64,000 nt of DNA. It comes from Nocardioides nitrophenolicus. Lineage in GTDB: Bacteria; Actinomycetota; Actinomycetes; Propionibacteriales; Nocardioidaceae. This document shows, in pieces, positions 1 through 64,000 of the stretch (positions are counted from its first letter, which is position 1; each line of letters begins with the position of its first letter). The DNA is taken from positions 1,364,001-1,428,000 of the forward strand of contig NZ_JAFBBY010000001.1 in the NCBI RefSeq assembly GCF_016907515.1, given 5' to 3'. The notes under the pieces are model-generated. The model was not told the origin of the DNA and did not search any database. It saw nothing but the letters and a program-made list of their open reading frames with translations. The position numbers were made by a program, and so were the translations under genes.

Positions 1-356
1 CGCACCGGCGTCTGGCGGAGCACCCGCTCGGCCAGCCGCGGCCACACGGCGTCGTTCGCGATGTCGGGATCGCGCTCGAACCGCTGGGTGCGGATGGCGT
101 CGACGCAGGGTCCCTCGCCTACCTCCCACTCGAGCGCGTCGACGGTCCGGGCGATGGCATCCGTCGTCGCCGCGAGCACCGGCCGCTGGCCGGCCTGCAC
201 CGTGGTGATGCAGGCATGGTCGCATCCCGGCACCACCGCGAGGGCGGTCGCGCACAACGCCTCGTAGACCTCGGGGAAGGAGTTGCCGGCGTAGAGACGC
301 TGGGCGAAGGACCAGAACGCGGACGCGGCCCCGTCCAGGGGAATCGATGCGGTCAC
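1..356 (-). CDS. GAF-domain regulator, probably GAF-ANTAR (3' end outside window)
   Basis: Only the first 118 codons are in the window; the gene runs off the left edge. I start it at the GTG whose first base is 356, because GAGAGGA lies about 8 bases upstream on the minus strand. The protein begins VTASIPLDGAASAFWSFAQ and continues through a GAF-like fold with CDHACITTVQAG and VGEGPCVDAIRTQ. The VGEGPC signature is usual in actinobacterial GAF-ANTAR antiterminators. The ANTAR part would lie beyond the edge, so the full family is inferred. Two PAS-ANTAR genes follow to the right, which supports the assignment. Confidence 0.75.
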   Translation of the reverse strand, partial: MTASIPLDGAASAFWSFAQRLYAGNSFPEVYEALCATALAVVPGCDHACITTVQAGQRPVLAATTDAIARTVDALEWEVGEGPCVDAIRTQRFERDPDIANDAVWPRLAERVLRQTPV

Positions 357-614
357 GTGCGGGGTCCTCTCTCGCCAGCCGATCGCCTGAGCGACCGGCG
401 TCAGTATGGCCGCTGGGTCCGGCGGACACCACTCGGGGAGGACGTCCTTTCCCGAGATCCACGACCGCCGCCCGGGCCCGGAGACGGGACGGCCGTGTGA
501 CATGATCGTGGCGGCTCGAGAAGCAGGGGCCCATCACAGGCGTTCGCCGCCCGTCGCACCGCAGCCGCGGTCCGGCGCCCGGCGCGGCGAGGGTCATGTG
601 CAGGACGGGCAGCG
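357..614. other. Divergent intergenic region between the GAF gene and the first ANTAR gene
   Basis: 258 bases with no convincing gene. It must hold promoters for both divergent genes, but no clear -35/-10 pair is visible. The only structure I noted is the short palindrome AGGACGTCCT near 441-450. Confidence 0.4.
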
Positions 615-1316
615 ATGATCTTCGACCTTGCCGGTCCCGGGCCTCTCTGCGCGCAGACCCCCGGGCAACGACCTGGCGCCCAGCCGCGGCTCGCCGGGAG
701 GTTCTCCTACGTCCCGCGGCGCGACCAGTGGCGGTGGGACGCGGTGGCCGCCCGTCTCCACGGGCTGGAGGACGAGCCGGCGCGCGTGACCACGGAGCGG
801 CTGCGCGCCCTGGTCCACCCCTCCGACGGCGGCCGGGTGGACCAGCTCGTGACCTCGCTCGGGCAGGAGCGCGGGCCGTTCGCCGTCGGCTACCGCGTCG
901 AGCTACCCCGCGGGCCCCAGCGCAGGATCCTCGTGGTCGTCGGGCCGCGCGGGCCGGCGCCGTACGCCGAGGGCTTCGTCGTGGACGCCACCGCCTCTCT
1001 CGGTCCCGAGATCCAGCGCGTGGTCTCGGCCTCGGTCGCGTACGCCGTCGGCGACACCGCCGTCGTCGAGCAGGCGGCCGGAGCCCTGTGCCTGGCCTAC
1101 GGCTTCGACCTCGGCCAGGCGAGGACGCAACTGGCCCGCTGGGCGGAGCAGAAGGCGGTCACCGTCGCCGAGGTCGCCCGCTGGATCGTCGACGCACTCG
1201 TCGGCGGAGACCATGCCCGGCCGGGCCTGAGCATCGTCTTCGACGCCCTGCTCCATGACCTCGCCACCGAGACGAGGCGCGCCGGGCGCCTCACCGATCC
1301 ACGGCCGGGCGGGTGA
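615..1316 (+). CDS. PAS-ANTAR domain RNA-binding regulator
   Basis: 233 residues. The N-terminal half (about 25-130) is PAS-like: a core reading GRFSYVPRRDQWRWD, then HPSDGGRVDQL and a GYRVELP strand, as in PAS domains of phosphosignalling proteins. The C-terminal part (about 150-205) is an ANTAR module (VVEQAAGALCLAYGFD..A), which in this family binds RNA hairpins and prevents termination. The start at 615 has AGGACGGGC upstream. It converges on the next gene and overlaps it by 26 bases. No catalytic residues are expected. The signal it senses and its RNA targets are unknown. Confidence 0.8.
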   Translation: MIFDLAGPGPLCAQTPGQRPGAQPRLAGRFSYVPRRDQWRWDAVAARLHGLEDEPARVTTERLRALVHPSDGGRVDQLVTSLGQERGPFAVGYRVELPRGPQRRILVVVGPRGPAPYAEGFVVDATASLGPEIQRVVSASVAYAVGDTAVVEQAAGALCLAYGFDLGQARTQLARWAEQKAVTVAEVARWIVDALVGGDHARPGLSIVFDALLHDLATETRRAGRLTDPRPGG

Positions 1317-1917
1317 GGGTGAGTCCCAGGTCCCCGAGGACGGCGTCGGACCGCGCCGCCAGCTCGGCCGCGAGGACGGGGTTCGCGCGCGCCTCGATCA
1401 GGGCGCCGGCCAGGGTCCGCAGCTTCACGTTGTGGTTGCGCGACCACCACCGCAGCATCTCGAAGGCGGCGTGCGGGTTGACGGAGTACCCCAGCATGAG
1501 CGCACCCTTGGCCCGCTCGATCACGATCCGCGACGAGACCGCCGCCGCCACCGCCTCCTCGATCTCGGCGGCCGCGACCGTCGCCAGCTCCGCCGTCACA
1601 TCGACGTACAGCAGGTCGACGCGGCCCGGGGCGGCATCGTGCGCCTCGGCCCCGACCAGGACGACGACACTGCCGTCGGAAGCCGTCTCCGGGCGGACCC
1701 GGTAGTCGGCCGAGAAGGGACGGGCGGCGTCAGCACGGCACGCGGCCGTCCCCGATGCGGCGACGTCACGATCGAGGTCGGTGGGTGCGGCTCCGGGCTG
1801 CCGGCCGTGCATCCGACCGGCCTCGTCGTCCCAGTGCAGCGAGTCGGCGAGCGGGTCGTAGCAGCCGAGTCCGACGCGGTGCGCAGCCAAGTCGGTCTCC
1901 GTCGGGCCGGTGTTCAC
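1291..1917 (-). CDS. PAS-ANTAR domain RNA-binding regulator (second copy)
   Basis: 208 residues from a GTG start. Residues about 10-110 have the same PAS-like layout as its neighbour (LGCYDPLADSLHWDDEAGRMHG, then FSADYRVRP). Residues about 125-185 are ANTAR, with the typical core SSRIVIERAKGALMLGYSV and the amphipathic helices that follow. It looks like a diverged paralogue arranged tail-to-tail with the 615-1316 gene. The GTG start has only a weak ribosome site, so the true start could be slightly different. Role by family: signal-controlled antitermination. Confidence 0.8.
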   Translation of the reverse strand: MNTGPTETDLAAHRVGLGCYDPLADSLHWDDEAGRMHGRQPGAAPTDLDRDVAASGTAACRADAARPFSADYRVRPETASDGSVVVLVGAEAHDAAPGRVDLLYVDVTAELATVAAAEIEEAVAAAVSSRIVIERAKGALMLGYSVNPHAAFEMLRWWSRNHNVKLRTLAGALIEARANPVLAAELAARSDAVLGDLGLTLTRPAVDR

Positions 1918-2024
1918 GATGTCGCCGGAGGGCGTCCGGGGCGCGGGCAGCGACCGACAGCGGTCCGCCGGCGGTGTCCCCCGAGCGTATCGAGGGACCG
2001 GTACCGGCGGACCGCCGTCGTGTC

Positions 2025-2846
2025 TCAGGCGGCGGACGTCACCGAGTCGACCCCGACCGCACGCCGCAGGTCGGTGAAGATCCGCTGCAGCAGCCGCGAG
2101 ACCTGCACCTGGGTCACGCCGAGCTCGTCGGCGATCTCCTGCTGGGTGCGCTGCTCGTAGAAGCGCATCCGCAGGATCCGCCGGTCGCGCGGCTTGAGCC
2201 GGCGGCAGGCCGGCCCGAGCATGGCGACGGCCTCGCTGTGCTCGAAGCCCTCCTCGACCGTCGGCAGCAGGTCGCCGAGCGGGCTGCCGGTCGCGGCGAC
2301 CGGCTCGTCGAGCGAGGCGGCATGGGCGAGGTCGCCGCAGGACAGCGCCTCCTCGACCTCGGCGACCGGGCAGTCGAGCTCCTCGGCGATCTCCTCCGGC
2401 GTCGGCGGCCGGCCGAGCTGCTGACCGAGCTCCTCCTCGGCGGCGACCACCCGGGGGCGGATCTCCTGGAGCCGGCGCGGCGGACGCACCGCCCAGGAGG
2501 CCGAGCGGAAGTGCCGCTTCAGCTCGCCCAGGATGCTCGGCACGGCGAAGACCAGCAGGTCGTCGCCGCGCTCCGGGTCGAAGGACTGCACCGCGCGAGT
2601 GAGCGCGAGACAGGCGACCTGCTCGAGCTCGTCGGCGGCCTGGCCGCGGTTGCGGTAGCGGGCGGCGAGGGTGCGCGCCACGGGGATGTTGAGGACGATC
2701 ACCTCCTGCAGGAGATGATCACGCTCCCCGGGAGAGCATTCCCGCGCCTTCGCCAGGAGTTCCGCGGTGCGCGCCTTGCGCTCGGCGGAGCTGACCTGGC
2801 CGGTGGTGCTGCGGTGGGGGATGGTGGGAATTGATGCGGTGGACAC
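2025..2846 (-). CDS. sigF: RNA polymerase sigma factor, SigB/SigF/SigG family
   Basis: An alternative sigma-70-family protein of 273 residues. Region 2 is seen in DELEQVACLALTRAVQSFDP and GDDLLVFAVPSILGELKRHFR, region 3 in RPPRRLQEIRP, and region 4 helix-turn-helix in TQQEIADELGVTQVQVSRLL. The order and the P-x-I-x-GELKRHFR motif match the stress/sporulation SigB-F-G group of actinobacteria. I start at GTG 2846 because CGGGAG lies 8 bases upstream; an upstream in-frame extension to 2957 exists but lacks a ribosome site. No anti-sigma gene is adjacent, which is unusual for the family. A GACTAGTC palindrome lies about 100 bases upstream. Confidence 0.9.
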   Translation of the reverse strand: MSTASIPTIPHRSTTGQVSSAERKARTAELLAKARECSPGERDHLLQEVIVLNIPVARTLAARYRNRGQAADELEQVACLALTRAVQSFDPERGDDLLVFAVPSILGELKRHFRSASWAVRPPRRLQEIRPRVVAAEEELGQQLGRPPTPEEIAEELDCPVAEVEEALSCGDLAHAASLDEPVAATGSPLGDLLPTVEEGFEHSEAVAMLGPACRRLKPRDRRILRMRFYEQRTQQEIADELGVTQVQVSRLLQRIFTDLRRAVGVDSVTSAA

Positions 2847-2946
2847 TTGGTACTCCCGAAGCTCGAGAGTGGTGTGGCGGTGGGCTTGGCCACATGTCTG
2901 CTGCGTCTCTACCCAACCTAGCGCGAACTCATACCGGTCGCCACCC

Positions 2947-2956
2947 GGACTAGTCA
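2947..2956. promoter_or_regulatory. GGACTAGTCA element between sigF and the 3033 gene
   Basis: The core GACTAGTC (2948-2955) is a perfect palindrome. It sits in the divergent region about 100 bases upstream of the sigF start and about 80 bases upstream of the 3033 gene. The core matches the centre of the longer palindrome at 3450-3467. Confidence 0.35.
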
Positions 2957-3032
2957 TCGACCTGGCCCGAAGTGACTAGAGAGGAGAGGACCGCGGATCG
3001 CGTAACGAGGTCCCGCCACCGGTGTTGTCCAG

Positions 3033-3434
3033 ATGTGCGGGCGCATCCGGCGCCCCGGTCCGGCGGAGGTCGTGGTGGAGCAGATCGTGGTGGCGCTCAG
3101 CCCCTTCACCCGGCGCAGCCGCTCGCTGGCGGTCGGCCACGTCGGCGCCGGACTGCGGTGCGGTCTCGAGCCCGGCCAGCACGTCGTGGTCCACGACCCG
3201 GAGGCCGACGAGCACTTCACCGCCGTGGTGGCCGACGTCACCTACGAGCTCGCCGACACGACGTATCGGATCGAGATCGGGACCCGGATCACCGCCGCCG
3301 AGGCGGCCGAGTGTCTGGCGCCGCCCCCGCTCGACGACCGGCTCACCACCCAGGACATCGTCGCGCTGCTCGCCGAGCTGCGGCGCAGCGAGCGCGACGT
3401 CTCGGCCGCGCTGGCCGACCTGCGCGCCCACTGA
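3033..3434 (+). CDS. Hypothetical protein, 133 residues
   Basis: No family is recognised. The N-terminal half is beta-rich with hydrophobic strands (VVHDPEADEHFTAVVADVTYEL, then YRIEIGTRI), suggesting a small barrel. The C-terminal 30 residues (LTTQDIVALLAELRRSERDVSAALADLRAH) are a likely helix. No signal peptide or membrane segment is seen. Start uncertain: ATG 3033 gives the full frame, but in-frame GTG codons a few residues in are possible. It lies upstream of the response regulator gene, separated by the 18-base palindrome. Confidence 0.6.
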   Translation: MCGRIRRPGPAEVVVEQIVVALSPFTRRSRSLAVGHVGAGLRCGLEPGQHVVVHDPEADEHFTAVVADVTYELADTTYRIEIGTRITAAEAAECLAPPPLDDRLTTQDIVALLAELRRSERDVSAALADLRAH

Positions 3435-3449
3435 TCCCTCGTTCGGCCA

Positions 3450-3467
3450 GGAAGGACTAGTCCTTCC
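3450..3467. promoter_or_regulatory. Perfect 18-bp palindrome upstream of the DevR-like regulator
   Basis: GGAAGGACTAGTCCTTCC, perfect over all 18 bases, centred about 90 bases upstream of the GTG at 3548. It has no loop and no following T-run, so a protein-binding operator is more likely than a terminator. The AGGACT/AGTCCT halves resemble DevR/DosR half-sites. Autoregulation is the natural guess. Confidence 0.55.
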
Positions 3468-3547
3468 GGGTCACGCCCGCAGATCCTCCGGCTCGACCTG
3501 CCCGGTACCTGTCGCCCTCCGGCGCGCCACGCCCGAGAATCTTTACC

Positions 3548-4291
3548 GTGCCAGCCGAGAATCCGATCCGTGTCTACATCGTCGACGACCACGAGGTCGT
3601 CCGGCGTGGTGTGGCGAGCCTGCTCGCCACCGACCCCGAGCTCGAGGTGGTCGGCCAGTCCGGCAGCGCCACCGTCGCGCTGCGCGAGATCCTCCAGCTG
3701 CGCCCCGACATCGCCGTCCTCGACGCCAACCTGTCCGACGGCACCGGCGTCGACATCTGCCGCGAGATGCGCTCGGTCGACCCCGACATCAAGGCCCTGA
3801 TCCTCACGACGTACGACGACCCGGACGCCATCTCCGCCGCGATCCTGGCCGGCGCGTCCGGCTACGTGCTGAAGAAGATCGAGGGCAACTCGCTCCTCAA
3901 CGGCATCAAGCTGGTCGCCGGCGGCCACTCGCTCATCGACCCCGCCGTCGCGAACCGCGTCGTCGAGCAGATGGAGATGCAGCGCAAGTCGCTCGACGTC
4001 ATCTGCGAGCTCACGCCCCAGCAGCGGAAGATCTTCTTCCTGATCGCCGAGGGGATGACCAACCGCCAGATCGCCGAGCGGCTCTACCTCGCCGAGAAGA
4101 CGGTCAAGAACCACGTCACCGGCCTGCTCTCCCGGCTCGGGCTGCAGCACCGCACCCAGGCGGCGCTGCTCGCCGTACGGCTGCGGGGGGCTGATGGGTC
4201 CACGTCGGCCGGGTCTGCTGGGTCTGCTGGGTCTGCTGGGTCGTCGGGCACGTCGCTCGGGTCGCCGGCGCCGGACCGCCGCGTAGGCTGA
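3548..4291 (+). CDS. Response regulator, NarL/FixJ class, DevR/DosR-like
   Basis: 247 residues from a GTG start. The receiver domain occupies about 7-125: acidic pair D13/D14, predicted phospho-acceptor D59 (IAVLDANL), threonine in ILTTYDD near 88 and lysine at 109 (GYVLKKIEG). The LuxR-type helix-turn-helix (about 155-220) includes GMTNRQIAERLYLAEKTVKNHV, which closely resembles mycobacterial DevR. The last ~30 residues are a low-complexity Ser-Ala-Gly tail made by 9-base repeats. There is no kinase next door; the best candidate partner is the GAF kinase at 45809-47389. A perfect palindrome precedes the gene. Targets are not known, but DevR-type sites near the motility promoters make them candidates. 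Confidence 0.88.
   Translation: MPAENPIRVYIVDDHEVVRRGVASLLATDPELEVVGQSGSATVALREILQLRPDIAVLDANLSDGTGVDICREMRSVDPDIKALILTTYDDPDAISAAILAGASGYVLKKIEGNSLLNGIKLVAGGHSLIDPAVANRVVEQMEMQRKSLDVICELTPQQRKIFFLIAEGMTNRQIAERLYLAEKTVKNHVTGLLSRLGLQHRTQAALLAVRLRGADGSTSAGSAGSAGSAGSSGTSLGSPAPDRRVG
4211..4246 (+). repeat. 9-bp tandem repeat encoding a Ser-Ala-Gly tail
   Basis: GGGTCTGCT occurs three times in a row at 4211-4237, followed by the variant GGGTCGTCG. It adds Gly-Ser-Ala units to the C-terminus of the response regulator and could change in copy number by slippage. Confidence 0.7.
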
Positions 4292-4341
4292 GTCGCCCGC
4301 TCGACGTACCCGCCGCGGGCGGGACTGGGCGGCTTCTTCTG

Positions 4342-4407
4342 GCACTTGTCGGGCGTTGCAACGCCCGACAAGTGCAGGAATCGCCGGTCGACCGGCGATT
4401 CCTGCAC
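4342..4407. terminator. Two overlapping perfect palindromes, likely bidirectional terminator
   Basis: A 34-base perfect palindrome (4342-4375) and a 36-base perfect palindrome (4372-4407) share four bases. Each can form a long GC-rich hairpin in RNA from either strand. They lie exactly between two convergent genes (response regulator and receptor), where a two-way terminator is expected. There are no T-runs, as is common in actinobacteria. A REP-like element is the alternative. Confidence 0.65.
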
Positions 4408-4416
4408 CCGCGCGAC

Positions 4417-6696
4417 TCAGAGCTGGAAGCGCCCCACCATGTCCCGCAGCTCGGAGGCCACCCCGGTGAGCTCGGTGGCGGAGGTGAGCGTGTTCTGCGC
4501 ACCCTCGCGCGTGTCCGCGGCGGCCGTGGCGACCTGGGTGACGTCCTCGGCGATCCCGTTGGCGCCGGCGGCGGCCTCGGTGACCGAGCGGGCGATCTCG
4601 TTGGTGGTGGCGGTCTGCTCCTCCACCGCGGAGGCGATCGTGGACTGGATGTCATTGATCCGGGCGATGACGTCGGCGATCCGGCTGATCGCGGAGACCG
4701 CGCCCTGGGTGTCGCTCTGGATCGCCTCGATCTTCTGACCGATCTCCTCGGTCGCCTTGGCGGTCTCCTTCGCCAGCTCCTTGACCTCGTTGGCGACCAC
4801 CGCGAAGCCCTTGCCGGCGTCGCCGGCACGGGCGGCCTCGATGGTGGCGTTGAGGGCGAGCAGGTTGGTCTGCTGGGCGATCGAGGTGATCACCTTGATG
4901 ACCTGGCCGATCTCGGCGGAGGACTCGCCGAGCGAGGCGACGGTGCCCTGGGCCTCCGAGGCGACGGTGACGGCGTCGGTGGCGACGGTCGCGGCCTCGG
5001 TGGCGTTCTTGGCGATCTCGCGGATGGACGCGGTCATCTCCTCCGCCGCGGTGGCGACGGTCTGGATCGAGGCGGACACCTGGACCGACGCGCTCGACGC
5101 GGACGCCGCGCGGTCCGAGGTCATCGAGGCGCCCTCGCCCATGCCCTCGGCGAGCGAGGTCAGCTGGGTGGCGGCGGCGCCGAGGGTCTCGGCGGCGCCA
5201 CTGATGTTGCCCATGCTGGAGCGCAGGGTGCTCATCAGGGTGCGCAGGCCGTCGGCGACCTGGCCGACGGCGTCGTCGCCCTCGATGTCGAGCTCGCGGG
5301 TCAGGTCGCCGGTCGCCGCGGCCGAGACGACGTCGAGGATCTGGGCGACCTTGCCGGCCAGTACGGCGGCCGACGCGCGCTCCTCGACCTCCCGGTTGAT
5401 CCGGGCGATCGTCTGCGAGACCAGGCGGCCGACGTTGCGCAGGGCATCGAGCCGCTGGGGGCTCGGCTGGAGGGTCTCGGTCGCGAAGAAGTCCATGGTG
5501 CCGACGACCTCGCCGTCGACGATGACCGGGAAGCAGACCCCCGACTTCACGCCGACCCGCTGCGCGACGGGCGCGCGGACGCAGTCGGTCATCTCCCCGA
5601 TGTCCTGGGTGAAGTACAGGTCGCGCTGCGCCCAGGCCCGGCCGGACAGACCGGTCCCCTCGGCGAAGGAGGCCTGCAGGGTGACCTGGCGGAACTCCGG
5701 GCCGGCGTCACCCGACTCGCGCGCGAACTTCAGCAGCCGGTCGGCCGGGTCGACCTTCCAGTAGGAGCCGTACGCCCAGCCGAACTCACCGCGCACCGTG
5801 TCGAGCGCGACCTGGACCGCGGCGTCGACGTCACTCGCCGAGCCGAGGCCCGCGAGGATCTTGTTGACCGCGGAGGTGTCGGCGGCGGCCTCGGCGCTCT
5901 CGCGCTCGACCCGCAGCCGGTCGGTGATCACCTCCCAGGTGGCCATCGCGCCGACGTACGCGCCGTCCGCATCGGTGATCGCGCTCACCAACAGGTCGAG
6001 GGTCTGGTCGCCGACCTGGATGTTCGCGCGGCGCGGCAGGTGCTCGGCGCTCGCCAGCAGCCCGCGCTGGTACGCCGGGTTCTTGTGGAAGATGTCGAGG
6101 CTGGACCCGACGACCTCGTCGGCCTTGACCGGGAGCACGCCCTCCAGGCTGCGCAGGGTGGTGAGCGAGGCCGGGTTCATGTACTGGATGACGAAGTCGA
6201 GGTCGGCGAACATCATGTTCGTCGGGCTGTTCTCCATCATCGAGCTGGCGATCGCCATCTGCTGCTCGGTCCGCAGCCGCTCGGTGACGTCCTCGAAGCT
6301 CACCAGCGCGCCGACGTAGGTGCCGGCGGCGTCGTGGATCGCGGTGAACGACGCGTCGTGCGTGGTGAGCTCCGAGGCGACCCGGTCGGTCAGCGGCAGG
6401 TGCTCCGCGGTCGCGGTGACCCGCGTGCCCAGCTCGGGGTGCAGGTAGATCGCCTCGAAGGAGGCGCCGATCAGCGTGTCGGCGTCGAGCTGCGGGATGT
6501 CGGGGCCGCCGGCGGCGAGCTCGGCACGGGCCCGGCGGTTGACGTAGCGGACGCGGTACTCGGGGTCGACGACGAACGCGCCGGTGTCGAGCGCGTCGTA
6601 CAGGGCGTAGTCGACGGCGGGCACGGCTGCGCGCGTCTTGCGGGCGGTCGGGGCGGGTCCGGTGCCGTTCACCGGCGGGTTCAGGGTCTCGGTCAC
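4417..6696 (-). CDS. Soluble methyl-accepting chemotaxis protein with two PAS and one GAF domain
   Basis: A 759-residue receptor without membrane segments, so it senses inside the cell. Order: PAS at about 30-145, PAS at 148-262, GAF at 275-435, a HAMP-like stretch at 445-500 ([15 protein letters not shown]), then the coiled-coil signalling domain. The conserved hairpin tip that contacts CheA/CheW is at about 605-650 ([20 protein letters not shown]). GTG start at 6696, preceded by GGAGGAAA and overlapping the cheW stop by 4 bases, so it is translationally coupled and third in the cheA operon. The ligands are unknown; PAS and GAF modules suggest redox, light or small-molecule input. Confidence 0.93.
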
Positions 6697-7160
6697 GGGT
6701 TTCCTCCGGTGGTGTCGGGCGTGGTCGCGACGTCGACCGCACGGTCGGCGTCGAGGACGAGCAGGATGGAGTCGGGCAGGGGGCGGACGCCGCGGACGAC
6801 GTCCTGGACCGCGCGGGGCATGGTCGACGGCGCGGGCTGCGGGTCGACGCCGGCGGTGTCGATCACGTCGCCGATGTCGTCGACGAGGAGACTGACCACC
6901 TCGCCGCGGCTGCGGACGATCACGTTCATCGGGAGCTCGTCGCCCGCGCGGTCCGGCAGCCCGAGGCGGACCCGCAGGTCGACGGCGGTGACGATCTGGC
7001 CACGCAGGTTGATCAGGCCGGTGACGGCGCGGTCGGCCCGGGGGACGGGCGTCATCGGCTGGCGCCGCAGCACCTCCTGCACCTCGTCGACCGCGACGCC
7101 GAAGTACAGGCCGGCGACCCAGAAGGTGCAGTACTGCTCGGCCGTGGCCACCGCGCTCAT
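6693..7160 (-). CDS. cheW: Chemotaxis coupling protein CheW
   Basis: 155 residues forming a single CheW (SH3-like double barrel) domain: [24 protein letters not shown] at the N-terminus, then [16 protein letters not shown], a standard CheW core, and a C-terminal LVDDIGDVI strand. It links receptors to CheA. Its ATG overlaps the cheA stop (ATGA) and its stop overlaps the GTG of the receptor gene, so cheA, cheW and the receptor form one tightly coupled operon on the minus strand. Confidence 0.95.
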
Positions 7161-9346
7161 GCCGGCACCCCCGACCGGGCGACGACGGCCTCGAGGTCGA
7201 CCAGGTCGGTGACCCGGTCCTGCACGACCGCACTCCCCGTGACGCCGGTACGACGACCGACCTCGCTGGCACTGATCGTCACCTCCACGACGTCGAGCAC
7301 CCGGTCGATGACGATGCCGACGGCACCGGCGCCCGCCCCGGTCTCGTGGACCACGACACTGATCTGCTCGCCCTGGTCGCTGGTGTCCGGCAGCCCGATC
7401 GCGGAGGCGAGCCGCACCAGCGGCAGGATCCCGTCGCGGTACTGGACCACCTCGGAAGCGCCGCTGCGCTCCACTCGGTCGCGGCCGAACTCCTCGAGCC
7501 GGGCGACCGCGGCCAGCGGCAGCGCGGCCCGGCGGCCGTCGGCGACCTCGAGCACGAGCAGCGCGGTCCGGTCGTCGATGGCGGCGGCCCGTCCGTCGAG
7601 CGCCTCCTGCTGGGTGGCGCCGACGCCGACGGTCCCGGCGATGCCGGCGACGTCGAGGATGAGCGCCACCCGGCCGTCGCCCATGATCGTCGCGCCGGCG
7701 TACATGGTCAGCGCCTTCAGCTGGCGCCCGATCGGCTTGACCACGATCTCCTGGGTGTCGTGCACCTCGGAGACGCACAGGCCGAAACGGACCTCGTCGG
7801 ACTGCAGCACGACGACCGTGAGCGCCTCGTCCTCGGGGGCGGCGCCGCCGAGGGTCTCGGCGAGGGAGACCAGGGGCAGCAGCCGGCCGCGCAGTCGCAG
7901 CACCGGCGCGCCGGCGAGGTCCTCGACCTGGCGGCGCAGGTCGTCGCCCTCGATCCGGACCAGCTCGACCAGGTTCGCCTGCGGGATCGCGTACCGCTCG
8001 CCGCCCTCCCCCACCACCAGCGCCGGGATGATCGCCAGGGTCAGCGGGATCCGGACCCGCGTCGTCGTACCGCGGCCGGGCTCGGACGACACGTCGACGC
8101 TGCCGCCGATCCGCTCGATGTTGGTGCGGACGACGTCCATCCCGACGCCGCGCCCGGAGATGTTGGACACCGCCGCGGCCGTCGAGAAGCCGGGCCGGAA
8201 GATCAGCCCGAGCACGTCACGCTGGTCCATCCGGGCCAACTGGTCGCGGGTGACGACGCCGCGCTCGACCGCGACCGCACCGATCGCCACGGGATCGATG
8301 CCCTTGCCGTCGTCGGAGATCTCGACGACCACCTGACCGGACTCGTGGTACGCGCGCAGGCTGAGCGTGCCCTTGCCCGGCTTGCCCGCCGCCCGTCGTA
8401 CGTCGGGCGGCTCGATGCCGTGATCGAGGGAGTTGCGGACCAGGTGGGTCAGCGGGTCCTTGACCGCCTCCAGCAGGCTGCGGTCCAGCTCGGTCTCGTG
8501 GCCGTCCATCACCAGCTCGACCTCGCGACCCAGCTGATGGGACAGGTCGCGCACCACCCGCGGCAGCTTCGACCAGACCTGGCCGATGGGCTGCATGCGG
8601 GTCTTCATGATCGACTCCTGCAGCTCGCTGGCCACCAGGTCCAGCCGCTGGCTGGCCCGCACCAGCTCCGCGTCGGCGGAGCCGAGGCTGCGCTGCAGGA
8701 GCTGGTTGCGGGTCAGCACCAGCTCACCGACCAGGTCGACCAGGTCGTCGAGCAGGTCGACGTCGACGCGGACGCTCGCGTCCACCACCGCCCGGCGCTC
8801 GGTGCCGTCCCAGGGCTCGTCGCTCACCGGCTCGGGCTGGGGCTCGGGCTCCGGCTCGGGCTCGGGCTGCGGCTCGACGTACTCCTGCTCCGGCGGCGCC
8901 GGCTCGGTCACGGACGGAGCCGCCGGGGACACGTCCGGCTCCTCCGTGACCGAGTCGGCCGCCAGCAGGCCCTCGATGACCGCGACGACGGGGTCGACGT
9001 CGACGGCGGGATCGGTGTCCCGGCCGGTGCGCTCGATCCCGTCGAGCAGGGCGCGGACCGTGTCGACCATCGAGAGCAGACCTTCGGCGATCGGGGGCGT
9101 CATCACGACCTCCCCGTCGCGCAGCCGCGACAGCAGGGTCTCCCCCACGTGGGTCAGCTGCTCGAGCCGGTTGAACGCCAGGAACCCGCTCGTCCCCTTG
9201 ATCGTGTGGATGGTGCGGAAGATGCTCGACAGCCGCTCACGTGAGTCCGGCTGCTGCTCGAGCTCGACCAGGTCCCGGTCGAGCTGGTCCAGGTTCTCGT
9301 GGGACTCCACGAGGAACTCGGCGATGATCTCGGCGTCGTCGTCCAT
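7157..9346 (-). CDS. cheA: Chemotaxis histidine kinase CheA, with two CheW-like domains
   Basis: 729 residues. HPT domain at about 1-105 with phospho-acceptor His47 ([14 protein letters not shown]); an acidic Pro-Glu repeat linker at 158-174; dimerisation region about 190-255; ATPase about 290-440 with N-box [19 protein letters not shown] and GRGVGMDVV. Two CheW-like domains follow (about 445-575 and 590-729), one more than in the enterobacterial protein. No separate P2 domain is evident, so the CheY-docking site may be missing or diverged. It is first in its operon, with GGGAGG ahead of the ATG and a FliA-type promoter at 9375-9400. Confidence 0.95.
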
Positions 9347-9374
9347 CCGCGCCTCCCTTCAGGCTCGCTCCCCC

Positions 9375-9400
9375 ATCGGCCCCGAGCGGGGGCGGGTGAG
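9375..9400 (-). promoter_or_regulatory. FliA-type promoter of cheA
   Basis: On the minus strand: CTCA (9400-9397), 16 bases, GCCGAT (9380-9375). The same spacing recurs at nine other motility promoters in this window. The start site would be about 20 bases before the cheA ATG. Confidence 0.75.
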
Positions 9401-9415
9401 GCGAGTCAAGAGAGT

Positions 9416-9430
9416 CGGGACCAGGTCCCG
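9416..9430. promoter_or_regulatory. Palindrome upstream of the cheA promoter
   Basis: CGGGACCAGGTCCCG: two 7-base arms around a single central A. It ends 15 bases upstream of the -35 element of the cheA promoter, a position suited to an activator site. Confidence 0.5.
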
Positions 9431-9488
9431 GTCACTCGCGGCGGGTCGGATCGGCTGGATAGGACGGGCGGGCGGGTGGCCGGATCGC

Positions 9489-9499
9489 GCTGTAACACG
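9489..9499 (-). repeat. CGTGTTACAGC element, inverted copy
   Basis: Reads GCTGTAACACG on the plus strand. The same 11-mer occurs directly at 9592-9602 and 9632-9642, so three exact copies fall within 154 bases of one non-coding region. Confidence 0.5.
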
Positions 9500-9591
9500 G
9501 AGTCCGCTGCCCTACCGGACCCGAGACGTCGCGAAGGCAGGGCCGTGCGGGTCCGGTACAGCCGGCACGGGTCGGGAACAACGGCAGACGA

Positions 9592-9602
9592 CGTGTTACA
9601 GC
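9592..9602 (+). repeat. CGTGTTACAGC element, direct copy
   Basis: Exact 11-base match to the reverse complement of 9489-9499 and to 9632-9642. Confidence 0.5.
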
Positions 9603-9634
9603 CGACGAGAGTCCCCCACCCCAGCGAACAACGT

Positions 9635-9673
9635 GTTACAGCGCCGCGTTACAGCGCCGCGCTGCAGCGCCGC
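9635..9673 (+). repeat. Three tandem 13-bp repeats downstream of csrA
   Basis: GTTACAGCGCCGC at 9635-9647 and 9648-9660, then the variant GCTGCAGCGCCGC at 9661-9673. The first copy overlaps the third CGTGTTACAGC element. They end 15 bases from the csrA stop. Confidence 0.65.
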
Positions 9674-9688
9674 CGAAACCACCCGACC

Positions 9689-9934
9689 TCAGGGGCGCGA
9701 GCGGAGCGCCTCGCTGAGCGACGCGACGGCCGTGTCGGGCGGGGAGGCCGCGTCGGCGTTGGCGTCGGCGAGCTCGGCGAGCAGCTCGGCGCGGTGGACG
9801 GCGACCGAGCGGGGCGCGTCGATGCCGATGCGTACGACGTCGCCGCGGACCTCCAGGACGGTGATCGTCACCGCCTCCGGCGAGCCGCCGCCGATGACGA
9901 CGCTTTCACCGATGCGACGCGAGAGAACCAGCAC
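9689..9934 (-). CDS. csrA: Carbon storage regulator CsrA (translational repressor)
   Basis: 81 residues. The first 50 form the CsrA fold: MLVLSRRIGESVVIGGG, then ITVLEVRGDVVRIGIDAP and VHRAELLAEL, which carry the RNA-binding strands. The last 25 residues are a variable tail. CsrA binds GGA motifs in mRNA leaders; in Gram-positive bacteria its main target is flagellin mRNA, and FliW antagonises it. It is the last gene of the flgN-flgK-flgL-fliW-csrA operon, the usual place. The fliC leader carries GGA motifs that could be its binding sites. Confidence 0.93.
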   Translation of the reverse strand: MLVLSRRIGESVVIGGGSPEAVTITVLEVRGDVVRIGIDAPRSVAVHRAELLAELADANADAASPPDTAVASLSEALRSRP

Positions 9935-9952
9935 GTGGTCGAGGTTAGCGGT

Positions 9953-10354
9953 TCAGGCGACCAGCGGCGCGGCGAGCGGCAGGTCCGCGTCGTCGAGGAT
10001 CACCTGGCTGGCCCGCCGGGTGACCGGGTTGACCACCAGCGGCGCGCGCAGGTTGACGGTGGTGTCGGCGAGCGTGGCGCCGGCCCGGACGACGAGCAGC
10101 ACCAGCACCTCGTCCGCCGAGGACTCGTCGATGCCGAGCTCGGTGGCGGTCTCGTCGTCGAGGTCGAGGGCGTAGTCCGGGTAGAACGGCGCGGGTGGGA
10201 CGACCACGAACTGCAGGTCCTGGCTGTCGAGCGAGCGGAACCCGTGGAGTACGCCGTCGTCGTCGAGGCGCACCAGCGCGAACCGGGCGTCGTCGGGGAA
10301 CCCGGGCATCGGGTGCGCGAGCTCGATGACGGGGAGGTCCATGCGCTCGATCAT
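9953..10354 (-). CDS. fliW: Flagellar assembly factor FliW (CsrA antagonist)
   Basis: 133 residues. Family hallmarks include HPMPGFPDDARFALVRLDD at the start and FVVVPPAPFYPDYALDLDDETATELGI in the middle. FliW binds either newly made flagellin or CsrA; when flagellin is exported, freed FliW relieves CsrA repression. The ATG at 10354 overlaps the flgL stop (ATGA); an internal ATG four codons later is an alternative start. Its position between flgL and csrA is the conserved arrangement. Confidence 0.9.
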   Translation of the reverse strand: MIERMDLPVIELAHPMPGFPDDARFALVRLDDDGVLHGFRSLDSQDLQFVVVPPAPFYPDYALDLDDETATELGIDESSADEVLVLLVVRAGATLADTTVNLRAPLVVNPVTRRASQVILDDADLPLAAPLVA

Positions 10355-11241
10355 CGCAGGAAGTCCAGCAGGCTGGGCTGCATGACGCGCGAGGTCGCGG
10401 CGAGGGCGGCCTGGTAGGCCACCTCCTGCAGCTTGAGGTGCACCGTGGTCTCGGCGAGGTCGGCGTTCTCGATGGAGCTGAGGTTGTTGGTCAGCGACAT
10501 CTTCGCGTCGTCGGCCGCCTGCGCGGACTGCTCGATGCGCTGGTAGCGGGTGCCGGCCGCGGCCCGGACGCCGGTGACGGTGTCCTCCCGGGCGCGCAGG
10601 ACGTCGACCGAGGCGGTGATCCCCGCGGTGTCACCGGCGCGCAGCGCGGTGGCGAGCGCGTCGAGCTCGGCGAACACCGAGCTCGCGCCGTCGCCGAAGA
10701 CGGTGCGGCCGTCGACGTCGACCCGGACCACCACGTCGTCGGCGACCCTCCGGTTGACCGCGCCATCGACGCCGACCCAGGTGCCGGTGTCGTCGTAGGC
10801 CCTGCCGGCGGCGGTGACGCCGCCGAAGACCGGCCGCTCGAGATAGCTGGCGTTGGACTGGCCGAGCAGCTGCTCGCGGATCCCGTCGACCTCGATGGCC
10901 AGGGCGTCACGCGCCTGCTGGCCCATGGCGCCGGTGTTGGCTCCCTGGAGCGCGAGGTCCCGCGCCCGGCGTACCGCGGTCGTCACCCCGTCGAGGGTGC
11001 TGTCGACCTGGGTGAGCCAGCCGATGCCGTCCTGGGCGTTGCGGGCGTACTGACCCTGGTCGGAGACCGAGGTGCGGATCCGCATCGCTGCGGTGGTGCC
11101 GGTCGGGTTGTCGGAGGGCCGGTTGATGACCCGCCCGGTCGACAGCCGCTCCTGCAGCGCGGCCAGCTGGCCGAGGTTGCGCTGCAGGTTGGCCAGCGAG
11201 CCGTCGGTGAGCATCCGCTGGGTGACGCGTCCGATGGTCAT
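10351..11241 (-). CDS. flgL: Hook-filament junction protein FlgL (HAP3)
   Basis: 296 residues. The N-terminal flagellin-like helix reads LQRNLGQLAALQERLSTGRVINRPSDNPTGT and the C-terminal helix ends ALAATSRVMQPSLLDFLR, both typical of FlgL. It forms the ring between FlgK and the filament and leaves the cell by the flagellar export route, so no signal peptide is expected. It starts 16 bases after the flgK stop, in the same operon. Confidence 0.93.
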   Translation of the reverse strand: MTIGRVTQRMLTDGSLANLQRNLGQLAALQERLSTGRVINRPSDNPTGTTAAMRIRTSVSDQGQYARNAQDGIGWLTQVDSTLDGVTTAVRRARDLALQGANTGAMGQQARDALAIEVDGIREQLLGQSNASYLERPVFGGVTAAGRAYDDTGTWVGVDGAVNRRVADDVVVRVDVDGRTVFGDGASSVFAELDALATALRAGDTAGITASVDVLRAREDTVTGVRAAAGTRYQRIEQSAQAADDAKMSLTNNLSSIENADLAETTVHLKLQEVAYQAALAATSRVMQPSLLDFLR

Positions 11242-11257
11242 GAGTCCCCCGTGTTCG

Positions 11258-12661
11258 CTAGCGGCCGACCAGGCCGGTGCGGTTGATGAGCGTGTCGAGG
11301 ACCTCGTCGAGGGTGGTCAGCAGCCGGGCGGCGGCCTCGTAGGCGCGCTGCGCGGTCACCATGTTCACCGTCTCCTCGTCGAGGTTGACGCCCGCCTGCT
11401 GCTCGCGGGCGTCGTCGAGGGCGCCGGCCAGCGCGACCTGGTTGGCCGTACGCCGGTCGAGCGCGGCCACGTCCGTCCCGAGCCCGTTGACCAGCCGCTG
11501 GTAGGCGTCCGGGTAGGTGCCGACCCGGCTGAGCAGGTCGGCGTTGCCGCCGTCGAGCGCGCCGCCGCCCACGCTGGAGGCGGCGAGCCGTGCCGGGTCG
11601 GTGATCACGACCTGCAGGCTGGCCGCGCCGACCAGCGGGTCGTAGCCGAACAGCGGCCCGCCCGCGGCCCCGGTGGCGTCGTAGCCCGCGGCCTGCTGGG
11701 CGTTGACGCTCGCGGCGAGGTCGGCGGCGACCGCGTCGAGGCCCGCACGGTACGACGGCAGCGTGGTGGTGAGGATCTCGGTCACCGCGCCCAGCTCGCC
11801 GCTCGGGCCGGCGGATCCGGACGGGAGCACGGTGCTCCCCCAGGAGGCGTCGATCCGGTAGCTGATCGGCGAGCCGTCGGCGCCGCCGGTCGGCGTGATG
11901 CCGGAGGCGAGCACGAAGGCGCCTGCCTCCTTGCCCTGCACCAGCGCGGTCCCGGCGACGCTGACGGTGAACTGCCCGTCGGACTCGACGGTGGTGACGG
12001 CGCCGGTGAGCTCGGCGAGGCGCAGCGCGAGCTGGTCGCGACGGTCGCGCAGCACGCCCGCGTCGGTGCCGTTCTGCTCCGTGACCAGGATGTCGTGGTT
12101 GAGCGCGGCCAGCCCGGAGGCGGCCGTGTTGACCTCGCTGACCAGGTTCGTCGCGTTGACCCGCTGGTCGGCCTCCTCGCCGGTGATGTTGGCGACCTGG
12201 CTGCGCAGCGCCTGCGCGAGGGTCTCGGCGCGACCGAGGACCTGCTGGCGCGCGGCGGTGCCGCCCGGGTTGAGGGAGAGGTCCTGCCAGGCGTTGCGCA
12301 GGTCGAGCATCGCGGCGTGCACGCCGTTGGGGCCGGGCTCGCCGACACCCTCCTCGACCCGGGCCAGGATGGTGCGGCTGGTGGACAGATAGGAGAGCAG
12401 GCCGTGCTCGCGGCGGACCCGCGCGTCGAGGAGCGGGTCGGTCATCCGGCGCACCTCCCCGACCGCGACGCCTTCGCCGTGCCCGTCGTACCGGGACCAG
12501 AGCGCCGCCTGGGCGCTGCTGACCGAGGCCCCGACGACGCGGCGCCGGACGTAGCCGTCGGTGCTCGCGTTGGCGATGTTGTTGCCGGCCACGTCGAGGG
12601 CGACCTGGTTGTAGCGCAGTCCCGAGAGGGCGGTGTTGATCGACCCGAACGACCCTGCCAT
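11258..12661 (-). CDS. flgK: Hook-filament junction protein FlgK (HAP1)
   Basis: 467 residues. N-terminus SINTALSGLRYNQVALDVAG followed by NNIANASTDGYVRRRV is the rod/hook signature. The C-terminus (VNLDEETVNMVTAQRAYEAA, ending RLLTTLDEVLDTLINRTG) is typical of FlgK. I chose ATG 12661 rather than the longer open frame because the signature begins there and the ATG overlaps the flgN stop by one base. Secreted through the flagellar export apparatus. Confidence 0.94.
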   Translation of the reverse strand: MAGSFGSINTALSGLRYNQVALDVAGNNIANASTDGYVRRRVVGASVSSAQAALWSRYDGHGEGVAVGEVRRMTDPLLDARVRREHGLLSYLSTSRTILARVEEGVGEPGPNGVHAAMLDLRNAWQDLSLNPGGTAARQQVLGRAETLAQALRSQVANITGEEADQRVNATNLVSEVNTAASGLAALNHDILVTEQNGTDAGVLRDRRDQLALRLAELTGAVTTVESDGQFTVSVAGTALVQGKEAGAFVLASGITPTGGADGSPISYRIDASWGSTVLPSGSAGPSGELGAVTEILTTTLPSYRAGLDAVAADLAASVNAQQAAGYDATGAAGGPLFGYDPLVGAASLQVVITDPARLAASSVGGGALDGGNADLLSRVGTYPDAYQRLVNGLGTDVAALDRRTANQVALAGALDDAREQQAGVNLDEETVNMVTAQRAYEAAARLLTTLDEVLDTLINRTGLVGR

Positions 12662-13158
12662 CACAGGCTCCGGTCGAGCAGGTGGTGGCGCGGCGCGTCC
12701 GCGACCACGGTGCCGGCGTGGGTGTAGCTGGCGGTGGTCGTGCCGCCGATGGCGAGCAGGGTCTCGCGTGCCGAGCGGTAGCCGGCCGTGAGCAGGCCCT
12801 TGGCGTCCTCGGACGTCTCCGCGATGTCGCGGGCGATCGCGACCAGCGCGTCGCGGTGGTCGCGCAGGATCCCCGCCCACGGGTCGGGGGCCGCCTCGGC
12901 CAGCGCGGCGAGCGAGGGATTGGGCGTCAGCCCGAGCACGGCGGCCGCCTCGTCGGCGGCTGTCGCGCGGAGCAGCTCGGTCGCACGCAGGTCCTCGAGC
13001 AGGTCCTCGATGTCCCGGGTGGCGTTCACCAGCCACCGGGTGCGGCCGCTGGCGAGCACCAGCCGCTCGACCTCCAGCCGGTAGGCCAGCGCCTCGAGCA
13101 TCTCCCGCTCGCGCCACAGGACCTGTGACAGCTTGTCCATGTCTGCTGCGTCGACCAC
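12661..13158 (-). CDS. flgN: FlgN-like export chaperone for FlgK/FlgL
   Basis: 165 residues, mostly helical, without a membrane segment. MDKLSQVLWREREMLEALAYRLEVERLVLA and the RTRWLVNATRDIEDLL segment match actinobacterial FlgN. GTG 13158 is chosen because GGAGAGGTCGGAG lies immediately upstream; the ATG at 13140 is an alternative. It opens the flgN-flgK-flgL-fliW-csrA operon, directly upstream of its expected clients. A FliA-type promoter lies at 13210-13235, giving a leader of about 40 bases. No flgM is found beside it, although flgM often accompanies flgN. Confidence 0.82.
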   Translation of the reverse strand: MVDAADMDKLSQVLWREREMLEALAYRLEVERLVLASGRTRWLVNATRDIEDLLEDLRATELLRATAADEAAAVLGLTPNPSLAALAEAAPDPWAGILRDHRDALVAIARDIAETSEDAKGLLTAGYRSARETLLAIGGTTTASYTHAGTVVADAPRHHLLDRSL

Positions 13159-13209
13159 GACTCCGACCTCTCCGTCCGCCCCGAGCTGCGGGGACCTTCG
13201 TGTCGTCCC

Positions 13210-13235
13210 ATCGCCCGCGCCACGGCGTACCTGAG
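13210..13235 (-). promoter_or_regulatory. FliA-type promoter of flgN operon
   Basis: Minus strand: CTCA (13235-13232), 16 bases, GGCGAT (13215-13210), one mismatch to the GCCGAT form. It stands about 50 bases upstream of flgN. Confidence 0.65.
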
Positions 13236-13287
13236 CGCTTTCACCGGACGGACGGCGCGGAGATGTCCGTGCGGACCACCCGGACCC

Positions 13288-13301
13288 GGGACCTGGGTCC
13301 C
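13288..13301. promoter_or_regulatory. GGGACC-TG-GGTCCC inverted repeat between flgN and the fliA sigma gene
   Basis: Six-base arms around a two-base spacer, in the divergent region between flgN (start 13158) and the sigma gene (start 13371). The architecture matches that at 47485-47498. Confidence 0.45.
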
Positions 13302-13370
13302 CATTCGGCCGACCGACCGGACACTTGGCGGCCATTGCCCTGCGCGCCGCCACCGCGAGGCCGGAACCTC

Positions 13371-14213
13371 ATGCATGTGAACGCGAACGACACCACCTCG
13401 GGTACGGACGAGCTGATCACCAGCCACATGCCGCTGGTGGGCCACATCGTGCGGGAGACCATGGGACGGGTCCCGTCCCACGTCAACCGCGACGACCTCA
13501 CCTCGGCGGGACTGACCGCCCTGGTGCTGGCGGCGCGCGCGTTCGACGCGACCCGAGGCGTCCCCTTCGACAGGTACGCCGCCACCCGGATCCGCGGCGC
13601 GCTGCTCGACGAGCTCCGCTCGGTCGACTGGGCCTCGCGCTCGGTACGCCGACGGGCCCGCGACCTCGCCGAGACCCGCAACCAGCTGGCGGTGGTTCTC
13701 GGCCGCACCCCGACGCTGGGCGAGGTGGCGCGCGCGACCGGGCTCAGCGAGGACGAGGTGGTCGCCAACGACGACGACGTCTCCCGCGCGCAGGTGCTGT
13801 CGCTGCAGGGCTCGAGCACGACGCCGATCGAGGAGCTGGTCCCGACCCGCGCCCCCTCTCCGGAGGACCTGCTGGAGCACGGCGAGCGGCTCACCTACCT
13901 GCGTGAGGCGATCGCCGAGCTGCCCGACCGGCTGCGGACCGTGGTCGAGGACTACTTCTTCTGCGAGCGGCCGATGGCCGACATCGCCGCGGACCTCGGC
14001 GTCACCGACTCCCGGATCTCGCAGATGCGGGCCGAGGCGCTCTCGCTGCTGCGCGACGCGCTCAACCACGAGCTGGAGCCGGCCCTGGTCCGCGCGACCG
14101 GCAAGGCGGGCGGCGTGGCCCAGCGCCGCCGCGAGTCGTACTTCGCCGCCGTCGCCGCCCGGCACGCGGCGGGGATGCGCCGCGGCGTCAGCCCGCTCGA
14201 CGCGGTCGGCTGA
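13371..14213 (+). CDS. fliA: Flagellar sigma factor, FliA/WhiG family
   Basis: 280 residues. Region 2 (DELITSHMPLVGHIVRETMG, then DDLTSAGLTALVLAARAFD and YAATRIRGALLDELRSVDWASRSVRR) is diagnostic for FliA/WhiG. Region 3 (GRTPTLGEVARATGLSEDEV) and region 4 (FFCERPMADIAADLGVTDSRISQM) follow. About 40 residues trail region 4, more than in enteric FliA. ATG 13371 is chosen because it opens the conserved part. No FliA-type promoter is seen in front of it, so it may be transcribed by another sigma. It is the likely reader of the CTCA-N16-GCCGAT promoters. Confidence 0.92.
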   Translation: MHVNANDTTSGTDELITSHMPLVGHIVRETMGRVPSHVNRDDLTSAGLTALVLAARAFDATRGVPFDRYAATRIRGALLDELRSVDWASRSVRRRARDLAETRNQLAVVLGRTPTLGEVARATGLSEDEVVANDDDVSRAQVLSLQGSSTTPIEELVPTRAPSPEDLLEHGERLTYLREAIAELPDRLRTVVEDYFFCERPMADIAADLGVTDSRISQMRAEALSLLRDALNHELEPALVRATGKAGGVAQRRRESYFAAVAARHAAGMRRGVSPLDAVG

Positions 14214-14230
14214 GCCTGGCGGGCACCGGG

Positions 14231-14758
14231 CTACTCTCCCACCTGGCCGTCGATCGCCTGCCGGAGCAGGTCGGCATGGCCGTTGTGCCGCGCGTACTCC
14301 TCGATCATGTGACCGAGCAGCCAGCGCAGCGTGACCGGCTCGGCCGGGTCGGCGGCCCGGGTCGCCAGTCCCGCGTCGGTCGCCAGCGCGTCGGCGACCA
14401 CCCGGTCGGAGACGGCGACGGCCTCGTCGTACCACTGCCAGAGCTGGTCGGCGCCGAACTCGTGGGCATGGCGCCACGACCAGTCCGGATCGTCGGAGTC
14501 GGCGATCGCGAGCCAGCCGGGACGGGACACCCCGCCTGCGAAGGTCAGGTTGAACCAGCCGGCCTCGACCATGGTGAGGTGCAGCACCAGCCCGGCCAGG
14601 GTCAGGTCGGTCGGCGGCAGGGATCGCCGCAGCTCCTCCTCGCCGAGGCCCGAGCACTTCCAGCGCAGGGTGTCGCGGTGGAAGTCGAGGAAGCCCCGGA
14701 GGGTCTCGGCCTCGGACCCGTCGACGGGCGGCTGGCGGCGGTCGTCCCGAGTCGTCAT
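14231..14758 (-). CDS. DinB-like DUF664 family protein
   Basis: 175 residues of the DUF664/DinB four-helix fold: TLRWKCSGLGEEELRRSLPPTDLTLAGLVLHLTMVEAGW, then RWLLGHMIEEYARHNGHADLLRQAIDG at the end. The conserved histidines (LVLHL, and HMIEEYARHNGH) are the usual metal ligands. Members include mycothiol-dependent transferases; the actual substrate cannot be told from sequence. It is an unrelated insertion between the sigma gene and flagellin, on the opposite strand, and converges on the sigma gene. Confidence 0.85.
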   Translation of the reverse strand: MTTRDDRRQPPVDGSEAETLRGFLDFHRDTLRWKCSGLGEEELRRSLPPTDLTLAGLVLHLTMVEAGWFNLTFAGGVSRPGWLAIADSDDPDWSWRHAHEFGADQLWQWYDEAVAVSDRVVADALATDAGLATRAADPAEPVTLRWLLGHMIEEYARHNGHADLLRQAIDGQVGE

Positions 14759-14799
14759 GCCGGCACGCTACGGCGCCCGCAGGAATTTTCGGAAGACCT

Positions 14800-14825
14800 C
14801 TCAGCTCGGTGACGGGAGAGCCGAA
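14800..14825 (+). promoter_or_regulatory. FliA-type promoter of fliC
   Basis: CTCA (14800-14803), 16 bases, GCCGAA (14820-14825). The predicted leader is about 60 bases long and contains the GGA motifs discussed for CsrA. Confidence 0.75.
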
Positions 14826-14846
14826 CCACCACGCGACGGGCGACCA

Positions 14847-14885
14847 CGGACGGTCCCCGACCACGTGACCTGATTCCAGGAGGGA
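14847..14885 (+). promoter_or_regulatory. Possible CsrA-binding sites in the fliC leader
   Basis: CGGA at 14847-14850 and AGGAGGGA across the ribosome site (14878-14885) are about 30 bases apart. CsrA dimers bind pairs of GGA motifs, one of them usually covering the Shine-Dalgarno. csrA and fliW are in this window. Confidence 0.4.
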
Positions 14886-14891
14886 ACCATC

Positions 14892-16013
14892 ATGGGTCTT
14901 CGCATCAACCAGAACATCGAGGCCACCAACGCCTACCGCAACCTGTCGGTGACGCAGGGTCAGCTCTCGAAGTCGATGGAGAAGCTGTCGTCCGGCTTCC
15001 GGATCAACCGGGCCGCCGACGACGCCGCCGGTCTCGCGATCTCCGAGGGCCTGCGCTCGCAGGTCGGTGGCCTCAAGGTCGCCGTCCGCAACGCCCAGGA
15101 CGGCATCTCCGTCGTCCAGACCACGGAGGGCGCGCTCACCGAGGTCCACTCGATCCTGCAGCGCATGCGCGACCTCGCGGTGCAGGCGTCGAACGACAGC
15201 AACAACACCGAGGCCCGGGCCAACATCAAGGCGGAGGCGGACCAGCTCACCTCCGAGCTGACCCGGATCGGCAACTCGACCAACTTCAACGGCACCAAGC
15301 TGCTCGACGGCAGCGCGGGCACGCTGAACTTCCAGGTCGGCGCCGACGGCGACTCGGACAGCAACATCGCCGTCAACCTGGCCACCGCCAACGTGGTCTC
15401 GATCGCGAGCAACCTCGGCAGCGCCGGCGCCAAGTTCGACGTGCTGACGCCGACCGCCGTCACCGGTGCGGTCACCTTCTCCACCACCACCCCCGCCACC
15501 ACCGCGACCGTCACCCTCGGCGCGGCCGGCACCTACAACACGGTGAACGACGTCGCCGACGCCCTCAACGGCGACACCGGCTTCGCGGCCAATTTCAGCG
15601 CGTCGGTCAACGACACCAACCAGCTGGTCGTGTCCTCGAAGGTCGGCGGCGCGGTCGCCGTCACCGCGCCCGGCACCGGCATCGCCGCCGGCGCGACCGT
15701 CTCGGGCGGCCTGAGCTTCGCCACCCACGCCGACGCCCAGGCCGCGATCAACACGATCGACACCCAGATCAGCGCGGTCTCCACCGCCCGAGCCAACCTC
15801 GGTGCGTACCAGAACCGGTTCGAGCACACGATCGCCAACGTCAACGTGGCGATCGAGAACCTGTCGGCCTCGGAGTCGCGGATCCGCGACACCGACATGG
15901 CCTCGGAGATGATGAGCTTCACCAAGTCCCAGATCCTCTCGCAGGCCGGCACGGCGATGCTCGCGCAGGCCAACTCGGCCCCGAACGGCGTCCTGCAGCT
16001 GCTCCGCGGCTGA
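14892..16013 (+). CDS. fliC: Flagellin FliC
   Basis: 373 residues. N-terminal D0/D1 (MGLRINQNIEATNAYRNLSV to about 140) and C-terminal D1/D0 (about 285-373, ending ANSAPNGVLQLLRG) are strongly conserved and build the filament core. The middle (about 175-280) is a Thr/Ala/Val-rich variable domain exposed on the surface. It starts with ATG after a strong ribosome site (CCAGGAGGGAACC). No signal peptide, as expected for export through the flagellum. A stem-loop terminator follows, before fliD. Only one flagellin gene is present in the window. Confidence 0.97.
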   Translation: MGLRINQNIEATNAYRNLSVTQGQLSKSMEKLSSGFRINRAADDAAGLAISEGLRSQVGGLKVAVRNAQDGISVVQTTEGALTEVHSILQRMRDLAVQASNDSNNTEARANIKAEADQLTSELTRIGNSTNFNGTKLLDGSAGTLNFQVGADGDSDSNIAVNLATANVVSIASNLGSAGAKFDVLTPTAVTGAVTFSTTTPATTATVTLGAAGTYNTVNDVADALNGDTGFAANFSASVNDTNQLVVSSKVGGAVAVTAPGTGIAAGATVSGGLSFATHADAQAAINTIDTQISAVSTARANLGAYQNRFEHTIANVNVAIENLSASESRIRDTDMASEMMSFTKSQILSQAGTAMLAQANSAPNGVLQLLRG

Positions 16014-16029
16014 TCGAGCACGTCTCCCT

Positions 16030-16062
16030 GCTGCCGGTGGGGCCCTCGGCCCCACCGGCAGC
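16030..16062 (+). terminator. Terminator downstream of fliC
   Basis: A perfect 15-bp stem with loop CTC (arms 16030-16044 and 16048-16062), 17 bases after the fliC stop. fliD begins 30 bases further on, so leakage through this hairpin could set a high flagellin to FliD ratio. Confidence 0.8.
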
Positions 16063-16092
16063 TGCCGTTCCTGACACCCTCCGGAGGAATCG

Positions 16093-17436
16093 ATGGCAAC
16101 CGCGAGCATCGGCGGACTGGCCAGCGGCCTCGACACCGCCACCATCATCAGCCAGCTGATGTCCCTGGAGGCGGTGCCGCAGGGCAAGCTGAAGACCCAG
16201 CTCGCCACCGAGCAGACCCGGCTGTCGAGCTACCAGCAGCTCAACGCCCGGCTCGCCACGCTCGGCGGCACCGCGGGCTCCCTCGCCTCCACCTCCACCA
16301 CGACCGGCACCTGGTCGGCGCTCAAGGCGACCTCGAGCAACACCGCGGTCAGCGTCACCGCGACCAACAGCGCCCAGCCGAGCGCGTTCACCGTGACCGT
16401 CGGGCAGACCGCGCTCAGCCATCAGCTCGCCTTCACCGACGCACACGCCAAGGGCGACGTGGTCACCGGCTCCGGCACCGACGTCGTGCTCAAGCGCTCC
16501 GGCCAGGCCGACCTCACGATCAGCACCGCCGGCGGCACGCTCGAGCAGGTGGCAACCGCCATCAACGCGGCCGACAAGGGCGTCCGCGCCACGCTGGTCA
16601 AGGTCGGCAGCACCGGTGGCACCGACCAGTTCCGGCTGCTCGTCGAGTCCACCGCCACCGGTGACGCGTCGGCCTTCGAGCTCACGGCGGCGGACGGCTC
16701 GGCCCTCCTGGGCGGTACGACGGTCCGCGCCGGCCGCGACGCCAGCATCACCATCGGCGGGATCACCGCCACCTCGGCGACCAACACCTTCACCGACGTC
16801 ACCCCCGGTGTGACCATCACCCTCGGCTCCAACGCCACCGGCTCCAGCGACATCGCCGTCACCCGTGACGCCGCGACCCGCTCGGCCGCGGTGACGTCGA
16901 TGGTCAACGACATCAACGGCATGCTCGAGGCGATCGCCACCGCCACCGCCCACAACGCCGACGCGACCAAGGCGGGCGTGCTGTCCGGCGACAGCACCCT
17001 GCGCGCGGTCTCCAGCAGCCTGGCGACGGCGATCTACCCCGAGGACGGGACCTCGCTGGCGACGTACGGCATCCAGCTGGACCGCTACGGCAAGCTCACC
17101 TTCGACGAGGCCAAGTTCGCGGCCGCCTACGCCGCCGACCCGGACGCCGTCACCGCGGCGATCACCGGCAAAGACGGCTTCGCGGGACGGGTGCAGGCGG
17201 TCGCGGTCAGTGCCAGCGACAAGATCACCGGCACCGTCACCAACGCCGTCAACGGCCGCACCGCCGCGATCAGCCGGCTCAACAAGAGCATCGAGGCCTG
17301 GGACGACCGGCTCGCGCTCCGACGTACCTCCCTGGAGCGGCAGTTCACCGCCCTGGAGACCGCCATGTCCCAGATGCAGAGCCAGTCCAACTGGCTCGCC
17401 AGCCAGCTCAGCGCCCTGACCAAGTCCAGCGAGTGA
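16093..17436 (+). CDS. fliD: Filament cap protein FliD (HAP2)
   Basis: 447 residues. The start IGGLASGLDTATIISQLMSLE is the FliD_N signature. The C-terminal third (about 260-445) is FliD_C, ending in a coiled coil (LRRTSLERQFTALETAMSQMQSQSNWLASQL). It caps the growing filament and folds flagellin at the tip. A good ribosome site (CCGGAGGAATCG) precedes the ATG. fliS and a fliT-like gene follow with almost no gap. No separate FliA-type promoter is seen, so it probably depends on readthrough from fliC. Confidence 0.95.
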   Translation: MATASIGGLASGLDTATIISQLMSLEAVPQGKLKTQLATEQTRLSSYQQLNARLATLGGTAGSLASTSTTTGTWSALKATSSNTAVSVTATNSAQPSAFTVTVGQTALSHQLAFTDAHAKGDVVTGSGTDVVLKRSGQADLTISTAGGTLEQVATAINAADKGVRATLVKVGSTGGTDQFRLLVESTATGDASAFELTAADGSALLGGTTVRAGRDASITIGGITATSATNTFTDVTPGVTITLGSNATGSSDIAVTRDAATRSAAVTSMVNDINGMLEAIATATAHNADATKAGVLSGDSTLRAVSSSLATAIYPEDGTSLATYGIQLDRYGKLTFDEAKFAAAYAADPDAVTAAITGKDGFAGRVQAVAVSASDKITGTVTNAVNGRTAAISRLNKSIEAWDDRLALRRTSLERQFTALETAMSQMQSQSNWLASQLSALTKSSE

Positions 17437-17447
17437 GGACCGACCCC

Positions 17448-17834
17448 ATGTACGCGACCCACCGCAGCGCCCAGTCCGCCTACCGCGACAACGCGGTCGC
17501 CACGGCGTCCCCGGCCCGGCTGCTCGTCATGCTGGTCGAGCGGCTGGTGCTCGACGCCGAGCGCGCCCTCGCCGCGCAGCGCGCCGAGGACTGGCCCGAG
17601 GCGCACCGCCACCTGCTGCACGCCCAGGACATCGTCCTCGAGCTCGAGCACAGTCTCGACGTGGACCGGATGCCCGCCGGCAAGCAGCTCGCGAGCCTCT
17701 ACGAGTTCCTGCGCAACCGTCTGGTCCTCGCCAACGTACGTCGTGAGCCCGGCCTCACCGCCGAGTGCCTGACCCTCGCCCAGCAGCTCTGCGACACCTG
17801 GCGGGAGGCCGCGCTGGCGGCGGCGGTCTCGTGA
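17448..17834 (+). CDS. fliS: Flagellin export chaperone FliS
   Basis: 128 residues of the FliS four-helix bundle: YRDNAVATASPARLLVMLVERLVLDAERAL, and LYEFLRNRLVLANVRREP before the last helix. It binds the flagellin C-terminus and prevents premature polymerisation. I start at ATG 17448 because GAGGA lies 8 bases upstream and the protein then begins MYATHRSAQSAY, as usual for FliS. An in-frame GTG at 17433 overlaps fliD but lacks a site. It is coupled to the next gene by a 4-base overlap. Confidence 0.93.
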   Translation: MYATHRSAQSAYRDNAVATASPARLLVMLVERLVLDAERALAAQRAEDWPEAHRHLLHAQDIVLELEHSLDVDRMPAGKQLASLYEFLRNRLVLANVRREPGLTAECLTLAQQLCDTWREAALAAAVS

Positions 17835-18166
17835 CCGGCCCGCAGCGACCCGAGCGCCCGTCGTCGTGGACCGAGGCGCTGGACCGGCTCGAGGCCCATG
17901 CCGACCACGCCGAGCAGATGCTGCGCGGTGTCCCCGCGGGCGGCACCGGCGCGGTCCTCGAGCCGTGGCTGCCGCCCGCCGACCTCGGGCCGCTGCCCGG
18001 CGAGCTGGTGCCGCGCGCCCGGACACTGCTCGCGCGCCAGCAGCGGCTGATGGCGGCGATCCCGGCCGTGCTCGACGACAACCGCCGTCAGCAGCAGGTC
18101 GCCGACCGGGTCGGCCGGGCCACGACCACGCCCCCGGGGCCGGTCTACCTCGACGTCACCGCCTGA
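17831..18166 (+). CDS. FliT-like small helical protein, putative chaperone
   Basis: 111 residues starting at GTG 17831, whose TGA overlaps the fliS stop. The N-terminus (SSWTEALDRLEAHADHAEQML) and C-terminus (RARTLLARQQRLMAAIPAVLDDNRRQQQVADRV) are helices separated by a Pro-Gly-rich loop. The place immediately after fliS is that of FliT, the FliD chaperone, and the size fits. Sequence similarity is too weak to assert FliT outright. Confidence 0.6.
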   Translation: MTGPQRPERPSSWTEALDRLEAHADHAEQMLRGVPAGGTGAVLEPWLPPADLGPLPGELVPRARTLLARQQRLMAAIPAVLDDNRRQQQVADRVGRATTTPPGPVYLDVTA

Positions 18167-18279
18167 TCCAGGCTGAGCTCGCCACCAGCGGGCACCCGCC
18201 ACGGCAGCGAGTTCTCCACAGGACGACCGGGCACGGTCGACAGCGCCGCCGCCGCGGCCTACCGTCCTCGGCACACCGG

Positions 18280-18309
18280 TTGAGAAGGCCGGCGCTTCCG
18301 ACGCATAGT
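18280..18309 (+). promoter_or_regulatory. Possible housekeeping promoter of the coiled-coil protein gene
   Basis: TTGAGA (18280-18285), 18 bases, CATAGT (18304-18309). The start would be near 18316, where an in-frame GTG lies. Confidence 0.35.
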
Positions 18310-18324
18310 GACGGGGTGGGCTTC

Positions 18325-18816
18325 ATGACGCTCGGCGACTGGGCGACCATCATCACGATGGTCGTCGGCGGGCTGTCCGTGCTGCTCACCTTCGTGCACC
18401 GCCTCGACTCGCTGCGGGACGAGATGCGTGCCATCGCAGCCGAGATCCGCGAGGAGGTGCGAGCCGGTGATACCGCCACCCGCGAGGAGGTGCGAGCCGG
18501 TGACACCGCCACCCGCGACGAGATGCGAGCCGGCGACGCCGCCCTCCGCGACGAGCTCACCGCTCTCCGCGACGAGATGCGAGCCGGTGACACCGCCCTC
18601 CGCGAGGAGCTGAAAGAGGTCGCGACGACCATCCGCGACGAGCTGGCGAGCCATCGACGCGAGGTCAAGGAGGAGATCTCCGGGCTCCGCGTCGACCTGC
18701 GGCAGCTCCACCACAAAGTCGATCGCCAGTACGAGATCCAGAACGGGTTGATCTACGACCTCAACACCCGGGTCACCGCCCTGATCGCACGCGTCGACAT
18801 GCCCGACACCGCCTGA
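18325..18816 (+). CDS. Membrane-anchored coiled-coil protein with 11-residue repeats
   Basis: 163 residues; no family is recognised. A single membrane segment lies at about 6-26 (WATIITMVVGGLSVLLTFV). It is followed by a charged coiled coil with nearly identical 11-residue units (DEMRAGDTALRE type), encoded by 33-base tandem repeats at 18451-18603, and a C-terminal helix with HHKVDRQYEIQNGLIYDLNTRV. ATG 18325 follows GGGGTGGG; an in-frame GTG at 18316 is an alternative. It lies between the filament chaperones and cheB but has no FliA-type promoter, so a motility role is only suggested by place. Confidence 0.7.
   Translation: MTLGDWATIITMVVGGLSVLLTFVHRLDSLRDEMRAIAAEIREEVRAGDTATREEVRAGDTATRDEMRAGDAALRDELTALRDEMRAGDTALREELKEVATTIRDELASHRREVKEEISGLRVDLRQLHHKVDRQYEIQNGLIYDLNTRVTALIARVDMPDTA
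18451..18603 (+). repeat. 33-bp tandem repeats inside the coiled-coil gene
   Basis: Units at 18451-18483, 18484-18516, 18517-18549, a shortened 21-base unit at 18550-18570, and 18571-18603. The first two differ at only one base, which indicates recent duplication. Confidence 0.85.
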
Positions 18817-18849
18817 CACCGCCTGACACCGCCTGACACCGCCTGACAC
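18805..18849 (+). repeat. Four tandem copies of GACACCGCCT
   Basis: 10-base units at 18805, 18815, 18825 and 18835, then a partial copy GACAC. They cover the stop codon of the coiled-coil gene; because the unit is 10 bases, TGA recurs in all three frames. Confidence 0.85.
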
Positions 18850-18870
18850 GACCGGCGCGTCGCATCGTCC

Positions 18871-19929
18871 TCAGGCAGCCCGGGAGCGCCGCACCGTCGC
18901 GACGATCCGGTCGGCGAGCCGGTCGAGCGCGAGCACCTCGTCGGCGAGCCCGGCACCGGCGACCGCGCCGGGCATCCCCCACACCACCGAGCTCGCCTCG
19001 TCCTGGACCACGATCCGGGCGCCGGTCGCGGCGAGCTCCCGCGCGCCGGCGAGGCCGTCCTGGCCCATCCCGGTGAGCACGGTGGCGAGCGCACCGGCGC
19101 CGTACACCTCGACCGCCGAGCGGAAGAGCACGTCGACGGCGGGCCGGCAGAAGTTCTCCTGGGGTCCCTGGTCCAGCGCCACGCGTACGCCGGCCGCGGA
19201 GCGCCGCAGCCGCAGGTGGTGGTCGCCCGGGGCGATGAGCACCTCGCCGGGGAGCGCCTGCTCGCCGTCGACGGCCTCGCGGACCGAGAGCGCGCTGACC
19301 TTGTCCAGCCGCTGGGCGAGCATGCTGGTGAAGACCGGCGGCATGTGCTGGACGACCAGGACCGGGACGCCGAGGTCGGCGGGCAGCCGCGGCAGCAGCC
19401 GGGCGAGCGCGTCCGGGCCGCCGGTCGAGCAGCCCACGAGCAGCGCCGACACCGGCGCCACCGCGGGCCGGGTCCGCTCGCGGCGCACGACCGGGACCGA
19501 CGTTCCGGGCGTGAGCTTGCGGATCCCCGCCAGGGCACGGATCCGGGGCACCAGCTGGTCGCGGATCGCGGCGATGCCGTCGGCGATCTGACCGGTGTTG
19601 GAGGGCTTGGTGACGTAGTCGCTGGCCCCGCGGGACAGGGCGTCGAGGGTCGCGGTCGCGCCGCGCTCGGTCAACGTGGAGAACATGATGACCGGCAGCC
19701 GGGCGTGCTTCTCGCGGATCTCGGTCAGCGCGCCGAGCCCGTCGAGGTTCGGCATCTCGATGTCGAGGGTGACCACGTCGGGGACGAGCTCGTCGACCAA
19801 CCGCACGGCCTCCACGCCGTCGCGCGCCACGCCGGCGACCTCGATGTCCGGCGCCTCCCGGAGCGCGGTCGTCACCAGCCGTCGTACCAACGCCGAGTCG
19901 TCGACGACGAGCACCCTGATCTGAGTCAC
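18871..19929 (-). CDS. cheB: Chemotaxis methylesterase/glutamine deamidase CheB
   Basis: 352 residues. Receiver domain about 1-125 with D10/D11, phospho-acceptor D56 (VVTLDIEMPN) and K108. Methylesterase domain about 160-350 with the triad S168 (LVGCSTGGP), H195 (VVQHMPP) and D291 (TGMGQDGLAG). It removes methyl groups from receptors and opposes CheR. The GTG at 19929 is exactly 10 bases past the -10 of a FliA-type promoter, so the mRNA may be leaderless. It is divergent from cheR, with the two promoters back to back. Confidence 0.96.
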   Translation of the reverse strand: MTQIRVLVVDDSALVRRLVTTALREAPDIEVAGVARDGVEAVRLVDELVPDVVTLDIEMPNLDGLGALTEIREKHARLPVIMFSTLTERGATATLDALSRGASDYVTKPSNTGQIADGIAAIRDQLVPRIRALAGIRKLTPGTSVPVVRRERTRPAVAPVSALLVGCSTGGPDALARLLPRLPADLGVPVLVVQHMPPVFTSMLAQRLDKVSALSVREAVDGEQALPGEVLIAPGDHHLRLRRSAAGVRVALDQGPQENFCRPAVDVLFRSAVEVYGAGALATVLTGMGQDGLAGARELAATGARIVVQDEASSVVWGMPGAVAGAGLADEVLALDRLADRIVATVRRSRAA

Positions 19930-19938
19930 GTCCCGCTC

Positions 19939-19964
19939 ATCGGCCCGGGCCCGGGTTGTCTGAG
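19939..19964 (-). promoter_or_regulatory. FliA-type promoter of cheB
   Basis: Minus strand: CTCA (19964-19961), 16 bases, GCCGAT (19944-19939). It lies back to back with the cheR promoter, two bases apart. The cheB GTG is 10 bases past the -10. Confidence 0.75.
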
Positions 19965-19966
19965 GG

Positions 19967-19992
19967 CTCAGGTCGTCCGGGACACCGCCGAT
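19967..19992 (+). promoter_or_regulatory. FliA-type promoter of cheR
   Basis: CTCA (19967-19970), 16 bases, GCCGAT (19987-19992). The cheR ATG is 10 bases past the -10, the same distance as at cheB. Confidence 0.75.
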
Positions 19993-20001
19993 GGAGCGGG
20001 C

Positions 20002-20856
20002 ATGACGACGTCCGCCTCCTTCGCCTCGGTCTCCGCGCTCGTGCGCCGCGAGACCTCGATGGTGTACGACGAGGGCAAGGAGTATCTCGTCGAGGCGCGG
20101 CTCAACCCGCTCGCCGCCGCCCGCGGCCTGGGCCTCGAGGAGTACGTCGCGCGGCTGGCCTTCGACGCCGAGGAGCGGCGCAAGGTCATCGACGCGCTGA
20201 CCATCAACGAGACGAGCTGGTTCCGCGACCACACGCCGTACCAGGCGTTCACCGACGCCATGCTGCCCGCGCTGCTGGAGGGCCGGCGGCTCACCCGGCG
20301 GCTGCGGATCTGGAGCGCGGCCTGCTCGAGCGGGCAGGAGGCGTACTCGATCGCGATGCTGCTCGACCAGCACCTCCCGGAGGGGTGGACCTACGAGATC
20401 GTCGCCACCGACATCTCCACCGCCATGCTGGAGCGGGTCCGGGCCGGACGGTACAGCCAGGTCGAGGTCAACCGCGGCCTGCCCGCGACCAGCCTGGTCC
20501 GCTACTTCACGCGGGTCGGCCGGGAGTGGGAGATCGCCGACCGGCTGCGCGAGCGGGTCACCGTCAAGCACCTGAACCTCGCGGCGCCCTATCTCGGGCT
20601 GGGGACCTTCGACCTGATCTGGCTGCGCAACGTCCTCATCTACTTCGACGCGCCCACCAAGCAGGACATCCTGCGCCGGATGCTGCCGATGCTCGCCGAC
20701 GACGGCTACCTGCTGCTCGGCTCGTCGGAGACCACCCTCGACCTGCCCCCCGAGCTCGCGGCCGCCTGGCAGCGCGAGCAGATCGGGCGGGTGCCGGCGT
20801 ACCGACGGGCCACGGCCCGGACCCTGACCCCGTCCCTCACCAGCACAGGAGCCTGA
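20002..20856 (+). CDS. cheR: Chemotaxis receptor methyltransferase CheR
   Basis: 284 residues. The N-terminal helical domain (about 1-75) includes INETSWFRD, a CheR signature. The SAM-binding domain follows, with IWSAACSSGQEAYS (motif I), IVATDIS and LIWLRNVLIYFD. It methylates receptor glutamates using S-adenosylmethionine. The ATG at 20002 fits the family's usual length. GGAGCGGG lies just upstream but overlaps the predicted transcription start region, so translation may be leaderless. It begins the cheR-cheY-cheX-cheY run. Confidence 0.95.
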   Translation: MTTSASFASVSALVRRETSMVYDEGKEYLVEARLNPLAAARGLGLEEYVARLAFDAEERRKVIDALTINETSWFRDHTPYQAFTDAMLPALLEGRRLTRRLRIWSAACSSGQEAYSIAMLLDQHLPEGWTYEIVATDISTAMLERVRAGRYSQVEVNRGLPATSLVRYFTRVGREWEIADRLRERVTVKHLNLAAPYLGLGTFDLIWLRNVLIYFDAPTKQDILRRMLPMLADDGYLLLGSSETTLDLPPELAAAWQREQIGRVPAYRRATARTLTPSLTSTGA

Positions 20857-20858
20857 CC

Positions 20859-21230
20859 GTGCGCGCGATGATCATCGACGACTCCCGGGCGATGCGGAGC
20901 ATCCTGCGCCGCATCGTCACCGACCTGGACTTCGAGACCAGCGAGGCCGAGCACGGCCAGGCGGCGTTGGACCAGATGCACGCGGGCGTCGTCCCCGATG
21001 TGTGCCTGGTCGACTGGAACATGCCGGTGATGGACGGCTACACCTTCATCACCGAGGTGCGCGCCAACCCCGCGTGGCGCGACGTGACGCTGATGATGGT
21101 GACCACCGAGAGCGAGCAGCGGCAGATCGTGCGGGCGCTCGCCGCCGGTGCGCACGAGTACGTCATCAAGCCGTTCACCCCCGACGCGATCGTCGACAAG
21201 CTCTCGCTGCTCGGGCTGGTGCCGGCATGA
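20859..21230 (+). CDS. cheY: Chemotaxis response regulator CheY (first copy)
   Basis: 123 residues, a single receiver domain: D7/D8 (MIIDDSRAMR), phospho-acceptor D52 (CLVDWNMPVMDG), T82/T83 (MMVTTESE) and K104 (YVIKPF). When phosphorylated by CheA it binds the flagellar switch. GTG start with AGGAG upstream, 2 bases after the cheR stop. The stop overlaps the ATG of the cheX gene, so the two products are probably made together. Confidence 0.93.
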   Translation: MRAMIIDDSRAMRSILRRIVTDLDFETSEAEHGQAALDQMHAGVVPDVCLVDWNMPVMDGYTFITEVRANPAWRDVTLMMVTTESEQRQIVRALAAGAHEYVIKPFTPDAIVDKLSLLGLVPA

Positions 21231-21715
21231 GCGCGGTGCTGCCCACGGCCGAGGTGCCCGCGGCCGACGACCTCCTGGCCGTCACCGAGGACGTGTGGCT
21301 GGCGCTGCTCGGCGACGAGGCGGTGCTGCTGCCGCGCGCCGTACCGGCGGGATCGCCGTTCGACGCCGCCGCCTGGTCGGCCGCCACGACGATCAGCGGC
21401 GGCTGGCAGGGCGTGGTGACCGTCGAGCTCGACGAGTCCGTGGCCCGGCGGCTGACGACCCGGATGCTCGCGCTGCCCGAGGCCGAGGAGGCGAGCGACA
21501 GCGACATCGCCGACGCCGTCGGCGAGCTGGTCAACATGGTCGGCGGCAACGTGAAGAGCCTGATGCCCGGCCCGAGCGCGCTCTCGCTGCCCGCCGTCGC
21601 CGCCGGGCGCGCGGCGTTCGCGAGCGACGCGGCCCTCGCCTGCCGGCTCGACCTCGCCTGGCAGGGCGACCCCGTCCGCGTCTCCGTCCACGTCCCCCAG
21701 GAAGGCCCCCGATGA
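21227..21715 (+). CDS. cheX: CheX-type CheY-P phosphatase
   Basis: 162 residues. The central helix reads ADAVGELVNMVGGNVKSLMPG, which has the E-x-x-N phosphatase motif of the CheC/CheX/FliY family, followed by LSLPAVAAG strands as in CheX. One such motif rather than two points to CheX rather than CheC. It would remove phosphate from CheY. It overlaps the preceding and following cheY genes by 4 bases each, so it is sandwiched between its likely substrates. Confidence 0.82.
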   Translation: MSAVLPTAEVPAADDLLAVTEDVWLALLGDEAVLLPRAVPAGSPFDAAAWSAATTISGGWQGVVTVELDESVARRLTTRMLALPEAEEASDSDIADAVGELVNMVGGNVKSLMPGPSALSLPAVAAGRAAFASDAALACRLDLAWQGDPVRVSVHVPQEGPR

Positions 21716-22071
21716 AGATCCTGATCGCCGACGACAGCCGCGTGATGCGGCAGATCGTGATCCGCACCCTGCGCCAGGCCGGGCACGGCGGGCACGACAT
21801 CGTCGAGGCCGAGAACGGCCGCCAGGCCCTGGAGCTGGTGCGGACCGAGGCGCCCGACCTGGTGCTCTCGGACTGGAACATGCCCGAGATGAACGGCATC
21901 GACTGCCTCTCCGCGCTGCGCGCCTCCGGCTCGCAGGTCGCCTTCGGCTTCGTCACCTCGGAGGGCTCGGAGGAGATGCGCGAGCGGGCCGCCTCCGCCG
22001 GCGCCGCCTTCCTCATCGCCAAGCCGTTCACCCCGGAGGCGTTCGACGACGCGCTCCGCAGCGTGATCTGA
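21712..22071 (+). CDS. Chemotaxis response regulator CheY (second copy)
   Basis: 119 residues, a single receiver domain: D7/D8 (ILIADDSRVMR), phospho-acceptor D54 (LVLSDWNMPEMNG), T82/S83 and K104 (FLIAKPF). It is more divergent from standard CheY than the first copy (A-F-G-F before the Thr). It could act as a phosphate sink, as in alphaproteobacterial two-CheY systems, or control a second output. It is coupled to cheX by an ATGA overlap. Confidence 0.9.
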   Translation: MKILIADDSRVMRQIVIRTLRQAGHGGHDIVEAENGRQALELVRTEAPDLVLSDWNMPEMNGIDCLSALRASGSQVAFGFVTSEGSEEMRERAASAGAAFLIAKPFTPEAFDDALRSVI

Positions 22072-22078
22072 GCGACCG

Positions 22079-22558
22079 ATGGCCGTCCACCTCCCCCAGC
22101 CCAAGCAGCTGCGCGACCTCCTCGCCGACCTCCTCGGCCGCGACGTGACCCTGTCGCCGTCCGCCCCCTTCGCGCCCGGCCCCGACACCCCCGCCTCGGT
22201 CGCCCTGTACGTCGACGACAGTCTCCGGATCGGCGCCCTCATCGCGTGCGACCTCGCCTTCTCGGCGTACGCCGGCGCGGCGCTCGGCCTGATCCCCGTG
22301 GCCGACGCGGCCACTGCCGTCGGGGACGGCAAGGTCACCGACGCGATCGGCGAGAACCTCTATGAGGTGCTCAACATCGCCGCCTCGACGTTCAACGTCG
22401 CCGGCGCCGACCACCTGCGGCTGCACGCGCTCCATCCCGCCGGGCCACCGCTCGACCCGCAGGTGCGGATCAGCACGCTGACGCTCGGGCGGCGGGAGGA
22501 CCTGGCCGTGGAGATCGGCGGGTACGGGTCGGGGTTGCTCTCCGTCGTGCTGCTCTGA
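22079..22558 (+). CDS. CheC/CheX-like protein, probable
   Basis: 159 residues, 7 bases after the second cheY gene. A helix reading DAIGENLYEVLNIAASTFN resembles the E-x-x-N helix of CheC/CheX, and the strand order around it (VALYVDDSLRIGALIACDLAFSAYAG before, VRISTLTLG after) fits that fold. The similarity is by eye only and the family is uncertain. If right, each CheY in this operon has its own dedicated phosphatase. Confidence 0.55.
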   Translation: MAVHLPQPKQLRDLLADLLGRDVTLSPSAPFAPGPDTPASVALYVDDSLRIGALIACDLAFSAYAGAALGLIPVADAATAVGDGKVTDAIGENLYEVLNIAASTFNVAGADHLRLHALHPAGPPLDPQVRISTLTLGRREDLAVEIGGYGSGLLSVVLL

Positions 22559-22571
22559 GGCACGCGCCGGG

Positions 22572-23651
22572 TCATGCGGGTCGTTCCCGCTCAGCGGCTG
22601 GCCAGCGCTGGGACAACGGCATATCGACTGCCGCGATGACTTGCTCCGGCGCGGGCAGGCCGCTGCGAACGTCGGCGGGGAGGGTGTCGTAGGTGTACGT
22701 CGCGACCGCCATGGCCTGACCGACGCCAGACAGCGCGTACTGAACGACACGCTCGTTCTGCTCGGCGCACAGCAGGATGCCGACGGTTGGATGGTGGGCA
22801 TCGGGATTGCGCCGCTGGGCATCGACGAGCGCGACATAGAAACCCAGCTGGCCAAGGTCCTGGGGACTGAACTTCCCGATCTTGAGCTCGACGACCACGA
22901 AGCGCAGCTGATCGAGGTGGAACAGCAGCAGGTCGACGTAGCAGTCGTCGCCGTCGACCTCGAAGTGGACCTGACGACCGACGAAAGCGAACCCGTTGCC
23001 GAACTCGCGCAAGGTGTCCTGGATCCGTCCGATCAGCTCGTCCTCGAGCTCACGTTCGCTGATCTGCCCGGACAGGTCGAGGAAGTCGAAGACGTAGGGG
23101 TCCTTGGTCAGCTCCTGCGCGAGCTCGCACTGCTCGGGCGACATGGTGCTTCGGAAGTTCGACGGCGCGGCGCCGACGCGGAGATGCGACTGGTTCTTGA
23201 TCTGGTTGAGCAGCACCGACCGAGACCAGCCGTGGACGACCACCTGGCGTGCGTACCAGTCGCGTTCGGCCTGCTCGTCCAGCTTCTGAAGCAGGGTCAT
23301 GACATGGCCCCACGGGATTTGGCCAACGGGCTGTTGGCCAATGGTGACGCCGGGGTACGCAGCCGCGAACTGGCGCATGGACTTCAGGTTGCTGCGGGAC
23401 AGACCTGTCATGTCCGGGAACTGCCTGCGCAGGTCGTCCGCGAGCCTGTCGATGACCTTCGCGCCCCATCCTTCGGCGGCCTGGCGCCGCAGGATCGTGG
23501 TGCCGACCTCCCAGTACAGCTCGACGAGTCTCGTGTTGACGGCACGGATGGCCACCGTTCGTGCGCGACGTACCTGCGCACTCACCTCGTCGAGGAGCGC
23601 GGCGTAGTCGTCGGGAAGGGATAGGTCAGCCACGGGCGCATCGTGCAGCAA
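22572..23651 (-). CDS. YhcG-type PD-(D/E)XK nuclease family protein (DUF1016)
   Basis: 359 residues. The N-terminal DUF1016 domain (about 20-165) includes NTRLVELYWEVGTTILRRQ, MTGLSRSNLKSMRQFAAAYP and PWGHVMTLLQKL. The C-terminal nuclease domain has YVDLLLF (D240) and VVVELKIGKF (E255, K257), the D-(x)n-E-x-K core. Such proteins are linked with mobile elements and restriction or defence islands, but no partner methylase or recombinase is near. It lies between chemotaxis genes and a secreted protein, as a lone insertion. Its cellular role is unknown. Confidence 0.85.
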   Translation of the reverse strand: MLHDAPVADLSLPDDYAALLDEVSAQVRRARTVAIRAVNTRLVELYWEVGTTILRRQAAEGWGAKVIDRLADDLRRQFPDMTGLSRSNLKSMRQFAAAYPGVTIGQQPVGQIPWGHVMTLLQKLDEQAERDWYARQVVVHGWSRSVLLNQIKNQSHLRVGAAPSNFRSTMSPEQCELAQELTKDPYVFDFLDLSGQISERELEDELIGRIQDTLREFGNGFAFVGRQVHFEVDGDDCYVDLLLFHLDQLRFVVVELKIGKFSPQDLGQLGFYVALVDAQRRNPDAHHPTVGILLCAEQNERVVQYALSGVGQAMAVATYTYDTLPADVRSGLPAPEQVIAAVDMPLSQRWPAAERERPA

Positions 23652-23694
23652 CGGTCCGACGGATCATTCGAGCCGACGGCCGGCTCTGACCGGA

Positions 23695-23738
23695 CCCCGG
23701 GACAACCCCGGGACAGCCCCAGGGACAAACCGGGGACC
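23695..23738 (+). repeat. Short direct repeats upstream of the secreted protein gene
   Basis: CCCCGGGACAA (23695-23705), CCCCGGGACAG (23706-23716), CCCCAGGGACAAA (23717-23729), then CCGGGGACC. Each carries GGGAC. They lie 45-88 bases upstream of the ATG at 23783 and may be operators. Confidence 0.55.
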
Positions 23739-23782
23739 GCGGCCCTCCGGACCGGGACGAGCCGCCTCCTAGCGTCCCCGCC

Positions 23783-24799
23783 ATGAACCCCCAGAACCGC
23801 AAGCGAAAGTCCCTGTTCGCCCTCGGCGCGAGCCTTCTCACCGCCTCTCTCCTGGCGTTCGCCGGCCCGGCCCATGCCGCCGGCGAGTGGCAGGACGGCA
23901 GCAGCCAGTCCGACACCATCCGCGACTGCTGGACCGGTGAGCTCAGCACCGGAGTGACGGCCAACACCGGGTGGTGGTCGCCGACCGGCGAGGTGCCGAA
24001 GGTGGGCGAGCCCTTCCTGCTGCACGGCTACGTCGGCCTGGTCGGGCTGCCGTGCGGCAGTGGCGTGGCCGTGGTGCCGGAGATGATCTTCGACGAGACG
24101 GCGTTCGGCTACCCCGACGAGCCGATCAAGTGGGGCATCAACGACATCGACGACCCGACGCCGACCTTCACCACCACGCCCGTGGAGGTGACCCGCGGGG
24201 TCAACGGCGGCATCGCGATCCCGACGGCCGGTGGCAAGGCGATCACCCTGGAGCGCGGCGAGATCTTCGAGTTCCAGGTCGTCGTGGTCGCCAAGCGCGC
24301 GCTGAAGGGTACAGCGACGCCGGCACCGAACTGCCCGGAGCGGACCGCGGGCATCGCGCCGTGCTCGGTCGCCAGCTCGGGTGACCACCTGCAGGTCGCG
24401 TTCAAGGTCGCCGGCCATGGCGGCAACAAGTCCTTCGTGACGCCGTACGTCCCGCTGTTCGCGGCCGGCCCGGAGGCCGGCGGGGGCGGCGGCGGTGGCG
24501 CCGTCGCGAAGGTCCCCTCGACCACCAGCGCGAAGTTCAAGGTGTCGGCCCGCAGGAAGGGCAAGGCGACGGTCACCGTGCAGGCGGGCAAGGCGCCCAC
24601 CGGCCAGGTCGTCGTCCGCGACCTCGCGCGCAACGGCCGGGTCGTCGCCCAGGGCACGCTCACGGCCGGCCACGGCGGCGTCCTCAAGCTGAAGGTCGCC
24701 AAGCTCGGCAAGGGCAAGCACCGTCTGGTGGCCCAGTACGCCGGCTCGGCGGGCGTGCACGCGTCGAGCTCGGCGGCCACCAAGGTCCGCCTGAAGTGA
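23783..24799 (+). CDS. Secreted protein with C-terminal Ig-like domain
   Basis: 338 residues. Signal peptide at 1-32 (KRKS basic start, hydrophobic LLTASLLAFA, cleavage after AHA). The mature N-terminal part (about 33-220) contains scattered cysteines (DCWTGE, LPCGSG, NCPERTAGIAPCS) that could form disulphides. A poly-Gly linker precedes a bacterial Ig-like domain (about 245-338) with TGQVVVRDL and KHRLVAQYAGSAGVHASSS, as in Big_3-type repeats. It is likely surface or extracellular. The N-terminal part is not recognised. A stem-loop terminator follows. Confidence 0.8.
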   Translation: MNPQNRKRKSLFALGASLLTASLLAFAGPAHAAGEWQDGSSQSDTIRDCWTGELSTGVTANTGWWSPTGEVPKVGEPFLLHGYVGLVGLPCGSGVAVVPEMIFDETAFGYPDEPIKWGINDIDDPTPTFTTTPVEVTRGVNGGIAIPTAGGKAITLERGEIFEFQVVVVAKRALKGTATPAPNCPERTAGIAPCSVASSGDHLQVAFKVAGHGGNKSFVTPYVPLFAAGPEAGGGGGGGAVAKVPSTTSAKFKVSARRKGKATVTVQAGKAPTGQVVVRDLARNGRVVAQGTLTAGHGGVLKLKVAKLGKGKHRLVAQYAGSAGVHASSSAATKVRLK

Positions 24800-24814
24800 C
24801 CTGACCTCGCCACC

Positions 24815-24847
24815 GGCGCCCGGCTCCCCCAAGGGGCCGGGCGCCTT
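24815..24847 (+). terminator. Terminator after the secreted protein gene
   Basis: GC-rich stem GGCGCCCGGC pairing with GCCGGGCGCC, plus a short CCC/GGG extension, about 16 bases after the stop. A short TT follows. Confidence 0.75.
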
Positions 24848-24927
24848 GACGTGCCGTCGCCCCGGGGCCTACGTTGCGTCCACGACCATCTGAACACACC
24901 CGTTGACAGATAACTCGAGGACCCGCC

Positions 24928-25854
24928 GTGCCCCGGACCGCTCCCACCACGCTGCTCGGCACCGTCTCCAGCCTCGGCACGACGAGCGGCGTGGCCAACA
25001 TCATCCAGCAGCTCGCGCTCCCGCCGGTCGGCGAAGGCGTGAGCGAGAGCCGCGTGGTGTCGGGGAGCCCGCGCCGCCGGCCGTTGAAGCGGGCCCGGAC
25101 GACCGGCCAGTACCTCGCCCTCGCCGTCGCCGGCAACGAGGCCGACCGGGCCGCGATGCGTGGCGCCGTCGCGGAGGTGCACCGGCACGTCCGCTCCGGC
25201 CCGGACAGCCCGGTGGCCTACAACGCCAACGCCGCCGACCTGCAGCTGTGGGTGGCGGCCTGCCTGTTCCGGTTCTTCGTCGACCAGCACGTGCTGCTGT
25301 ACGGCGAGCTCGATCGCGCCCAGCTCGACCACCTGCTCGCCGAGGCCCGCCCGCTGGCCACCGGGGTCAACGTGCGGGCCGAGCGGTGGCCGGGCGACTG
25401 GGCCGCGTTCGAGGAGTACTGGTCGGGCATGCTGCCGCGGCTGGCGATCTCCGAGGAGGTGCGCCGCGACTTCGAGTCGCTCGCCGACCTCGGCTTCCTG
25501 GGCGAGGCCTGGGGCCCGCCCGGCCGACTGCTCGCCCGGCTGCTGGGACCTGCGTACCACTTCCTGACCCGCGGCAACCTGCCGCCGCACTTCCGCGAGC
25601 TGATGGGCTGGACCTGGACCGCACGCGACCAGCGCCGGTTCGAGCGGGTGCTGGTGGCGCTGCGGTGGGCGGACCGGCTGGGCAATCGTGTGCTGCTGCG
25701 GCTGGTCTACCGCCTCTACGTCGCCGACTTCCGGCTCCGGCGCCGGCTCGGCCTGCCCGTCCTCGGCCGGCTGCGGGTGTCGGACGTGATGGTCCGCGAC
25801 GGCGGGGGCCGGCGGCGGATAGCACGCCCCCGGCAGGCCGATCGGTCGAGATAG
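24928..25854 (+). CDS. DUF2236 (MpaB/Lcp-like) family protein
   Basis: 308 residues from GTG. The family is related to rubber oxygenase Lcp and mycophenolate-pathway MpaB and often binds haem. Visible features: TTGQYLALAVAGNEADRAAMRGAVAEVHRHVR at the N-terminus, NANAADLQLWVAACLFRF, and DWAAFEEYWSGML. The His in EVHRHVR is the common haem-linked region. No signal peptide. The actual substrate is unknown. It is the last non-flagellar gene before flgB, and its stop is next to a palindrome that belongs to the flgB promoter region. Confidence 0.82.
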   Translation: MPRTAPTTLLGTVSSLGTTSGVANIIQQLALPPVGEGVSESRVVSGSPRRRPLKRARTTGQYLALAVAGNEADRAAMRGAVAEVHRHVRSGPDSPVAYNANAADLQLWVAACLFRFFVDQHVLLYGELDRAQLDHLLAEARPLATGVNVRAERWPGDWAAFEEYWSGMLPRLAISEEVRRDFESLADLGFLGEAWGPPGRLLARLLGPAYHFLTRGNLPPHFRELMGWTWTARDQRRFERVLVALRWADRLGNRVLLRLVYRLYVADFRLRRRLGLPVLGRLRVSDVMVRDGGGRRRIARPRQADRSR

Positions 25855-25856
25855 TC

Positions 25857-25869
25857 AGGACCTAGTCCC
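25857..25869. promoter_or_regulatory. GGAC-centred palindrome upstream of the flgB promoter
   Basis: AGGACCTAGTCCC, with GGAC and GTCC arms about a central T. It ends 11 bases before the -35 element at 25881, much as the palindrome at 9416-9430 stands before the cheA promoter. Confidence 0.45.
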
Positions 25870-25880
25870 AGTCGCGGGCG

Positions 25881-25906
25881 CTCAGATCCCCGGCGGCGAC
25901 ACCGAT
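25881..25906 (+). promoter_or_regulatory. FliA-type promoter of the flgB operon
   Basis: CTCA (25881-25884), 16 bases, ACCGAT (25901-25906), one mismatch in the -10. It precedes flgB by about 100 bases. Confidence 0.6.
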
Positions 25907-26006
25907 CAGGCACGGTGAGCGACGGATTGCTCGCCCTTGCCGACGGACCGGCACCGACTGTCGCACCGACCCCTGACGGGACCGGTGCATCCCCAGGAGA
26001 TCGACC

Positions 26007-26369
26007 GTGTCCTTCGCCACGTCCGATGCCGTCGGCTTCGTGTTGCACTCCGCGATCAACGGGCTGTCCCAGCGCCAGCAGGTGATCGCGGACAACATCG
26101 CCAACGTCGACACCCCGGGCTTCCGGGCCCGCAGCGTCGAGTTCGAGTCCGCGCTCTCCCGTGCGATCGAGCGCGGCCGCGCCGCGACCGGCGAGCTCAC
26201 CGCGACCGTCTCGGCCACGGACACCCCGGTCGGTGCCAATGACAACAACGTCGACCTCCGCAAGGAGTCGATCGCCGCGATCCAGACCCAGTACCAGTAC
26301 CAGATCATGGGCCGGGCGATCAGCGACCGCGACTCCCGCCTGAACCTGATGGCCGGAGGTGCGGCCTGA
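26007..26369 (+). CDS. flgB: Flagellar basal body rod protein FlgB
   Basis: 120 residues. The signature [23 protein letters not shown] and the C-terminal helix [28 protein letters not shown] are typical of proximal-rod FlgB. GTG start with CCAGGAGAT ahead of it. The stop overlaps the flgC ATG by one base. It is the first gene of the 20-kb plus-strand flagellar locus. Confidence 0.95.
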
Positions 26370-26761
26370 TGGGCGCCTTCGAGACGCTGCGGATCGCCAA
26401 CACCGCCCTCGGCGCGCACCAGGTCTGGCTGGACGCGCTGGCCGGCAACATCGCGAACGCCAATACGGTCAAGCGGACCAGCGAGGACGCCTTCCAGGCG
26501 ACCTACGTCGTCTTCGACCCGCGCGCCGACGGCGGCGTCGACGTCGCCGGCTTCGCCGAGGGCGACCCCGAGGGCCGCATGGTCCACTCCCCCGGGCATC
26601 CGCTGGCCGACGAGGACGGCTACGTGCGGCTCCCCGACATCGACATGGCGGCGCAGATGAGCCAGCTGGTCATGGCCCAGCGCGGCTACCAGGCGTCGGT
26701 CCAGGTCACCAAGACCGCGCAGGACACCTACGGCGCGGCGCTCCAGATCGGCGCCCGCTGA
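26369..26761 (+). CDS. flgC: Flagellar basal body rod protein FlgC
   Basis: 130 residues. [27 protein letters not shown] at the start is the rod signature (variant of [10 protein letters not shown]) and the C-terminus [26 protein letters not shown] is the usual FlgC ending. It forms the proximal rod with FlgB. It overlaps flgB and fliE by one base each. Confidence 0.95.
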
Positions 26762-27087
26762 TGGAGATCACGCCGCTGCAGTTCCCGTCGCTGTCCGGCG
26801 CCGACGCGCTCGGCTCGATCGCCGCGCCTCCGAGCGCCGACCAGGTCGCGCCGTCGACCGGCCCCGACACCGAGTTCGGCTCCCTCGTCCTCGACGGCCT
26901 GGACCGGCTCGAGGGCCTGACCGACAAGGCCGACGGCCTCGCCGTCCAGGCCGCCACCGGCAAGCTCGAGAACATCCACGACTACACGATCGCGGCCAGC
27001 GAGGCGTCCGTCGCCAGCCAGCTGACGGTGTCCCTGCGCAACCGCGCGGTCGAGGCGTTCAACGAGATCATGCGGATGCAGGTCTGA
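26761..27087 (+). CDS. fliE: Flagellar hook-basal body protein FliE
   Basis: 108 residues. The C-terminal half matches Fli[43 protein letters not shown], which packs against the MS ring and export gate. The N-terminal 50 residues are Pro/Ala-rich and variable. ATG at 26761 overlaps the flgC stop by one base; a longer upstream frame is a shadow. Confidence 0.93.
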
Positions 27088-27097
27088 GGGAACGACG

Positions 27098-28693
27098 ATG
27101 CAACAGCGCCTCACCCGGTATCTCACCCGTGCCCGCGACACCTTCGGCGCCTTCACGGCCGGCCAGAAGGCGGTCGCCGTCATCGGTACGGCGGCCCTGC
27201 TGGTCGCCGTCTTCATGGTCTTCCGCTGGGTCTCGACGCCCAGCTACGCCCCGCTGTACTCCAACCTCTCCGGCACCGACGCCAGCGCCGTGATCGAGGA
27301 GCTCGACTCCCAGGGCGTGCCGTACGAGATCACGGGCGGCGGCGGCACGATCATGGTGCCGCGCTCGGACGTCTACAGCACCCGGATCACCCTCTCCGGC
27401 AAGGGCCTCCCGGCCAGCAGCGACGGCGGCTACAGCCTCCTCGACAAGCAGAGCCTGTCGACCTCGGAGTCGCAGGAGCAGACCAACTTCAAGCGCGCGA
27501 TGGAGGGCGAGCTCAGCAAGACCGTCGAGGCCATCCACGGCGTCGACACCGCGGTCGTGCACCTCGCCATCCCCCAGAAGCAGGTCTTCACCGACGAGCA
27601 GGACCCGCCGACGGCGTCGGTGCTGATCGACACCGAGCCGGGCAGCTCGCTCGACGACGGCCAGGTGCAGGCGATCGTGCACCTGGTGGCGTCCAGCATC
27701 GACGGCCTGGAGCCGAAGAACGTCACGCTGACCGACGCGAGCGGCCGGCTGCTCACCGCCGACGACGGCACCGACAGCGGCGTCGGCGCGGCGTCCGCGC
27801 GCTCCAAGCAGGTCGCGGCCTTCCAGGACTCGATGCGCGCCGACATCCAGGCGGTGCTCGACCGCGTGCTCGGCCCGGGCAACTCGACGGTCACCGTCAC
27901 CGCCGACCTCGACTTCGACAAGGCGGTCACCGACAGCCGGACCTACGGCACGAAGGAGAACATCCCGCCGCTGTCGGAGTCCTCCACCAACGAGACGTAC
28001 GCCGGTCCGGCCGGCGCCCTCGACAGCGGCGCCGGCGGCACCGTCGGTCCCGACGGCCAGATGGACCCGGCCACGAGCGGCACCGGCGGCGACTCGTCGT
28101 ACAAGAACACCTCGAAGACCCGCGACAACGCGCTCGACCAGACCGTCGAGCACCGGGAGAAGGCGCCGGGCTCGATCAACACGCTGCACATCGGCGCGGT
28201 CCTCGACTCCACGGCGGCAGCGGCGATCCAGCCGCAGGTGGTCAAGGACCTGATCAGCAACGCGGTCGGCATCAACGCCCAGCGCGGCGACACCATCGAC
28301 GTCACGACGATGGCCTTCGACCGCAGCTCCGAGGAGTCGGCGGCGGCCGAGCTGAAGGCGGCCCAGGCCGCCGACGCGGCGGCCCGCCGCAACAGCCTGC
28401 TGCGCAACCTCGGCATCGGCGGCGGCATCGTGCTGATGGTGCTGCTCGCCTGGCTGCAGGCCCGGCGCCGGGCCAAGGCCCGCGACGACGCCCGCGCCTA
28501 CCTGGTCGAGCAGCTGCGCACCGACGCCGCCACCCGCACCGCCCAGCTCGAGGCGCCCGCCCTGGCGGCGCTCGAGACGTCGGAGAAGGACGAGGAGGAG
28601 TCGATGCGCGACGAGCTGATCGCCCTCGTCGACCGGCAGCCCGACGACGTCGCCGCGCTGCTGCGCGGCTGGCTCGTGGAGCCGCGCCCATGA
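27098..28693 (+). CDS. fliF: MS-ring protein FliF
   Basis: 531 residues. Two membrane segments: about 25-45 (AVIGTAALLVAVFMVFRW) and about 430-450 (GIGGGIVLMVLLAWLQ), as in the standard topology. The YscJ-like ring-building domain follows the first segment (PLYSNLSGTDASAVIEELDSQGVPYEI). The cytoplasmic C-terminal tail (DELIALVDRQPDDVAALLRGWL) binds FliG. It overlaps fliG by 4 bases. Confidence 0.95.
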   Translation: MQQRLTRYLTRARDTFGAFTAGQKAVAVIGTAALLVAVFMVFRWVSTPSYAPLYSNLSGTDASAVIEELDSQGVPYEITGGGGTIMVPRSDVYSTRITLSGKGLPASSDGGYSLLDKQSLSTSESQEQTNFKRAMEGELSKTVEAIHGVDTAVVHLAIPQKQVFTDEQDPPTASVLIDTEPGSSLDDGQVQAIVHLVASSIDGLEPKNVTLTDASGRLLTADDGTDSGVGAASARSKQVAAFQDSMRADIQAVLDRVLGPGNSTVTVTADLDFDKAVTDSRTYGTKENIPPLSESSTNETYAGPAGALDSGAGGTVGPDGQMDPATSGTGGDSSYKNTSKTRDNALDQTVEHREKAPGSINTLHIGAVLDSTAAAAIQPQVVKDLISNAVGINAQRGDTIDVTTMAFDRSSEESAAAELKAAQAADAAARRNSLLRNLGIGGGIVLMVLLAWLQARRRAKARDDARAYLVEQLRTDAATRTAQLEAPALAALETSEKDEEESMRDELIALVDRQPDDVAALLRGWLVEPRP

Positions 28694-29721
28694 CCCTCAT
28701 GGCCACGTCCGGCTCCACGCTCGTCTCGATGGGGGTCCGCAAGGCCGCGGTCCTGCTCATCCAGCTGGGCAAGGAGCGCGCCGCCCAGGTGATGGCGCAT
28801 CTCAGCGACGCCGAGGTGGAGGCGATCTCGGGCGAGATCGCCCGGCTGGACGCGGTGTCGGCGAGCGAGACCGCGCAGGTGCTCACCGAGTTCCACGACC
28901 TCGCCACCGCCCACGCACACGTCACGCAGGGCGGCTTCGGGTTCGCCCAGCAGCTGCTCGAGCAGTCCCTGGGGCCCGAGCGCGCCAAGGAGATCATGGA
29001 GCGGCTGCACGCGGCCGCCGTCCAGATGCCCTTCCAGTTCCTGCACCGCGCCGATCCCGCGCAGCTGCGCAGCTTCATCGCCGACGAGCACCCGCAGGTG
29101 ATCGCGCTGGTCCTGGCCCACATGGCCGCGGACAAGGCATCCCTGCTGCTCAGCGGGCTGCCGGCGCACCAGCAGGCCGTGGTCGCGCACCGGATCGCGG
29201 TGATGGACCGCACCTCGCCCGAGATCGTGCGCACCGTCGAGGCGGTGCTGGAGCGCAAGCTGTCCTCGATGCTGCAGCCCACCGAGGTCTCGCGGGTGGG
29301 CGGCGTCGACCCGCTGGTCAACATCATCAACCGGTCCGACCGGCCGACCGAGCGGCAGATCGTCGAGGGCCTGGAGGGGCTCGACCCGACGCTCGCCGAC
29401 GAGGTCAAGAGCCGGATGTTCATGTTCGAGGACATCACCGGCCTCGACGACCGCTCGGTGCAGCAGGTGCTGCGCCAGGTCGACACCGCCGAGCTCGCCC
29501 TGGCGCTCAAGGGCGTCAGCGACGCGGTCCGCACCAAGATCACCGCGAACCTGTCCGAGCGCGCGGCCGAGAACCTGCTCGAGGAGGTCGAGCTGCTCGG
29601 CGCCGTCCGCCTGGCCCAGGTCGAGGAGGCCCAGCAGGGCGTCATCCGCACCATCCGCCAGCTCGAGGAGCAGGGCCAGATCATGGTCCGGCGAGGGAAC
29701 GACGATGAGTTCGTTCTCTGA
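28690..29721 (+). CDS. fliG: Motor switch protein FliG
   Basis: 343 residues. The N-terminal domain binds FliF, the middle EHPQ-type segment (ADEHPQVIALVLAHM) binds FliM, and the C-terminal domain holds the charged torque helix region (LALALKGVSDAVRTKITANLSERAAENLLEE). The lengths and order agree with the family. Start at ATG 28690, overlapping the fliF stop. Its last 17 bases overlap fliH. Confidence 0.96.
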   Translation: MTLMATSGSTLVSMGVRKAAVLLIQLGKERAAQVMAHLSDAEVEAISGEIARLDAVSASETAQVLTEFHDLATAHAHVTQGGFGFAQQLLEQSLGPERAKEIMERLHAAAVQMPFQFLHRADPAQLRSFIADEHPQVIALVLAHMAADKASLLLSGLPAHQQAVVAHRIAVMDRTSPEIVRTVEAVLERKLSSMLQPTEVSRVGGVDPLVNIINRSDRPTERQIVEGLEGLDPTLADEVKSRMFMFEDITGLDDRSVQQVLRQVDTAELALALKGVSDAVRTKITANLSERAAENLLEEVELLGAVRLAQVEEAQQGVIRTIRQLEEQGQIMVRRGNDDEFVL

Positions 29722-30355
29722 GCTCGAGCTGCCCGAGCTGCGGGTCGGCACCTGGACCCGGCTCGGCAGCGACAGCGTCCTCGGCGACACGGTCACCGAG
29801 CACCTGCTCGACGGCGTGGCCGCCCAGGCCAGTGCCGCCGCCCGGGCGCAGGGCTACGCCGTGGGCTGGGCCGAGGGCCGGCGTGCCGCGGCCGAGCAGG
29901 CCGCCGGCGAGGAGGCACGCCGAGCCGTGGCCACCGCCGAGGCGGAGGCGCGGCGCGAGGCCGAGCACCGCGCCGCCCTCGACGCACTGGGCCAGGCTGC
30001 CGAGCAGGTCAGGGGGCTGCTCGACGACCTGGCCCGTGCGGTCGAGGACCAGGCGACCGACCTCGCCTGGTCCCTGACCACCACCCTGATCGGCGCCCAG
30101 GTGGCCCGGCTGGGCCCGAAGGACGTCGTCGCCCGGGTGCTGCAGGTGCTACCGCCCGGGCCGGTCGGCCGGGTCCGGCTGCACCCGTCGGCCGCCGCGT
30201 CGCCAGCCGCTCGGGAGCTCGCCGATCGCGGTCTCGAGGTGGTCGCCGACCCGGCCCTCGGCTCGGTCGACGCGCTGGTCGAGGGCGTCGACGGCTCGGT
30301 CGTGGACCTGCGGATCCGCGAGGCGATGGCGCGGGTGCGGGAGGTGCTCTCGTGA
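29705..30355 (+). CDS. fliH: Flagellar export ATPase stator FliH
   Basis: 216 residues. An N-terminal Ala/Glu-rich helix with GYAVGWAEGRRAAAEQAAGEEARR (a GxxxG-like stalk) is followed by a V-ATPase E-subunit-like C-terminal domain (LAWSLTTTLIGAQVARL ... VRLHPSAA). It regulates FliI and docks it to the C ring. The low sequence conservation is normal; the place between fliG and fliI makes it firm. It overlaps fliI by 4 bases. Confidence 0.88.
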   Translation: MSSFSELELPELRVGTWTRLGSDSVLGDTVTEHLLDGVAAQASAAARAQGYAVGWAEGRRAAAEQAAGEEARRAVATAEAEARREAEHRAALDALGQAAEQVRGLLDDLARAVEDQATDLAWSLTTTLIGAQVARLGPKDVVARVLQVLPPGPVGRVRLHPSAAASPAARELADRGLEVVADPALGSVDALVEGVDGSVVDLRIREAMARVREVLS

Positions 30356-31668
30356 GCGTCGACACCGCCACCCGCGCCCGCCTGCTGGAGGCCGCCGCGC
30401 CGCTGCGCCTGGGCACCGTCGCCGAGCTGGTCGGCCTGCACCTCGAGGTGCGCGGGCTGTCCGACCCGGCCGTGGGCGACCTGCTCGAGGTCCGTACGTC
30501 GACCGGGCCGCTGCTCGCCGAGGTCGCCGCCCTGCGCCCCGGCAGTGCGATCTGCCTGCCGCTCGGCACCACCACCGGCGTCCGGGCCGGCGACCTGGTC
30601 CGCGCGACCGGTGGCCCGCTGCGGATCCAGGTCGGCGCGGCTCTCCTCGGCCGGGTGCTGGACGGCCTCGGCCGTCCGGTCGACGGCGGCCCCCCGCTCG
30701 CGGCGGACCCCGGCCTGGAGACGGTCTCGACCGAGCTCGCCACCCCCGACGCGCTGAGCCGGCCGCGGATCACCGAGCCGCTCGGCACCGGCGTCCGCGC
30801 CCTCGACGCGCTCGTGCCGCTCGGCTGCGGCCAGCGGATCGGCATCATGGCCGGCTCCGGCGTCGGCAAGTCCTCGCTGCTGTCGATGGTCGCACGCGGC
30901 ACCGACGCCGCCGTCAATGTGATCGCCCTGGTCGGCGAGCGCGGCCGCGAGGTACGCGAGTTCATCGACGGCGACCTCGGCCCCGAGGGCCTGGCCCGCT
31001 CGGTCGTGGTGGTCGCCACCTCGGACGCGCCCGCGGTCGAGCGACTGCGCGCGGCGTTCACCGCCACCCGGATCGCGGAGTGGTTCCGCGACGGCGGCCG
31101 CGACGTCGTGCTGATGATGGACTCGCTCACCCGGGTCGCCATGGCCCAGCGCGAGATCGGCCTGTCCGCGGGTGAGCCACCCGCCACCCGTGGCTACCCG
31201 CCCAGCGTCTTCGGCCTGCTGCCGCGCCTGCTCGAGCGCGCCGGCACCTCGGCCACCGGCTCGATCACCGGCATCTACACCGTCCTCGTCGAGGGCGACG
31301 ACCTCCAGGACCCGATCGGCGACACCGCCCGCTCCATCCTCGACGGGCACGTCGTGCTCTCCCGCGACCTCGCCACCGCCGACCACTTCCCGGCCATCGA
31401 CGTGCTCGAGTCGATCTCCCGGGTGCACCGGGCGGTCACGACGCCCGAGCAGCAGCAGGACGCCGGCCGGCTGCGCCGGATGCTCGCCGCGCACCGCTCG
31501 GTCCGCGAGCTGGTCGAGATCGGCGCCTACGTCGCCGGTGCGGACGCCGACGCCGACGCCGCCCTCGCCCGGCTGCCCGGGATCGAGGCGTTCCTGCGCC
31601 AGTCCATGGACGACATCACGCCCCGCGCCGAGGCGTGGGACCGGCTGGCCGCGGTGGTGGCCTCGTGA
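30352..31668 (+). CDS. fliI: Flagellar export ATPase FliI
   Basis: 438 residues of the F1-ATPase-beta-like family. Walker A at about 167-174 (AGSGVGKSS), Walker B around DVVLMMDSLTRVA, and the family motif GYPPSVFGLLPRLLERAG. It powers export of rod, hook and filament subunits, with FliH and FliJ. GTG start overlapping the fliH stop; its own stop overlaps the fliJ GTG. Confidence 0.97.
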   Translation: MSVDTATRARLLEAAAPLRLGTVAELVGLHLEVRGLSDPAVGDLLEVRTSTGPLLAEVAALRPGSAICLPLGTTTGVRAGDLVRATGGPLRIQVGAALLGRVLDGLGRPVDGGPPLAADPGLETVSTELATPDALSRPRITEPLGTGVRALDALVPLGCGQRIGIMAGSGVGKSSLLSMVARGTDAAVNVIALVGERGREVREFIDGDLGPEGLARSVVVVATSDAPAVERLRAAFTATRIAEWFRDGGRDVVLMMDSLTRVAMAQREIGLSAGEPPATRGYPPSVFGLLPRLLERAGTSATGSITGIYTVLVEGDDLQDPIGDTARSILDGHVVLSRDLATADHFPAIDVLESISRVHRAVTTPEQQQDAGRLRRMLAAHRSVRELVEIGAYVAGADADADAALARLPGIEAFLRQSMDDITPRAEAWDRLAAVVAS

Positions 31669-32102
31669 GCCGCGGGCACCGCGAGGACCGCGGCCTGGCC
31701 GCCGTCGCCCGGGTCCGCGACGTCCGCGAGACCGACAGCCGGATCGGCCTGCAGCGGGTCCTCGCCGAGGAGGCCGCCCTGGTCGGCCGCCTCTCCTCGC
31801 TGGAGTCGAGCATCGCCACCGCCCCCGTCCCGGCCACGACGACCACCGCCGAGCTGGTCGCCGCCCGCACCCGGCTGGCCCACGCCGGGATCCTGGTCGG
31901 CGAGACCCGCGACCGGGTCGCGAGCGCCGCGGTCGTCACGGCCGACGCCCGGGCCCGCTGGACCTCCGACCGCGCCCGCCTGGCCGCCGTCGAGCACCTC
32001 CTCGCGCGTCGGGCCGCCCGGCGTCGTACCGAGGCGGAGCGACGGGCCGCCCGCGACGCCGACGACCTGGCCGCCCAGCGCTGGGCCCGAGGTAAGCGAT
32101 GA
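31665..32102 (+). CDS. fliJ: Flagellar export protein FliJ
   Basis: 145 residues, an almost entirely helical antiparallel coiled coil (VARVRDVRETDSRIGLQRVLAEEAALVGRL ... [31 protein letters not shown]), as in the FliJ/gamma-subunit-like family. It links FliI to the export gate. Called mainly from size, shape and position after fliI. GTG start at 31665 overlaps the fliI stop. Confidence 0.82.
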   Translation: MSRGHREDRGLAAVARVRDVRETDSRIGLQRVLAEEAALVGRLSSLESSIATAPVPATTTTAELVAARTRLAHAGILVGETRDRVASAAVVTADARARWTSDRARLAAVEHLLARRAARRRTEAERRAARDADDLAAQRWARGKR

Positions 32103-33025
32103 GCATCGACGCCGTGACCGCGCGGATCAGTGAGATCCAGGCCCGGCTGGCCCAGTTCGCGACCGTGCGGAGCTCCGGCTCCAGCGGGGGCTTCGCGAGC
32201 GAGCTGTCCGCGCGGGTGGCCGGCACCGCCGCCTCGGGGTCGGTCACCGGCGAGGCGGTGGTCGCCGAGGCCCGCAAGTACCTCGGCCTCCCCTACGTCT
32301 GGGGCGGCACCGACCCGACCAAGGGCATGGACTGCTCCGGCCTGGTCCAGGTCGTCTACAAGAGCCTCGGCTACGACCTGCCGCGGGTGTCCAACCAGCA
32401 GGCGCGCTCGGGGACGCCGGTGGCCAGCATGGCCGAGGCCCAGCCCGGCGACCTGCTCGCCTGGGACAACTCCAGCCGCAACGACGGGGTCGACCACATC
32501 GCCATCTACATCGGCGGCGGCAAGATGATCGAGGCGCCCCGCACCGGCCTCGACATCCGCGTCGTCGACGTGCCGTCCACGCCCGACGTGATCCGCCGGA
32601 TCATCGACCAGCCCGCCGCCGGCGCCTCCCCGGTCGCCGCCCGGGCCGCCACCACGACGCCGTACGCCGACCTGATCACCGCCGCCGCCGCGCGCACCGG
32701 CGTCCCGGCGAGCCTGATCGCCGCCGTCGCGAAGCAGGAGTCCGGCTTCGACGCCCGCGCGGTCAGCCCGGCCGGCGCCCAGGGCCTGATGCAGCTGATG
32801 CCGGGCACCGCCCGCGGCCTCGGCGTGAGCGACCCGTTCGACCCGGCCCAGGCGATCGACGGCGGGGCCCGGCTGCTGCGCTCGCTGCTCGACCGGTTCG
32901 GGCGCACCGACCTCGCCCTGGCGGCGTACAACGCCGGCGCCGGGGCCGTCACCCGCTACGGCGGCATCCCGCCGTACCAGGAGACCCAGAACTACGTCCG
33001 CAACGTGATGGCGATGGTGAGCTGA
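32099..33025 (+). CDS. NlpC/P60-lytic transglycosylase fusion, putative flagellar peptidoglycan hydrolase
   Basis: 308 residues with two catalytic domains. NlpC/P60 at about 50-170 with catalytic C79 (GMDCSGLVQ) and H133 (VDHIAIYIGG); SLT transglycosylase at about 185-305 with catalytic E214 (AKQESGFDARAVSPAGAQGLMQLMPGT). The first 30 residues are a short helix, with no signal peptide, so export by the flagellar system is likely. It would open the wall for the rod, doing the work of FlgJ, which is absent. It overlaps fliJ by 4 bases and abuts fliK. Confidence 0.92.
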   Translation: MSIDAVTARISEIQARLAQFATVRSSGSSGGFASELSARVAGTAASGSVTGEAVVAEARKYLGLPYVWGGTDPTKGMDCSGLVQVVYKSLGYDLPRVSNQQARSGTPVASMAEAQPGDLLAWDNSSRNDGVDHIAIYIGGGKMIEAPRTGLDIRVVDVPSTPDVIRRIIDQPAAGASPVAARAATTTPYADLITAAAARTGVPASLIAAVAKQESGFDARAVSPAGAQGLMQLMPGTARGLGVSDPFDPAQAIDGGARLLRSLLDRFGRTDLALAAYNAGAGAVTRYGGIPPYQETQNYVRNVMAMVS

Positions 33026-34075
33026 ATGAGCATCACTCCGTTCCTGCCGGGGCTGCCTGCCCCGGTCCCCGTCGACGGCACCCCCGCCGCCACCGACCAG
33101 CCGGGGGACCTCGGGGTCGTGTTCGGCGATGCGCTGGCCGCCGCGCTCCTCGCCACGGTGCCGTTGCCCGCTGCCCCGGCGACCGCGCCCTCCGTGCCGG
33201 CCACTGCCGCAACGCCACCTGCCGCGGCAGCACCTGCTGCCGCGGCGGTCCTCGCCGTGGCCACCCCGACCGCCCCGGCTGCCCCGGCTGCCCCGGCTGC
33301 CCCGAGCGCTCCTGCCCCCACCGCGCACCTGACGAACGGGGCGTCCGAGCCGATGGCCGTCCCCGCACCGGCCCGGGCCGTCGCGCCGCTCCCCCTGTCT
33401 GCCGATGTCCCGACCGACGTACCCACCGACGCTCCCGACCCGGCCCCGGCCGACATCGACACCCTCGCCGACACCGACCTCCCCGCTCCGGCGCCGACCA
33501 CCGGCAGCGTGACCCCGCCCCTCGCGGCGGCCCCGCGCCCGACCGTGGCGCAGGCCGTGGTGCAGCAGGTCTTCCCCGAGGTCGCCCACCTGGTCGCGAC
33601 CACCCCGACCGACCGCCCCGGCACGCACCGGATCACACTCACCCTCCAGCCGGAGCAGCTCGGCGAGGTCCGGGTGACCCTCGTGGTCAAGGACGGCACG
33701 GTGCAGGTGCGGCTGGCGGGCAGCGCGGACGACGCCGCCGGGAGCGCCGCCGTGCACCGGGCGCTGAGCAGCGGAGTACCCGAGCTGCAGCGGCTGCTCG
33801 AGCGCTCCGGCGCCACCGAGGCCAAGGTGCTGGTCCGCGACCCGTTCAACCCCGCGCCGCCGCAGCCCACCACACCGAGCGCACCCGTCGCCGCCACCGG
33901 TCAGACGAGCGGCAGCACGGTCTCGGCCGACGCCGGCCGCGACGGCGCCTCGGGCTGGACCCGCTCGTCCGGCGACCCGGACCGACGCCGGGAACAGCGC
34001 GACGTACCCGAGCCGGCGCCCGCGCTCACTCCGACCCCGACCACCCCCGCCGGTCAGCTCGACCGGACCCTGTGA
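33026..34075 (+). CDS. fliK: Hook-length control protein FliK
   Basis: 349 residues. Residues about 40-165 are Ala/Pro-rich low complexity with repeated AAPAAP units (a ruler-like region). The conserved C-terminal domain (about 185-275) has THRITLTLQPEQLGEVRVTLVVKDGTVQVRL, which is the Flg_hook domain that switches export specificity. The C-terminal 70 residues are disordered. Its ATG directly follows the stop of the hydrolase gene. Confidence 0.9.
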   Translation: MSITPFLPGLPAPVPVDGTPAATDQPGDLGVVFGDALAAALLATVPLPAAPATAPSVPATAATPPAAAAPAAAAVLAVATPTAPAAPAAPAAPSAPAPTAHLTNGASEPMAVPAPARAVAPLPLSADVPTDVPTDAPDPAPADIDTLADTDLPAPAPTTGSVTPPLAAAPRPTVAQAVVQQVFPEVAHLVATTPTDRPGTHRITLTLQPEQLGEVRVTLVVKDGTVQVRLAGSADDAAGSAAVHRALSSGVPELQRLLERSGATEAKVLVRDPFNPAPPQPTTPSAPVAATGQTSGSTVSADAGRDGASGWTRSSGDPDRRREQRDVPEPAPALTPTPTTPAGQLDRTL

Positions 34076-34084
34076 GGAGGAACC

Positions 34085-34594
34085 ATGACCGTCTCCGGCA
34101 CCGAAGGCATCGGCTACGGCGTGACCGGCACCGCGACCGGCACCACCGGCGCGTCCGGCGGCTCGAACACCGCTGACAAGGACATGTTCCTGCAGCTGAT
34201 GGTCGCGCAGATGAAGTACCAGGACCCGCTCAACCCCACGGACTCCTCACAGTTCCTCGCCCAGACGGCGCAGTTCACCGCCCTGGAGAAGATGCAGGAC
34301 GTCGCTGACCAGACCGCGATGCTGCTCAGCACCCAGCTCGCCTTCGGCGCCAGCTCGCTGATCGGCCAGACGGTGCGCTGGTACGACGCCACGGGCGCCG
34401 AGCAGTCCGGTGTCGTGCAGGGCACGACCTACCTGGCCACCGGCCCGGTGCTCAGCGTCGACGGGAAGTCCGTCGCCGTCACCGACGTCGTCAGCGTCGG
34501 CACCGCACCCACGATCGAGGCGCCCACCACCAGCGGTGGTGGCACCTACGTGCCACCGAGTGGTGTCCCGTCCACCACCGCCCGACCCGCCTGA
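34085..34594 (+). CDS. flgD: Hook capping protein FlgD
   Basis: 169 residues. The conserved N-terminus DMFLQLMVAQMKYQDPLNPTDSSQFLAQTAQFTALEKM is diagnostic of FlgD. The C-terminal part is short (a TLATGPVLSVDGKSV-like region), as in Gram-positive forms without the full Ig domain. It scaffolds hook assembly and is later discarded. Start has a strong GAGGAGGAACC site. Confidence 0.95.
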   Translation: MTVSGTEGIGYGVTGTATGTTGASGGSNTADKDMFLQLMVAQMKYQDPLNPTDSSQFLAQTAQFTALEKMQDVADQTAMLLSTQLAFGASSLIGQTVRWYDATGAEQSGVVQGTTYLATGPVLSVDGKSVAVTDVVSVGTAPTIEAPTTSGGGTYVPPSGVPSTTARPA

Positions 34595-34627
34595 CCCGCC
34601 TCACCCACCGCCTGAAGGAGAACCACC

Positions 34628-35476
34628 ATGCTTCGCTCGCTCTTCGCCGGCATCTCCGGCCTCCGCGTGAACCAGACCATGCTCGACGTCACCGGCAACA
34701 ACATCGCCAACGCCAACACGACCGGCTTCAAGTCGAGCACCACCGTCTTCTCCGACACCCTGAGCCAGATGCTCACCGCCGCCTCGGGCGGCAACGCGGA
34801 GCGCGGCGGCACCAACCCGATCCAGATCGGGCTCGGCGTCCAGCTCGCGGCGACCATGGCCAATTTCGGCCAGGGCTCGGCGCAGCTCACCGGCCGCCCG
34901 ACCGACGTGATGCTGCAGGGCGACGGCTTCTTCGTGCTGCGCGACGGCGCCGAGAACGTCTACACCCGCGCGGGCGCGTTCACCTTCGACCAGACCGGGA
35001 TCCTCGTCGCGCCCAGCGGCATGCGGGTACAGGGCTACGCCCTCGACGCCGCGGGCCTGCCGACCGGCGGCCCGATCGACGTCGACCTGAACCTGATCAA
35101 CGCGACGCTGCCGGCCGGCGTGAACCTGACGTCGTACTCCATCGGCGCGGACGGCAAGGTCCGCGGCGTCTTCTCCGACGGCGTCCAGCGCGACATCTGC
35201 CAGCTCGCGGTCGCGGACTTCACCAACCCGATGGGCCTGGAGAAGATCGGCGACACCGCCTTCCGCGAGTCCGCCAACTCCGGCGCCGTCCAGCTCGGCG
35301 TCGCCGGCCAGGGCCAGCGCGGCCAGATCATGGCCGGTGCGCTGGAGATGTCGAACGTCGACCTGTCGGCCGAGTTCACCAACCTGATCCTCGCCCAGCG
35401 CGGCTTCCAGGCCAGCTCGCGGGTGATCACCACCAGCGACCAGGTGCTGGAGGAGCTGGTCAACATCAAGCGCTGA
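34628..35476 (+). CDS. flgE: Flagellar hook protein FlgE
   Basis: 282 residues. N-terminal rod/hook signature (FAGISGLRVNQTMLDVTGNNIANANTTGFKSS) and C-terminal flg_bbr_C (NVDLSAEFTNLILAQRGFQASSRVITTSDQVLEELVNIKR). At this length it is a short Gram-positive hook protein. It is the only hook/distal-rod type gene here; separate flgF and flgG are not seen, so it may serve both or they lie elsewhere. Start has AAGGAG. Confidence 0.93.
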   Translation: MLRSLFAGISGLRVNQTMLDVTGNNIANANTTGFKSSTTVFSDTLSQMLTAASGGNAERGGTNPIQIGLGVQLAATMANFGQGSAQLTGRPTDVMLQGDGFFVLRDGAENVYTRAGAFTFDQTGILVAPSGMRVQGYALDAAGLPTGGPIDVDLNLINATLPAGVNLTSYSIGADGKVRGVFSDGVQRDICQLAVADFTNPMGLEKIGDTAFRESANSGAVQLGVAGQGQRGQIMAGALEMSNVDLSAEFTNLILAQRGFQASSRVITTSDQVLEELVNIKR

Positions 35477-35489
35477 CCGGCTCCGCCGG

Positions 35490-35552
35490 GATAGTCCCTG
35501 CTCAAAAGCACCGCGACACGTAAGAAGCCGGTGCTTTTGGTCAGGGACTATC
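35490..35552. repeat. Long inverted repeat between flgE and flbD
   Basis: 24-base arms at 35490-35513 and 35529-35552 with two mismatches, loop 15 bases. The arms contain AGTCCCTG and CAGGGACT. It may be the flgE terminator, but the right arm lies inside the next promoter (35540-35565), so a regulatory role is also likely. Confidence 0.75.
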
Positions 35553-35565
35553 GCCACCGGCCGAT
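35540..35565 (+). promoter_or_regulatory. FliA-type promoter of flbD-motAB-fliL
   Basis: GTCA (35540-35543), 16 bases, GCCGAT (35560-35565). The -35 has one change from CTCA. The spacer overlaps the right arm of the long inverted repeat. Confidence 0.65.
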
Positions 35566-35635
35566 GGGACCTGCGGAACGCCACGGACGGCGCTCCCCCA
35601 AGCATTGCCTCAGCCACGCACACGGAGGTGCCGCG

Positions 35636-35908
35636 GTGATCTCGCTGACCCGACTCTCGGGGACCACGTTCCTGCTGAACGCGGACCTGATCGAGCGCGT
35701 CGACTGCACCCCGGACACCGTGGTGACGCTGGTCGACGGCACCAAGTACATCGTGGCCGAGTCGCTCGACGAGGTGCGCGACGCCGTCATCGCCTACCGC
35801 TCGGCCATCGTGGCGCGGGCGGCCCTGCCGGACGCGTCGACGGTCGCCCCGGTCCGGGCCCGCCAGGGCCGGCTGACCGCCGTACCCCCGCGAGGAGTGA
35901 CCCCGTGA
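35636..35908 (+). CDS. flbD: FlbD/SwrD-like small flagellar protein
   Basis: 90 residues: ISLTRLSGTTFLLNADLIERVDCTPDTVVTLVDGTKYIVAESLDEV is the FlbD core. GTG 35636 is chosen because GGAGGT stands 6 bases upstream. The last 30 residues are a Pro-rich tail. FlbD proteins sit before motA and are needed for motor function or swarming in Bacillus. Its stop overlaps the motA GTG by 3 bases. Confidence 0.9.
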   Translation: MISLTRLSGTTFLLNADLIERVDCTPDTVVTLVDGTKYIVAESLDEVRDAVIAYRSAIVARAALPDASTVAPVRARQGRLTAVPPRGVTP

Positions 35909-36675
35909 AGGACATCGCAACCCCGGTCGGCATCGTCGTCGGCCTGGTGATCATCGTCGCGGCCAACGTGCTCGAGGGCGGCAACCCGATGAGCCTGCTG
36001 CTGCTGCCGCCGATGCTGCTGGTGCTGGGTACGACGGTCATGGTCACCGTCGCGGGCGGCACGATGAGCGACGCCAAGGCCGCGGTCAAGGACGTCAAGC
36101 GTGCGTTCACGGGCTCGGTCGAGCCGGCCGAGTCGCTCGTGCCGCAGGTCGTCTCGCTCGCCGAGCGCGCCCGTCGCGAGGGTCTGCTCGCGCTCGAGGA
36201 CAGCCTGCGCGAGATCGACGACCCGTTCCTGGTCAAGGGCGTGACGATGGCGATCGACGGCACCGACCCCGAGGACGTGCGCGACATCCTCGAGGCCGAG
36301 CTGCGGGCCAAGAAGCGCGACGACAAGCAGGCCGCGAAGTTCTTCGGCGACGCCGGCGCCTACGCGCCCACCATCGGCATCATCGGCACCGTCATGGGCC
36401 TGGTGCACGTGCTGGAGAACCTGGCCACCCCCGACGAGCTCGGCCACCTGATCGCCGGCGCCTTCGTCGCCACCCTGTGGGGCGTCATGTCGGCCAACGT
36501 GATCTGGCTGCCGATCTCCAGCCGGCTCAAGCGGCTCGGCGAGCTGGAGTGCGCCCGGATGGAGGTCGCCATCGAGGGCGTCGCCGCCATCCAGGCCGGC
36601 GCCAACCCGCGCCTGGTCGCGGAGAAGCTGCGCTCCCTGCTGCCCACCGGCACCGTCGAGCGCGAGGCCGCCTGA
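35905..36675 (+). CDS. motA: Motor stator protein MotA
   Basis: 256 residues with four membrane segments (near 8-28, 33-52, 150-170 and 185-205). The cytoplasmic loop carries the charged residues that push FliG (PEDVRDILEAELRAKKRDD). AGAYAPTIGIIGTVMGLVHVLENL is the core of the third segment. Together with MotB it forms the proton channel. GTG start overlaps flbD; the stop overlaps motB by one base. Confidence 0.96.
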   Translation: MKDIATPVGIVVGLVIIVAANVLEGGNPMSLLLLPPMLLVLGTTVMVTVAGGTMSDAKAAVKDVKRAFTGSVEPAESLVPQVVSLAERARREGLLALEDSLREIDDPFLVKGVTMAIDGTDPEDVRDILEAELRAKKRDDKQAAKFFGDAGAYAPTIGIIGTVMGLVHVLENLATPDELGHLIAGAFVATLWGVMSANVIWLPISSRLKRLGELECARMEVAIEGVAAIQAGANPRLVAEKLRSLLPTGTVEREAA

Positions 36676-37709
36676 TGTCGGCCGGCAAGGCGGGCAAGGG
36701 CGCCGGGCCGCCCCGGCGGCGCCACCACGACGAGGACCACGAGGAGCACGGCGCCGGACACGAGCGCTGGCTGGTGACCTACGCCGACATGGTCACCTTG
36801 CTGATGGTGCTGTTCATCGTGATGTTCGCGATGTCGACGGTCGACGAGAAGAAGTACGCCGCCCTCAAGGAGGGTCTCGCCGTCGGCTTCGGCCGCGAGC
36901 AGTCGATCCTCAACGGCGCCAGCCCGATCAGCAACGCCAAGGGCGCGAGCGACCCCGGCGAGGCGTCGTACGAGATGCTCCTGGCCCAGGTGCCCGAGTC
37001 CCAGCGCGAGACGGTGACCAAGATCCTGCAGGAGTCGGACCGGCTGCGCAACGAGCGCGCCCAGGGCGCCGCCCGGGCCGAGGTCGACCGGCTGCTCGGG
37101 GTCTGGAAGCGGATCGACGAGGCGCTGCGCGACCAGGGGCTGCGCGACGACGTGCGCGCCACCATCGACGAGCGAGGCCTGATCGTCAGCCTGGTCTCGC
37201 AGCACGTCGTCTTCGAGCCCGACGTCGCCGAGCTGACCGAGCGCGGCCGCCGGGTGGTCGACACCATCGCGCCGGTGCTCGCCGAGCTGCCCGAGCCGAT
37301 CGAGCTCGACGGCCACACCAACCAGGAGCCGGTGAAGCCGCGCTACTACCCCTCCGACTGGGAGCTCTCGCTGGCCCGGGCCGCCCACGTGCTGCACCGG
37401 CTCGAGGACAGCCACCGCATCCCCGCCCGCCGACTGCGCGCCACCGGCTTCGGGCACACCAAACCGCTCGTCGACCCCGCGCGGCACGGCTCGCAGCGGG
37501 TCAACAAGCGGGTCGACATCCTGGTGCTCAGCCAACAGCCGGCCGAGACCCGCGCCCTGATGGGGCAGGCGTACGCCGAGCTGCGCCGCGAGGCCGGACT
37601 CGACGGCCTGCCCACCGACCCCGCCGGCGACGGCACCGGCGCCGAACCTGCCGCGGCCGGCGCACCGATCCGCTCCCGCTCCGACGACAGCCGAGAGGAC
37701 CAACCGTGA
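36675..37709 (+). CDS. motB: Motor stator protein MotB
   Basis: 344 residues. After a basic/acidic N-terminus, RWLVTYADMVTLLMVLFIVMFAM is the single membrane segment with proton-binding D38. OmpA-like peptidoglycan-binding domain about 170-300 (IELDGHTNQEPVKPRYYPSDWELSLARAAHVLHRL ... TGFGHTKPL). The C-terminal 45 residues are a disordered tail. The Asp suggests proton rather than sodium use. It overlaps fliL by 4 bases. Confidence 0.96.
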   Translation: MSAGKAGKGAGPPRRRHHDEDHEEHGAGHERWLVTYADMVTLLMVLFIVMFAMSTVDEKKYAALKEGLAVGFGREQSILNGASPISNAKGASDPGEASYEMLLAQVPESQRETVTKILQESDRLRNERAQGAARAEVDRLLGVWKRIDEALRDQGLRDDVRATIDERGLIVSLVSQHVVFEPDVAELTERGRRVVDTIAPVLAELPEPIELDGHTNQEPVKPRYYPSDWELSLARAAHVLHRLEDSHRIPARRLRATGFGHTKPLVDPARHGSQRVNKRVDILVLSQQPAETRALMGQAYAELRREAGLDGLPTDPAGDGTGAEPAAAGAPIRSRSDDSREDQP

Positions 37710-38143
37710 CCACGACCCTCGCCGCCCCGGCGGCCACCGCAGAGGACGCCGCCGACCGGCCCGGCCGCGGCCGCACCATCGGCATCGCCGTCCTGGTCCT
37801 CGCCCTGCTCGGCGGCGGCGCCTGGTTCTTCGTGCTCAAGCCGAGTGGCGACTCCGCGCCGAAGCCCGGCGACGTGGTCTCGCTCGAGTCGATCCAGATC
37901 AACCTCGCCGGCGGCCACTACCTGCGCCTCGGCATGGCACTGCAGCTCACCAAGGGCACCAAGGAGGCCGACGGCAGCAAGGCCCTCGACGCCGCGATCA
38001 CCGTGTTCAGCGGGCTCCCCGTCGGCGAGGTCAACAAGCCCGACGTGCGCGAGACGCTGCGCAAGCAGCTGCTCGACCAGCTCGAGGTGCGCTACCACCA
38101 CGAGGTGATGGAGGTGTACTTCACCGAGTACGTCACCCAGTAG
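37706..38143 (+). CDS. fliL: Basal body-associated protein FliL
   Basis: 145 residues: one membrane segment at about 28-48 (GIAVLVLALLGGGAWFFVL), then a periplasmic domain with LESIQINLAGGHYLRLGMALQLTKG and KQLLDQLEVRYHHEVMEVYFTEYVTQ, the usual FliL ending. It supports the stators. GTG start overlaps the motB stop. The fliM promoter region follows. Confidence 0.93.
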   Translation: MTTTLAAPAATAEDAADRPGRGRTIGIAVLVLALLGGGAWFFVLKPSGDSAPKPGDVVSLESIQINLAGGHYLRLGMALQLTKGTKEADGSKALDAAITVFSGLPVGEVNKPDVRETLRKQLLDQLEVRYHHEVMEVYFTEYVTQ

Positions 38144-38158
38144 CCGGCGTCGCCGCCT

Positions 38159-38210
38159 CCGGGACCCTCCCCGGGACCCTCCGTAGTCCGAACGGGCCAC
38201 GGGACCCTGA
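38159..38210 (+). repeat. Three GGGACCCT direct repeats upstream of fliM
   Basis: CCGGGACCCTCC at 38159-38170 and 38171-38182, then ACGGGACCCTGA at 38199-38210. The third ends 22 bases before the fliM -35. AGTCC at 38185-38189 is between the second and third. Confidence 0.6.
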
Positions 38211-38232
38211 CCGCCCGGCGTCCTGGTGACCC

Positions 38233-38258
38233 CTCAGGTCCGCCGCCACCGCGACGAT
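38233..38258 (+). promoter_or_regulatory. FliA-type promoter of fliM
   Basis: CTCA (38233-38236), 16 bases, GACGAT (38253-38258), one mismatch. GTG 38268 is 10 bases past the -10, the same as at cheR and cheB. Confidence 0.6.
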
Positions 38259-38267
38259 GGGCTCGTC

Positions 38268-39185
38268 GTGACCCTCCAGCGGCCGCGCCGCCGACCCCGC
38301 ACGGCCGAACCCACGCCGTACGACTTCCGGCGGCCCATCCAGCTCTCGCGGGAGCACCAGCGCACCCTGCAGCTCGGGTTCGACAGCTTCGCGCGCCAGG
38401 CCACGACGGTCTTCACCAGCTCGCTGCGGACGGTGTGCACGGTGACCCTGATCGGCATCGAGCAGCGCACCTATGCCGAGTACGTCGACAGCCTCGGCCC
38501 GTCGACGTACATGACGCTGTTCACCGCCGACCCGATCCCCGGCACCGGAGTGCTGGAGATCCCGCTGTTCGCGACCATGTCCTGCCTGGACCATATGCTC
38601 GGCGGCCCCGGCTCCGACGAGCAGCCCGACCGGCCGCTGACCGAGATCGAGGACGGGGTGATCCGCGGCCTGGTCGAGCGTCTGCTCGGGGAGATGCGCT
38701 ACGCCCTGGACGGGATCGTGACCCTCGAGCCGAAGGTCACCGGCATCGAGTACAGCCCGCAGTTCGCGCAGGTCGCCAGCGCGGCGGACGTGATGGTCGT
38801 GGTGAGCCTCGAGCTCAAGATCGGCGAGCGTCCGCACCGGGTCTCGGTGTGCCTGCCGTTCAGCGGGCTGCTCCCCCACCTCGCCAACGCGACCGGCAAG
38901 GGCGCGGTCTCCGACCGCGAGCGGGCGCAGCGCGCGCAGTCCGCCCTGCTGCTGCAGGAGCAGTTCCAGCGGGTCCCGGTGTCGGTGTCGGTGCGCTTCC
39001 GCCCGATCCCGGTCGACCCGGCGACGCTGGCCGACCTGCGCCCCGGATCCGTGCTCCGGCTCACCCACCCGGCGTCCGCGCCGCTGGACGTGACCGTCGC
39101 CGGCAACACCTTCGCCCATGCCACCCCCGGCGCCCGTGGCCAGCGCCTCGCCGCCCTGATCGTCACCACGCCCGAGGAGTCCTGA
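38268..39185 (+). CDS. fliM: Motor switch protein FliM
   Basis: 305 residues. [31 protein letters not shown] is the FliM start; the CheC-like middle domain and C-terminal SPOA domain ([25 protein letters not shown]) follow. The typical N-terminal CheY-binding peptide (LSQxEIDALL) is not seen. GTG 38268 is preferred to the in-frame GTG 38226, because 38226 lies upstream of the predicted promoter and 38268 is exactly 10 bases past the -10. With the longer start the protein has 319 residues. It is followed by fliN 5 bases later. Confidence 0.9.
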
Positions 39186-39190
39186 TCCCC

Positions 39191-39991
39191 ATGACCGATG
39201 TGCTCGACCCCACCCTGCTCGCCGAGGCCGTCGCGGTCGCCGCCGCCGGATCGCTCCCGGCCGTCACGCCGCTGACGCCGGGCCCGGCCCAGCCCGGCTC
39301 GCCGCACGTCACCGCCGCCTTCGCGGGCGGCGCGATCGCCGAGCTCGACGGCGGAGTGCCCGGCGGCGTCGTGGTCCTCGTCGGCACCGAGCTGGTCGAG
39401 GCCCTCGCCAGCAGCCCGATCGGCGCACTCGACGTCGCCGCCGCGGTCCAGCCGGCACTGGACGCCGCCGCCCGCCGCCTCGGCGCGCACGCACGCGGGG
39501 CCCGCACCCTCGACCTCGGCGCCGACGGGCATGACATCACCACCGAGCTCGGCGGCGCCTTCACCACGGTGCCGCTCATCGGCGTCGGCATCGCCGCCGC
39601 GGTCCTCATCCCCGACGCGACCCTCGCCGGCGCCCGCGAGCCGATCGCCGAGGAGGCCGAGCCCGCCGCGTCCGTGCTCGCCGCCGCCGTCGAGGACGCC
39701 GAGCCCGAGCCGTTCGTGCCCGCCTTCACCGCCGCCGCGCCTCCGCGCGGCCTGGAGCTGCTCCAAGGCGTCGACATGGAGGTCACCGTCGAGCTCGGCC
39801 GGACCCGGATGACCGTGCGCGACCTGCTCGCCCTGACGCCGGGCGCCGTGCTCGAGCTGGACCGGGCCGCCGGCAGCCCCGCCGACCTGCTCGTCAACGG
39901 CCGCCTGGTCGCCCGCGGCGAGGTCGTCGTGGTCGACGAGGACTTCGGCCTGCGGGTCACCGAGATCCTCGACGCGAACGCCGCGGTCTGA
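39191..39991 (+). CDS. fliN: Motor switch protein FliN (FliY-like)
   Basis: 266 residues, far longer than the 130-residue enteric FliN. The C-terminal 80 residues are the SPOA domain ([48 protein letters not shown]). The N-terminal ~170 residues have a CheC-like arrangement of strands and helices, as in FliY, but I do not see an E-x-x-N phosphatase motif. An acidic Ala-rich linker joins the two. It builds the C ring with FliM and FliG. Confidence 0.9.
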
Positions 39992-39996
39992 CGCCG

Positions 39997-40413
39997 ATGT
40001 CCGACAGCATCGGTCTCGGGGAGCTGGCCGTCCGCCTGGTCGGCTCCCTGGCACTCGTCGTCGGGCTGCTGCTGGTCATCGCCCGCCTCGCCAACCGCCG
40101 GTTCAAGGCACCGGCCGGTGCGGCGATCCAGGTCGTCCAGCGCCAAGCGCTCGGTCGGGGCCAGGGCGTGGCCGTGGTCTCCGTCGGCACCCGGATCCTG
40201 GTCCTCGGCACCACCGAGCAGCAGATCACGCTGCTCGCCGAGGTCGAGCCGGACGAGATCGGGCTGGACCCGACCGCCGGCGACCCGGACGAGGCGGCCC
40301 CCGTCGTACCGGACGGAGCGAGCCCCACCCCCGGTGCGCTCAGCGGATCCGTGCTCTCCCCGCAGACCTGGAAGGACGCCATGGCCGCCGTCACCGGGAA
40401 GCGGGCGTCGTGA
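39997..40413 (+). CDS. fliO: Flagellar biosynthesis protein FliO
   Basis: 138 residues. One membrane segment near residues 10-30 (LAVRLVGSLALVVGLLLVIARLANRRF), then VVQRQALGRGQGVAVVSVGTRILVLGTTEQQITLLAEV, the FliO domain. FliO helps assemble the FliP core of the export gate. Low conservation is normal; its place between fliN and fliP is decisive. It overlaps fliP by 4 bases. Confidence 0.9.
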   Translation: MSDSIGLGELAVRLVGSLALVVGLLLVIARLANRRFKAPAGAAIQVVQRQALGRGQGVAVVSVGTRILVLGTTEQQITLLAEVEPDEIGLDPTAGDPDEAAPVVPDGASPTPGALSGSVLSPQTWKDAMAAVTGKRAS

Positions 40414-41180
40414 TCACGACCCTGTCGAGCGGCGTGACCCGGCTCGCCCTGGTCCTCGCCGACCCGGCGGGACCGACCGGACCGAACGGCCCGGGCGGCG
40501 GCACCGGCGGCGGCAGCGTCCGGATCGACCTGTCGGGCATGACCGACAAGCCGAGCAACAGCCTGCTCGTCTTCCTCGCGCTGACCCTGCTCAGCCTGCT
40601 GCCGGCGATCGTGCTGACCTGCACCAGCTTCACGAAGGTGCTCGTCGTGCTCGGCCTGACCCGCAACGCGCTCGGACTCCAGCAGACCCCGAACAACCAG
40701 GTGCTCGCGGGACTCGCGCTCTTCCTGAGCCTGTTCATCATGGCGCCGGTGCTCTCGCAGGTGAACGACGACGGCGTCCAGCCCTACCTCGACGGCGACA
40801 AGACCACCTCGGCCGCGTTCCACGACGGCATGGAGCCGCTGCGCGCGTTCATGCTCGACAACACCGACGACGGGGAGCTCCAGCTGCTCACCAGCGTCGC
40901 CGACCGCAAGCTCCCCGAGAACCGCGACGACGTCTCGACCGCGACCCTGATCCCGGCGTTCGTGCTCTCCGAGCTCAAGGACGCCTTCGTGATCGGGTTC
41001 ATCATCTTCATCCCGTTCCTGGTCATCGACATCGTCGTGAGCGGCGCGCTGATGAGCCTCGGCATGATGATGATGCCGCCGGTGATGGTGTCCCTGCCGT
41101 TCAAGCTGCTGCTGTTCGTGATGGTCGACGGGTGGGCCCTGGTGATCAAGGCGCTGGTCGCGTCGTACGGGACGGGTTAG
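40410..41180 (+). CDS. fliP: Export gate protein FliP
   Basis: 256 residues. The long Gly-Pro-rich N-terminus precedes the conserved core LVFLALTLLSLLPAIVLTCTSFTKVLVVLGLTRNALGLQQTPNNQVLAGLALFLS. The C-terminal pair of membrane segments has SGALMSLGMMMMPPVMVSLPFKLLLFVMVDGW, highly conserved in FliP. Five copies form the gate pore with FliQ and FliR. GTG start overlaps the fliO stop. Confidence 0.96.
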   Translation: MITTLSSGVTRLALVLADPAGPTGPNGPGGGTGGGSVRIDLSGMTDKPSNSLLVFLALTLLSLLPAIVLTCTSFTKVLVVLGLTRNALGLQQTPNNQVLAGLALFLSLFIMAPVLSQVNDDGVQPYLDGDKTTSAAFHDGMEPLRAFMLDNTDDGELQLLTSVADRKLPENRDDVSTATLIPAFVLSELKDAFVIGFIIFIPFLVIDIVVSGALMSLGMMMMPPVMVSLPFKLLLFVMVDGWALVIKALVASYGTG

Positions 41181-41184
41181 CGCC

Positions 41185-41454
41185 GTGACCGACACCGCGA
41201 TCATCGAGATCGCCCTCAAGACGATGCTGGTGGCGCTCAAGCTGTCGGCGCCGATCCTCGCCACGTCGCTGGTGATCGGCTTCGCCATCTCGCTGTTCCA
41301 GGCGATGACGCAGGTCCAGGAGTTCACGCTCTCCTTCGTGCCCAAGCTGGTGGGCGTCGGACTGGCGCTGCTGTTCTGCGGCAACTGGATGCTGCACACC
41401 CTGATGGCGTTCACCCGCGAGCTGTTCGACCTGCTCCCCGGCCTGCTCACCTAG
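41185..41454 (+). CDS. fliQ: Export gate protein FliQ
   Basis: 89 residues with two membrane segments (about 14-36 and 50-72): MLVALKLSAPILATSLVIGFAISLFQAMTQVQEFTLSFVPKL is the FliQ signature. GTG start, 4 bases after fliP. The stop is followed 8 bases later by fliR. Confidence 0.96.
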   Translation: MTDTAIIEIALKTMLVALKLSAPILATSLVIGFAISLFQAMTQVQEFTLSFVPKLVGVGLALLFCGNWMLHTLMAFTRELFDLLPGLLT

Positions 41455-41462
41455 GCCCGGCC

Positions 41463-42230
41463 GTGGTCCTCTCCGTCGACGGTGCCGCCCTCAGCGCACT
41501 GCTGCTCGCCTCGGTGCGGGTGGTGGCGTGGCTGGTCGTCGTACCCCCGTTCGCGACCCGGGGCATCCCCACCATGGCCAAGGTGGTCCTGGCGTTGGGG
41601 CTCTCGCTCGCGATGGCGCCGACCCTGGCCACCCAGGACCTGCCGGGTACGACGCCCGCCCTCGTGCTGGCCACCGCGGCGCAGGCGCTGATCGGCGTGG
41701 GCATGGGCTACGTGACGATGCTGCTGTTCTCGGCGGTCGGTGCCGCCGGCTCGCTGGTGGACGTGTTCGGGGGCTTCGCGCTGGCCGCCGCCTGGGACCC
41801 GCTGGCGATGAACTCCAACACCGTCTTCGGCCGCTTCCACCAGCTGCTCGCGACCGCCCTCCTCGTGGTGTCGGGTGGGCACCTGATCGTGATCGGCGGC
41901 CTGCTGAGCACCTTCCGCTACCTGCCGCTCACCGGCATGCCCGACGTGTCGAGCTGGGACGGCGTGCTGCTGACGGCGTTCTCCATGTTCTTCACCGTGG
42001 CGGTGCAGATGGCCCTGCCGATGATCGCGGTCCTCTTCGTCGCGGACCTGGCGCTCGCCCTGCTGACCAAGGTCGCGCCCCAGCTGAACGCGCTCAGCAT
42101 GATGTTCCCCGCCAAGGTCGGACTGACCCTGCTGCTGCTCGGACTGTCCTTCCCGATGCTGCCCGGCGCCTTGGACCGACTGGTCACCTATGCGAACCAG
42201 GCGATGGCGACCATGGCCGGGGCGGGGTGA
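41463..42230 (+). CDS. fliR: Export gate protein FliR
   Basis: 255 residues, multi-membrane-spanning. RVVAWLVVVPPFATRGIPTMAKVVLALGLSLAM at the N-terminus and VFGGFALAAAWDP in the middle match FliR; the C-terminus has PMIAVLFVADLALALLTKVAPQLNALSMMFPAKVGL, the family's most conserved block. It completes the FliPQR gate. GTG start; flhB begins 6 bases after the stop. Confidence 0.96.
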   Translation: MVLSVDGAALSALLLASVRVVAWLVVVPPFATRGIPTMAKVVLALGLSLAMAPTLATQDLPGTTPALVLATAAQALIGVGMGYVTMLLFSAVGAAGSLVDVFGGFALAAAWDPLAMNSNTVFGRFHQLLATALLVVSGGHLIVIGGLLSTFRYLPLTGMPDVSSWDGVLLTAFSMFFTVAVQMALPMIAVLFVADLALALLTKVAPQLNALSMMFPAKVGLTLLLLGLSFPMLPGALDRLVTYANQAMATMAGAG

Positions 42231-42236
42231 CGCGCG

Positions 42237-43373
42237 ATGGCGGCGAGCGAGGAGAAGACCGAGAAGCCCACACCGAAGCGGAAGAAGCAGGCCCGCAAGG
42301 ACGGCCAGGTCCCGCGTACCCCCGAGCTCGGTGGCTGGCTCGGACTCCTGGTCGCGGCGCTGGCCATGGGCCCGCTGCTCGACCATGAGCTGGACACGCT
42401 GCGCACGCTGATGGCGACCTCGCTGCGCTCCGCCGCCGATCCCTCGGTCTCCCTCGCCCTGACGCTGCTCGGCGATGCCGGGCGCCACGTCTTCCTCACC
42501 CTGCTCGTGCTGGGCTCGATGATGCTCGTCGTCGGCGTGCTCTCCGCGCTCGCCCAAGGCGGCTTCTACCTCTCCCCCAAGCTCGCCAAGCCCGATCCCA
42601 AGAAGCTCGACCCGTTCAAGGGAGCCAAGCGCCTGCTCGGACCCCACGCCGTGTGGGAGGGCGTGAAGGTGCTCGGCAAGAGCAGCGTCGTCGCCTTCCT
42701 CGCCTGGGGAGCCGTGACGTCGATGATGCCGCTCGTCGGCGGCCTGCTCCCGATCGGCGTCGTGCTGCACCAGGTCACCGCCGAGGTCTCCCGCCTGCTG
42801 CTCACCGTCGCCGTCGCCGGCCTGGTGATGGCGGCCGCCGACTACGCGATGATGCGACGCCGGATCGGCAAGCAGCTGCGGATGAGCCACAGCGAGATCA
42901 AGCAGGAGCACAAGCAGTCCGAGGGCGACCCCCTGGTCAAGGGCGCCATCCGGGCGCGCCAGCTCGCCGCCGCCCGGAACCGGATGATCGCCGACGTCGC
43001 CACCGCCGACGTGCTGCTCGTCAACCCCACCCACGTGGCCGTCGCCCTCCGCTACGACCCCGAGCAGGGCGCGCCGCGCGTCGTCGCCCGCGGCGCCGGC
43101 GCCATCGCCGCCCGGATCCGGTCGGTGGCCGCCGAGGAGCGCGTCCCGCTCGTCCAGGACGTCCCGCTGGCACGGGCGCTGTACCGGCACTGCCAGGTCG
43201 GCCAGGAGATCCCCCGGGAGCTGTGGGCCGCGGTGGCGCAGGTGCTGGCGTTCGTGCTCAGCCGCCGCCACGCCGGTCAGTACGGCGGCGAGCACCGCAC
43301 CCCTCGGCGTACCGACGACCTGCCGGAGGTGCTCGCCCACGCCCGGCGGCGGCGGGTGGTGGAGGATGCATGA
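42237..43373 (+). CDS. flhB: Export substrate-switch protein FlhB
   Basis: 378 residues. EEKTEKPTPKRKKQARKDGQVPRTPEL at the N-terminus, four membrane segments, and the self-cleaving motif N263-P264-T265-H266 (LVNPTHVAVALRYDPEQGAPRVVARG). The cytoplasmic C-terminal domain changes specificity from rod/hook to filament substrates after the FliK signal. The end is followed by a 107-base gap with the flhA promoter. Confidence 0.97.
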   Translation: MAASEEKTEKPTPKRKKQARKDGQVPRTPELGGWLGLLVAALAMGPLLDHELDTLRTLMATSLRSAADPSVSLALTLLGDAGRHVFLTLLVLGSMMLVVGVLSALAQGGFYLSPKLAKPDPKKLDPFKGAKRLLGPHAVWEGVKVLGKSSVVAFLAWGAVTSMMPLVGGLLPIGVVLHQVTAEVSRLLLTVAVAGLVMAAADYAMMRRRIGKQLRMSHSEIKQEHKQSEGDPLVKGAIRARQLAAARNRMIADVATADVLLVNPTHVAVALRYDPEQGAPRVVARGAGAIAARIRSVAAEERVPLVQDVPLARALYRHCQVGQEIPRELWAAVAQVLAFVLSRRHAGQYGGEHRTPRRTDDLPEVLAHARRRRVVEDA

Positions 43374-43377
43374 ATCC

Positions 43378-43403
43378 CTCATCCACAGCCCCACCCGGCC
43401 GAT
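43378..43403 (+). promoter_or_regulatory. FliA-type promoter of flhA
   Basis: CTCA (43378-43381), 16 bases, GCCGAT (43398-43403), 5 bases past the flhB stop. The flhA ATG is about 78 bases downstream. Confidence 0.7.
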
Positions 43404-43480
43404 GACCCGAACGACGCCAGGACGGCGCCACCCCGCAGTGCCACGGACGGCGCGACCGGTCGAGAGGCTGTAGCCACCGC

Positions 43481-45550
43481 ATGTCCGTGAAGTCGCTGAC
43501 CCGGCTCGGAGTGCCCCTGGGCATCGTGCTGATCGTCGTCATGCTCGTGGTGCCGCTGCCGGCGGTCGTCCTGGACCTGATGATCGCGCTCAACATCACC
43601 GGTGCCCTGCTGGTGCTGATGGTCGCGATGTTCATCCACAAGCCCCTGGAGTTCTCCGCGTTCCCGTCCGTCATCCTCGTCATGACGCTGTTCCGGCTGG
43701 CTCTCAACGTGAGCGCCACCCGCCTGGTCCTCCTCGACGGGTACGCCGGCAAGGTGATCGACACCTTCGGCCACTTCGTGGTCGGCGGCTCCCTGATCGT
43801 CGGGCTGATCGTGTTCGCGATCCTGCTCGTCATCCAGTTCGTCGTCATCACCAATGGCGCCGGCCGGGTCGCCGAGGTCGGCGCGCGGTTCACCCTCGAC
43901 GCGATGCCGGGCAAGCAGATGGCGATCGACGCGGACCTGAACTCGGGCCTCATCGACGAGGAGGAGGCCCGGCGACGGCGGGCGGAGGTGCACGCGGAGG
44001 CGGACTTCCACGGCGCGATGGACGGTGCGTCCAAGTTCGTGAAGGGCGACGCGATCGCGGCGATCGTGATCACGTTGGTCAACCTGCTCGGCGGGTTCGC
44101 GATCGGCGTCGCCCAGTACGGCATGCCCTTCGGGGAGGCGATCAACACCTACTCGCTGCTGTCGATCGGCGACGGCCTGGTCTCCCAGGTGCCCGCGCTG
44201 CTGCTCAGCGTCGCGACCGGCCTGATCGTGACCCGCGCGGTGGCCGACTCCGACATGGGCTCCGACATCGTCGGCCAGATCTTCAAGCGCAGGATGCCGC
44301 TGCGCGTCGCCGGCTTCGGCGCGCTCGCCCTCTGCGCGATCCCCGGCCTGCCGAAGCTGCCCTTCCTGGTGGCGGGCGGGCTGATGCTGCTCGGCGCGAG
44401 CCGGATCGACGAGTCCGCCGGCGACGGTACGGCGAGCACCGACGCGGAGACCGCCGCCGGCGAGCTGGCGCAGGTCCCCGACACCCCCGAGGCGCTGATC
44501 AACGAGATCCGGGTCGACCCGCTGGGGCTCGAGCTGTCCGCCGACCTGATCGACCTCGTCGACGCCCGCTCCGGTGGCGACCTGCTGGACCGGGTCAAGG
44601 CGCTGCGCCGCAAGGTGGCCGGCGAGCTCGGCATCGTGATCCCGCCGGTGCGCACCCGCGACAACCTCGAGCTGCCGGCGAGCACCTACGCCATCACGCT
44701 GTACGGCGCCGAGCTGGCCCGCGGCGAGGCGCCGCGCGGGACGGTGCTGGCGATCGGCGAGTTCCTCGACTCACTGCCGGGCACCCCGACCCGGGAGCCG
44801 GTGTTCGGCCTGGACGCGAAGTGGATCCCGGCCGAGCTGCGGCACCAGGCCGAGATCGGCGGCGCGACGGTCGTCGACCGCGCGTCCGTGGTCACCACCC
44901 ACCTGGCCGAGGTCGTGCACCAGCACGCCAGCCGGCTGCTCGGCCGCGAGGACGTCCGGCTGCTCACCGACGTGGTCAAGCGCAGCCACCCCGTCGTCAT
45001 CGAGGAGCTCACCCCCACCCAGCTTCCGCTCGGCGAGGTGCAGCGGGTGCTCCGGGCACTGCTGGACGAGCGGATCCCCATCCGCGACCTGGTACGGATC
45101 TTCGAGGCCCTCTCGGTCCGCGCCGCCGTCAGCAAGGACCTCGACGGCCTGGTCGAGGCCGCCCGCTCCGCGCTCGAGCCCGCGCTCGCCGCGCCGTACG
45201 TCACCGACGGGGTGCTGCACGCGATCAGCTTCGAACCGCTGCTCGAGCAGCACCTGCTGGAGGCGCTGCGGCCGACCGAGCAGGGCGCCGTGGTGGTGCT
45301 GGACCCCGACCTCGCGCAGCGGCTGCTGGTCAACCTGGCCCAGGCCGTGCAGGCGGCCGAGAACACCGACGTGCGTCCGGTCCTGGTCTGCGCGCCCGCG
45401 CTTCGTGCCGCCGTACGCCGGCTGGTGGCGCCGACCGTCGAGCGCCTCCCCGTCCTCTCGTACGCCGAGCTCGGCGCGGCCCACGAGGTCCGCTCGGTCG
45501 CCGTCGTGTCCGCCACCGGGGCCCGTCCCGCACTCGGAGCAGGAGTCTGA
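43481..45550 (+). CDS. flhA: Export gate protein FlhA
   Basis: 689 residues. N-terminal half has about eight membrane segments with the FHIPEP signature region (GRVAEVGARFTLDAMPGKQMAIDADLNSGLIDEEEARRRR). The C-terminal cytoplasmic half (about 340-689) forms the nonameric ring that receives chaperone-substrate complexes (DVVKRSHPVVIEELTPTQLPLGEVQRVLRALLDERIPIRDL). It has its own promoter. A small membrane protein follows. Confidence 0.97.
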   Translation: MSVKSLTRLGVPLGIVLIVVMLVVPLPAVVLDLMIALNITGALLVLMVAMFIHKPLEFSAFPSVILVMTLFRLALNVSATRLVLLDGYAGKVIDTFGHFVVGGSLIVGLIVFAILLVIQFVVITNGAGRVAEVGARFTLDAMPGKQMAIDADLNSGLIDEEEARRRRAEVHAEADFHGAMDGASKFVKGDAIAAIVITLVNLLGGFAIGVAQYGMPFGEAINTYSLLSIGDGLVSQVPALLLSVATGLIVTRAVADSDMGSDIVGQIFKRRMPLRVAGFGALALCAIPGLPKLPFLVAGGLMLLGASRIDESAGDGTASTDAETAAGELAQVPDTPEALINEIRVDPLGLELSADLIDLVDARSGGDLLDRVKALRRKVAGELGIVIPPVRTRDNLELPASTYAITLYGAELARGEAPRGTVLAIGEFLDSLPGTPTREPVFGLDAKWIPAELRHQAEIGGATVVDRASVVTTHLAEVVHQHASRLLGREDVRLLTDVVKRSHPVVIEELTPTQLPLGEVQRVLRALLDERIPIRDLVRIFEALSVRAAVSKDLDGLVEAARSALEPALAAPYVTDGVLHAISFEPLLEQHLLEALRPTEQGAVVVLDPDLAQRLLVNLAQAVQAAENTDVRPVLVCAPALRAAVRRLVAPTVERLPVLSYAELGAAHEVRSVAVVSATGARPALGAGV

Positions 45551-45555
45551 TCGTC

Positions 45556-45828
45556 ATGATGCTCGACCTGCGCGTGTTCGTGCTCGCCGCCGTCGTCGCC
45601 TCGCCCGCCGCCTACCTGGTGGCACACGGCGAGCTCACCCTCGACGAGGCACTGACCCGGCTGCTGGTGGTGATGGTGGGCGCCACGGCTGCCGCCCTCA
45701 CGATCCGCACCCTGTGGCCGCTGCTCGCCGGCGCGACGCCGGAGCCGCTCGACGCCGAACCGGCCGAGGTCGCCGAACCGGCCGAGGTCGCGGATCCGGC
45801 CGACGAGCTCAGCCCACGGCCGGAATGA
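45556..45828 (+). CDS. Small membrane protein downstream of flhA
   Basis: 90 residues, no family recognised. Two likely membrane segments (LRVFVLAAVVASPAAYLVAHG and RLLVVMVGATAAALTIRTLWPLL) and an acidic Pro-Ala tail with repeated PAEVAEPAEV units. It starts 5 bases after the flhA stop (ATG 45556; a second ATG follows at once) and probably shares its transcript. Its 3' end overlaps the opposing kinase gene by 20 bases. A role in motility is inferred only from position. Confidence 0.6.
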   Translation: MMLDLRVFVLAAVVASPAAYLVAHGELTLDEALTRLLVVMVGATAAALTIRTLWPLLAGATPEPLDAEPAEVAEPAEVADPADELSPRPE

Positions 45829-47389
45829 CCCACTCGAGCACGGTGCCCTGACCGGGCGCCGAGCTCACCAGCAGGTGCCCACCGAGCTCCTCGGCCCGGG
45901 AGCGCAGGTTGCCGGTGCCGTGCCCGGCGGACGCTACCGTCGGGTCGAAGCCCACGCCGTCGTCGACCACCCGGAGCCGGAACCAGGCCGACGAGGCGGT
46001 CAGCTCCACGGTCACGGTGGACGCCGCGGCGTGCCGGGCGACGTTCGACAGCGCCTCGCGCAGCGTGCCCAGGACGTGCGCGCCGGCCTCGGGCACGAGT
46101 GCGCGGTCGACCGGGCCCTGGATGCGCAGCAGCGGCTGGAAGCCCAGCACGGGGGCGTACTCGGTGAGCAGCCCGCGCACGTCCTCGAGCAGCGGCCGGT
46201 CCGAGCCGGTGCCGAGCTCGAAGATCACCGAGCGCAGCTCCTTGATCACGCCGTCGAGCTCGGCCACCGCGCCGTCGACCCGGGTCCGCAGCTCGGCCGG
46301 GTCGAGGTCGCGAGCACCCTGGAGCTGCATCCCGGTCGCGAACAGCCGCTGGATGACCAGGTCGTGGAGGTCGCGGGCGATCCGGTCACGGTCCCGCGCC
46401 ACGAGCAGCTGGGCCCGCTCCCGCAGCGCCTGTCGCCGGTCGAGGATCAGCCCGAGCTGGGCCGCGGTCACCGCGACAAGGTCGAGCATGATCTCGCGCA
46501 ACGACGGCGACTCCTCGGCACGGTCGACGAGGATCACGCCCGGACCGGCGAGCCGGGTGTGGACGGGGACGACGAGCGTCGTGCGGTGGTGCTCCCCCGG
46601 CAGTCGGGCCGGGATCCGGGAGGCGGTCACCTCGCGGATCTGCTCGGCGTACCGCTCCACCACGCGCGGCGCGGCCAAGGTGTCGCCGGTGACCTGGCGG
46701 ACCTCGAGCAGCCCGGTGTCGACCCGGACGTAGGCCACCAGCCGCGCGCCGCACAGCTCGCGCAGCGAGATCACCAGCTCGTCGAGGGCCTCCTCGACGC
46801 TGGCGGTCCCGGTCAGGTCGCGGCCGATCTCACCGGTGGCGGCAAGCCACCGGCGGCGCCACTCGACCTGCTCGTAGGCGCGGGCGTTGTCGATCATCGT
46901 GCCGGCCGCGCGCGCGAGCGCCTCGACCAGCGCCTGGTCGGTCGCGGTGAACTCGACGCCGCCGCGCTTGTTGCCGAGGTAGAGATGGCCGAAGGCACGC
47001 TCGCGGACCAGCACCGGCGCGCCGAGGAAGCGGTCGATCGTCGGGTGGCTGTCGGGGAACGAGCCGGACGAGACCGGGTGCTCGGCGACGTGCGCCACCC
47101 GGATCGAGCGCCGCTCGCGGGGCACCAGCCCCAGCAGGCCGTGCCCCTCCGGCATCCGCCCGATCTTGTCGAAGCGCTCCCCCACGGCCGCATTGGGCAC
47201 CAGGTCGACGAAGTCACCCTGGTCGTCGACGATCCCCAGCACGCCGAACTCGGCATCGGTGAGTTCGCAGGATGCCTCGACGATGCGGGTCAGCACACCG
47301 CGCAGGTCCAGGTCGGAGCCGATCGCGACGACCGCGTCCAACAGGGCGCGGGCCTCGGCCGGCAGCTCGAGCTCCTGGTCCAGGTCCAT
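45809..47389 (-). CDS. GAF-domain sensor histidine kinase, DevS/DosS-like
   Basis: 526 residues, soluble. GAF at about 15-170 and a second GAF at about 185-325; then HisKA_3 with phospho-acceptor H342 (DRDRIARDLHDLVIQRLFATGM) and a GHKL ATPase (EALSNVARHAA, VVDDGVGFDP, HGTGNLRSRAEELGG). The SHPTIDRFLGAPVLV stretch (H115) aligns by eye with the GAF-A segment where DevS/DosS carries its haem-ligand histidine, so oxygen or redox sensing is possible. No response regulator lies beside it; the DevR-like protein at 3548 is the natural partner. Its promoter is of FliA type and contains a palindrome. Confidence 0.88.
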   Translation of the reverse strand: MDLDQELELPAEARALLDAVVAIGSDLDLRGVLTRIVEASCELTDAEFGVLGIVDDQGDFVDLVPNAAVGERFDKIGRMPEGHGLLGLVPRERRSIRVAHVAEHPVSSGSFPDSHPTIDRFLGAPVLVRERAFGHLYLGNKRGGVEFTATDQALVEALARAAGTMIDNARAYEQVEWRRRWLAATGEIGRDLTGTASVEEALDELVISLRELCGARLVAYVRVDTGLLEVRQVTGDTLAAPRVVERYAEQIREVTASRIPARLPGEHHRTTLVVPVHTRLAGPGVILVDRAEESPSLREIMLDLVAVTAAQLGLILDRRQALRERAQLLVARDRDRIARDLHDLVIQRLFATGMQLQGARDLDPAELRTRVDGAVAELDGVIKELRSVIFELGTGSDRPLLEDVRGLLTEYAPVLGFQPLLRIQGPVDRALVPEAGAHVLGTLREALSNVARHAAASTVTVELTASSAWFRLRVVDDGVGFDPTVASAGHGTGNLRSRAEELGGHLLVSSAPGQGTVLEWVIPAVG

Positions 47390-47475
47390 CGGGTGTCGAT
47401 CCCCTCCCGCAGCGAACGTCGACCTGTGAAGGCTATCCCTTTACTTTCTCGCGCCACCAACCGCGCATGCCGTTC

Positions 47476-47501
47476 ATCGGCACCGGGACCCAGGTCCTGA
47501 G
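47476..47501 (-). promoter_or_regulatory. FliA-type promoter of the DevS-like kinase
   Basis: Minus strand: CTCA (47501-47498), 16 bases, GCCGAT (47481-47476). The 16-base spacer contains the palindrome GGGACC-CA-GGTCCT (47485-47498), so a bound protein would cover the promoter. Confidence 0.65.
47485..47498. promoter_or_regulatory. GGGACC-CA-GGTCCT inverted repeat in the kinase promoter
   Basis: Two six-base arms, one mismatch, two-base spacer. It matches the element at 13288-13301 read on the other strand apart from the terminal base. Confidence 0.5.
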
Positions 47502-47596
47502 GCATCCGGGACGGGGTACCCGGAACCAGGCGTGGGAAGCCGTCACCAAAGTGCTGGCTCGCGGGTTGAGGGGGCGACGCCGACGAAGGAGTGGAC

Positions 47597-49600
47597 ATGG
47601 GGCGCTGGCTGAGGATCGCGACGACGGTGCTCGCGCTGACCATCTCGGGAGCGGCGCTGCCCGCGGCCCAGGCGGCCGACCCGGCCGTGCAGATCAGCTT
47701 CGACACCCAGCCGAAGGTGACCTTCGCGACGGGCCTCACCTCGTCGGTGGGCACGACCGGCGCGAGCGCCTCCGTCACGCTGCGCGTCACCCGTCCCTCC
47801 GCGGTCACGCTCCAGGTGCTCGCGGCGTCGGGCGCCGTGGTCCGCACCTTCGAGACCGTCCGGGCGATCGACGTCTTCTACGAGCTCACCTGGCGGTTCA
47901 CGGACGCGGCCGGCGCCGACCTTCCCGAGGGCGACTACACGCTGCGGGTCGAAGCCACCGACAGGGACGGCGGGCGAGACGTCGAGAGCTACCCGTTGCC
48001 GCTCGACCGGCACACCGTCATCCCGCTCCAGGGCGTGGTCAACGGCGCCACCTACGCCACCAACGCCACGATGTCCGTCGGCCCCAAGCCCGGAGTGACG
48101 CTGCGCGCCGCGCAGTTCCTGGTGAACGACGGCTCCCCGACGCGGGCGTGCGCCTTGAGCTCATTGCAGAGCCCCGGCCTCGGCGGGCGTGTCCAGTCGA
48201 CCTTCAAGGTGTCCGACTGCAGGGAGGGCGTCGCCCACGCCTCCGCCGTGGTCGAGTTCACCGACCGGATCGGGGCCCAGCAGCGTGGCTACACCGCCCC
48301 GGTCCCGATCCGGATCGTCGACCGGGTCGCTCCGGCCCCGGCGATCGCGCCGTCCTCGACGTCGTCGGACACCCTGTATCTGCGCGACCCCGACCGGTAC
48401 GAGACCAGCGAGATCGCGTACGACGTCCGCGAGACGAACCAGATCGCCTCGGCCACCTACGACATCCGCAACCCCATCGGCGTGCGGGTCGCGACCGGCG
48501 ACCTGGTCAGCGAGGGGAGTACGTGGCCCGAGCGCGCGCGGCGGCTCGTGCTGCGCTGGGACGGCACCCGCAACGACGGCACCCGCCTGCCCGCCGGCCG
48601 CTACCGGGTCGCCACCAAGTTCACCGACGCGGCCGGGCTGTCCGCCGCCGGTCCGGCGGTGGTCCTCGACCTCGACACGACCGTTCCCGGTACCCTGGCG
48701 ACCACCCGGGTCGACGGGTACCGCTGGCAGGTCGTGGTGACCCCGAAGGCCGGCGCCGGCGTCACGGGGGTCGCCGTGTCGACGTCCCCCCGCGCGCAGG
48801 CCGCCTCGGAGCTGGTGCCCCTCACGTACGACGCCGCCTCCGGCACCTATCGCACCCTGCTCAGCCTGGCCGGACGATCCGACGGGAGCCACCCGCTCCG
48901 CGCTCTGATCACCCGCGGCACCGGCGCCGCGGCAACGACCTTCACGACCGCCGACCAGCAGCTCGAGGTGCTGCCCGACGAGGCGCCGCCCGCGGTCACC
49001 CCGCCGGCCAACACCCGGCTCTACCTCGGCCTGCCCGGTCAGTACGCCGCCGGCACCTTCCGCTTCGCGGTGAGCGACCAGTCGAGCGTCGGCTCCTCCG
49101 ACTTCGTGGTCCGCAACGCCGCGGGGACCGTGGTGGACCACGTCGTCGCCGAGGGCGGCGCGGACGTCACGTCCTTCACCTGGGACGGCACCGGCCCCGA
49201 CGGGAAGGCGCTGCCCGCCGGCGACTACGTCGTCAGCACCACCTTCACCGACGCGGCCGGCAACGCGACCGCCGCCTCCGCGCCGGTGCGCCTCGACGAC
49301 ATCCTGCCGGGGACGCTCGCGGTCGTGGCGGCCACGGGCAACCGGGTCACCGTCGAGCTCACGCCCGCGCCGGGCGTGACCGTGCACGCCGCCGGGGTCG
49401 CGCTGATCGGGTCCAGCTGCTGCAACGCGGCGATGGAGAAGGACGCGGTGTCGGGCCGGTTCCGGGTCACCGTCGACCTCGACAGCCGGCCGGCCGGCAC
49501 CCACTACCTCACCAGCCTGGTGCTGCGGGACACCCCGGGCGCGGCCGACCCGTACGGCTACGTGTGGACCACGCCGGTCGCGGTGCAGGTCAGCCACTGA
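47597..49600 (+). CDS. Secreted protein with FlgD-Ig-like repeats
   Basis: 667 residues. Signal peptide at 1-26 (LRIATTVLALTISGAALPAAQA). Several Ig-like units follow; those at about 315-350 (LRWDGTRNDGTRLPAGRYRVATKFTDAAG) and about 530-565 (FTWDGTGPDGKALPAGDYVVSTTFTDAAG) carry the W-D-G-x-x-x-D-G-x-x-L-P-A-G signature of FlgD Ig domains. The protein is extracellular or cell-surface, with no membrane anchor or sorting motif. ATG 47597 follows AAGGAG; an in-frame GTG two codons earlier is less likely. It is divergent from the kinase gene. Confidence 0.85.
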   Translation: MGRWLRIATTVLALTISGAALPAAQAADPAVQISFDTQPKVTFATGLTSSVGTTGASASVTLRVTRPSAVTLQVLAASGAVVRTFETVRAIDVFYELTWRFTDAAGADLPEGDYTLRVEATDRDGGRDVESYPLPLDRHTVIPLQGVVNGATYATNATMSVGPKPGVTLRAAQFLVNDGSPTRACALSSLQSPGLGGRVQSTFKVSDCREGVAHASAVVEFTDRIGAQQRGYTAPVPIRIVDRVAPAPAIAPSSTSSDTLYLRDPDRYETSEIAYDVRETNQIASATYDIRNPIGVRVATGDLVSEGSTWPERARRLVLRWDGTRNDGTRLPAGRYRVATKFTDAAGLSAAGPAVVLDLDTTVPGTLATTRVDGYRWQVVVTPKAGAGVTGVAVSTSPRAQAASELVPLTYDAASGTYRTLLSLAGRSDGSHPLRALITRGTGAAATTFTTADQQLEVLPDEAPPAVTPPANTRLYLGLPGQYAAGTFRFAVSDQSSVGSSDFVVRNAAGTVVDHVVAEGGADVTSFTWDGTGPDGKALPAGDYVVSTTFTDAAGNATAASAPVRLDDILPGTLAVVAATGNRVTVELTPAPGVTVHAAGVALIGSSCCNAAMEKDAVSGRFRVTVDLDSRPAGTHYLTSLVLRDTPGAADPYGYVWTTPVAVQVSH

Positions 49601-49626
49601 CCCGCCCCACCGGCGGGGCGGGTCAG
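49597..49626. terminator. Bidirectional terminator containing both stop codons
   Basis: A perfect 12-bp stem (49597-49608 with 49615-49626) and 6-base loop. The TGA of the plus-strand gene and the TGA of the minus-strand gene are both inside the stem. Confidence 0.85.
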
Positions 49627-50063
49627 AACCGGCGCAGCTGGTACAGCCCGCGGGTGCGGGCCACGACCGTGCCCGCCTCGTCGGTGACCTCGGCGACCAG
49701 CTCGAAGTCCGACTTGCCCCGCTCGGCGTACTCCGCCAGCACCCGCTCGATCTCGTCGTCCTCGATCCGAGCGCGGGACACGACCGCGGTGGTGGCGGGC
49801 CGCAGGAAGTCGATGGTCATCGACTTGATCAGCGGGACGCCGCCCTCGACGGCCAGGGAGGTGCGCGGGAGCAGGCCGCCGAGGACCTCGGCGACCGTGA
49901 ACAGCGAGCCGGCGTACGCCGTGCCGAAGTGGTTGACGTTCGGCTCGGCGGGGATCCGCGCGGCCACGGCATTGCGCCCCAGCTCGACGATCTCGACCTG
50001 CATCGCGTCGAGGATCGGGATGATGCCGCGGACGTCGGCGGTGGTCTGCTGGAGGTCGGTCAC
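49623..50063 (-). CDS. Hotdog-fold thioesterase-like protein (DUF4442/PaaI type)
   Basis: 146 residues. The hotdog helix region reads NVNHFGTAYAGSLFTVAEVLGGLLPRT and a strand pair follows (SMTIDFLRPATTAVVSRARI). The family hydrolyses acyl-CoA thioesters; the specific substrate is not apparent. The stop lies inside the shared hairpin with the upstream secreted gene. It is not obviously linked to motility. Confidence 0.8.
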   Translation of the reverse strand: MTDLQQTTADVRGIIPILDAMQVEIVELGRNAVAARIPAEPNVNHFGTAYAGSLFTVAEVLGGLLPRTSLAVEGGVPLIKSMTIDFLRPATTAVVSRARIEDDEIERVLAEYAERGKSDFELVAEVTDEAGTVVARTRGLYQLRRF

Positions 50064-50094
50064 GGCGCCACGGTAGCGACCGACGGGGACGAGC

Positions 50095-50685
50095 TCACCA
50101 CGGACGCGGCGGCAGATCCCGGATGTACGGCGCCAGGAGGGCGGCGGACTGCTCGACGGTGAGCACCTCCGCGGGGTCGAGCGGGATGATCTCGCGCCGC
50201 GACTCGTCGATCTCCCACACGTCCTCGCCGACCAGGCGGCCCTCGTCGTCGTAGGGCCAGATCATGTGCTCGACGTTGGCGACCAGGTAGTGCGCGCCGG
50301 GGTCGACGGGAGCGCCGGCCGCCGCCAGCAGCGCGCCGGGCGTCTGCTGGTAGATGGTCGCTGTCGAGACGATCATGTTGTCGCCGACGGCCAGCCGCTC
50401 ACCGGCGGCGTAGAAGACGCACTGGGCCGTCCCCGTCCACTCCTCGTAGACCGCCTGGACCGCCTCGGCCCCGTCGAGGACGGTCTGGATGCCGAAGACG
50501 TTGAAGTGGTAGACCGGCCTCTCGACCGTCATCTCGGGCGCGAAGATCTCCTTCCAGCGCCCGGCCATCTCCAGGTTGCGGTGGCGGTCGTAGGCCTCCA
50601 GCAGCCAGCGGTGGCGCGGCTTGGTCGTGGTCTCCATCAGACGACGGACGGCGGCATTGGTCTGGGTGATGTCGAAGCGGCTCAT
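50095..50685 (-). CDS. SnoaL/NTF2-like protein
   Basis: 196 residues, with the SnoaL-like pattern (LLEAYDRHRNLEMAGRWKEIFAPEMTVERPVYHFNVFGIQTVLDGAEAVQAVYEEW). Members include cyclases, isomerases and binding proteins, so the function is not predictable. ATG 50685 is chosen because the family-like sequence begins shortly after; a longer frame continues into the operator region upstream. It is divergent from the AraC pseudogene, which may regulate it. Confidence 0.78.
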   Translation of the reverse strand: MSRFDITQTNAAVRRLMETTTKPRHRWLLEAYDRHRNLEMAGRWKEIFAPEMTVERPVYHFNVFGIQTVLDGAEAVQAVYEEWTGTAQCVFYAAGERLAVGDNMIVSTATIYQQTPGALLAAAGAPVDPGAHYLVANVEHMIWPYDDEGRLVGEDVWEIDESRREIIPLDPAEVLTVEQSAALLAPYIRDLPPRPW

Positions 50686-50718
50686 GGCAGCACCCTCGTC
50701 GCTCGGGCCGGTCTGAGT

Positions 50719-50755
50719 CTTGACACCAGGCGACGGGTTCTTGACCCTGGGCGAC
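50719..50755. promoter_or_regulatory. Direct repeat operator between the SnoaL-like gene and the AraC gene
   Basis: CTTGACACCAGGCGAC (50719-50734) and CTTGACCCTGGGCGAC (50740-50755) differ at 3 of 16 bases and are spaced 21 bases, two helical turns, apart. AraC-type proteins bind such tandem sites. Confidence 0.6.
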
Positions 50756-51799
50756 ATGTCCCTCATTCGTGGCACCTCGCTGCAGGGCTACGGAGAGCTC
50801 GTCACCGAGTTGGGCGGCGACGTGCGGGCCCTGCTCGACCTCGCTCATCTCCCCGCCGCCGCGGTGGGCGACCACGACAGCTTCATCAGCTATCGCAGCG
50901 TGGTGACCGCCCTCGAGGCCGCGGCCACGGCGACCGGCGCCGCCGACTTCGGCCGCCGGCTGGCGACCCGCTAGGGACTGGAGATCCTCGGCCCCCTGGG
51001 CGTCGCCGCGCGCACCGCCGGCTCGGTGGGTGCCGCACTGCAGGCCATCGAACAATACCTCTCGGTCTACAGCCCCGCCATCGCGATCACGGTGACCGCG
51101 CCCGCGGGCCGGCGGCTCGCGGAGCTGACCTGGCGCATCGCCGTACGCCGCCCGCCGCCGCACCGCCAGGCCGCCGAGCTCGCGCTGGGGGTCTCCGTCC
51201 GGGTCTTCCAGCTGCTCGCCGGCGCGGGCTTCGTCCCGCGCTCGGTCCAGCTGCGCCATCAGCCGCTGGGCGACGAGGCGGCGTACCGGACCTACTTCGG
51301 CTGCCCCGTCGAGTTCGCCACCGACGGCTACGGCTTCCGGTTCCCGGCCGCGGTGCTCGCCCAGCCCCTCGGCGACGACGGCGACGTGCACGCGGTCGTG
51401 CAGCAGTATCTCGGCACGATCGCGGTCCCCGCCGCCTCCGCGACCGCCGACGCGGTGGCCGAGCTGGTGCGGCACATGCTGCCCACGGGCACCCTCGACC
51501 TGGACCTGGTCGCGGGCCAGCTCGCGGTGCACCGGCGCACCCTCCAGCGCCAGCTCGCCGAGCAGGGCACCTCCTTCGCCGCGCTCGTCGACCAGGTACG
51601 CCGCGACGAGGCCGAGCGCTACCTGCGCGAGACCGACATGCCGCTCGGCCAGCTCGCCGGCGTCCTCGGCCTGAGCGAGCAGAGCGCGCTCTCGCGCGCC
51701 AGCCGCCGGTGGTTCGGCCGGCCACCGAAGCAGGTCCGGCAGGAAGCCCGGGCGGTGTCACCGCAGGTCCAGAACGTGCCGCGCGAGGTCAAGACCTGA
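50756..51799 (+). pseudogene. AraC-family regulator interrupted by an in-frame amber codon
   Basis: The intact frame would encode 347 residues: an N-terminal Arabinose_bd-type domain (IRGTSLQGYGELVTELGGDVRALLDLAHLP ...) and a C-terminal AraC helix-turn-helix (LAVHRRTLQRQLAEQGTSFAALVDQVRRDEAERYL). It is cut by TAG at 50972-50974 after RRLATR. The frame then continues without shift in GLEILGPLGVAARTAG, the expected next block; relatives usually have Gln (CAG) at this point, so a single C-to-T change explains it. Readthrough or a sequencing error cannot be excluded. Confidence 0.82.
51757..51799 (-). repeat. Inverted copy of the AraC operator at the 3' end of the AraC gene
   Basis: Read on the minus strand, this 3'-end segment resembles the upstream operator (50719-50760). 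About 28 of 40 aligned bases match, and GGTCNAGAAC and GTCAAGAC cores are shared. Confidence 0.45.
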
Positions 51800-51816
51800 G
51801 CCCGCCGCGTGCTCGG

Positions 51817-52629
51817 TCAGGCCACGTCGTACGTCGCCCGGCCGAGCCGCGGGTGCGCGGAGCCCTCGAGCAGCACGCCGGCCACCCGGTCGACGTCGTC
51901 GATCATGGGCACGTGACCGCAGCCGGGCAGGCTCACGTGGACGGCGTCCGGGAGCGCCCGGCGGGCCCGGCCCGCCTGGTACGGGAGCAGCACCAGGTCG
52001 CGGGTGCCCCAAGCGACGGTGACCGGGATGGCCGGGTCGATCGGGCGGTCGAACGGGAAGCCGCCGTCGATGATCGTCTCCAGCGCCGGCCGCGCGTGGA
52101 CCAGCCCGCGCAGGTCGCCCAGCGCGGCCTCCGGGCTGAGCCGGCCGCCCTTGGTCATCAGCAGCCCGAACGCCGCCGCCCGGCCGGGTCCGGTCTTGAG
52201 GATCGCGGGCGCCACCGGCTGCGCGATCGTCGCGGCGCCGGTGAGCAGGGTGAACACCGCACGGATGTAGGCGAAGTCGACCCGATTGCGCCAGAACCCC
52301 GCCGGCGCCAGCGTGGTCGCGCTGCTCACCAGGTCGTCGGCCGCCGCCTCCAGGGCGATCCGGCCGCCGAGCGAGTTGCCGGCTATATGGGGCCGGTCGA
52401 GGCCCTGCTCGACGAAGAAGTCCTCGAGGATGTCGCGCAGGATGTCGCGCACCGGTCGGCCGTCGGGCACCAACGCCGGCGACTCCCCGTGACCGGGCAG
52501 GTCGATGAGGATCACCTCGCGCTCCTCGGCCAGCCGGTCGACCACCGGGTACCACGCCTGCCGGCGGTGTCCGATCCCGTGGACCAGGACGAGCGGCTCC
52601 CCCGAGCCGATCCGTTCGTGGGCAAGCAT
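51817..52629 (-). CDS. Alpha/beta hydrolase
   Basis: 270 residues. Oxyanion strand HGIGHRRQAWYPV, nucleophile elbow G84-N-S86-L-G-G (HIAGNSLGG), an acidic strand AWGTRDLVLLP and catalytic His in GCGHVPMIDD. The family covers esterases, lipases and C-C hydrolases; no substrate can be assigned. It ends 17 bases from the convergent AraC gene. Confidence 0.88.
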   Translation of the reverse strand: MLAHERIGSGEPLVLVHGIGHRRQAWYPVVDRLAEEREVILIDLPGHGESPALVPDGRPVRDILRDILEDFFVEQGLDRPHIAGNSLGGRIALEAAADDLVSSATTLAPAGFWRNRVDFAYIRAVFTLLTGAATIAQPVAPAILKTGPGRAAAFGLLMTKGGRLSPEAALGDLRGLVHARPALETIIDGGFPFDRPIDPAIPVTVAWGTRDLVLLPYQAGRARRALPDAVHVSLPGCGHVPMIDDVDRVAGVLLEGSAHPRLGRATYDVA

Positions 52630-52709
52630 GGCGACCTCGCTCCCTCCGCACCGACGCTGGTGCGACAGATAGGTGCAACGGTGAGTTGCGGATACCGAGG
52701 GTATGGGAC

Positions 52710-52730
52710 GTGCTTGCTAGGCGCAAGCAC
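52710..52730 (-). terminator. Hairpin between the hydrolase and HNH genes
   Basis: GTGCTTGC (52710-52717) pairs with GCAAGCAC (52723-52730) around a 5-base loop. It lies 37 bases past the end of the HNH gene on the minus strand. Confidence 0.5.
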
Positions 52731-52766
52731 CTGGTCGCACCCCCGGGTCACCCCACCGCTCCCGGC

Positions 52767-54200
52767 TCAGGCGGCGCGTGGTCGGGCGGGTGCGTAGGCC
52801 ATCCCGGCCTTGCGGAGGTTGTCGAGGGTGTTGCGTGGTGGTGGTGTCCAGACGGGTTGTCCGGTGTCCTCGTCGATGCGGACCACCCAGGGGGTTTGGT
52901 GGGTCAGGGTGTGGTGGTGGCGGCAGAGCATGACGAGGTTGTCGAGACTGGTGGTGCCTTGTTCGGCCCAGTGGGTGATGTGGTGGGCGTCGCAGGCCAG
53001 TGGCATGCGGGTGCAGCCGGGGAAGGCGCAGTGTCGGTCCCGGATCACCAGCGCGGTCCACAGGGCGGGGGTGACGAGGCGTTGGGCCCGGCCCACGTCG
53101 AGGACCTGGCTGTGGGTGCCGAGGACGGCGGGGATGATCTCGGCGTCACAGGCCATCCGCCGCACCGCGGTCGCGGACAGGCGGGTGCCGCTCGGGGTCT
53201 GGCCGTTGCGCGCCAGTCCGGTGTCGATGACTTGTTGGCGGAGGCTGTCGTGGTCGATGAGGACCACCACTCGGGGCTGGGCGCCGTGGTCCCTGGGGAG
53301 GTTGCCGGTGAGGTTGCCGGTGAGTTGGTCGGTGAGGGTGAGCCGGTTACACGCCTCGACCAGGGCGTCCCATAGCCGGGCGCCGGCGTCACGGACGTCG
53401 CGTCCGTCGTGGGCGCATTCGGGGTCCAGGCAGGCCCGGGCGGTGGCCACCCCGTCGGTGTCGTAGGCCGGGGCCCCGGCCGGCCGGGGGATCCCACCGC
53501 AGGCGCTCGGCGCGGAGGTCACCGGCGCCGCGAGCGGCAGCAGGACCGCCTTGATCGCCTCGGTGTCCTCGAGGGTGCCGTAGCCGTTGAGGCGGACCCC
53601 GCCGAGACCGTCCTCGGCGAAGGACAGGTGGCGGGCGTGGTGGGCACCGCGTTCGGCCTTGGCCTTCTCCTTGTCTGCGTTGACGAGTGCGGCGTCGGGG
53701 TCGAGTCCACGCACCACATCACCGAACGCGTTCTGCAGGTCGGAGGCGTCGTAATGGTGGGTGTCGACCAGTTCCAGCATCGCTCCCGCGACGGCGGTGC
53801 GGAACTCGGGGACTCGGGGCAGGGTGTGGACCTTGGCCGCGATCGCGCGGGCCTGGGGCAGGGTCACGTGTCCGGTTTCGAGGGCGGTCTGGACCTCGGG
53901 CAGGTCGCGGAGCTGTTCGACCGCGCGGACCAGTCCGCCGCCGCTGCCCTTGTGGCCGCCGGTGAGGTGGGTGAGGTAGTCCTTGACCGAGGCCCAGCCC
54001 AGTTCACGGACCGCGTCGGTGGCCTCGAGTCGTTCGATGCCTCGCAGCAGGGCGGCGTCGAGGAACGAGCGGGCCGCTGTGATCGACTCGACCACATTCA
54101 CCGCATCGAGGCCCTCGAGCTCGTGCCAGTCGAGGCGGGCCAGCTCGGCGGCGCGGTCGGCCGCGGCCGTAGCCGTGGAGAGCGCCCCGAGAGAAGACAT
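52767..54200 (-). CDS. DUF222 (13E12-type) HNH endonuclease-domain protein
   Basis: 477 residues. The N-terminal DUF222 domain (about 25-215) has AVNVVESITAARSFLDAALLRGIERL and LPQARAIAAKVHTLP. The C-terminal HNH domain (about 395-450) reads DRHCAFPGCTRMPLACDAHHITHWAEQGTTSLDNLVMLCRHHH, with all zinc/metal and catalytic residues. Many actinobacteria carry several copies of this family; they behave like repeats and their function is unresolved. A LexA-type SOS box is directly upstream, implying induction by DNA damage. The local sequence (many GGT and GTG) is somewhat unlike its neighbours. Confidence 0.92.
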   Translation of the reverse strand: MSSLGALSTATAAADRAAELARLDWHELEGLDAVNVVESITAARSFLDAALLRGIERLEATDAVRELGWASVKDYLTHLTGGHKGSGGGLVRAVEQLRDLPEVQTALETGHVTLPQARAIAAKVHTLPRVPEFRTAVAGAMLELVDTHHYDASDLQNAFGDVVRGLDPDAALVNADKEKAKAERGAHHARHLSFAEDGLGGVRLNGYGTLEDTEAIKAVLLPLAAPVTSAPSACGGIPRPAGAPAYDTDGVATARACLDPECAHDGRDVRDAGARLWDALVEACNRLTLTDQLTGNLTGNLPRDHGAQPRVVVLIDHDSLRQQVIDTGLARNGQTPSGTRLSATAVRRMACDAEIIPAVLGTHSQVLDVGRAQRLVTPALWTALVIRDRHCAFPGCTRMPLACDAHHITHWAEQGTTSLDNLVMLCRHHHTLTHQTPWVVRIDEDTGQPVWTPPPRNTLDNLRKAGMAYAPARPRAA

Positions 54201-54213
54201 GCGCTCATCCTAT

Positions 54214-54229
54214 TCGAACACATGTTCGA
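54214..54229. promoter_or_regulatory. SOS (LexA) box of the HNH gene
   Basis: TCGAAC-ACAT-GTTCGA, an exact match to the actinobacterial LexA consensus TCGAAC-N4-GTTCGA, 14 bases before the ATG at 54200. Confidence 0.85.
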
Positions 54230-54262
54230 ACACAAGCGGCCTGTCAAAGCACCCGGGAAGCG

Positions 54263-54604
54263 TCAGCTGCGCAGCACCTTGTCCATCGCCTTGCCACGGG
54301 CGATCTCGTCGACGAGCTTGTCGAGATACCGGATCCGCTGCATCAGCGGGTCCTCGACGTCCTCGACGCGCACGCCGCAGACCACGCCGGTGATCGAGGC
54401 GGCCGCCGGGTTGAGCCGAGCGGCGGCGAAGAAGTCCTCGAAGGTCGTGCCGGCGTCGAGGTGGGCGTGCAGCTCGGCGGGCGAGAAGCCGGTGAGCCAG
54501 CAGATCGCCTCGTCGAGCTCGTCGCGGGTGCGGCCCTTGCGCTCCACCTTGGCCACGTAGTGGAAGTAGACCGACGAGACGCTCGTCGAGAAGATACGGT
54601 GCAT
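54263..54604 (-). CDS. DUF2200 family protein
   Basis: 113 residues. [45 protein letters not shown] is the DUF2200 signature. A C-terminal helix ([25 protein letters not shown]) ends the protein. No known function. ATG 54604 is the conserved start; longer frames upstream are shadows. Confidence 0.85.
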
Positions 54605-54650
54605 AGGGCGCAGCGTAGATGCGGCGCGATCGAGAAGGGATGCCTCCAGC

Positions 54651-56618
54651 GTGGTCGTCGAACCGATCCGGCCACGCACGAGCCCTGCGGTCATCGTGGC
54701 GATGCTGTCGTGCTGCGGCATCGTGGTGTCACTGCAGCAGACCCTGCTCCTCCCCCTGCTGCCGGACCTCCCCCGGCTGATCGGTACGTCGGCCGACAGC
54801 GCCTCCTGGCTGGTGACCGCGACCCTGCTCAGCGGCGCGGTGGCGACGCCGACGATCTCCCGGCTCGCCGACATGTACGGCAAGCGCCGGATGATGGTGG
54901 TGGCACTGGGCGTCGCCGTGCTGGGGTCCCTGCTGGGGGCGGTGAGCCAGGCGCTCCCGCTGCTGATCGGGGCACGGGCGCTGCAGGGGGTCGGCGTCGC
55001 ACTGATCCCGGTGGCGATCGCGATCATGCGCGACGAGCTGCCGCGCGACCGGGTGCCGCTGGGCGTGGCGCTGATGAGCGCGACCCTCGCGATCGGCGCC
55101 GGCGTGGGTCTGCCGCTGTCGGGACTGATCGTCGAGCATCTCGACTGGCACGCGTCGTTCTGGCTCACCGGGGCGGTCGGGCTCGCGCTCATCGCCGGCA
55201 CCCTGAGCCTGCTGCCGGAGTCGCCGGTGCGCACCAGCGGCTCCTTCGACCTGCGCGGCGCCGTCCTGCTCTCGGCGGCGCTGACCGCGGTGCTGCTCGC
55301 GCTGTCCAAGGGCGGCCAGTGGGGCTGGACCGCGGCCTCGACGCTGGGCTGTCTCGCCGGCGGTGCGGCGGTGCTCGCGGTCTGGGTGCCGCTCGAGCTG
55401 CGCACGCCGCGGCCGCTGGTCGACGTCCGGGTCGCGGCCCGGCGCTCGGTCGTCCTGGTGAACCTGGCGTCGGTGTTCGCCGGGTTCTCGATGTTCGCCA
55501 ACATGCTGGTCACCACCCAGCTGCTCCAGCTGCCGGTCGAGACCGGCTACAGCCGCGGCCTCGACATCCTGCACACCGGCCTGTGGATGGTGCCGAACGC
55601 CGCTGCCTTCGGCCTGATGGCTCCCGTCTCGGCGTGGCTGATCCGCCGGATCGGCCCGCAGGCCACGCTGGTCTCCGGCGCCCTGATCATGGGCGTGACC
55701 TACGTCTGGCGGGTGTTCTACAGCGCCGACCTGGCGCAGGTCGTGACCGGCTCGGTGATCGTCGGCGTCGGCACCGCCATGGTCTACGGCGCCCTGCCGA
55801 CCCTGATCATGCGGGCCGTCCCCGTCACCGAGACCGCCTCGGCCAACGGCCTCAACGTGCTGCTCCGCTCCTTCGGCACCTCGACCGCCAGCGCCGCCAC
55901 CGCCGCGATCACCACCGCCTCCACGCTGACCCTCGCCGGGCGCGAGGTGCCGACCTTCGACGCGCTGCTGCTGCTCTTCTGGCTGGCCGCGGGCTCCGCG
56001 CTGGCGACGGCGCTGATCGGCGTACCGATGCTGCGGATGCGGGAGTACGCCGAGGCAGCGGATCGCTCCGGGTCCGAGAACACCACGCGCGCCCAGATCG
56101 TGCAGGGCCAGGTGCTCAGCCTCAAGGGATACCCGATCCGGCACGCCGTGGTGACGGTGCTGACCCCGGACGGCCGGGCGGTCGACTGGGGCCAGGCCGA
56201 TGCCGAGGGTCGGTTCGCGGCCGCCGTACCGGAGCCGGCGGACTACCTCGTGGTCACCTCCGCCGACGGCTGGCGACCGCGCTCGCGGATGATGACCCTC
56301 GACAGCGCGGCGCCGGTGCCGCCGATCGTGCTGCGCGAGCGGCTCACCCTGCGCGGCGTCATCCGCGACGCCGAGGAGCGGCCGGTCGTCGACGCGCTGG
56401 TCGTCATCACCCGCACCACCGGCGAGCTGGTGGCGACCGTCCGCACCGACCACGAGGGCCGCTACGAGGTGCCGCGCCCCGCCAACGGCCGCTATGTGCT
56501 CACCGTCGCCGGGCCCGACGAGGCGCTGGGCGCCCGCACGCTCAGCGTGTGGGAGGAGGCCCGGGACTTCGACCTGCGGCTCGGGACGCCGCTGGCCGAC
56601 GCGGCCGAGGCGACGTAG
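54651..56618 (+). CDS. MFS transporter (14-TM, DHA2 type) with C-terminal carboxypeptidase-regulatory-like domains
   Basis: 655 residues. The first ~470 have about 14 membrane segments, with the MFS motif [12 protein letters not shown] and the [23 protein letters not shown] motif, typical of drug:H+ antiporters. The last ~170 residues are cytoplasmic and have two CarboxypepD_reg-like Ig-fold units ([28 protein letters not shown] and [41 protein letters not shown]). This fusion is seen in some actinobacterial transporters; the role of the tail is unclear. GTG start at 54651. Confidence 0.9.
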
Positions 56619-56653
56619 CGCGACCTGACCCGACCCGACCGAGAGGACGACCC

Positions 56654-57322
56654 ATGGACTTCGCCGCGCTGATGGCGAGCAGGTGGAGCTGCCGGGAGTA
56701 CCTGCCCGAGCCGCTCCCCGAGGAGACGGTGACCGAGCTGCTCACGACCGCGCAGCGCACCGCCTCCTGGTGCAACACCCAGCCCTGGCAGGTCCACCTG
56801 CTCGACGGCGACGCGCTGGACTGGTTCGCCAAGGAGCTCGGCGCGCACGCCGCGTCCGGCGCGGCAGGCACCGCCGACCTGCCGATGCCGGCGGGCTACA
56901 GCGGCGCGTACGCCGACCGGCGACGGGCCGCGGGCTACGCGCTCTACGAGAGCCTCGGCATCGAGCGCTCCGACTTCGGCGCGCGAGCCGAGCAGATGCT
57001 GCGGAACTTCTCGTTCTTCGGCGCCCCGCACGCGGTCATCGTCACGACCGACCGTGAGCAGGGCGTCTACGGCGCCATCGACTGCGGCGGCTACGTCGCG
57101 AACCTGATGAACGCCGCGCTCGATCTCGGAGTCGGCTCGATCGCCCAGGGCGCGATCGCGATGTACGCCGACCAGGTGCGCGAGCTGCTCGGCCTGCCCG
57201 AGGACCGGCTCGTGGTCTGCGCCGTCGCCTTCGGCCGGCCGGCCACGGCGCACCCGGTCAACCGCTTCCGCACCGAGCGCTCCGGACTGGCCGACGTCGT
57301 CACCCGGGTGGTGCGCCCGTGA
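56654..57322 (+). CDS. Nitroreductase family FMN-dependent oxidoreductase
   Basis: 222 residues. RWSCREYLPEPLPEETVTELLTTAQRTASWCNTQPWQV is the family start, including the FMN-binding R-x-x-R-E and N-x-Q-P-W residues. VYGAIDCGGYVANLMNAALDLGVGSIAQGAIAMY follows as the dimer and flavin contact region. It reduces nitroaromatics or quinones by family. ATG 56654 follows GAGAGGACG. Its stop overlaps the GTG of the enoyl-CoA hydratase gene. Confidence 0.92.
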   Translation: MDFAALMASRWSCREYLPEPLPEETVTELLTTAQRTASWCNTQPWQVHLLDGDALDWFAKELGAHAASGAAGTADLPMPAGYSGAYADRRRAAGYALYESLGIERSDFGARAEQMLRNFSFFGAPHAVIVTTDREQGVYGAIDCGGYVANLMNAALDLGVGSIAQGAIAMYADQVRELLGLPEDRLVVCAVAFGRPATAHPVNRFRTERSGLADVVTRVVRP

Positions 57323-58068
57323 GCGTCCTGGACGTCGAGCGCGACGGCGCCGTGCTGCTGCTCACCTTGAACCGCCCCGCGCAGCGCAACGCCTTCGACC
57401 GCGCGCTCGCCGACGCCCTGTCGGCCGCGCTCGACGAGCTGGACGACGACCCGTCGCTGCACGTCGGCATCCTGGCTGCCAACGGCCCCGCCTTCAGCGC
57501 CGGCACCGACCTGCACGAGCCGGCCAGCCCGGCCACGTCCCGCGGCGGCGAGTACGGCGTCGTACGCCGGCGGCGGGCCACCCCGCTGATCGCCGCGGTC
57601 GAGGGCCCGGCGTACGGCGGTGGCTTCGAGGTGGTGCTGGCCTGCGACCTCGTGGTCGCCGGTCGGGACGCGCGGTTCGGGCTCCCGGAGGTCGCGCGCG
57701 GCCTGGCCGCGGTGTGCGGCGCGCTGTTCCGCGCGCCGGACCGGCTGCCGCCCGCGGTGGCGACCGAGCTGCTGCTGACCGGCGACCCGATCGACGCCAC
57801 CCGCGCCTACGAGGTCGGCCTGGTCAACCGGCTGGTCGACGCCGGAGGGGCCGCGGCGGCCGCGCGCGAGCTGGCCGAGCGGATCCTGCGCAACTCCCCC
57901 GACGCGGTCGCCACGACGCTGCGCGCGGTCCAGGAGGCCCGCGGCCCGGCCGAGTCGGTCGGCTGGACCGCCACCGACGCCGCCGCCGCGCGGGTCGCCG
58001 GCTCGCCCGACCGGGTCGAGGGGGTCACCGCGTTCTTCGAGAAGCGCGCGCCCCGATGGAGCCGGTAG
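57319..58068 (+). CDS. Enoyl-CoA hydratase/isomerase family protein
   Basis: 249 residues of the crotonase fold. The oxyanion-forming segments are FSAGTDLHEPAS and VEGPAYGGGFEVVLACDLVVAGRDARFGLPEVARGL. It acts on acyl-CoA thioesters, probably a hydratase; the catalytic Glu pair is not certain. GTG start overlaps the nitroreductase stop; an acyl-CoA ligase gene follows, so a small acyl-CoA degradation operon is likely. Confidence 0.92.
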   Translation: MSVLDVERDGAVLLLTLNRPAQRNAFDRALADALSAALDELDDDPSLHVGILAANGPAFSAGTDLHEPASPATSRGGEYGVVRRRRATPLIAAVEGPAYGGGFEVVLACDLVVAGRDARFGLPEVARGLAAVCGALFRAPDRLPPAVATELLLTGDPIDATRAYEVGLVNRLVDAGGAAAAARELAERILRNSPDAVATTLRAVQEARGPAESVGWTATDAAAARVAGSPDRVEGVTAFFEKRAPRWSR

Positions 58069-58129
58069 CCGTCCAGCGCCACGACGACCGGAGGGCCGCT
58101 CAGGCGGCAGGCGATATAGCCTGCCCGGC

Positions 58130-59713
58130 ATGAGCGACAGCGACGTCTCCTCGGCCCGCCAGCACACCCTCGGCGACCTGCCCCGCCGCACCGCCCAGCG
58201 GGTTCCCGAGAAGGTCGCGGTGATCGACGGCGAGAAGCAGCTGACCTTCGCCGAGCTGGACGCGTACGTCGAGCGCACCGCCGCCGCGCTCACCGCGGCC
58301 GGGCTCCGCAAGGGCGACCGGCTGGCCCTGCTCAGCCACAACTGCTGGCAGTTCGCCGTGCTCGACTTCGCCGCCGCCCGCGCCGGCGTGGTGCTGGTGC
58401 CGATCAACTTCATGCTCGGCGCCGACGAGATCGCCTTCATCCTCGACCACAGCGGGGCGGCCGGCTTCGTGGCCGAGGACGCGTTGGTGCCCGTGGCGGA
58501 CGCCGCGCTCGCCGCGGCGGCCGACCCGCAGGTGCGCGAGCGCCGGGCGATCCTCCCCACGGGCGCCACCCCGCCGTCCGGCTGGGAGGACCTCGCCGGG
58601 TGGCTGGACCACGACGGCCCGGCGGTCGTCGTACCGATGGCCGACGACGACCCGGTGCGGATGATGTTCACGTCGGGCACCGAGTCGCGGCCGAAGGGCG
58701 CGCTGCTGAGCAGCCGGTCGCTGCTGTGGCAGTACGTCTCGTGCGCGCTCGACGGGTCGATGAGCGCCGACGACGTCGAGCTCCACACGCTGCCGCTCTA
58801 CCACTGCGCCCAGCTCGACTGCTTCCTCGGCACCGACGTCTACCTCGGCGCGACGAGCATCATCCTGCCCGGCCCCGACCCGGCGACCGTGCTGCGGGCG
58901 ATCGCCGAGCACCGGGTGACCAAGTTCTTCGCCCCGCCGACCGTGTGGATCGGGCTGCTGCGCCACCCCGACTTCGACGCGACCGACCTGTCCAGCCTGC
59001 GCAAGGGCTACTACGGCGCCTCGCCGATGCCGGTCGAGGTGCTCCGCGAGCTCCAGGAGCGGCTCCCCGACGTCGCGCTGTGGAACTTCTACGGCCAGAC
59101 CGAGATGGCCCCGCTCGCCACGATCCTCGGCCCCGACGAGCAGCTGCCGTACGCCGGCTCGGCGGGCCGGCCCTCGCTCAACGTCGAGACCCGGATCGTC
59201 GACGACGACGACCAGCCGGTGCCGGCGGGGACGGTCGGCGAGATCGTGCACCGCAGCCCGCACGCCACCCTCGGCTACTACCGCGACGAGGCCAAGACCG
59301 CCGAGGCGTTCCGCGGCGGCTGGTTCCACTCCGGCGACCTCGGCTACCTCGACGACACCGGCCACCTCTACGTCGTCGACCGCAAGAAGGACATGATCAA
59401 GACCGGCGGCGAGAACGTCGCGAGCCGGGAGGTCGAGGAGGCCATCTACACCCACCCCGACGTCGCGGAGGTCGCCGTCTTCGGCGTCAGCCACCCGCGC
59501 TGGGTGGAGGCGGTCGCCGCGGTCGTCGTTCCTCGCGCCGGCGCCGAGCTGGCCGCCGAGGACGTGCTCGCCCACGCGCGGTCGGTGCTCGCGGGCTACA
59601 AGGCGCCGAAGTACGTCGTCCTCGCGGACTCCCTGCCCAAGAACCCGAGCGGCAAGATCCTCAAGCGGCAGCTCCGCGACGCCCACGCCGACCTGGCCGC
59701 TGGCGAGGGGTAA
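58130..59713 (+). CDS. Acyl-CoA synthetase (AMP-binding family)
   Basis: 527 residues. P-loop-like motif MMFTSGTESRPKGALLS, adenylation motifs YGQTEMAPLAT and GWFHSGDLGYLDDTGHLYVVDRKKDMIKTGGENV, and catalytic lysine region NPSGKILKRQL. It activates a carboxylic acid to its CoA ester. ATG 58130, about 60 bases after the hydratase gene. Probably works with its neighbours in acid catabolism. Confidence 0.93.
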   Translation: MSDSDVSSARQHTLGDLPRRTAQRVPEKVAVIDGEKQLTFAELDAYVERTAAALTAAGLRKGDRLALLSHNCWQFAVLDFAAARAGVVLVPINFMLGADEIAFILDHSGAAGFVAEDALVPVADAALAAAADPQVRERRAILPTGATPPSGWEDLAGWLDHDGPAVVVPMADDDPVRMMFTSGTESRPKGALLSSRSLLWQYVSCALDGSMSADDVELHTLPLYHCAQLDCFLGTDVYLGATSIILPGPDPATVLRAIAEHRVTKFFAPPTVWIGLLRHPDFDATDLSSLRKGYYGASPMPVEVLRELQERLPDVALWNFYGQTEMAPLATILGPDEQLPYAGSAGRPSLNVETRIVDDDDQPVPAGTVGEIVHRSPHATLGYYRDEAKTAEAFRGGWFHSGDLGYLDDTGHLYVVDRKKDMIKTGGENVASREVEEAIYTHPDVAEVAVFGVSHPRWVEAVAAVVVPRAGAELAAEDVLAHARSVLAGYKAPKYVVLADSLPKNPSGKILKRQLRDAHADLAAGEG

Positions 59714-59729
59714 CGGAGCTCAGCCGGAC

Positions 59730-60398
59730 TCAGCGTCGCCCGGCGAGCGCCCGACGGCGGCGCAGCTCGTCGAGCAGCTCGTCCCACGCACCGGGGAAGA
59801 GCGAGGCGTGGATCAGCAGCTCCTCACCGCGACCGTGCCGGACGACGATGTCGCGCTCGGCCGTCGGGTGCTGCTCGATGGCGTCGATGTCGCCCCAGGC
59901 CAGGTCCGCGCTCCGGCGCCACCCGCGGTAGACGAGCCGCGGGCCGAGCTCTAGGGTCATCCACGGCAGCCTGCCGGCCAGCATCCGCACCAGGACCGGC
60001 AACGCGCACAGCGCGCCGAGCGCCAACGCCAGGCGCGCGAGCACGCCGGTCGCCGAGGCCGGACCGGGCTCGCCGATCTCGGCCGGGACCGACAGCCCGA
60101 CGACGACGCCGAGCAGCACCGACAGCACGACGAGCGCGCGCATCGGCACCTCGAACCCGGCACGGGCCCGCAACCGGAGCGTCTCGCTCGGCTGCCACCC
60201 CGCCGGACGCGGGCGGATGACCAGCAGGGCGAGCAGCAGGCCGCCCAGCAGCACGATCAGCAGGCCGACCGCCGCCGCCACCCGGTCGCGCCCGTCGCCG
60301 ACCACCGCCAGGGCGCCGAGCAGCACGGCCAGACCCGCAACGACCACCCCCAGGCCCAGGACGGCGCGCCGCCGCTGCCCGCGTTGGTCACTCACCAC
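59730..60398 (-). CDS. Membrane protein with PH-like domain
   Basis: 222 residues. Membrane segments near 13-33, 40-60, 85-105 and 120-140, then a cytoplasmic PH-like stretch (LELGPRLVYRGWRRSADLAWGDIDAIEQHPTAERDIVVRHGRGEELLIHASLFPGAW). No function known. GTG start at 60398, with another GTG one codon later; either overlaps the preceding WXG gene stop. Confidence 0.6.
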   Translation of the reverse strand: MVSDQRGQRRRAVLGLGVVVAGLAVLLGALAVVGDGRDRVAAAVGLLIVLLGGLLLALLVIRPRPAGWQPSETLRLRARAGFEVPMRALVVLSVLLGVVVGLSVPAEIGEPGPASATGVLARLALALGALCALPVLVRMLAGRLPWMTLELGPRLVYRGWRRSADLAWGDIDAIEQHPTAERDIVVRHGRGEELLIHASLFPGAWDELLDELRRRRALAGRR

Positions 60399-61495
60399 GG
60401 GGTCACCTTGTCCCAGCCACCGGAGATCGCGCCGCCCACGTCGTCCAGCTTGTCCTTGGTCCAGCCGCCCAGGTCGTCGAGCTTGTCCTTCACCTCGAAC
60501 TTGTCGTAGAGCTCGCCGATCCCCCAGGACGCCAGGCCCGCACCGACGACCACGATCCCGGTCACCGCCGCCGCGGGGAGGGTGACCGGGAGCGACGCGA
60601 GTCCCGCCGCGATCAGGGTCCCGGCCACGATCCCGCCCCCGACGGTCAGCACCGGCTTCACCCAGTCGCCCGTCGTGACGCCCTCGTAGACGCCGGCGCC
60701 GACCGCCAGCGGGAGGCCCGCTTTGCCGAAGAGCTTCGACAGCCGGTCCAGGAACTTGCTCCGCTTGGCCAGGTCGTCGGCGTACTGGGTGCCGCGGGGG
60801 CTCTTGACTCGCGCCCGCTTGCGCGGGTCGCCCGAGCGCCGGGAGTCGCGCAGGAACTTCGCCCGCTTGTCCTTGAGCAGGGTCGCCAACGCGGCCAGGC
60901 CCACCGCGGTCAGCTCGACCAGGTCCGGGTACTGGGCCTTGATGAACTTCACCAGCTGCCGGATCGCGTCGTCCTCCTCGGCGTCGGTCACCGCCGACGG
61001 CATCGTGGAGTCGACCCAGTCCGCGTAGTCGCCGCGGATCTTGACGGCGTCGTCGGCCAAGGTGTCGTAGAGCTTCACGCGACCCACGGCGGCGTCGTGC
61101 TCCGCCTCCTCGGGCGAGCCCGGCTCGACCTCCGCCGCGGGGACGTCGGCGGGCGCCTCGATGACGAAGCCGGTCACGGTCAGCCCGCCGTTCGTCGCCC
61201 GGGTCCGAAGGGCCGTCATCTTGCCCTGTGCCGAGGTGAGCTCGGCGGCCAGGTCGCCCAACGCCTGCGCCCCTCGCCCGACCCGCTTCTCCTGGGTGTC
61301 GGTCGCCTCGACCAGCTTCTGGTTGTAGGCCAGGTAGGCCTCGCCGCCCTCACCGTGCCAGCCGTCCCGGGCGACCTTGCGCGCCTTGACCGCGTTGTCG
61401 GAGGTCTCGTCCAGGCCCGCCCTCAGTCCGGCGCGCAGCCAGGTCGCCCAGGCTCGGATGTTGGCGGGATCGCCGGCGATCTCGGTGTCGATCAT
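60392..61495 (-). CDS. WXG100/LXG-like protein, putative type VII secretion substrate
   Basis: 367 residues. N-terminal helical hairpin with the WHGEGG motif (about 46-51: ARDGWHGEGGEAYLAYNQKL), the usual turn of WXG100-like domains. After a loop, residues about 225-367 include a Gly/Val-rich hydrophobic stretch (TVGGGIVAGTLIAAGLASLPV, TGIVVVGAGLASWGI) and a C-terminal repeat KDKLDDLGGWTKDKLDDVGG. Such proteins are exported by ESX systems and may carry toxins; no EccC or other ESX core gene is near. Part of a four-gene operon. Confidence 0.7.
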   Translation of the reverse strand: MIDTEIAGDPANIRAWATWLRAGLRAGLDETSDNAVKARKVARDGWHGEGGEAYLAYNQKLVEATDTQEKRVGRGAQALGDLAAELTSAQGKMTALRTRATNGGLTVTGFVIEAPADVPAAEVEPGSPEEAEHDAAVGRVKLYDTLADDAVKIRGDYADWVDSTMPSAVTDAEEDDAIRQLVKFIKAQYPDLVELTAVGLAALATLLKDKRAKFLRDSRRSGDPRKRARVKSPRGTQYADDLAKRSKFLDRLSKLFGKAGLPLAVGAGVYEGVTTGDWVKPVLTVGGGIVAGTLIAAGLASLPVTLPAAAVTGIVVVGAGLASWGIGELYDKFEVKDKLDDLGGWTKDKLDDVGGAISGGWDKVTPW

Positions 61496-61782
61496 GCGAG
61501 CAGCTTCTCCAGCTTGCGCATCGCCTCGGTGACGGCCTGCTCGGTCAGGCCCAGCTCGGTGGCGGCGTCCAGGATCATCTTCGCGGTGCCCTGGTGCACG
61601 AAGGCGAAGTCCGCTCCGGTCGTGGCCAGCGCCGACAGGATCGCGAAGACGTGGTCGCCGGCGATGCCGGCGTCGACCTCGAGCGGTGAGTCCTTGTCGG
61701 AGGAGGCGATCCGCAGCCGGGCGAGGCGGTGCATGTGCTCGAGCTGCTCCTCGGTGCCGGCGTCGAGCGAGACCTCCGCCAT
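61492..61782 (-). CDS. Small hypothetical protein of the WXG cassette
   Basis: 96 residues, helical, with no membrane segment. Two conserved-looking parts: EEQLEHMHRLARLRIASSDKDSPLEVDAGIAGDHVFAIL and LTEQAVTEAMRKLEKLLA. It overlaps its neighbours by a few bases on each side. It may be an export partner or an immunity protein for the WXG gene; no evidence beyond position. Confidence 0.6.
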   Translation of the reverse strand: MAEVSLDAGTEEQLEHMHRLARLRIASSDKDSPLEVDAGIAGDHVFAILSALATTGADFAFVHQGTAKMILDAATELGLTEQAVTEAMRKLEKLLA

Positions 61783-62195
61783 CAGAACTCCCTCAGCAGT
61801 CGGGTCCGGTGCTCCTCGGGTACGGCGACGTCGAGCAGCTTCACGTCATAGGGTCGCACCTCGGCGATCGCGGCGAGCACCGCGGCATCGGCCAGGAGCC
61901 AGGGCTGGTCGTCGCCCAGGCAGTCGACGAGCCGGTCGAGCGCGGAGTAGCCCAGGAGGCCGATCCGCCCGTCGGCGAGCCGCAGCAGCGGCACGTCGAC
62001 CGGCACGCCGTCCTCGTCCAGCCGAGTCGGCACGTAGACGACCGGCGGACCGGGGACGGTCTTCTCCGCGGGCTGCGAACCGACGCCGACGGTGGTGGGG
62101 ACGGCGAAGGTGGCCGGCGCCGGGGGCGGTGGCCCCGGAGGCGGTGGTGGCGGGCTCTGCACACGAGCCGGGTTCCCTCCCGCGAACCGGGTCAA
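61782..62195 (-). CDS. SAV_915-like protein
   Basis: 137 residues from a TTG start. After a Pro-rich region (PPPPPPGPPPP), the domain has VYVPTRLDEDGVPVDVPLLRLADGRIGLLGYSALDRLVDCLGDDQPW, which recalls the SAV_915 family found beside WXG genes in Streptomyces. The start is uncertain; the family-like domain begins near residue 50. It is the first gene of the four-gene cassette. Confidence 0.6.
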   Translation of the reverse strand: MTRFAGGNPARVQSPPPPPPGPPPPAPATFAVPTTVGVGSQPAEKTVPGPPVVYVPTRLDEDGVPVDVPLLRLADGRIGLLGYSALDRLVDCLGDDQPWLLADAAVLAAIAEVRPYDVKLLDVAVPEEHRTRLLREF

Positions 62196-62219
62196 ACTGC
62201 CGGCGCCGCCCGGGGGCGG

Positions 62220-63074
62220 TCAGCCGGCGAAGCGGCGGACCGGCACGCCCCGCACGCCCGGCCGGATCTCCAGCACCGACCCCGCGGGCTCGGCGTGATC
62301 GGGCGGGAGCGCGTAGCTGGAGCTGGTCACGAACAGCCGGTCGAGGCCGGCGCCCCCGAAGGCCACGGAGGTGGGGCTGGTGACCGGTACGGGTACGACG
62401 ACGTCCACCCGGCCGTCGGGCAGGTAGCGCCGCACCTCTCCCGCCTTCAGGACGGCGACCCACACCGCGCCCTCGCGGTCCAGCGCGATGCCGTCGGGCA
62501 GCTCGGTCGCCGGGTCCAGCTCGACGAGGGGACCGAGCGGGCGCAGGGTGGTGCCCGGGCCGCGGCGGTAGCGGTCGACGACGGCGCGGCCGGTGTCCAC
62601 GGCGTAGAGCAGGTCGCCGTGCCACGCGAGTCCGTTGGAGGCGACCAGGCCGTCGAGGACCTGCTCGGCGGAGCCGTCGGGCCGGACCACGTGCAGCCCG
62701 GCGTCCGGCTTCATGCGGGGCGAGTAGGTGCCGACCCAGAGCAGGCCGTCGTCGTCGCAGGCTCCGTCGTTGAGCCGGGTCTCGGGGTTGGTGGCCTCGA
62801 CGTCGACCAGGTCCTCGAGCCGGCCGTCGGCGTCGAGCAGGCCGACCCGGTCGACCTGGGTGACGACGAGGCCTCCGGTACGCCGAGGGAGCGCCAGGCT
62901 CACCTCGTCGGGGAGCACGGTCTCGGCGGTGCTCCCGCTGGCCGGGTGCCAGCGCCGGACGGCGCGGGCGCGGATGTCGACCCGGACCAGCGTGCCGGTC
63001 CGCTCGTCCCACCACGGCCCCTCGCCCAGCAGGTCGGCCGAGGCGAGCGCCACCACCGGCGCCGCAGGGGTCAT
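62220..63074 (-). CDS. SMP-30/gluconolactonase family protein
   Basis: 284 residues of a six-bladed beta propeller. LLGEGPWWDERTGTLVRVDI (metal-binding Glu), RLNDGACDDDGLLWVGTYS (Asn and Asp ligands), VASNGLAWHGDLLYAVDT and LPDGIALDREGAVWVAV match the family. It is probably a lactonase; substrate unknown. ATG 63074 overlaps the stop of the next gene upstream by a few bases, so the two are coupled. Confidence 0.92.
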   Translation of the reverse strand: MTPAAPVVALASADLLGEGPWWDERTGTLVRVDIRARAVRRWHPASGSTAETVLPDEVSLALPRRTGGLVVTQVDRVGLLDADGRLEDLVDVEATNPETRLNDGACDDDGLLWVGTYSPRMKPDAGLHVVRPDGSAEQVLDGLVASNGLAWHGDLLYAVDTGRAVVDRYRRGPGTTLRPLGPLVELDPATELPDGIALDREGAVWVAVLKAGEVRRYLPDGRVDVVVPVPVTSPTSVAFGGAGLDRLFVTSSSYALPPDHAEPAGSVLEIRPGVRGVPVRRFAG

Positions 63075-64000
63075 GCGGGGTCCGCGAGGTCGCGCCGGGC
63101 GGGCTGGGCGCGGAGCGCGGGGAGCACCTCGCGGCCGAAGAGCCGCATCGCGTCGAGGTTCTCCCGGCGGCTCATCGGCGGCCAGCCGAGACGGACCAGG
63201 AGCGGATCGACGGGGAGGTCGCGGACGTAGCCGAGCAGCTCGGCGGTGACCTGCTCGGGGGTGCCGAGGACCGCATGGTCGGCGACGGTCGCGGCGAAGT
63301 CCCGCTCGAGGTCCTCGCCGCTCATCACCTCGAAGCCCTTGCGGGCGTAGGTGAGGTACTTCCCCTGCGCGACGCGCGCGTACTCGGCGACGGCCTCGTC
63401 GCGCGAGGCACCGAGGGTGACATTGCGGCGCAGCGGCTGGGGCCTGAACGCCTTGCCGCGCTCGGCGAAGCCGTCGCGCACGACGGCGAAGCGCTCCGCG
63501 ATGTCGGCCCGGGTGGCCTCCGGTGGCGTGGCGTAGCCGTCGCCGAAGCGGCCGCACCGTCGTACGCCGGGCAGGGCCTGGGCGCCGATCCAGATGGGCG
63601 GGTGCGGGTCCTGGACCGGACGCAGGTGCGGCCGTACGCCGTCGAGCCGCCAGTGGCGCCCGTGGTGGGTGACCTCGTCCTCGGTCCACAGCCGCCGCAT
63701 CAGCTCCAGCGACTCGTCGAACCGGCTGGCCCGCTGTCGGAACGGGACGTCGAGGTGGTCGAACTCCTCGGCGCGGTAGCCGAGGCCGGCGCCGAAGACC
63801 AGCCGGCCCTCGGTGACCACGTCGAGCGTCGCGATCTCCTCGGCGAGCAGCACCGGGTGGTAGAGCGGCGCGACGATGATGTTGGTGACCAGCCGCACGT
63901 GCGGGTCGACCTCGGCGGCCAGCCGCGCCATCAGCGGGACCGGCTGCAGCCAGCGCTGCTCGCCGTAGAGGAAGTGCTGGCCGATCGTGAAGTGGTCGAA
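63071..64000 (-). CDS. LLM-class flavin/F420-dependent oxidoreductase (5' end outside window)
   Basis: 310 codons are in the window; the gene runs past the right edge, so the N-terminus is missing. VTNIIVAPLYHPVLLAEEIATLDVVTEGRLVFGAGLGYRAEEFDHLDVPF is the luciferase-like core, and PHPPIWIGAQALPGVRRCGRFGDGY the second characteristic block. It uses FMN or F420. The ORF's first internal ATG (63931) is not the true start. It is coupled to the SMP-30 gene. Confidence 0.92.
   Translation of the reverse strand, partial: FDHFTIGQHFLYGEQRWLQPVPLMARLAAEVDPHVRLVTNIIVAPLYHPVLLAEEIATLDVVTEGRLVFGAGLGYRAEEFDHLDVPFRQRASRFDESLELMRRLWTEDEVTHHGRHWRLDGVRPHLRPVQDPHPPIWIGAQALPGVRRCGRFGDGYATPPEATRADIAERFAVVRDGFAERGKAFRPQPLRRNVTLGASRDEAVAEYARVAQGKYLTYARKGFEVMSGEDLERDFAATVADHAVLGTPEQVTAELLGYVRDLPVDPLLVRLGWPPMSRRENLDAMRLFGREVLPALRAQPARRDLADPA

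Follow-up and report, generated by a model that had tools for sequence, protein, structure and literature searches.

In the textbook account, flagella arise from a timed cascade in which an anti-sigma factor is exported. The flagellar cluster of Actinoplanes missouriensis is said to carry the promoter consensus CTCA(N15-17)GCCGAA, in work attributed to Jang et al. in 2016, and classical sigma28 promoters have a spacing of N15. The DosR-DosS/DosT (DevR-DevS) pair of Mycobacterium tuberculosis is an oxygen-sensing dormancy system. DegU of Listeria, a Firmicute, is of the NarL type and is not known to be DevR-like or to have a heme kinase. It is a response regulator of flagellar expression (PMC9263151). 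In a review, the 33 flagellar genes of A. missouriensis are described as transcribed simultaneously, with no hierarchical coordination (PMC8306008), and sigma28 (FliA/SigD) and WhiG promoters are given as -35 TAAA and -10 GCCGATAA (PMC8325347). A flat flagellar regulon has already been described for Actinoplanes, and the flat part of the arrangement reported here is another member.

The window, which is the whole 64-kb stretch of Nocardioides nitrophenolicus DNA analysed, contains a motility island with a DevR-like regulator and a DevS-like kinase at its two ends. Its transcription units are putative; the operons of the cheA, flgN, fliC and cheR groups were called from intergenic gaps, and fliF, fliG, fliH, fliI, fliP, fliQ and fliR were named from position and order. 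The genes, with Pfam as the basis unless stated otherwise, are:

3548..4291, plus strand: DevR/DosR-like NarL-family response regulator, proposed fliA activator (Pfam Response_reg and GerE)
4417..9346, minus strand: cheA-cheW-mcp operon (by gaps)
9689..13140, minus strand: flgN-flgK-flgL-fliW-csrA operon (by gaps)
13371..14213, plus strand: fliA, FliA/WhiG-type sigma factor (Pfam, NCBIfam and PDB)
14892..18166, plus strand: fliC-fliD-fliS-orf operon (by gaps; the last orf has no Pfam family)
18871..19914, minus strand: cheB
20002..22558, plus strand: cheR-cheY-cheX-cheY-orf operon (by gaps; the last orf has no Pfam family)
26007..35476, plus strand: flgB-flgC-fliE-fliF-fliG-fliH-fliI-fliJ-slt-fliK-flgD-flgE operon (fliH has no Pfam match, and fliJ scores slightly under the cut-off)
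35636..38143, plus strand: flbD-motA-motB-fliL
38268..43373, plus strand: fliM-fliN-fliO-fliP-fliQ-fliR-flhB
43481..45550, plus strand: flhA (Pfam FHIPEP, E 2e-250)
45809..47389, minus strand: DevS/DosS-like histidine kinase (GAF, HisKA_3, HATPase)

The original prediction placed a CTCA-N16-GCCGAT promoter before ten genes of the island. A motif scan that allows one mismatch finds it upstream of exactly these ten, always in a non-coding gap and oriented toward the gene. Five matches are exact and five carry one mismatch, and the 3' ends of the cheR and fliM sites lie just 9 bases ahead of the called start codons:

9375..9400, minus strand: FliA-type promoter of cheA, exact
13210..13235, minus strand: FliA-type promoter of flgN, one mismatch
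14800..14825, plus strand: FliA-type promoter of fliC, one mismatch
19939..19964, minus strand: FliA-type promoter of cheB, exact
19967..19992, plus strand: FliA-type promoter of cheR, exact
25881..25906, plus strand: FliA-type promoter of flgB, one mismatch
35540..35565, plus strand: FliA-type promoter of flbD, one mismatch
38233..38258, plus strand: FliA-type promoter of fliM, one mismatch
43378..43403, plus strand: FliA-type promoter of flhA, exact
47476..47501, minus strand: FliA-type promoter of the kinase gene, exact

Across 34 upstream regions, a spacer of 16 gives ten matches, and the spacers 10–15 and 17–22 give 0 or 1 each. A match is present in 10/18 regions, which we picked from the 34 to span the island, compared with a mean of 0.1 and a maximum of 2 in 500 dinucleotide shuffles. 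Flagellated actinobacteria have this promoter ahead of the corresponding genes. In one set of loci, at spacer 16 and up to one mismatch, it precedes cheA in 23/24 cases, flgN in 40/52, fliC in 43/49, cheB in 21/27, cheR in 18/21 and flgB in 31/32, with 0–7 matches at other spacers, and is rare before the operon-internal genes fliD (0/45), flgK (2/46), fliW (0/44) and csrA (2/43). The genomes of 40 relatives have it before flgB (10/22), flbD (21/31), fliM (22/32) and flhA (25/40), with 0–5 matches at other spacers.

In a whole-genome search, exact CTCA-N16-GCCGAT occurs 35 times versus 18 in a backward-read control, and CTCAG-N15-GCCGATG with one mismatch occurs 105 times versus 104. This equality with the control would suit an origin of the sites by chance, since the motifs are short and degenerate and the genome is GC-rich. 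The window itself holds 20 one-mismatch sites, ten of them outside the scanned upstream regions, and a single site is therefore weak evidence. Spacer specificity, upstream placement, the shuffles and conservation in relatives nevertheless make chance exceedingly improbable, and the ten-site set is near certainly real. Among 30 exact sites examined outside the window, 9 were called intergenic and one more (L013) overlaps a probably miscalled start. The genes downstream of these ten sites are a list of candidates only. By Pfam they encode two diguanylate cyclases, a BclA-like protein, a divergent TPR protein, a DUF1800 protein, an acyltransferase and an ABC transporter (L013); two others have weak Pfam matches under the cut-off, and one has no family.

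The gene at 13371 had been read as a FliA/WhiG-type sigma factor, and this assignment is borne out by Pfam sigma-70 regions 2, 3 and 4, by TIGR02479 as the best NCBIfam model, and by WhiG and FliA as the best PDB matches. The TIGR02479 score of 175.8 bits (176.4 in the genome search) is under the cut-off of 189.6, and the protein would be a divergent relative working like FliA, not a certified family member. Two proteins of the genome match FliA/WhiG best, and only in this one is FliA/WhiG also the top-ranking family. Moreover, fliA is present in 39/40 flhA-bearing relatives versus 1/20 flhA-lacking ones. FliA very probably uses the ten promoters, in which case it would transcribe every operon of the island for flagellum, motor, export and chemotaxis from CTCAG-N15-GCCGATG. 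In comparison with sigma28/WhiG promoters, the -10 core is the same and TCAG replaces TAAA at -35; CTCA-N16 is equivalent to TCAG-N15, the geometry of classical sigma28 promoters. As in A. missouriensis, a single predicted promoter type serves the operons for basal body, export, motor and filament, with mostly GCCGAT in place of GCCGAA.

Because one promoter type precedes every flagellar and chemotaxis operon, those below fliA would form a single tier. No cascade below fliA is visible from the promoters, and all parts of the flagellar and chemotaxis machine are probably turned on together. No FlgM was found in this genome; with no visible cascade either, the order of assembly would have to be set by the machine or by control after transcription. 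The flgN operon encodes csrA and fliW, which are relevant to control of the latter kind. Alternatively, the main switch could be the activity of FliA, and not transcription of fliA, through an anti-sigma factor of the FlgM or RsiG type. FlgM control of this sigma family (PMC4255298) and RsiG control of WhiG (PMC8325347) are known. In the present genome the sigma promoter precedes two diguanylate cyclase genes. Such a switch is quite improbable here, given the absence of FlgM and the result of a codon-restricted, non-exhaustive RsiG-repeat pattern, which gave 4 matches, including two copies of a single repeat, versus 13 in the control.

The flat hierarchy claimed in the original prediction is supported by the sequence for early and late flagellar genes, which share one promoter type, but in Nocardioidaceae it does not extend to fliA. 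Among 30 fliA/flgN regions, which include families other than Nocardioidaceae, the sense promoter at spacer 16 is found before fliA in 0/30 and before the divergent flgN in 26/30, window included. Autoregulation of fliA in Nocardioidaceae is likewise unsupported by 49 loci, in which spacer 16 gives three sites with one mismatch and none that is exact. It is possible in Micromonosporaceae, where fliA itself has an exact sense promoter in 11/29 loci; none of those 29 loci has the DevR-box-like palindrome described below, even with one mismatch, so fliA would be controlled differently there. Since fliA of Nocardioidaceae lies outside the regulon and often has this box, a further tier probably stands over the flat one.

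Two palindromes of this type concern us here:

13288..13301, no strand: DevR-box-like palindrome GGGACCTGGGTCCC, with its start 83 bases upstream of the fliA ATG
47485..47498, no strand: second DevR-box-like palindrome, one mismatch, in the kinase promoter

The first is the only exact GGGAC-N4-GTCCC in the window, with its centre about 76 bases ahead of the fliA start codon. The known DosR motif is given as TTSGGGACTWWAGTCCCSAA (PMC2275270). At spacer 4 and up to one mismatch, the palindrome is present in 12/30 fliA upstream regions of the first sample (0–5 at other spacers), a count that is not an independent test because the palindrome was spotted by eye in these sequences. In 49 Nocardioidaceae-like loci, a sample overlapping those 30 sequences, it is exact in 13 and within one mismatch in 27, compared with 0.13 and 1.9 in shuffles; it is absent from the other 22. 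In a k-mer search upstream of fliA, nothing but fragments of the flgN promoter exceeded the shuffles. Upstream of other genes, the palindrome occurs at flgB (5/29, 3 exact) and cheA (6/23, 1 exact), seldom at cheB (2/25) and cheR (1/20), and at fliC in 0/45.

These counts leave room for another account, in which the FliA regulon is flat and nothing more and a normal housekeeping promoter drives fliA, while the palindrome either serves flgN or has no part in motility. The promoter evidence holds without the palindrome, which occurs in only 27/49 Nocardioidaceae-like loci and sits between the divergent flgN and fliA. We regard this account as unlikely, since the palindrome far exceeds shuffles, starts between -78 and -91 of fliA in 20 of the 27 loci, and is accompanied by DevR-like and DevS-like genes flanking the island. 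Control of fliA by a DevR-type regulator is somewhat more probable than not.

The regulator at 3548..4291 has DevR (3c3w) as its best PDB match (E 5e-61, residues 7–214), and its best NCBIfam model is MadR, under the cut-off. The recognition-helix segment AEKTVKN is identical in the two proteins; we take K179, K182 and N183 to be the contact residues of the DevR helix. Binding of this regulator to the palindrome, and activation of fliA by binding, are predicted from these features. The palindrome also precedes 8/13 unlinked DevR-like genes and 0/10 flagellum-linked ones. Co-occurrence of a linked regulator and the palindrome was 9/10 versus 3/17 in the first sample (p 0.0008); in the larger one it was 12/17 versus 8/19 (p 0.11; 36/49 loci usable), and the idea that linkage predicts the palindrome was dropped.

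The genome encodes a second DevR-like regulator (677906), with a GAF-HisKA_3 kinase less than 1 kb away. The palindrome could be the box of this protein or of another NarL-type regulator, with motility as part of a general DevR regulon. Exact boxes number 25 genome-wide versus 3 in the backward control, and 8 of 15 examined are intergenic, among them one ahead of a gene for a diguanylate cyclase (outside the window, 14/24 loci were inspected). A box found 75 bases upstream of the gene for a universal stress protein (L281) was discarded, as it lies inside the preceding ATPase gene. The linked regulators are not one clade, since six of them group with the unlinked ones in the tree, but those of Nocardioidaceae mostly form a separate cluster (17 rows, 93/86), and linked regulators stand at the cluster edge in the window, G303 and G166. 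This separation makes an assignment to the second regulator somewhat unlikely, and we retain the regulator of the island as the candidate.

The kinase at 45809..47389 matches the DevS GAF domain in the PDB (E about 1e-28), and Pfam detects in it one GAF region of the two that characterise DevS/DosS kinases. Its H115 and Y137 align with the heme-ligating histidine and distal tyrosine of that domain, presumably H149 and Y171 of DevS, and H115, Y137 and H342 are kept in 23/23 sequences, window included. The signal would be oxygen, NO or redox. The second palindrome overlaps the last -35 base and 13/16 spacer bases of the kinase promoter; in the nearest relative its half-sites are kept and the centre is different. 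The kinase adjoins flhA in 4/18 genomes with a kinase match, and two of these four have neither promoter nor box upstream.

The best explanation, which we favour on balance, is a circuit running from kinase to regulator, fliA and the ten operons, the kinase included. The DevR/DosR-like regulator would switch fliA via the palindrome in response to the DevS/DosS-like heme kinase. The kinase gene, as a target of the sigma factor, would close the loop, and the phosphorylated regulator could damp it through the box inside the promoter spacer. The circuit would have in common with DosR-DosS/DosT of M. tuberculosis the regulator and kinase families, the heme-site histidine and tyrosine, and a palindromic box; unlike that system, its genes are split to the ends of the island and the proposed target is fliA, not dormancy genes. 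More tentatively, at slightly less than even confidence, a paralogous heme-sensing DevS/DevR pair may have been recruited in Nocardioidaceae as the motility master switch via fliA, with the sigma factor making the kinase and with oxygen, NO or redox state deciding, through one gene, whether the cell swims. A limited search of open-licence papers found no report linking DevR to flagella. If the link is true, a sister of the dormancy switch of mycobacteria governs swimming, and oxygen sensing and motility are connected in a way that can be tested.

N. alkalitolerans (L336) keeps the regulator, flgN, the palindrome and fliA, with only a flgL fragment and no flhA. This locus may be just decaying, but it is consistent with the circuit.

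The original prediction of ten CTCA-N16-GCCGAT promoters is borne out: sigma sites with at most one mismatch are located upstream of exactly the ten genes named, cheA, flgN, fliC, cheB, cheR, flgB, flbD, fliM, flhA and the kinase gene. Across 34 upstream regions, spacers of 10–22 bases other than 16 give 0 or 1 match each, and 10 of 18 regions (a subset of the 34, picked to span the island) contain a site, against a mean of 0.1 in 500 dinucleotide shuffles. With genes grouped by the gaps between them, about 44 genes would come under the ten sites. Motility genes set off by at least 26 bases yet without a sigma site of their own are fliA, fliD (79 bases 3' of fliC) and flgE (33 bases), and perhaps a coiled-coil gene at 18316.

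The sites recur in relatives. Among 40 flhA-bearing genomes of the class, taken from 50 found besides the window genome, spacer-16 sites with at most one mismatch precede flbD in 21/31, fliM in 22/32, flhA in 25/40 and flgB in 10/22, and control spacers give 0–5 for these four genes. Sixteen non-promoter genes show 0–2 sites each, except fliR (3) and flhB (4/32); the highest control is 10/32 (fliR, spacer 13). The larger locus set gives 23/24 for cheA, 40/52 for flgN, 43/49 for fliC, 21/27 for cheB, 18/21 for cheR and 31/32 for flgB at spacer 16, with 0–7 at other spacers, and the operon-internal genes fliD, flgK, fliW and csrA give 0/45, 2/46, 0/44 and 2/43. In 167 sites of Nocardioidaceae-like loci, preselected at no more than one mismatch, CTCA is followed by G in 66%, and the final position of GCCGAT holds T in 74% and A in 22%. 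The best matches in some distant genomes resemble CTAAC-N15-GCCGAC/T.

The gene at 13371 encodes a FliA/WhiG-type sigma factor, as had been proposed: sigma regions 2–4 are present, and the best structure matches are WhiG and FliA. Its top NCBIfam model is FliA_WhiG, with a score under the model cut-off. In the best segment it shares 96% identity with the FliA of Nocardioides sp. SLBN-35, and the figure for N. daeguensis is 95%, which makes Nocardioides the very probable genus. It is the top FliA/WhiG match (176 bits) in the genome, a single contig of 5.8 Mb around the window; the runner-up (137 bits) is of the SigB/F/G type, scoring 305 bits, above the cut-off of that model. Relatives bearing flhA have fliA in 39/40 cases, against 1/20 of those without flhA. 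Family membership and co-occurrence point to this sigma factor as the probable reader of the ten promoters. Three genomes of the genus (G063, G202 and G380) have two or three fliA-like genes each.

The early operons (flgB, fliM, flhA) and the late fliC have their promoter in common. Such a flat regulon is of a type already known from Actinoplanes missouriensis, for which a review (PMC8306008) describes no hierarchical coordination and the simultaneous transcription of 33 flagellar genes. A search of the window genome for FlgM found none. With csrA and fliW (9689–10354) encoded in the flgN-flgK-flgL operon, a cascade may be replaced by post-transcriptional control. The flat hierarchy originally proposed stands for the genes that share the promoter but is incomplete, as fliA lies outside it, with a putative layer above. 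The elements concerned are:

3548–4291, + strand: DevR/DosR-like response regulator, convergent with the mcp-cheW-cheA operon
13288–13301: palindrome GGGACCTGGGTCCC, the sole exact GGGAC-N4-GTCCC of the window
13371–14213, + strand: fliA
45809–47389, - strand: DevS/DosS-like kinase, adjoining flhA

A sense spacer-16 promoter precedes fliA in 0/30 fliA/flgN regions; the divergent flgN has one in 26/30 of the same regions. An exact sense sigma site at fliA occurs in none of 49 Nocardioidaceae-like loci (L200–L247 and L267; L215, L227 and L243 are named at higher rank only), with one-mismatch, spacer-16 forms in three, and in 11/29 Micromonosporaceae-like loci. The palindrome was first noticed by eye in the fliA upstream sequences of the 30 regions, where at spacer 4 it is exact in 6 and within one mismatch in 12 (other spacers, 0–5). 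In the 49 loci it is exact in 13 and within one mismatch in 27, against 0.13 and 1.9 expected from 300 dinucleotide shuffles, in which the highest counts were 2 and 7, and against 0 for a reversed-letter control. It starts between -78 and -91 in 20/27 loci, and its half-sites are better conserved than its centre in 23 non-redundant palindromes, selected on those half-sites. At up to one mismatch it is missing from 22/49 Nocardioidaceae-like and 29/29 Micromonosporaceae-like loci. In Nocardioides alkalitolerans (L336/L238), whose genome gave no flhA match, a decayed flagellar locus retains the regulator, a short flgL fragment, flgN, the palindrome and fliA.

The regulator matches M. tuberculosis DevR with an E-value of 5e-61, and AEKTVKN in the DNA-binding domain is identical. 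The kinase matches the GAF domain of DevS (E about 1e-28); at the positions aligned to DevS H149 and Y171, its heme-ligating histidine and distal tyrosine, H and Y are found in 23/23 sequences. The palindrome upstream of fliA resembles the DosR motif, given as TTSGGGACTWWAGTCCCSAA in PMC2275270. Exact boxes number 25 genome-wide, against 3 for a backward control; 8 of 15 examined are intergenic, including the fliA box and another that precedes a diguanylate cyclase gene. Allowing one mismatch, the palindrome precedes 8/13 DevR-like genes unlinked to flagellar clusters, against 0/10 linked ones. This ties the box to the DevR family and suggests that the unlinked genes are autoregulated through it. 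In the regulator tree, 3 changes account for the linked label, where shuffles need 15, and 17 linked rows form one group (93/86, not starred), a clustering that near-copies among the rows favour. Six further linked rows, which come from other genera and families, are placed on the unlinked side; the window genome's second DevR also falls among the unlinked. On these sequence comparisons, we propose a new link from DevR/DevS to fliA, a putative layer above the flat regulon.

The kinase promoter is an exact sigma site, overlapped by a one-mismatch box that covers the last -35 base and 13 of the 16 spacer bases. The nearest relative, G045, keeps both before the kinase, with the box centre altered. 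The other two flhA-linked kinases (in G342 and G166) have neither sigma site nor box within 300 bases of the match, so a sigma–kinase loop may be confined to close relatives.

Exact sigma-type sites also lie 39 and 63 bases upstream of two diguanylate cyclase genes of the window genome (L296 and L314). L340 and L341 are two copies of the same 48-base match, separated by 191 bases, and represent a repeat in the host genome. Most island genes, from the mcp-cheW-cheA operon through flhA, are named by Pfam; the names fliF, fliG, fliI, fliP, fliQ and fliR rest on position and order. Further features of the island and its neighbours are:

29705–30355: fliH, no Pfam match
22572–25854, between the chemotaxis and flgB operons: genes with no evident motility link (YhcG-type nuclease, Ig-like domain protein, MPAB/Lcp oxygenase domain)
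32099–33025, in the flgB operon: one protein combining NlpC/P60 and lytic transglycosylase domains
47591–49600, oriented divergently to the kinase gene: protein that contains FlgD Ig-like repeats
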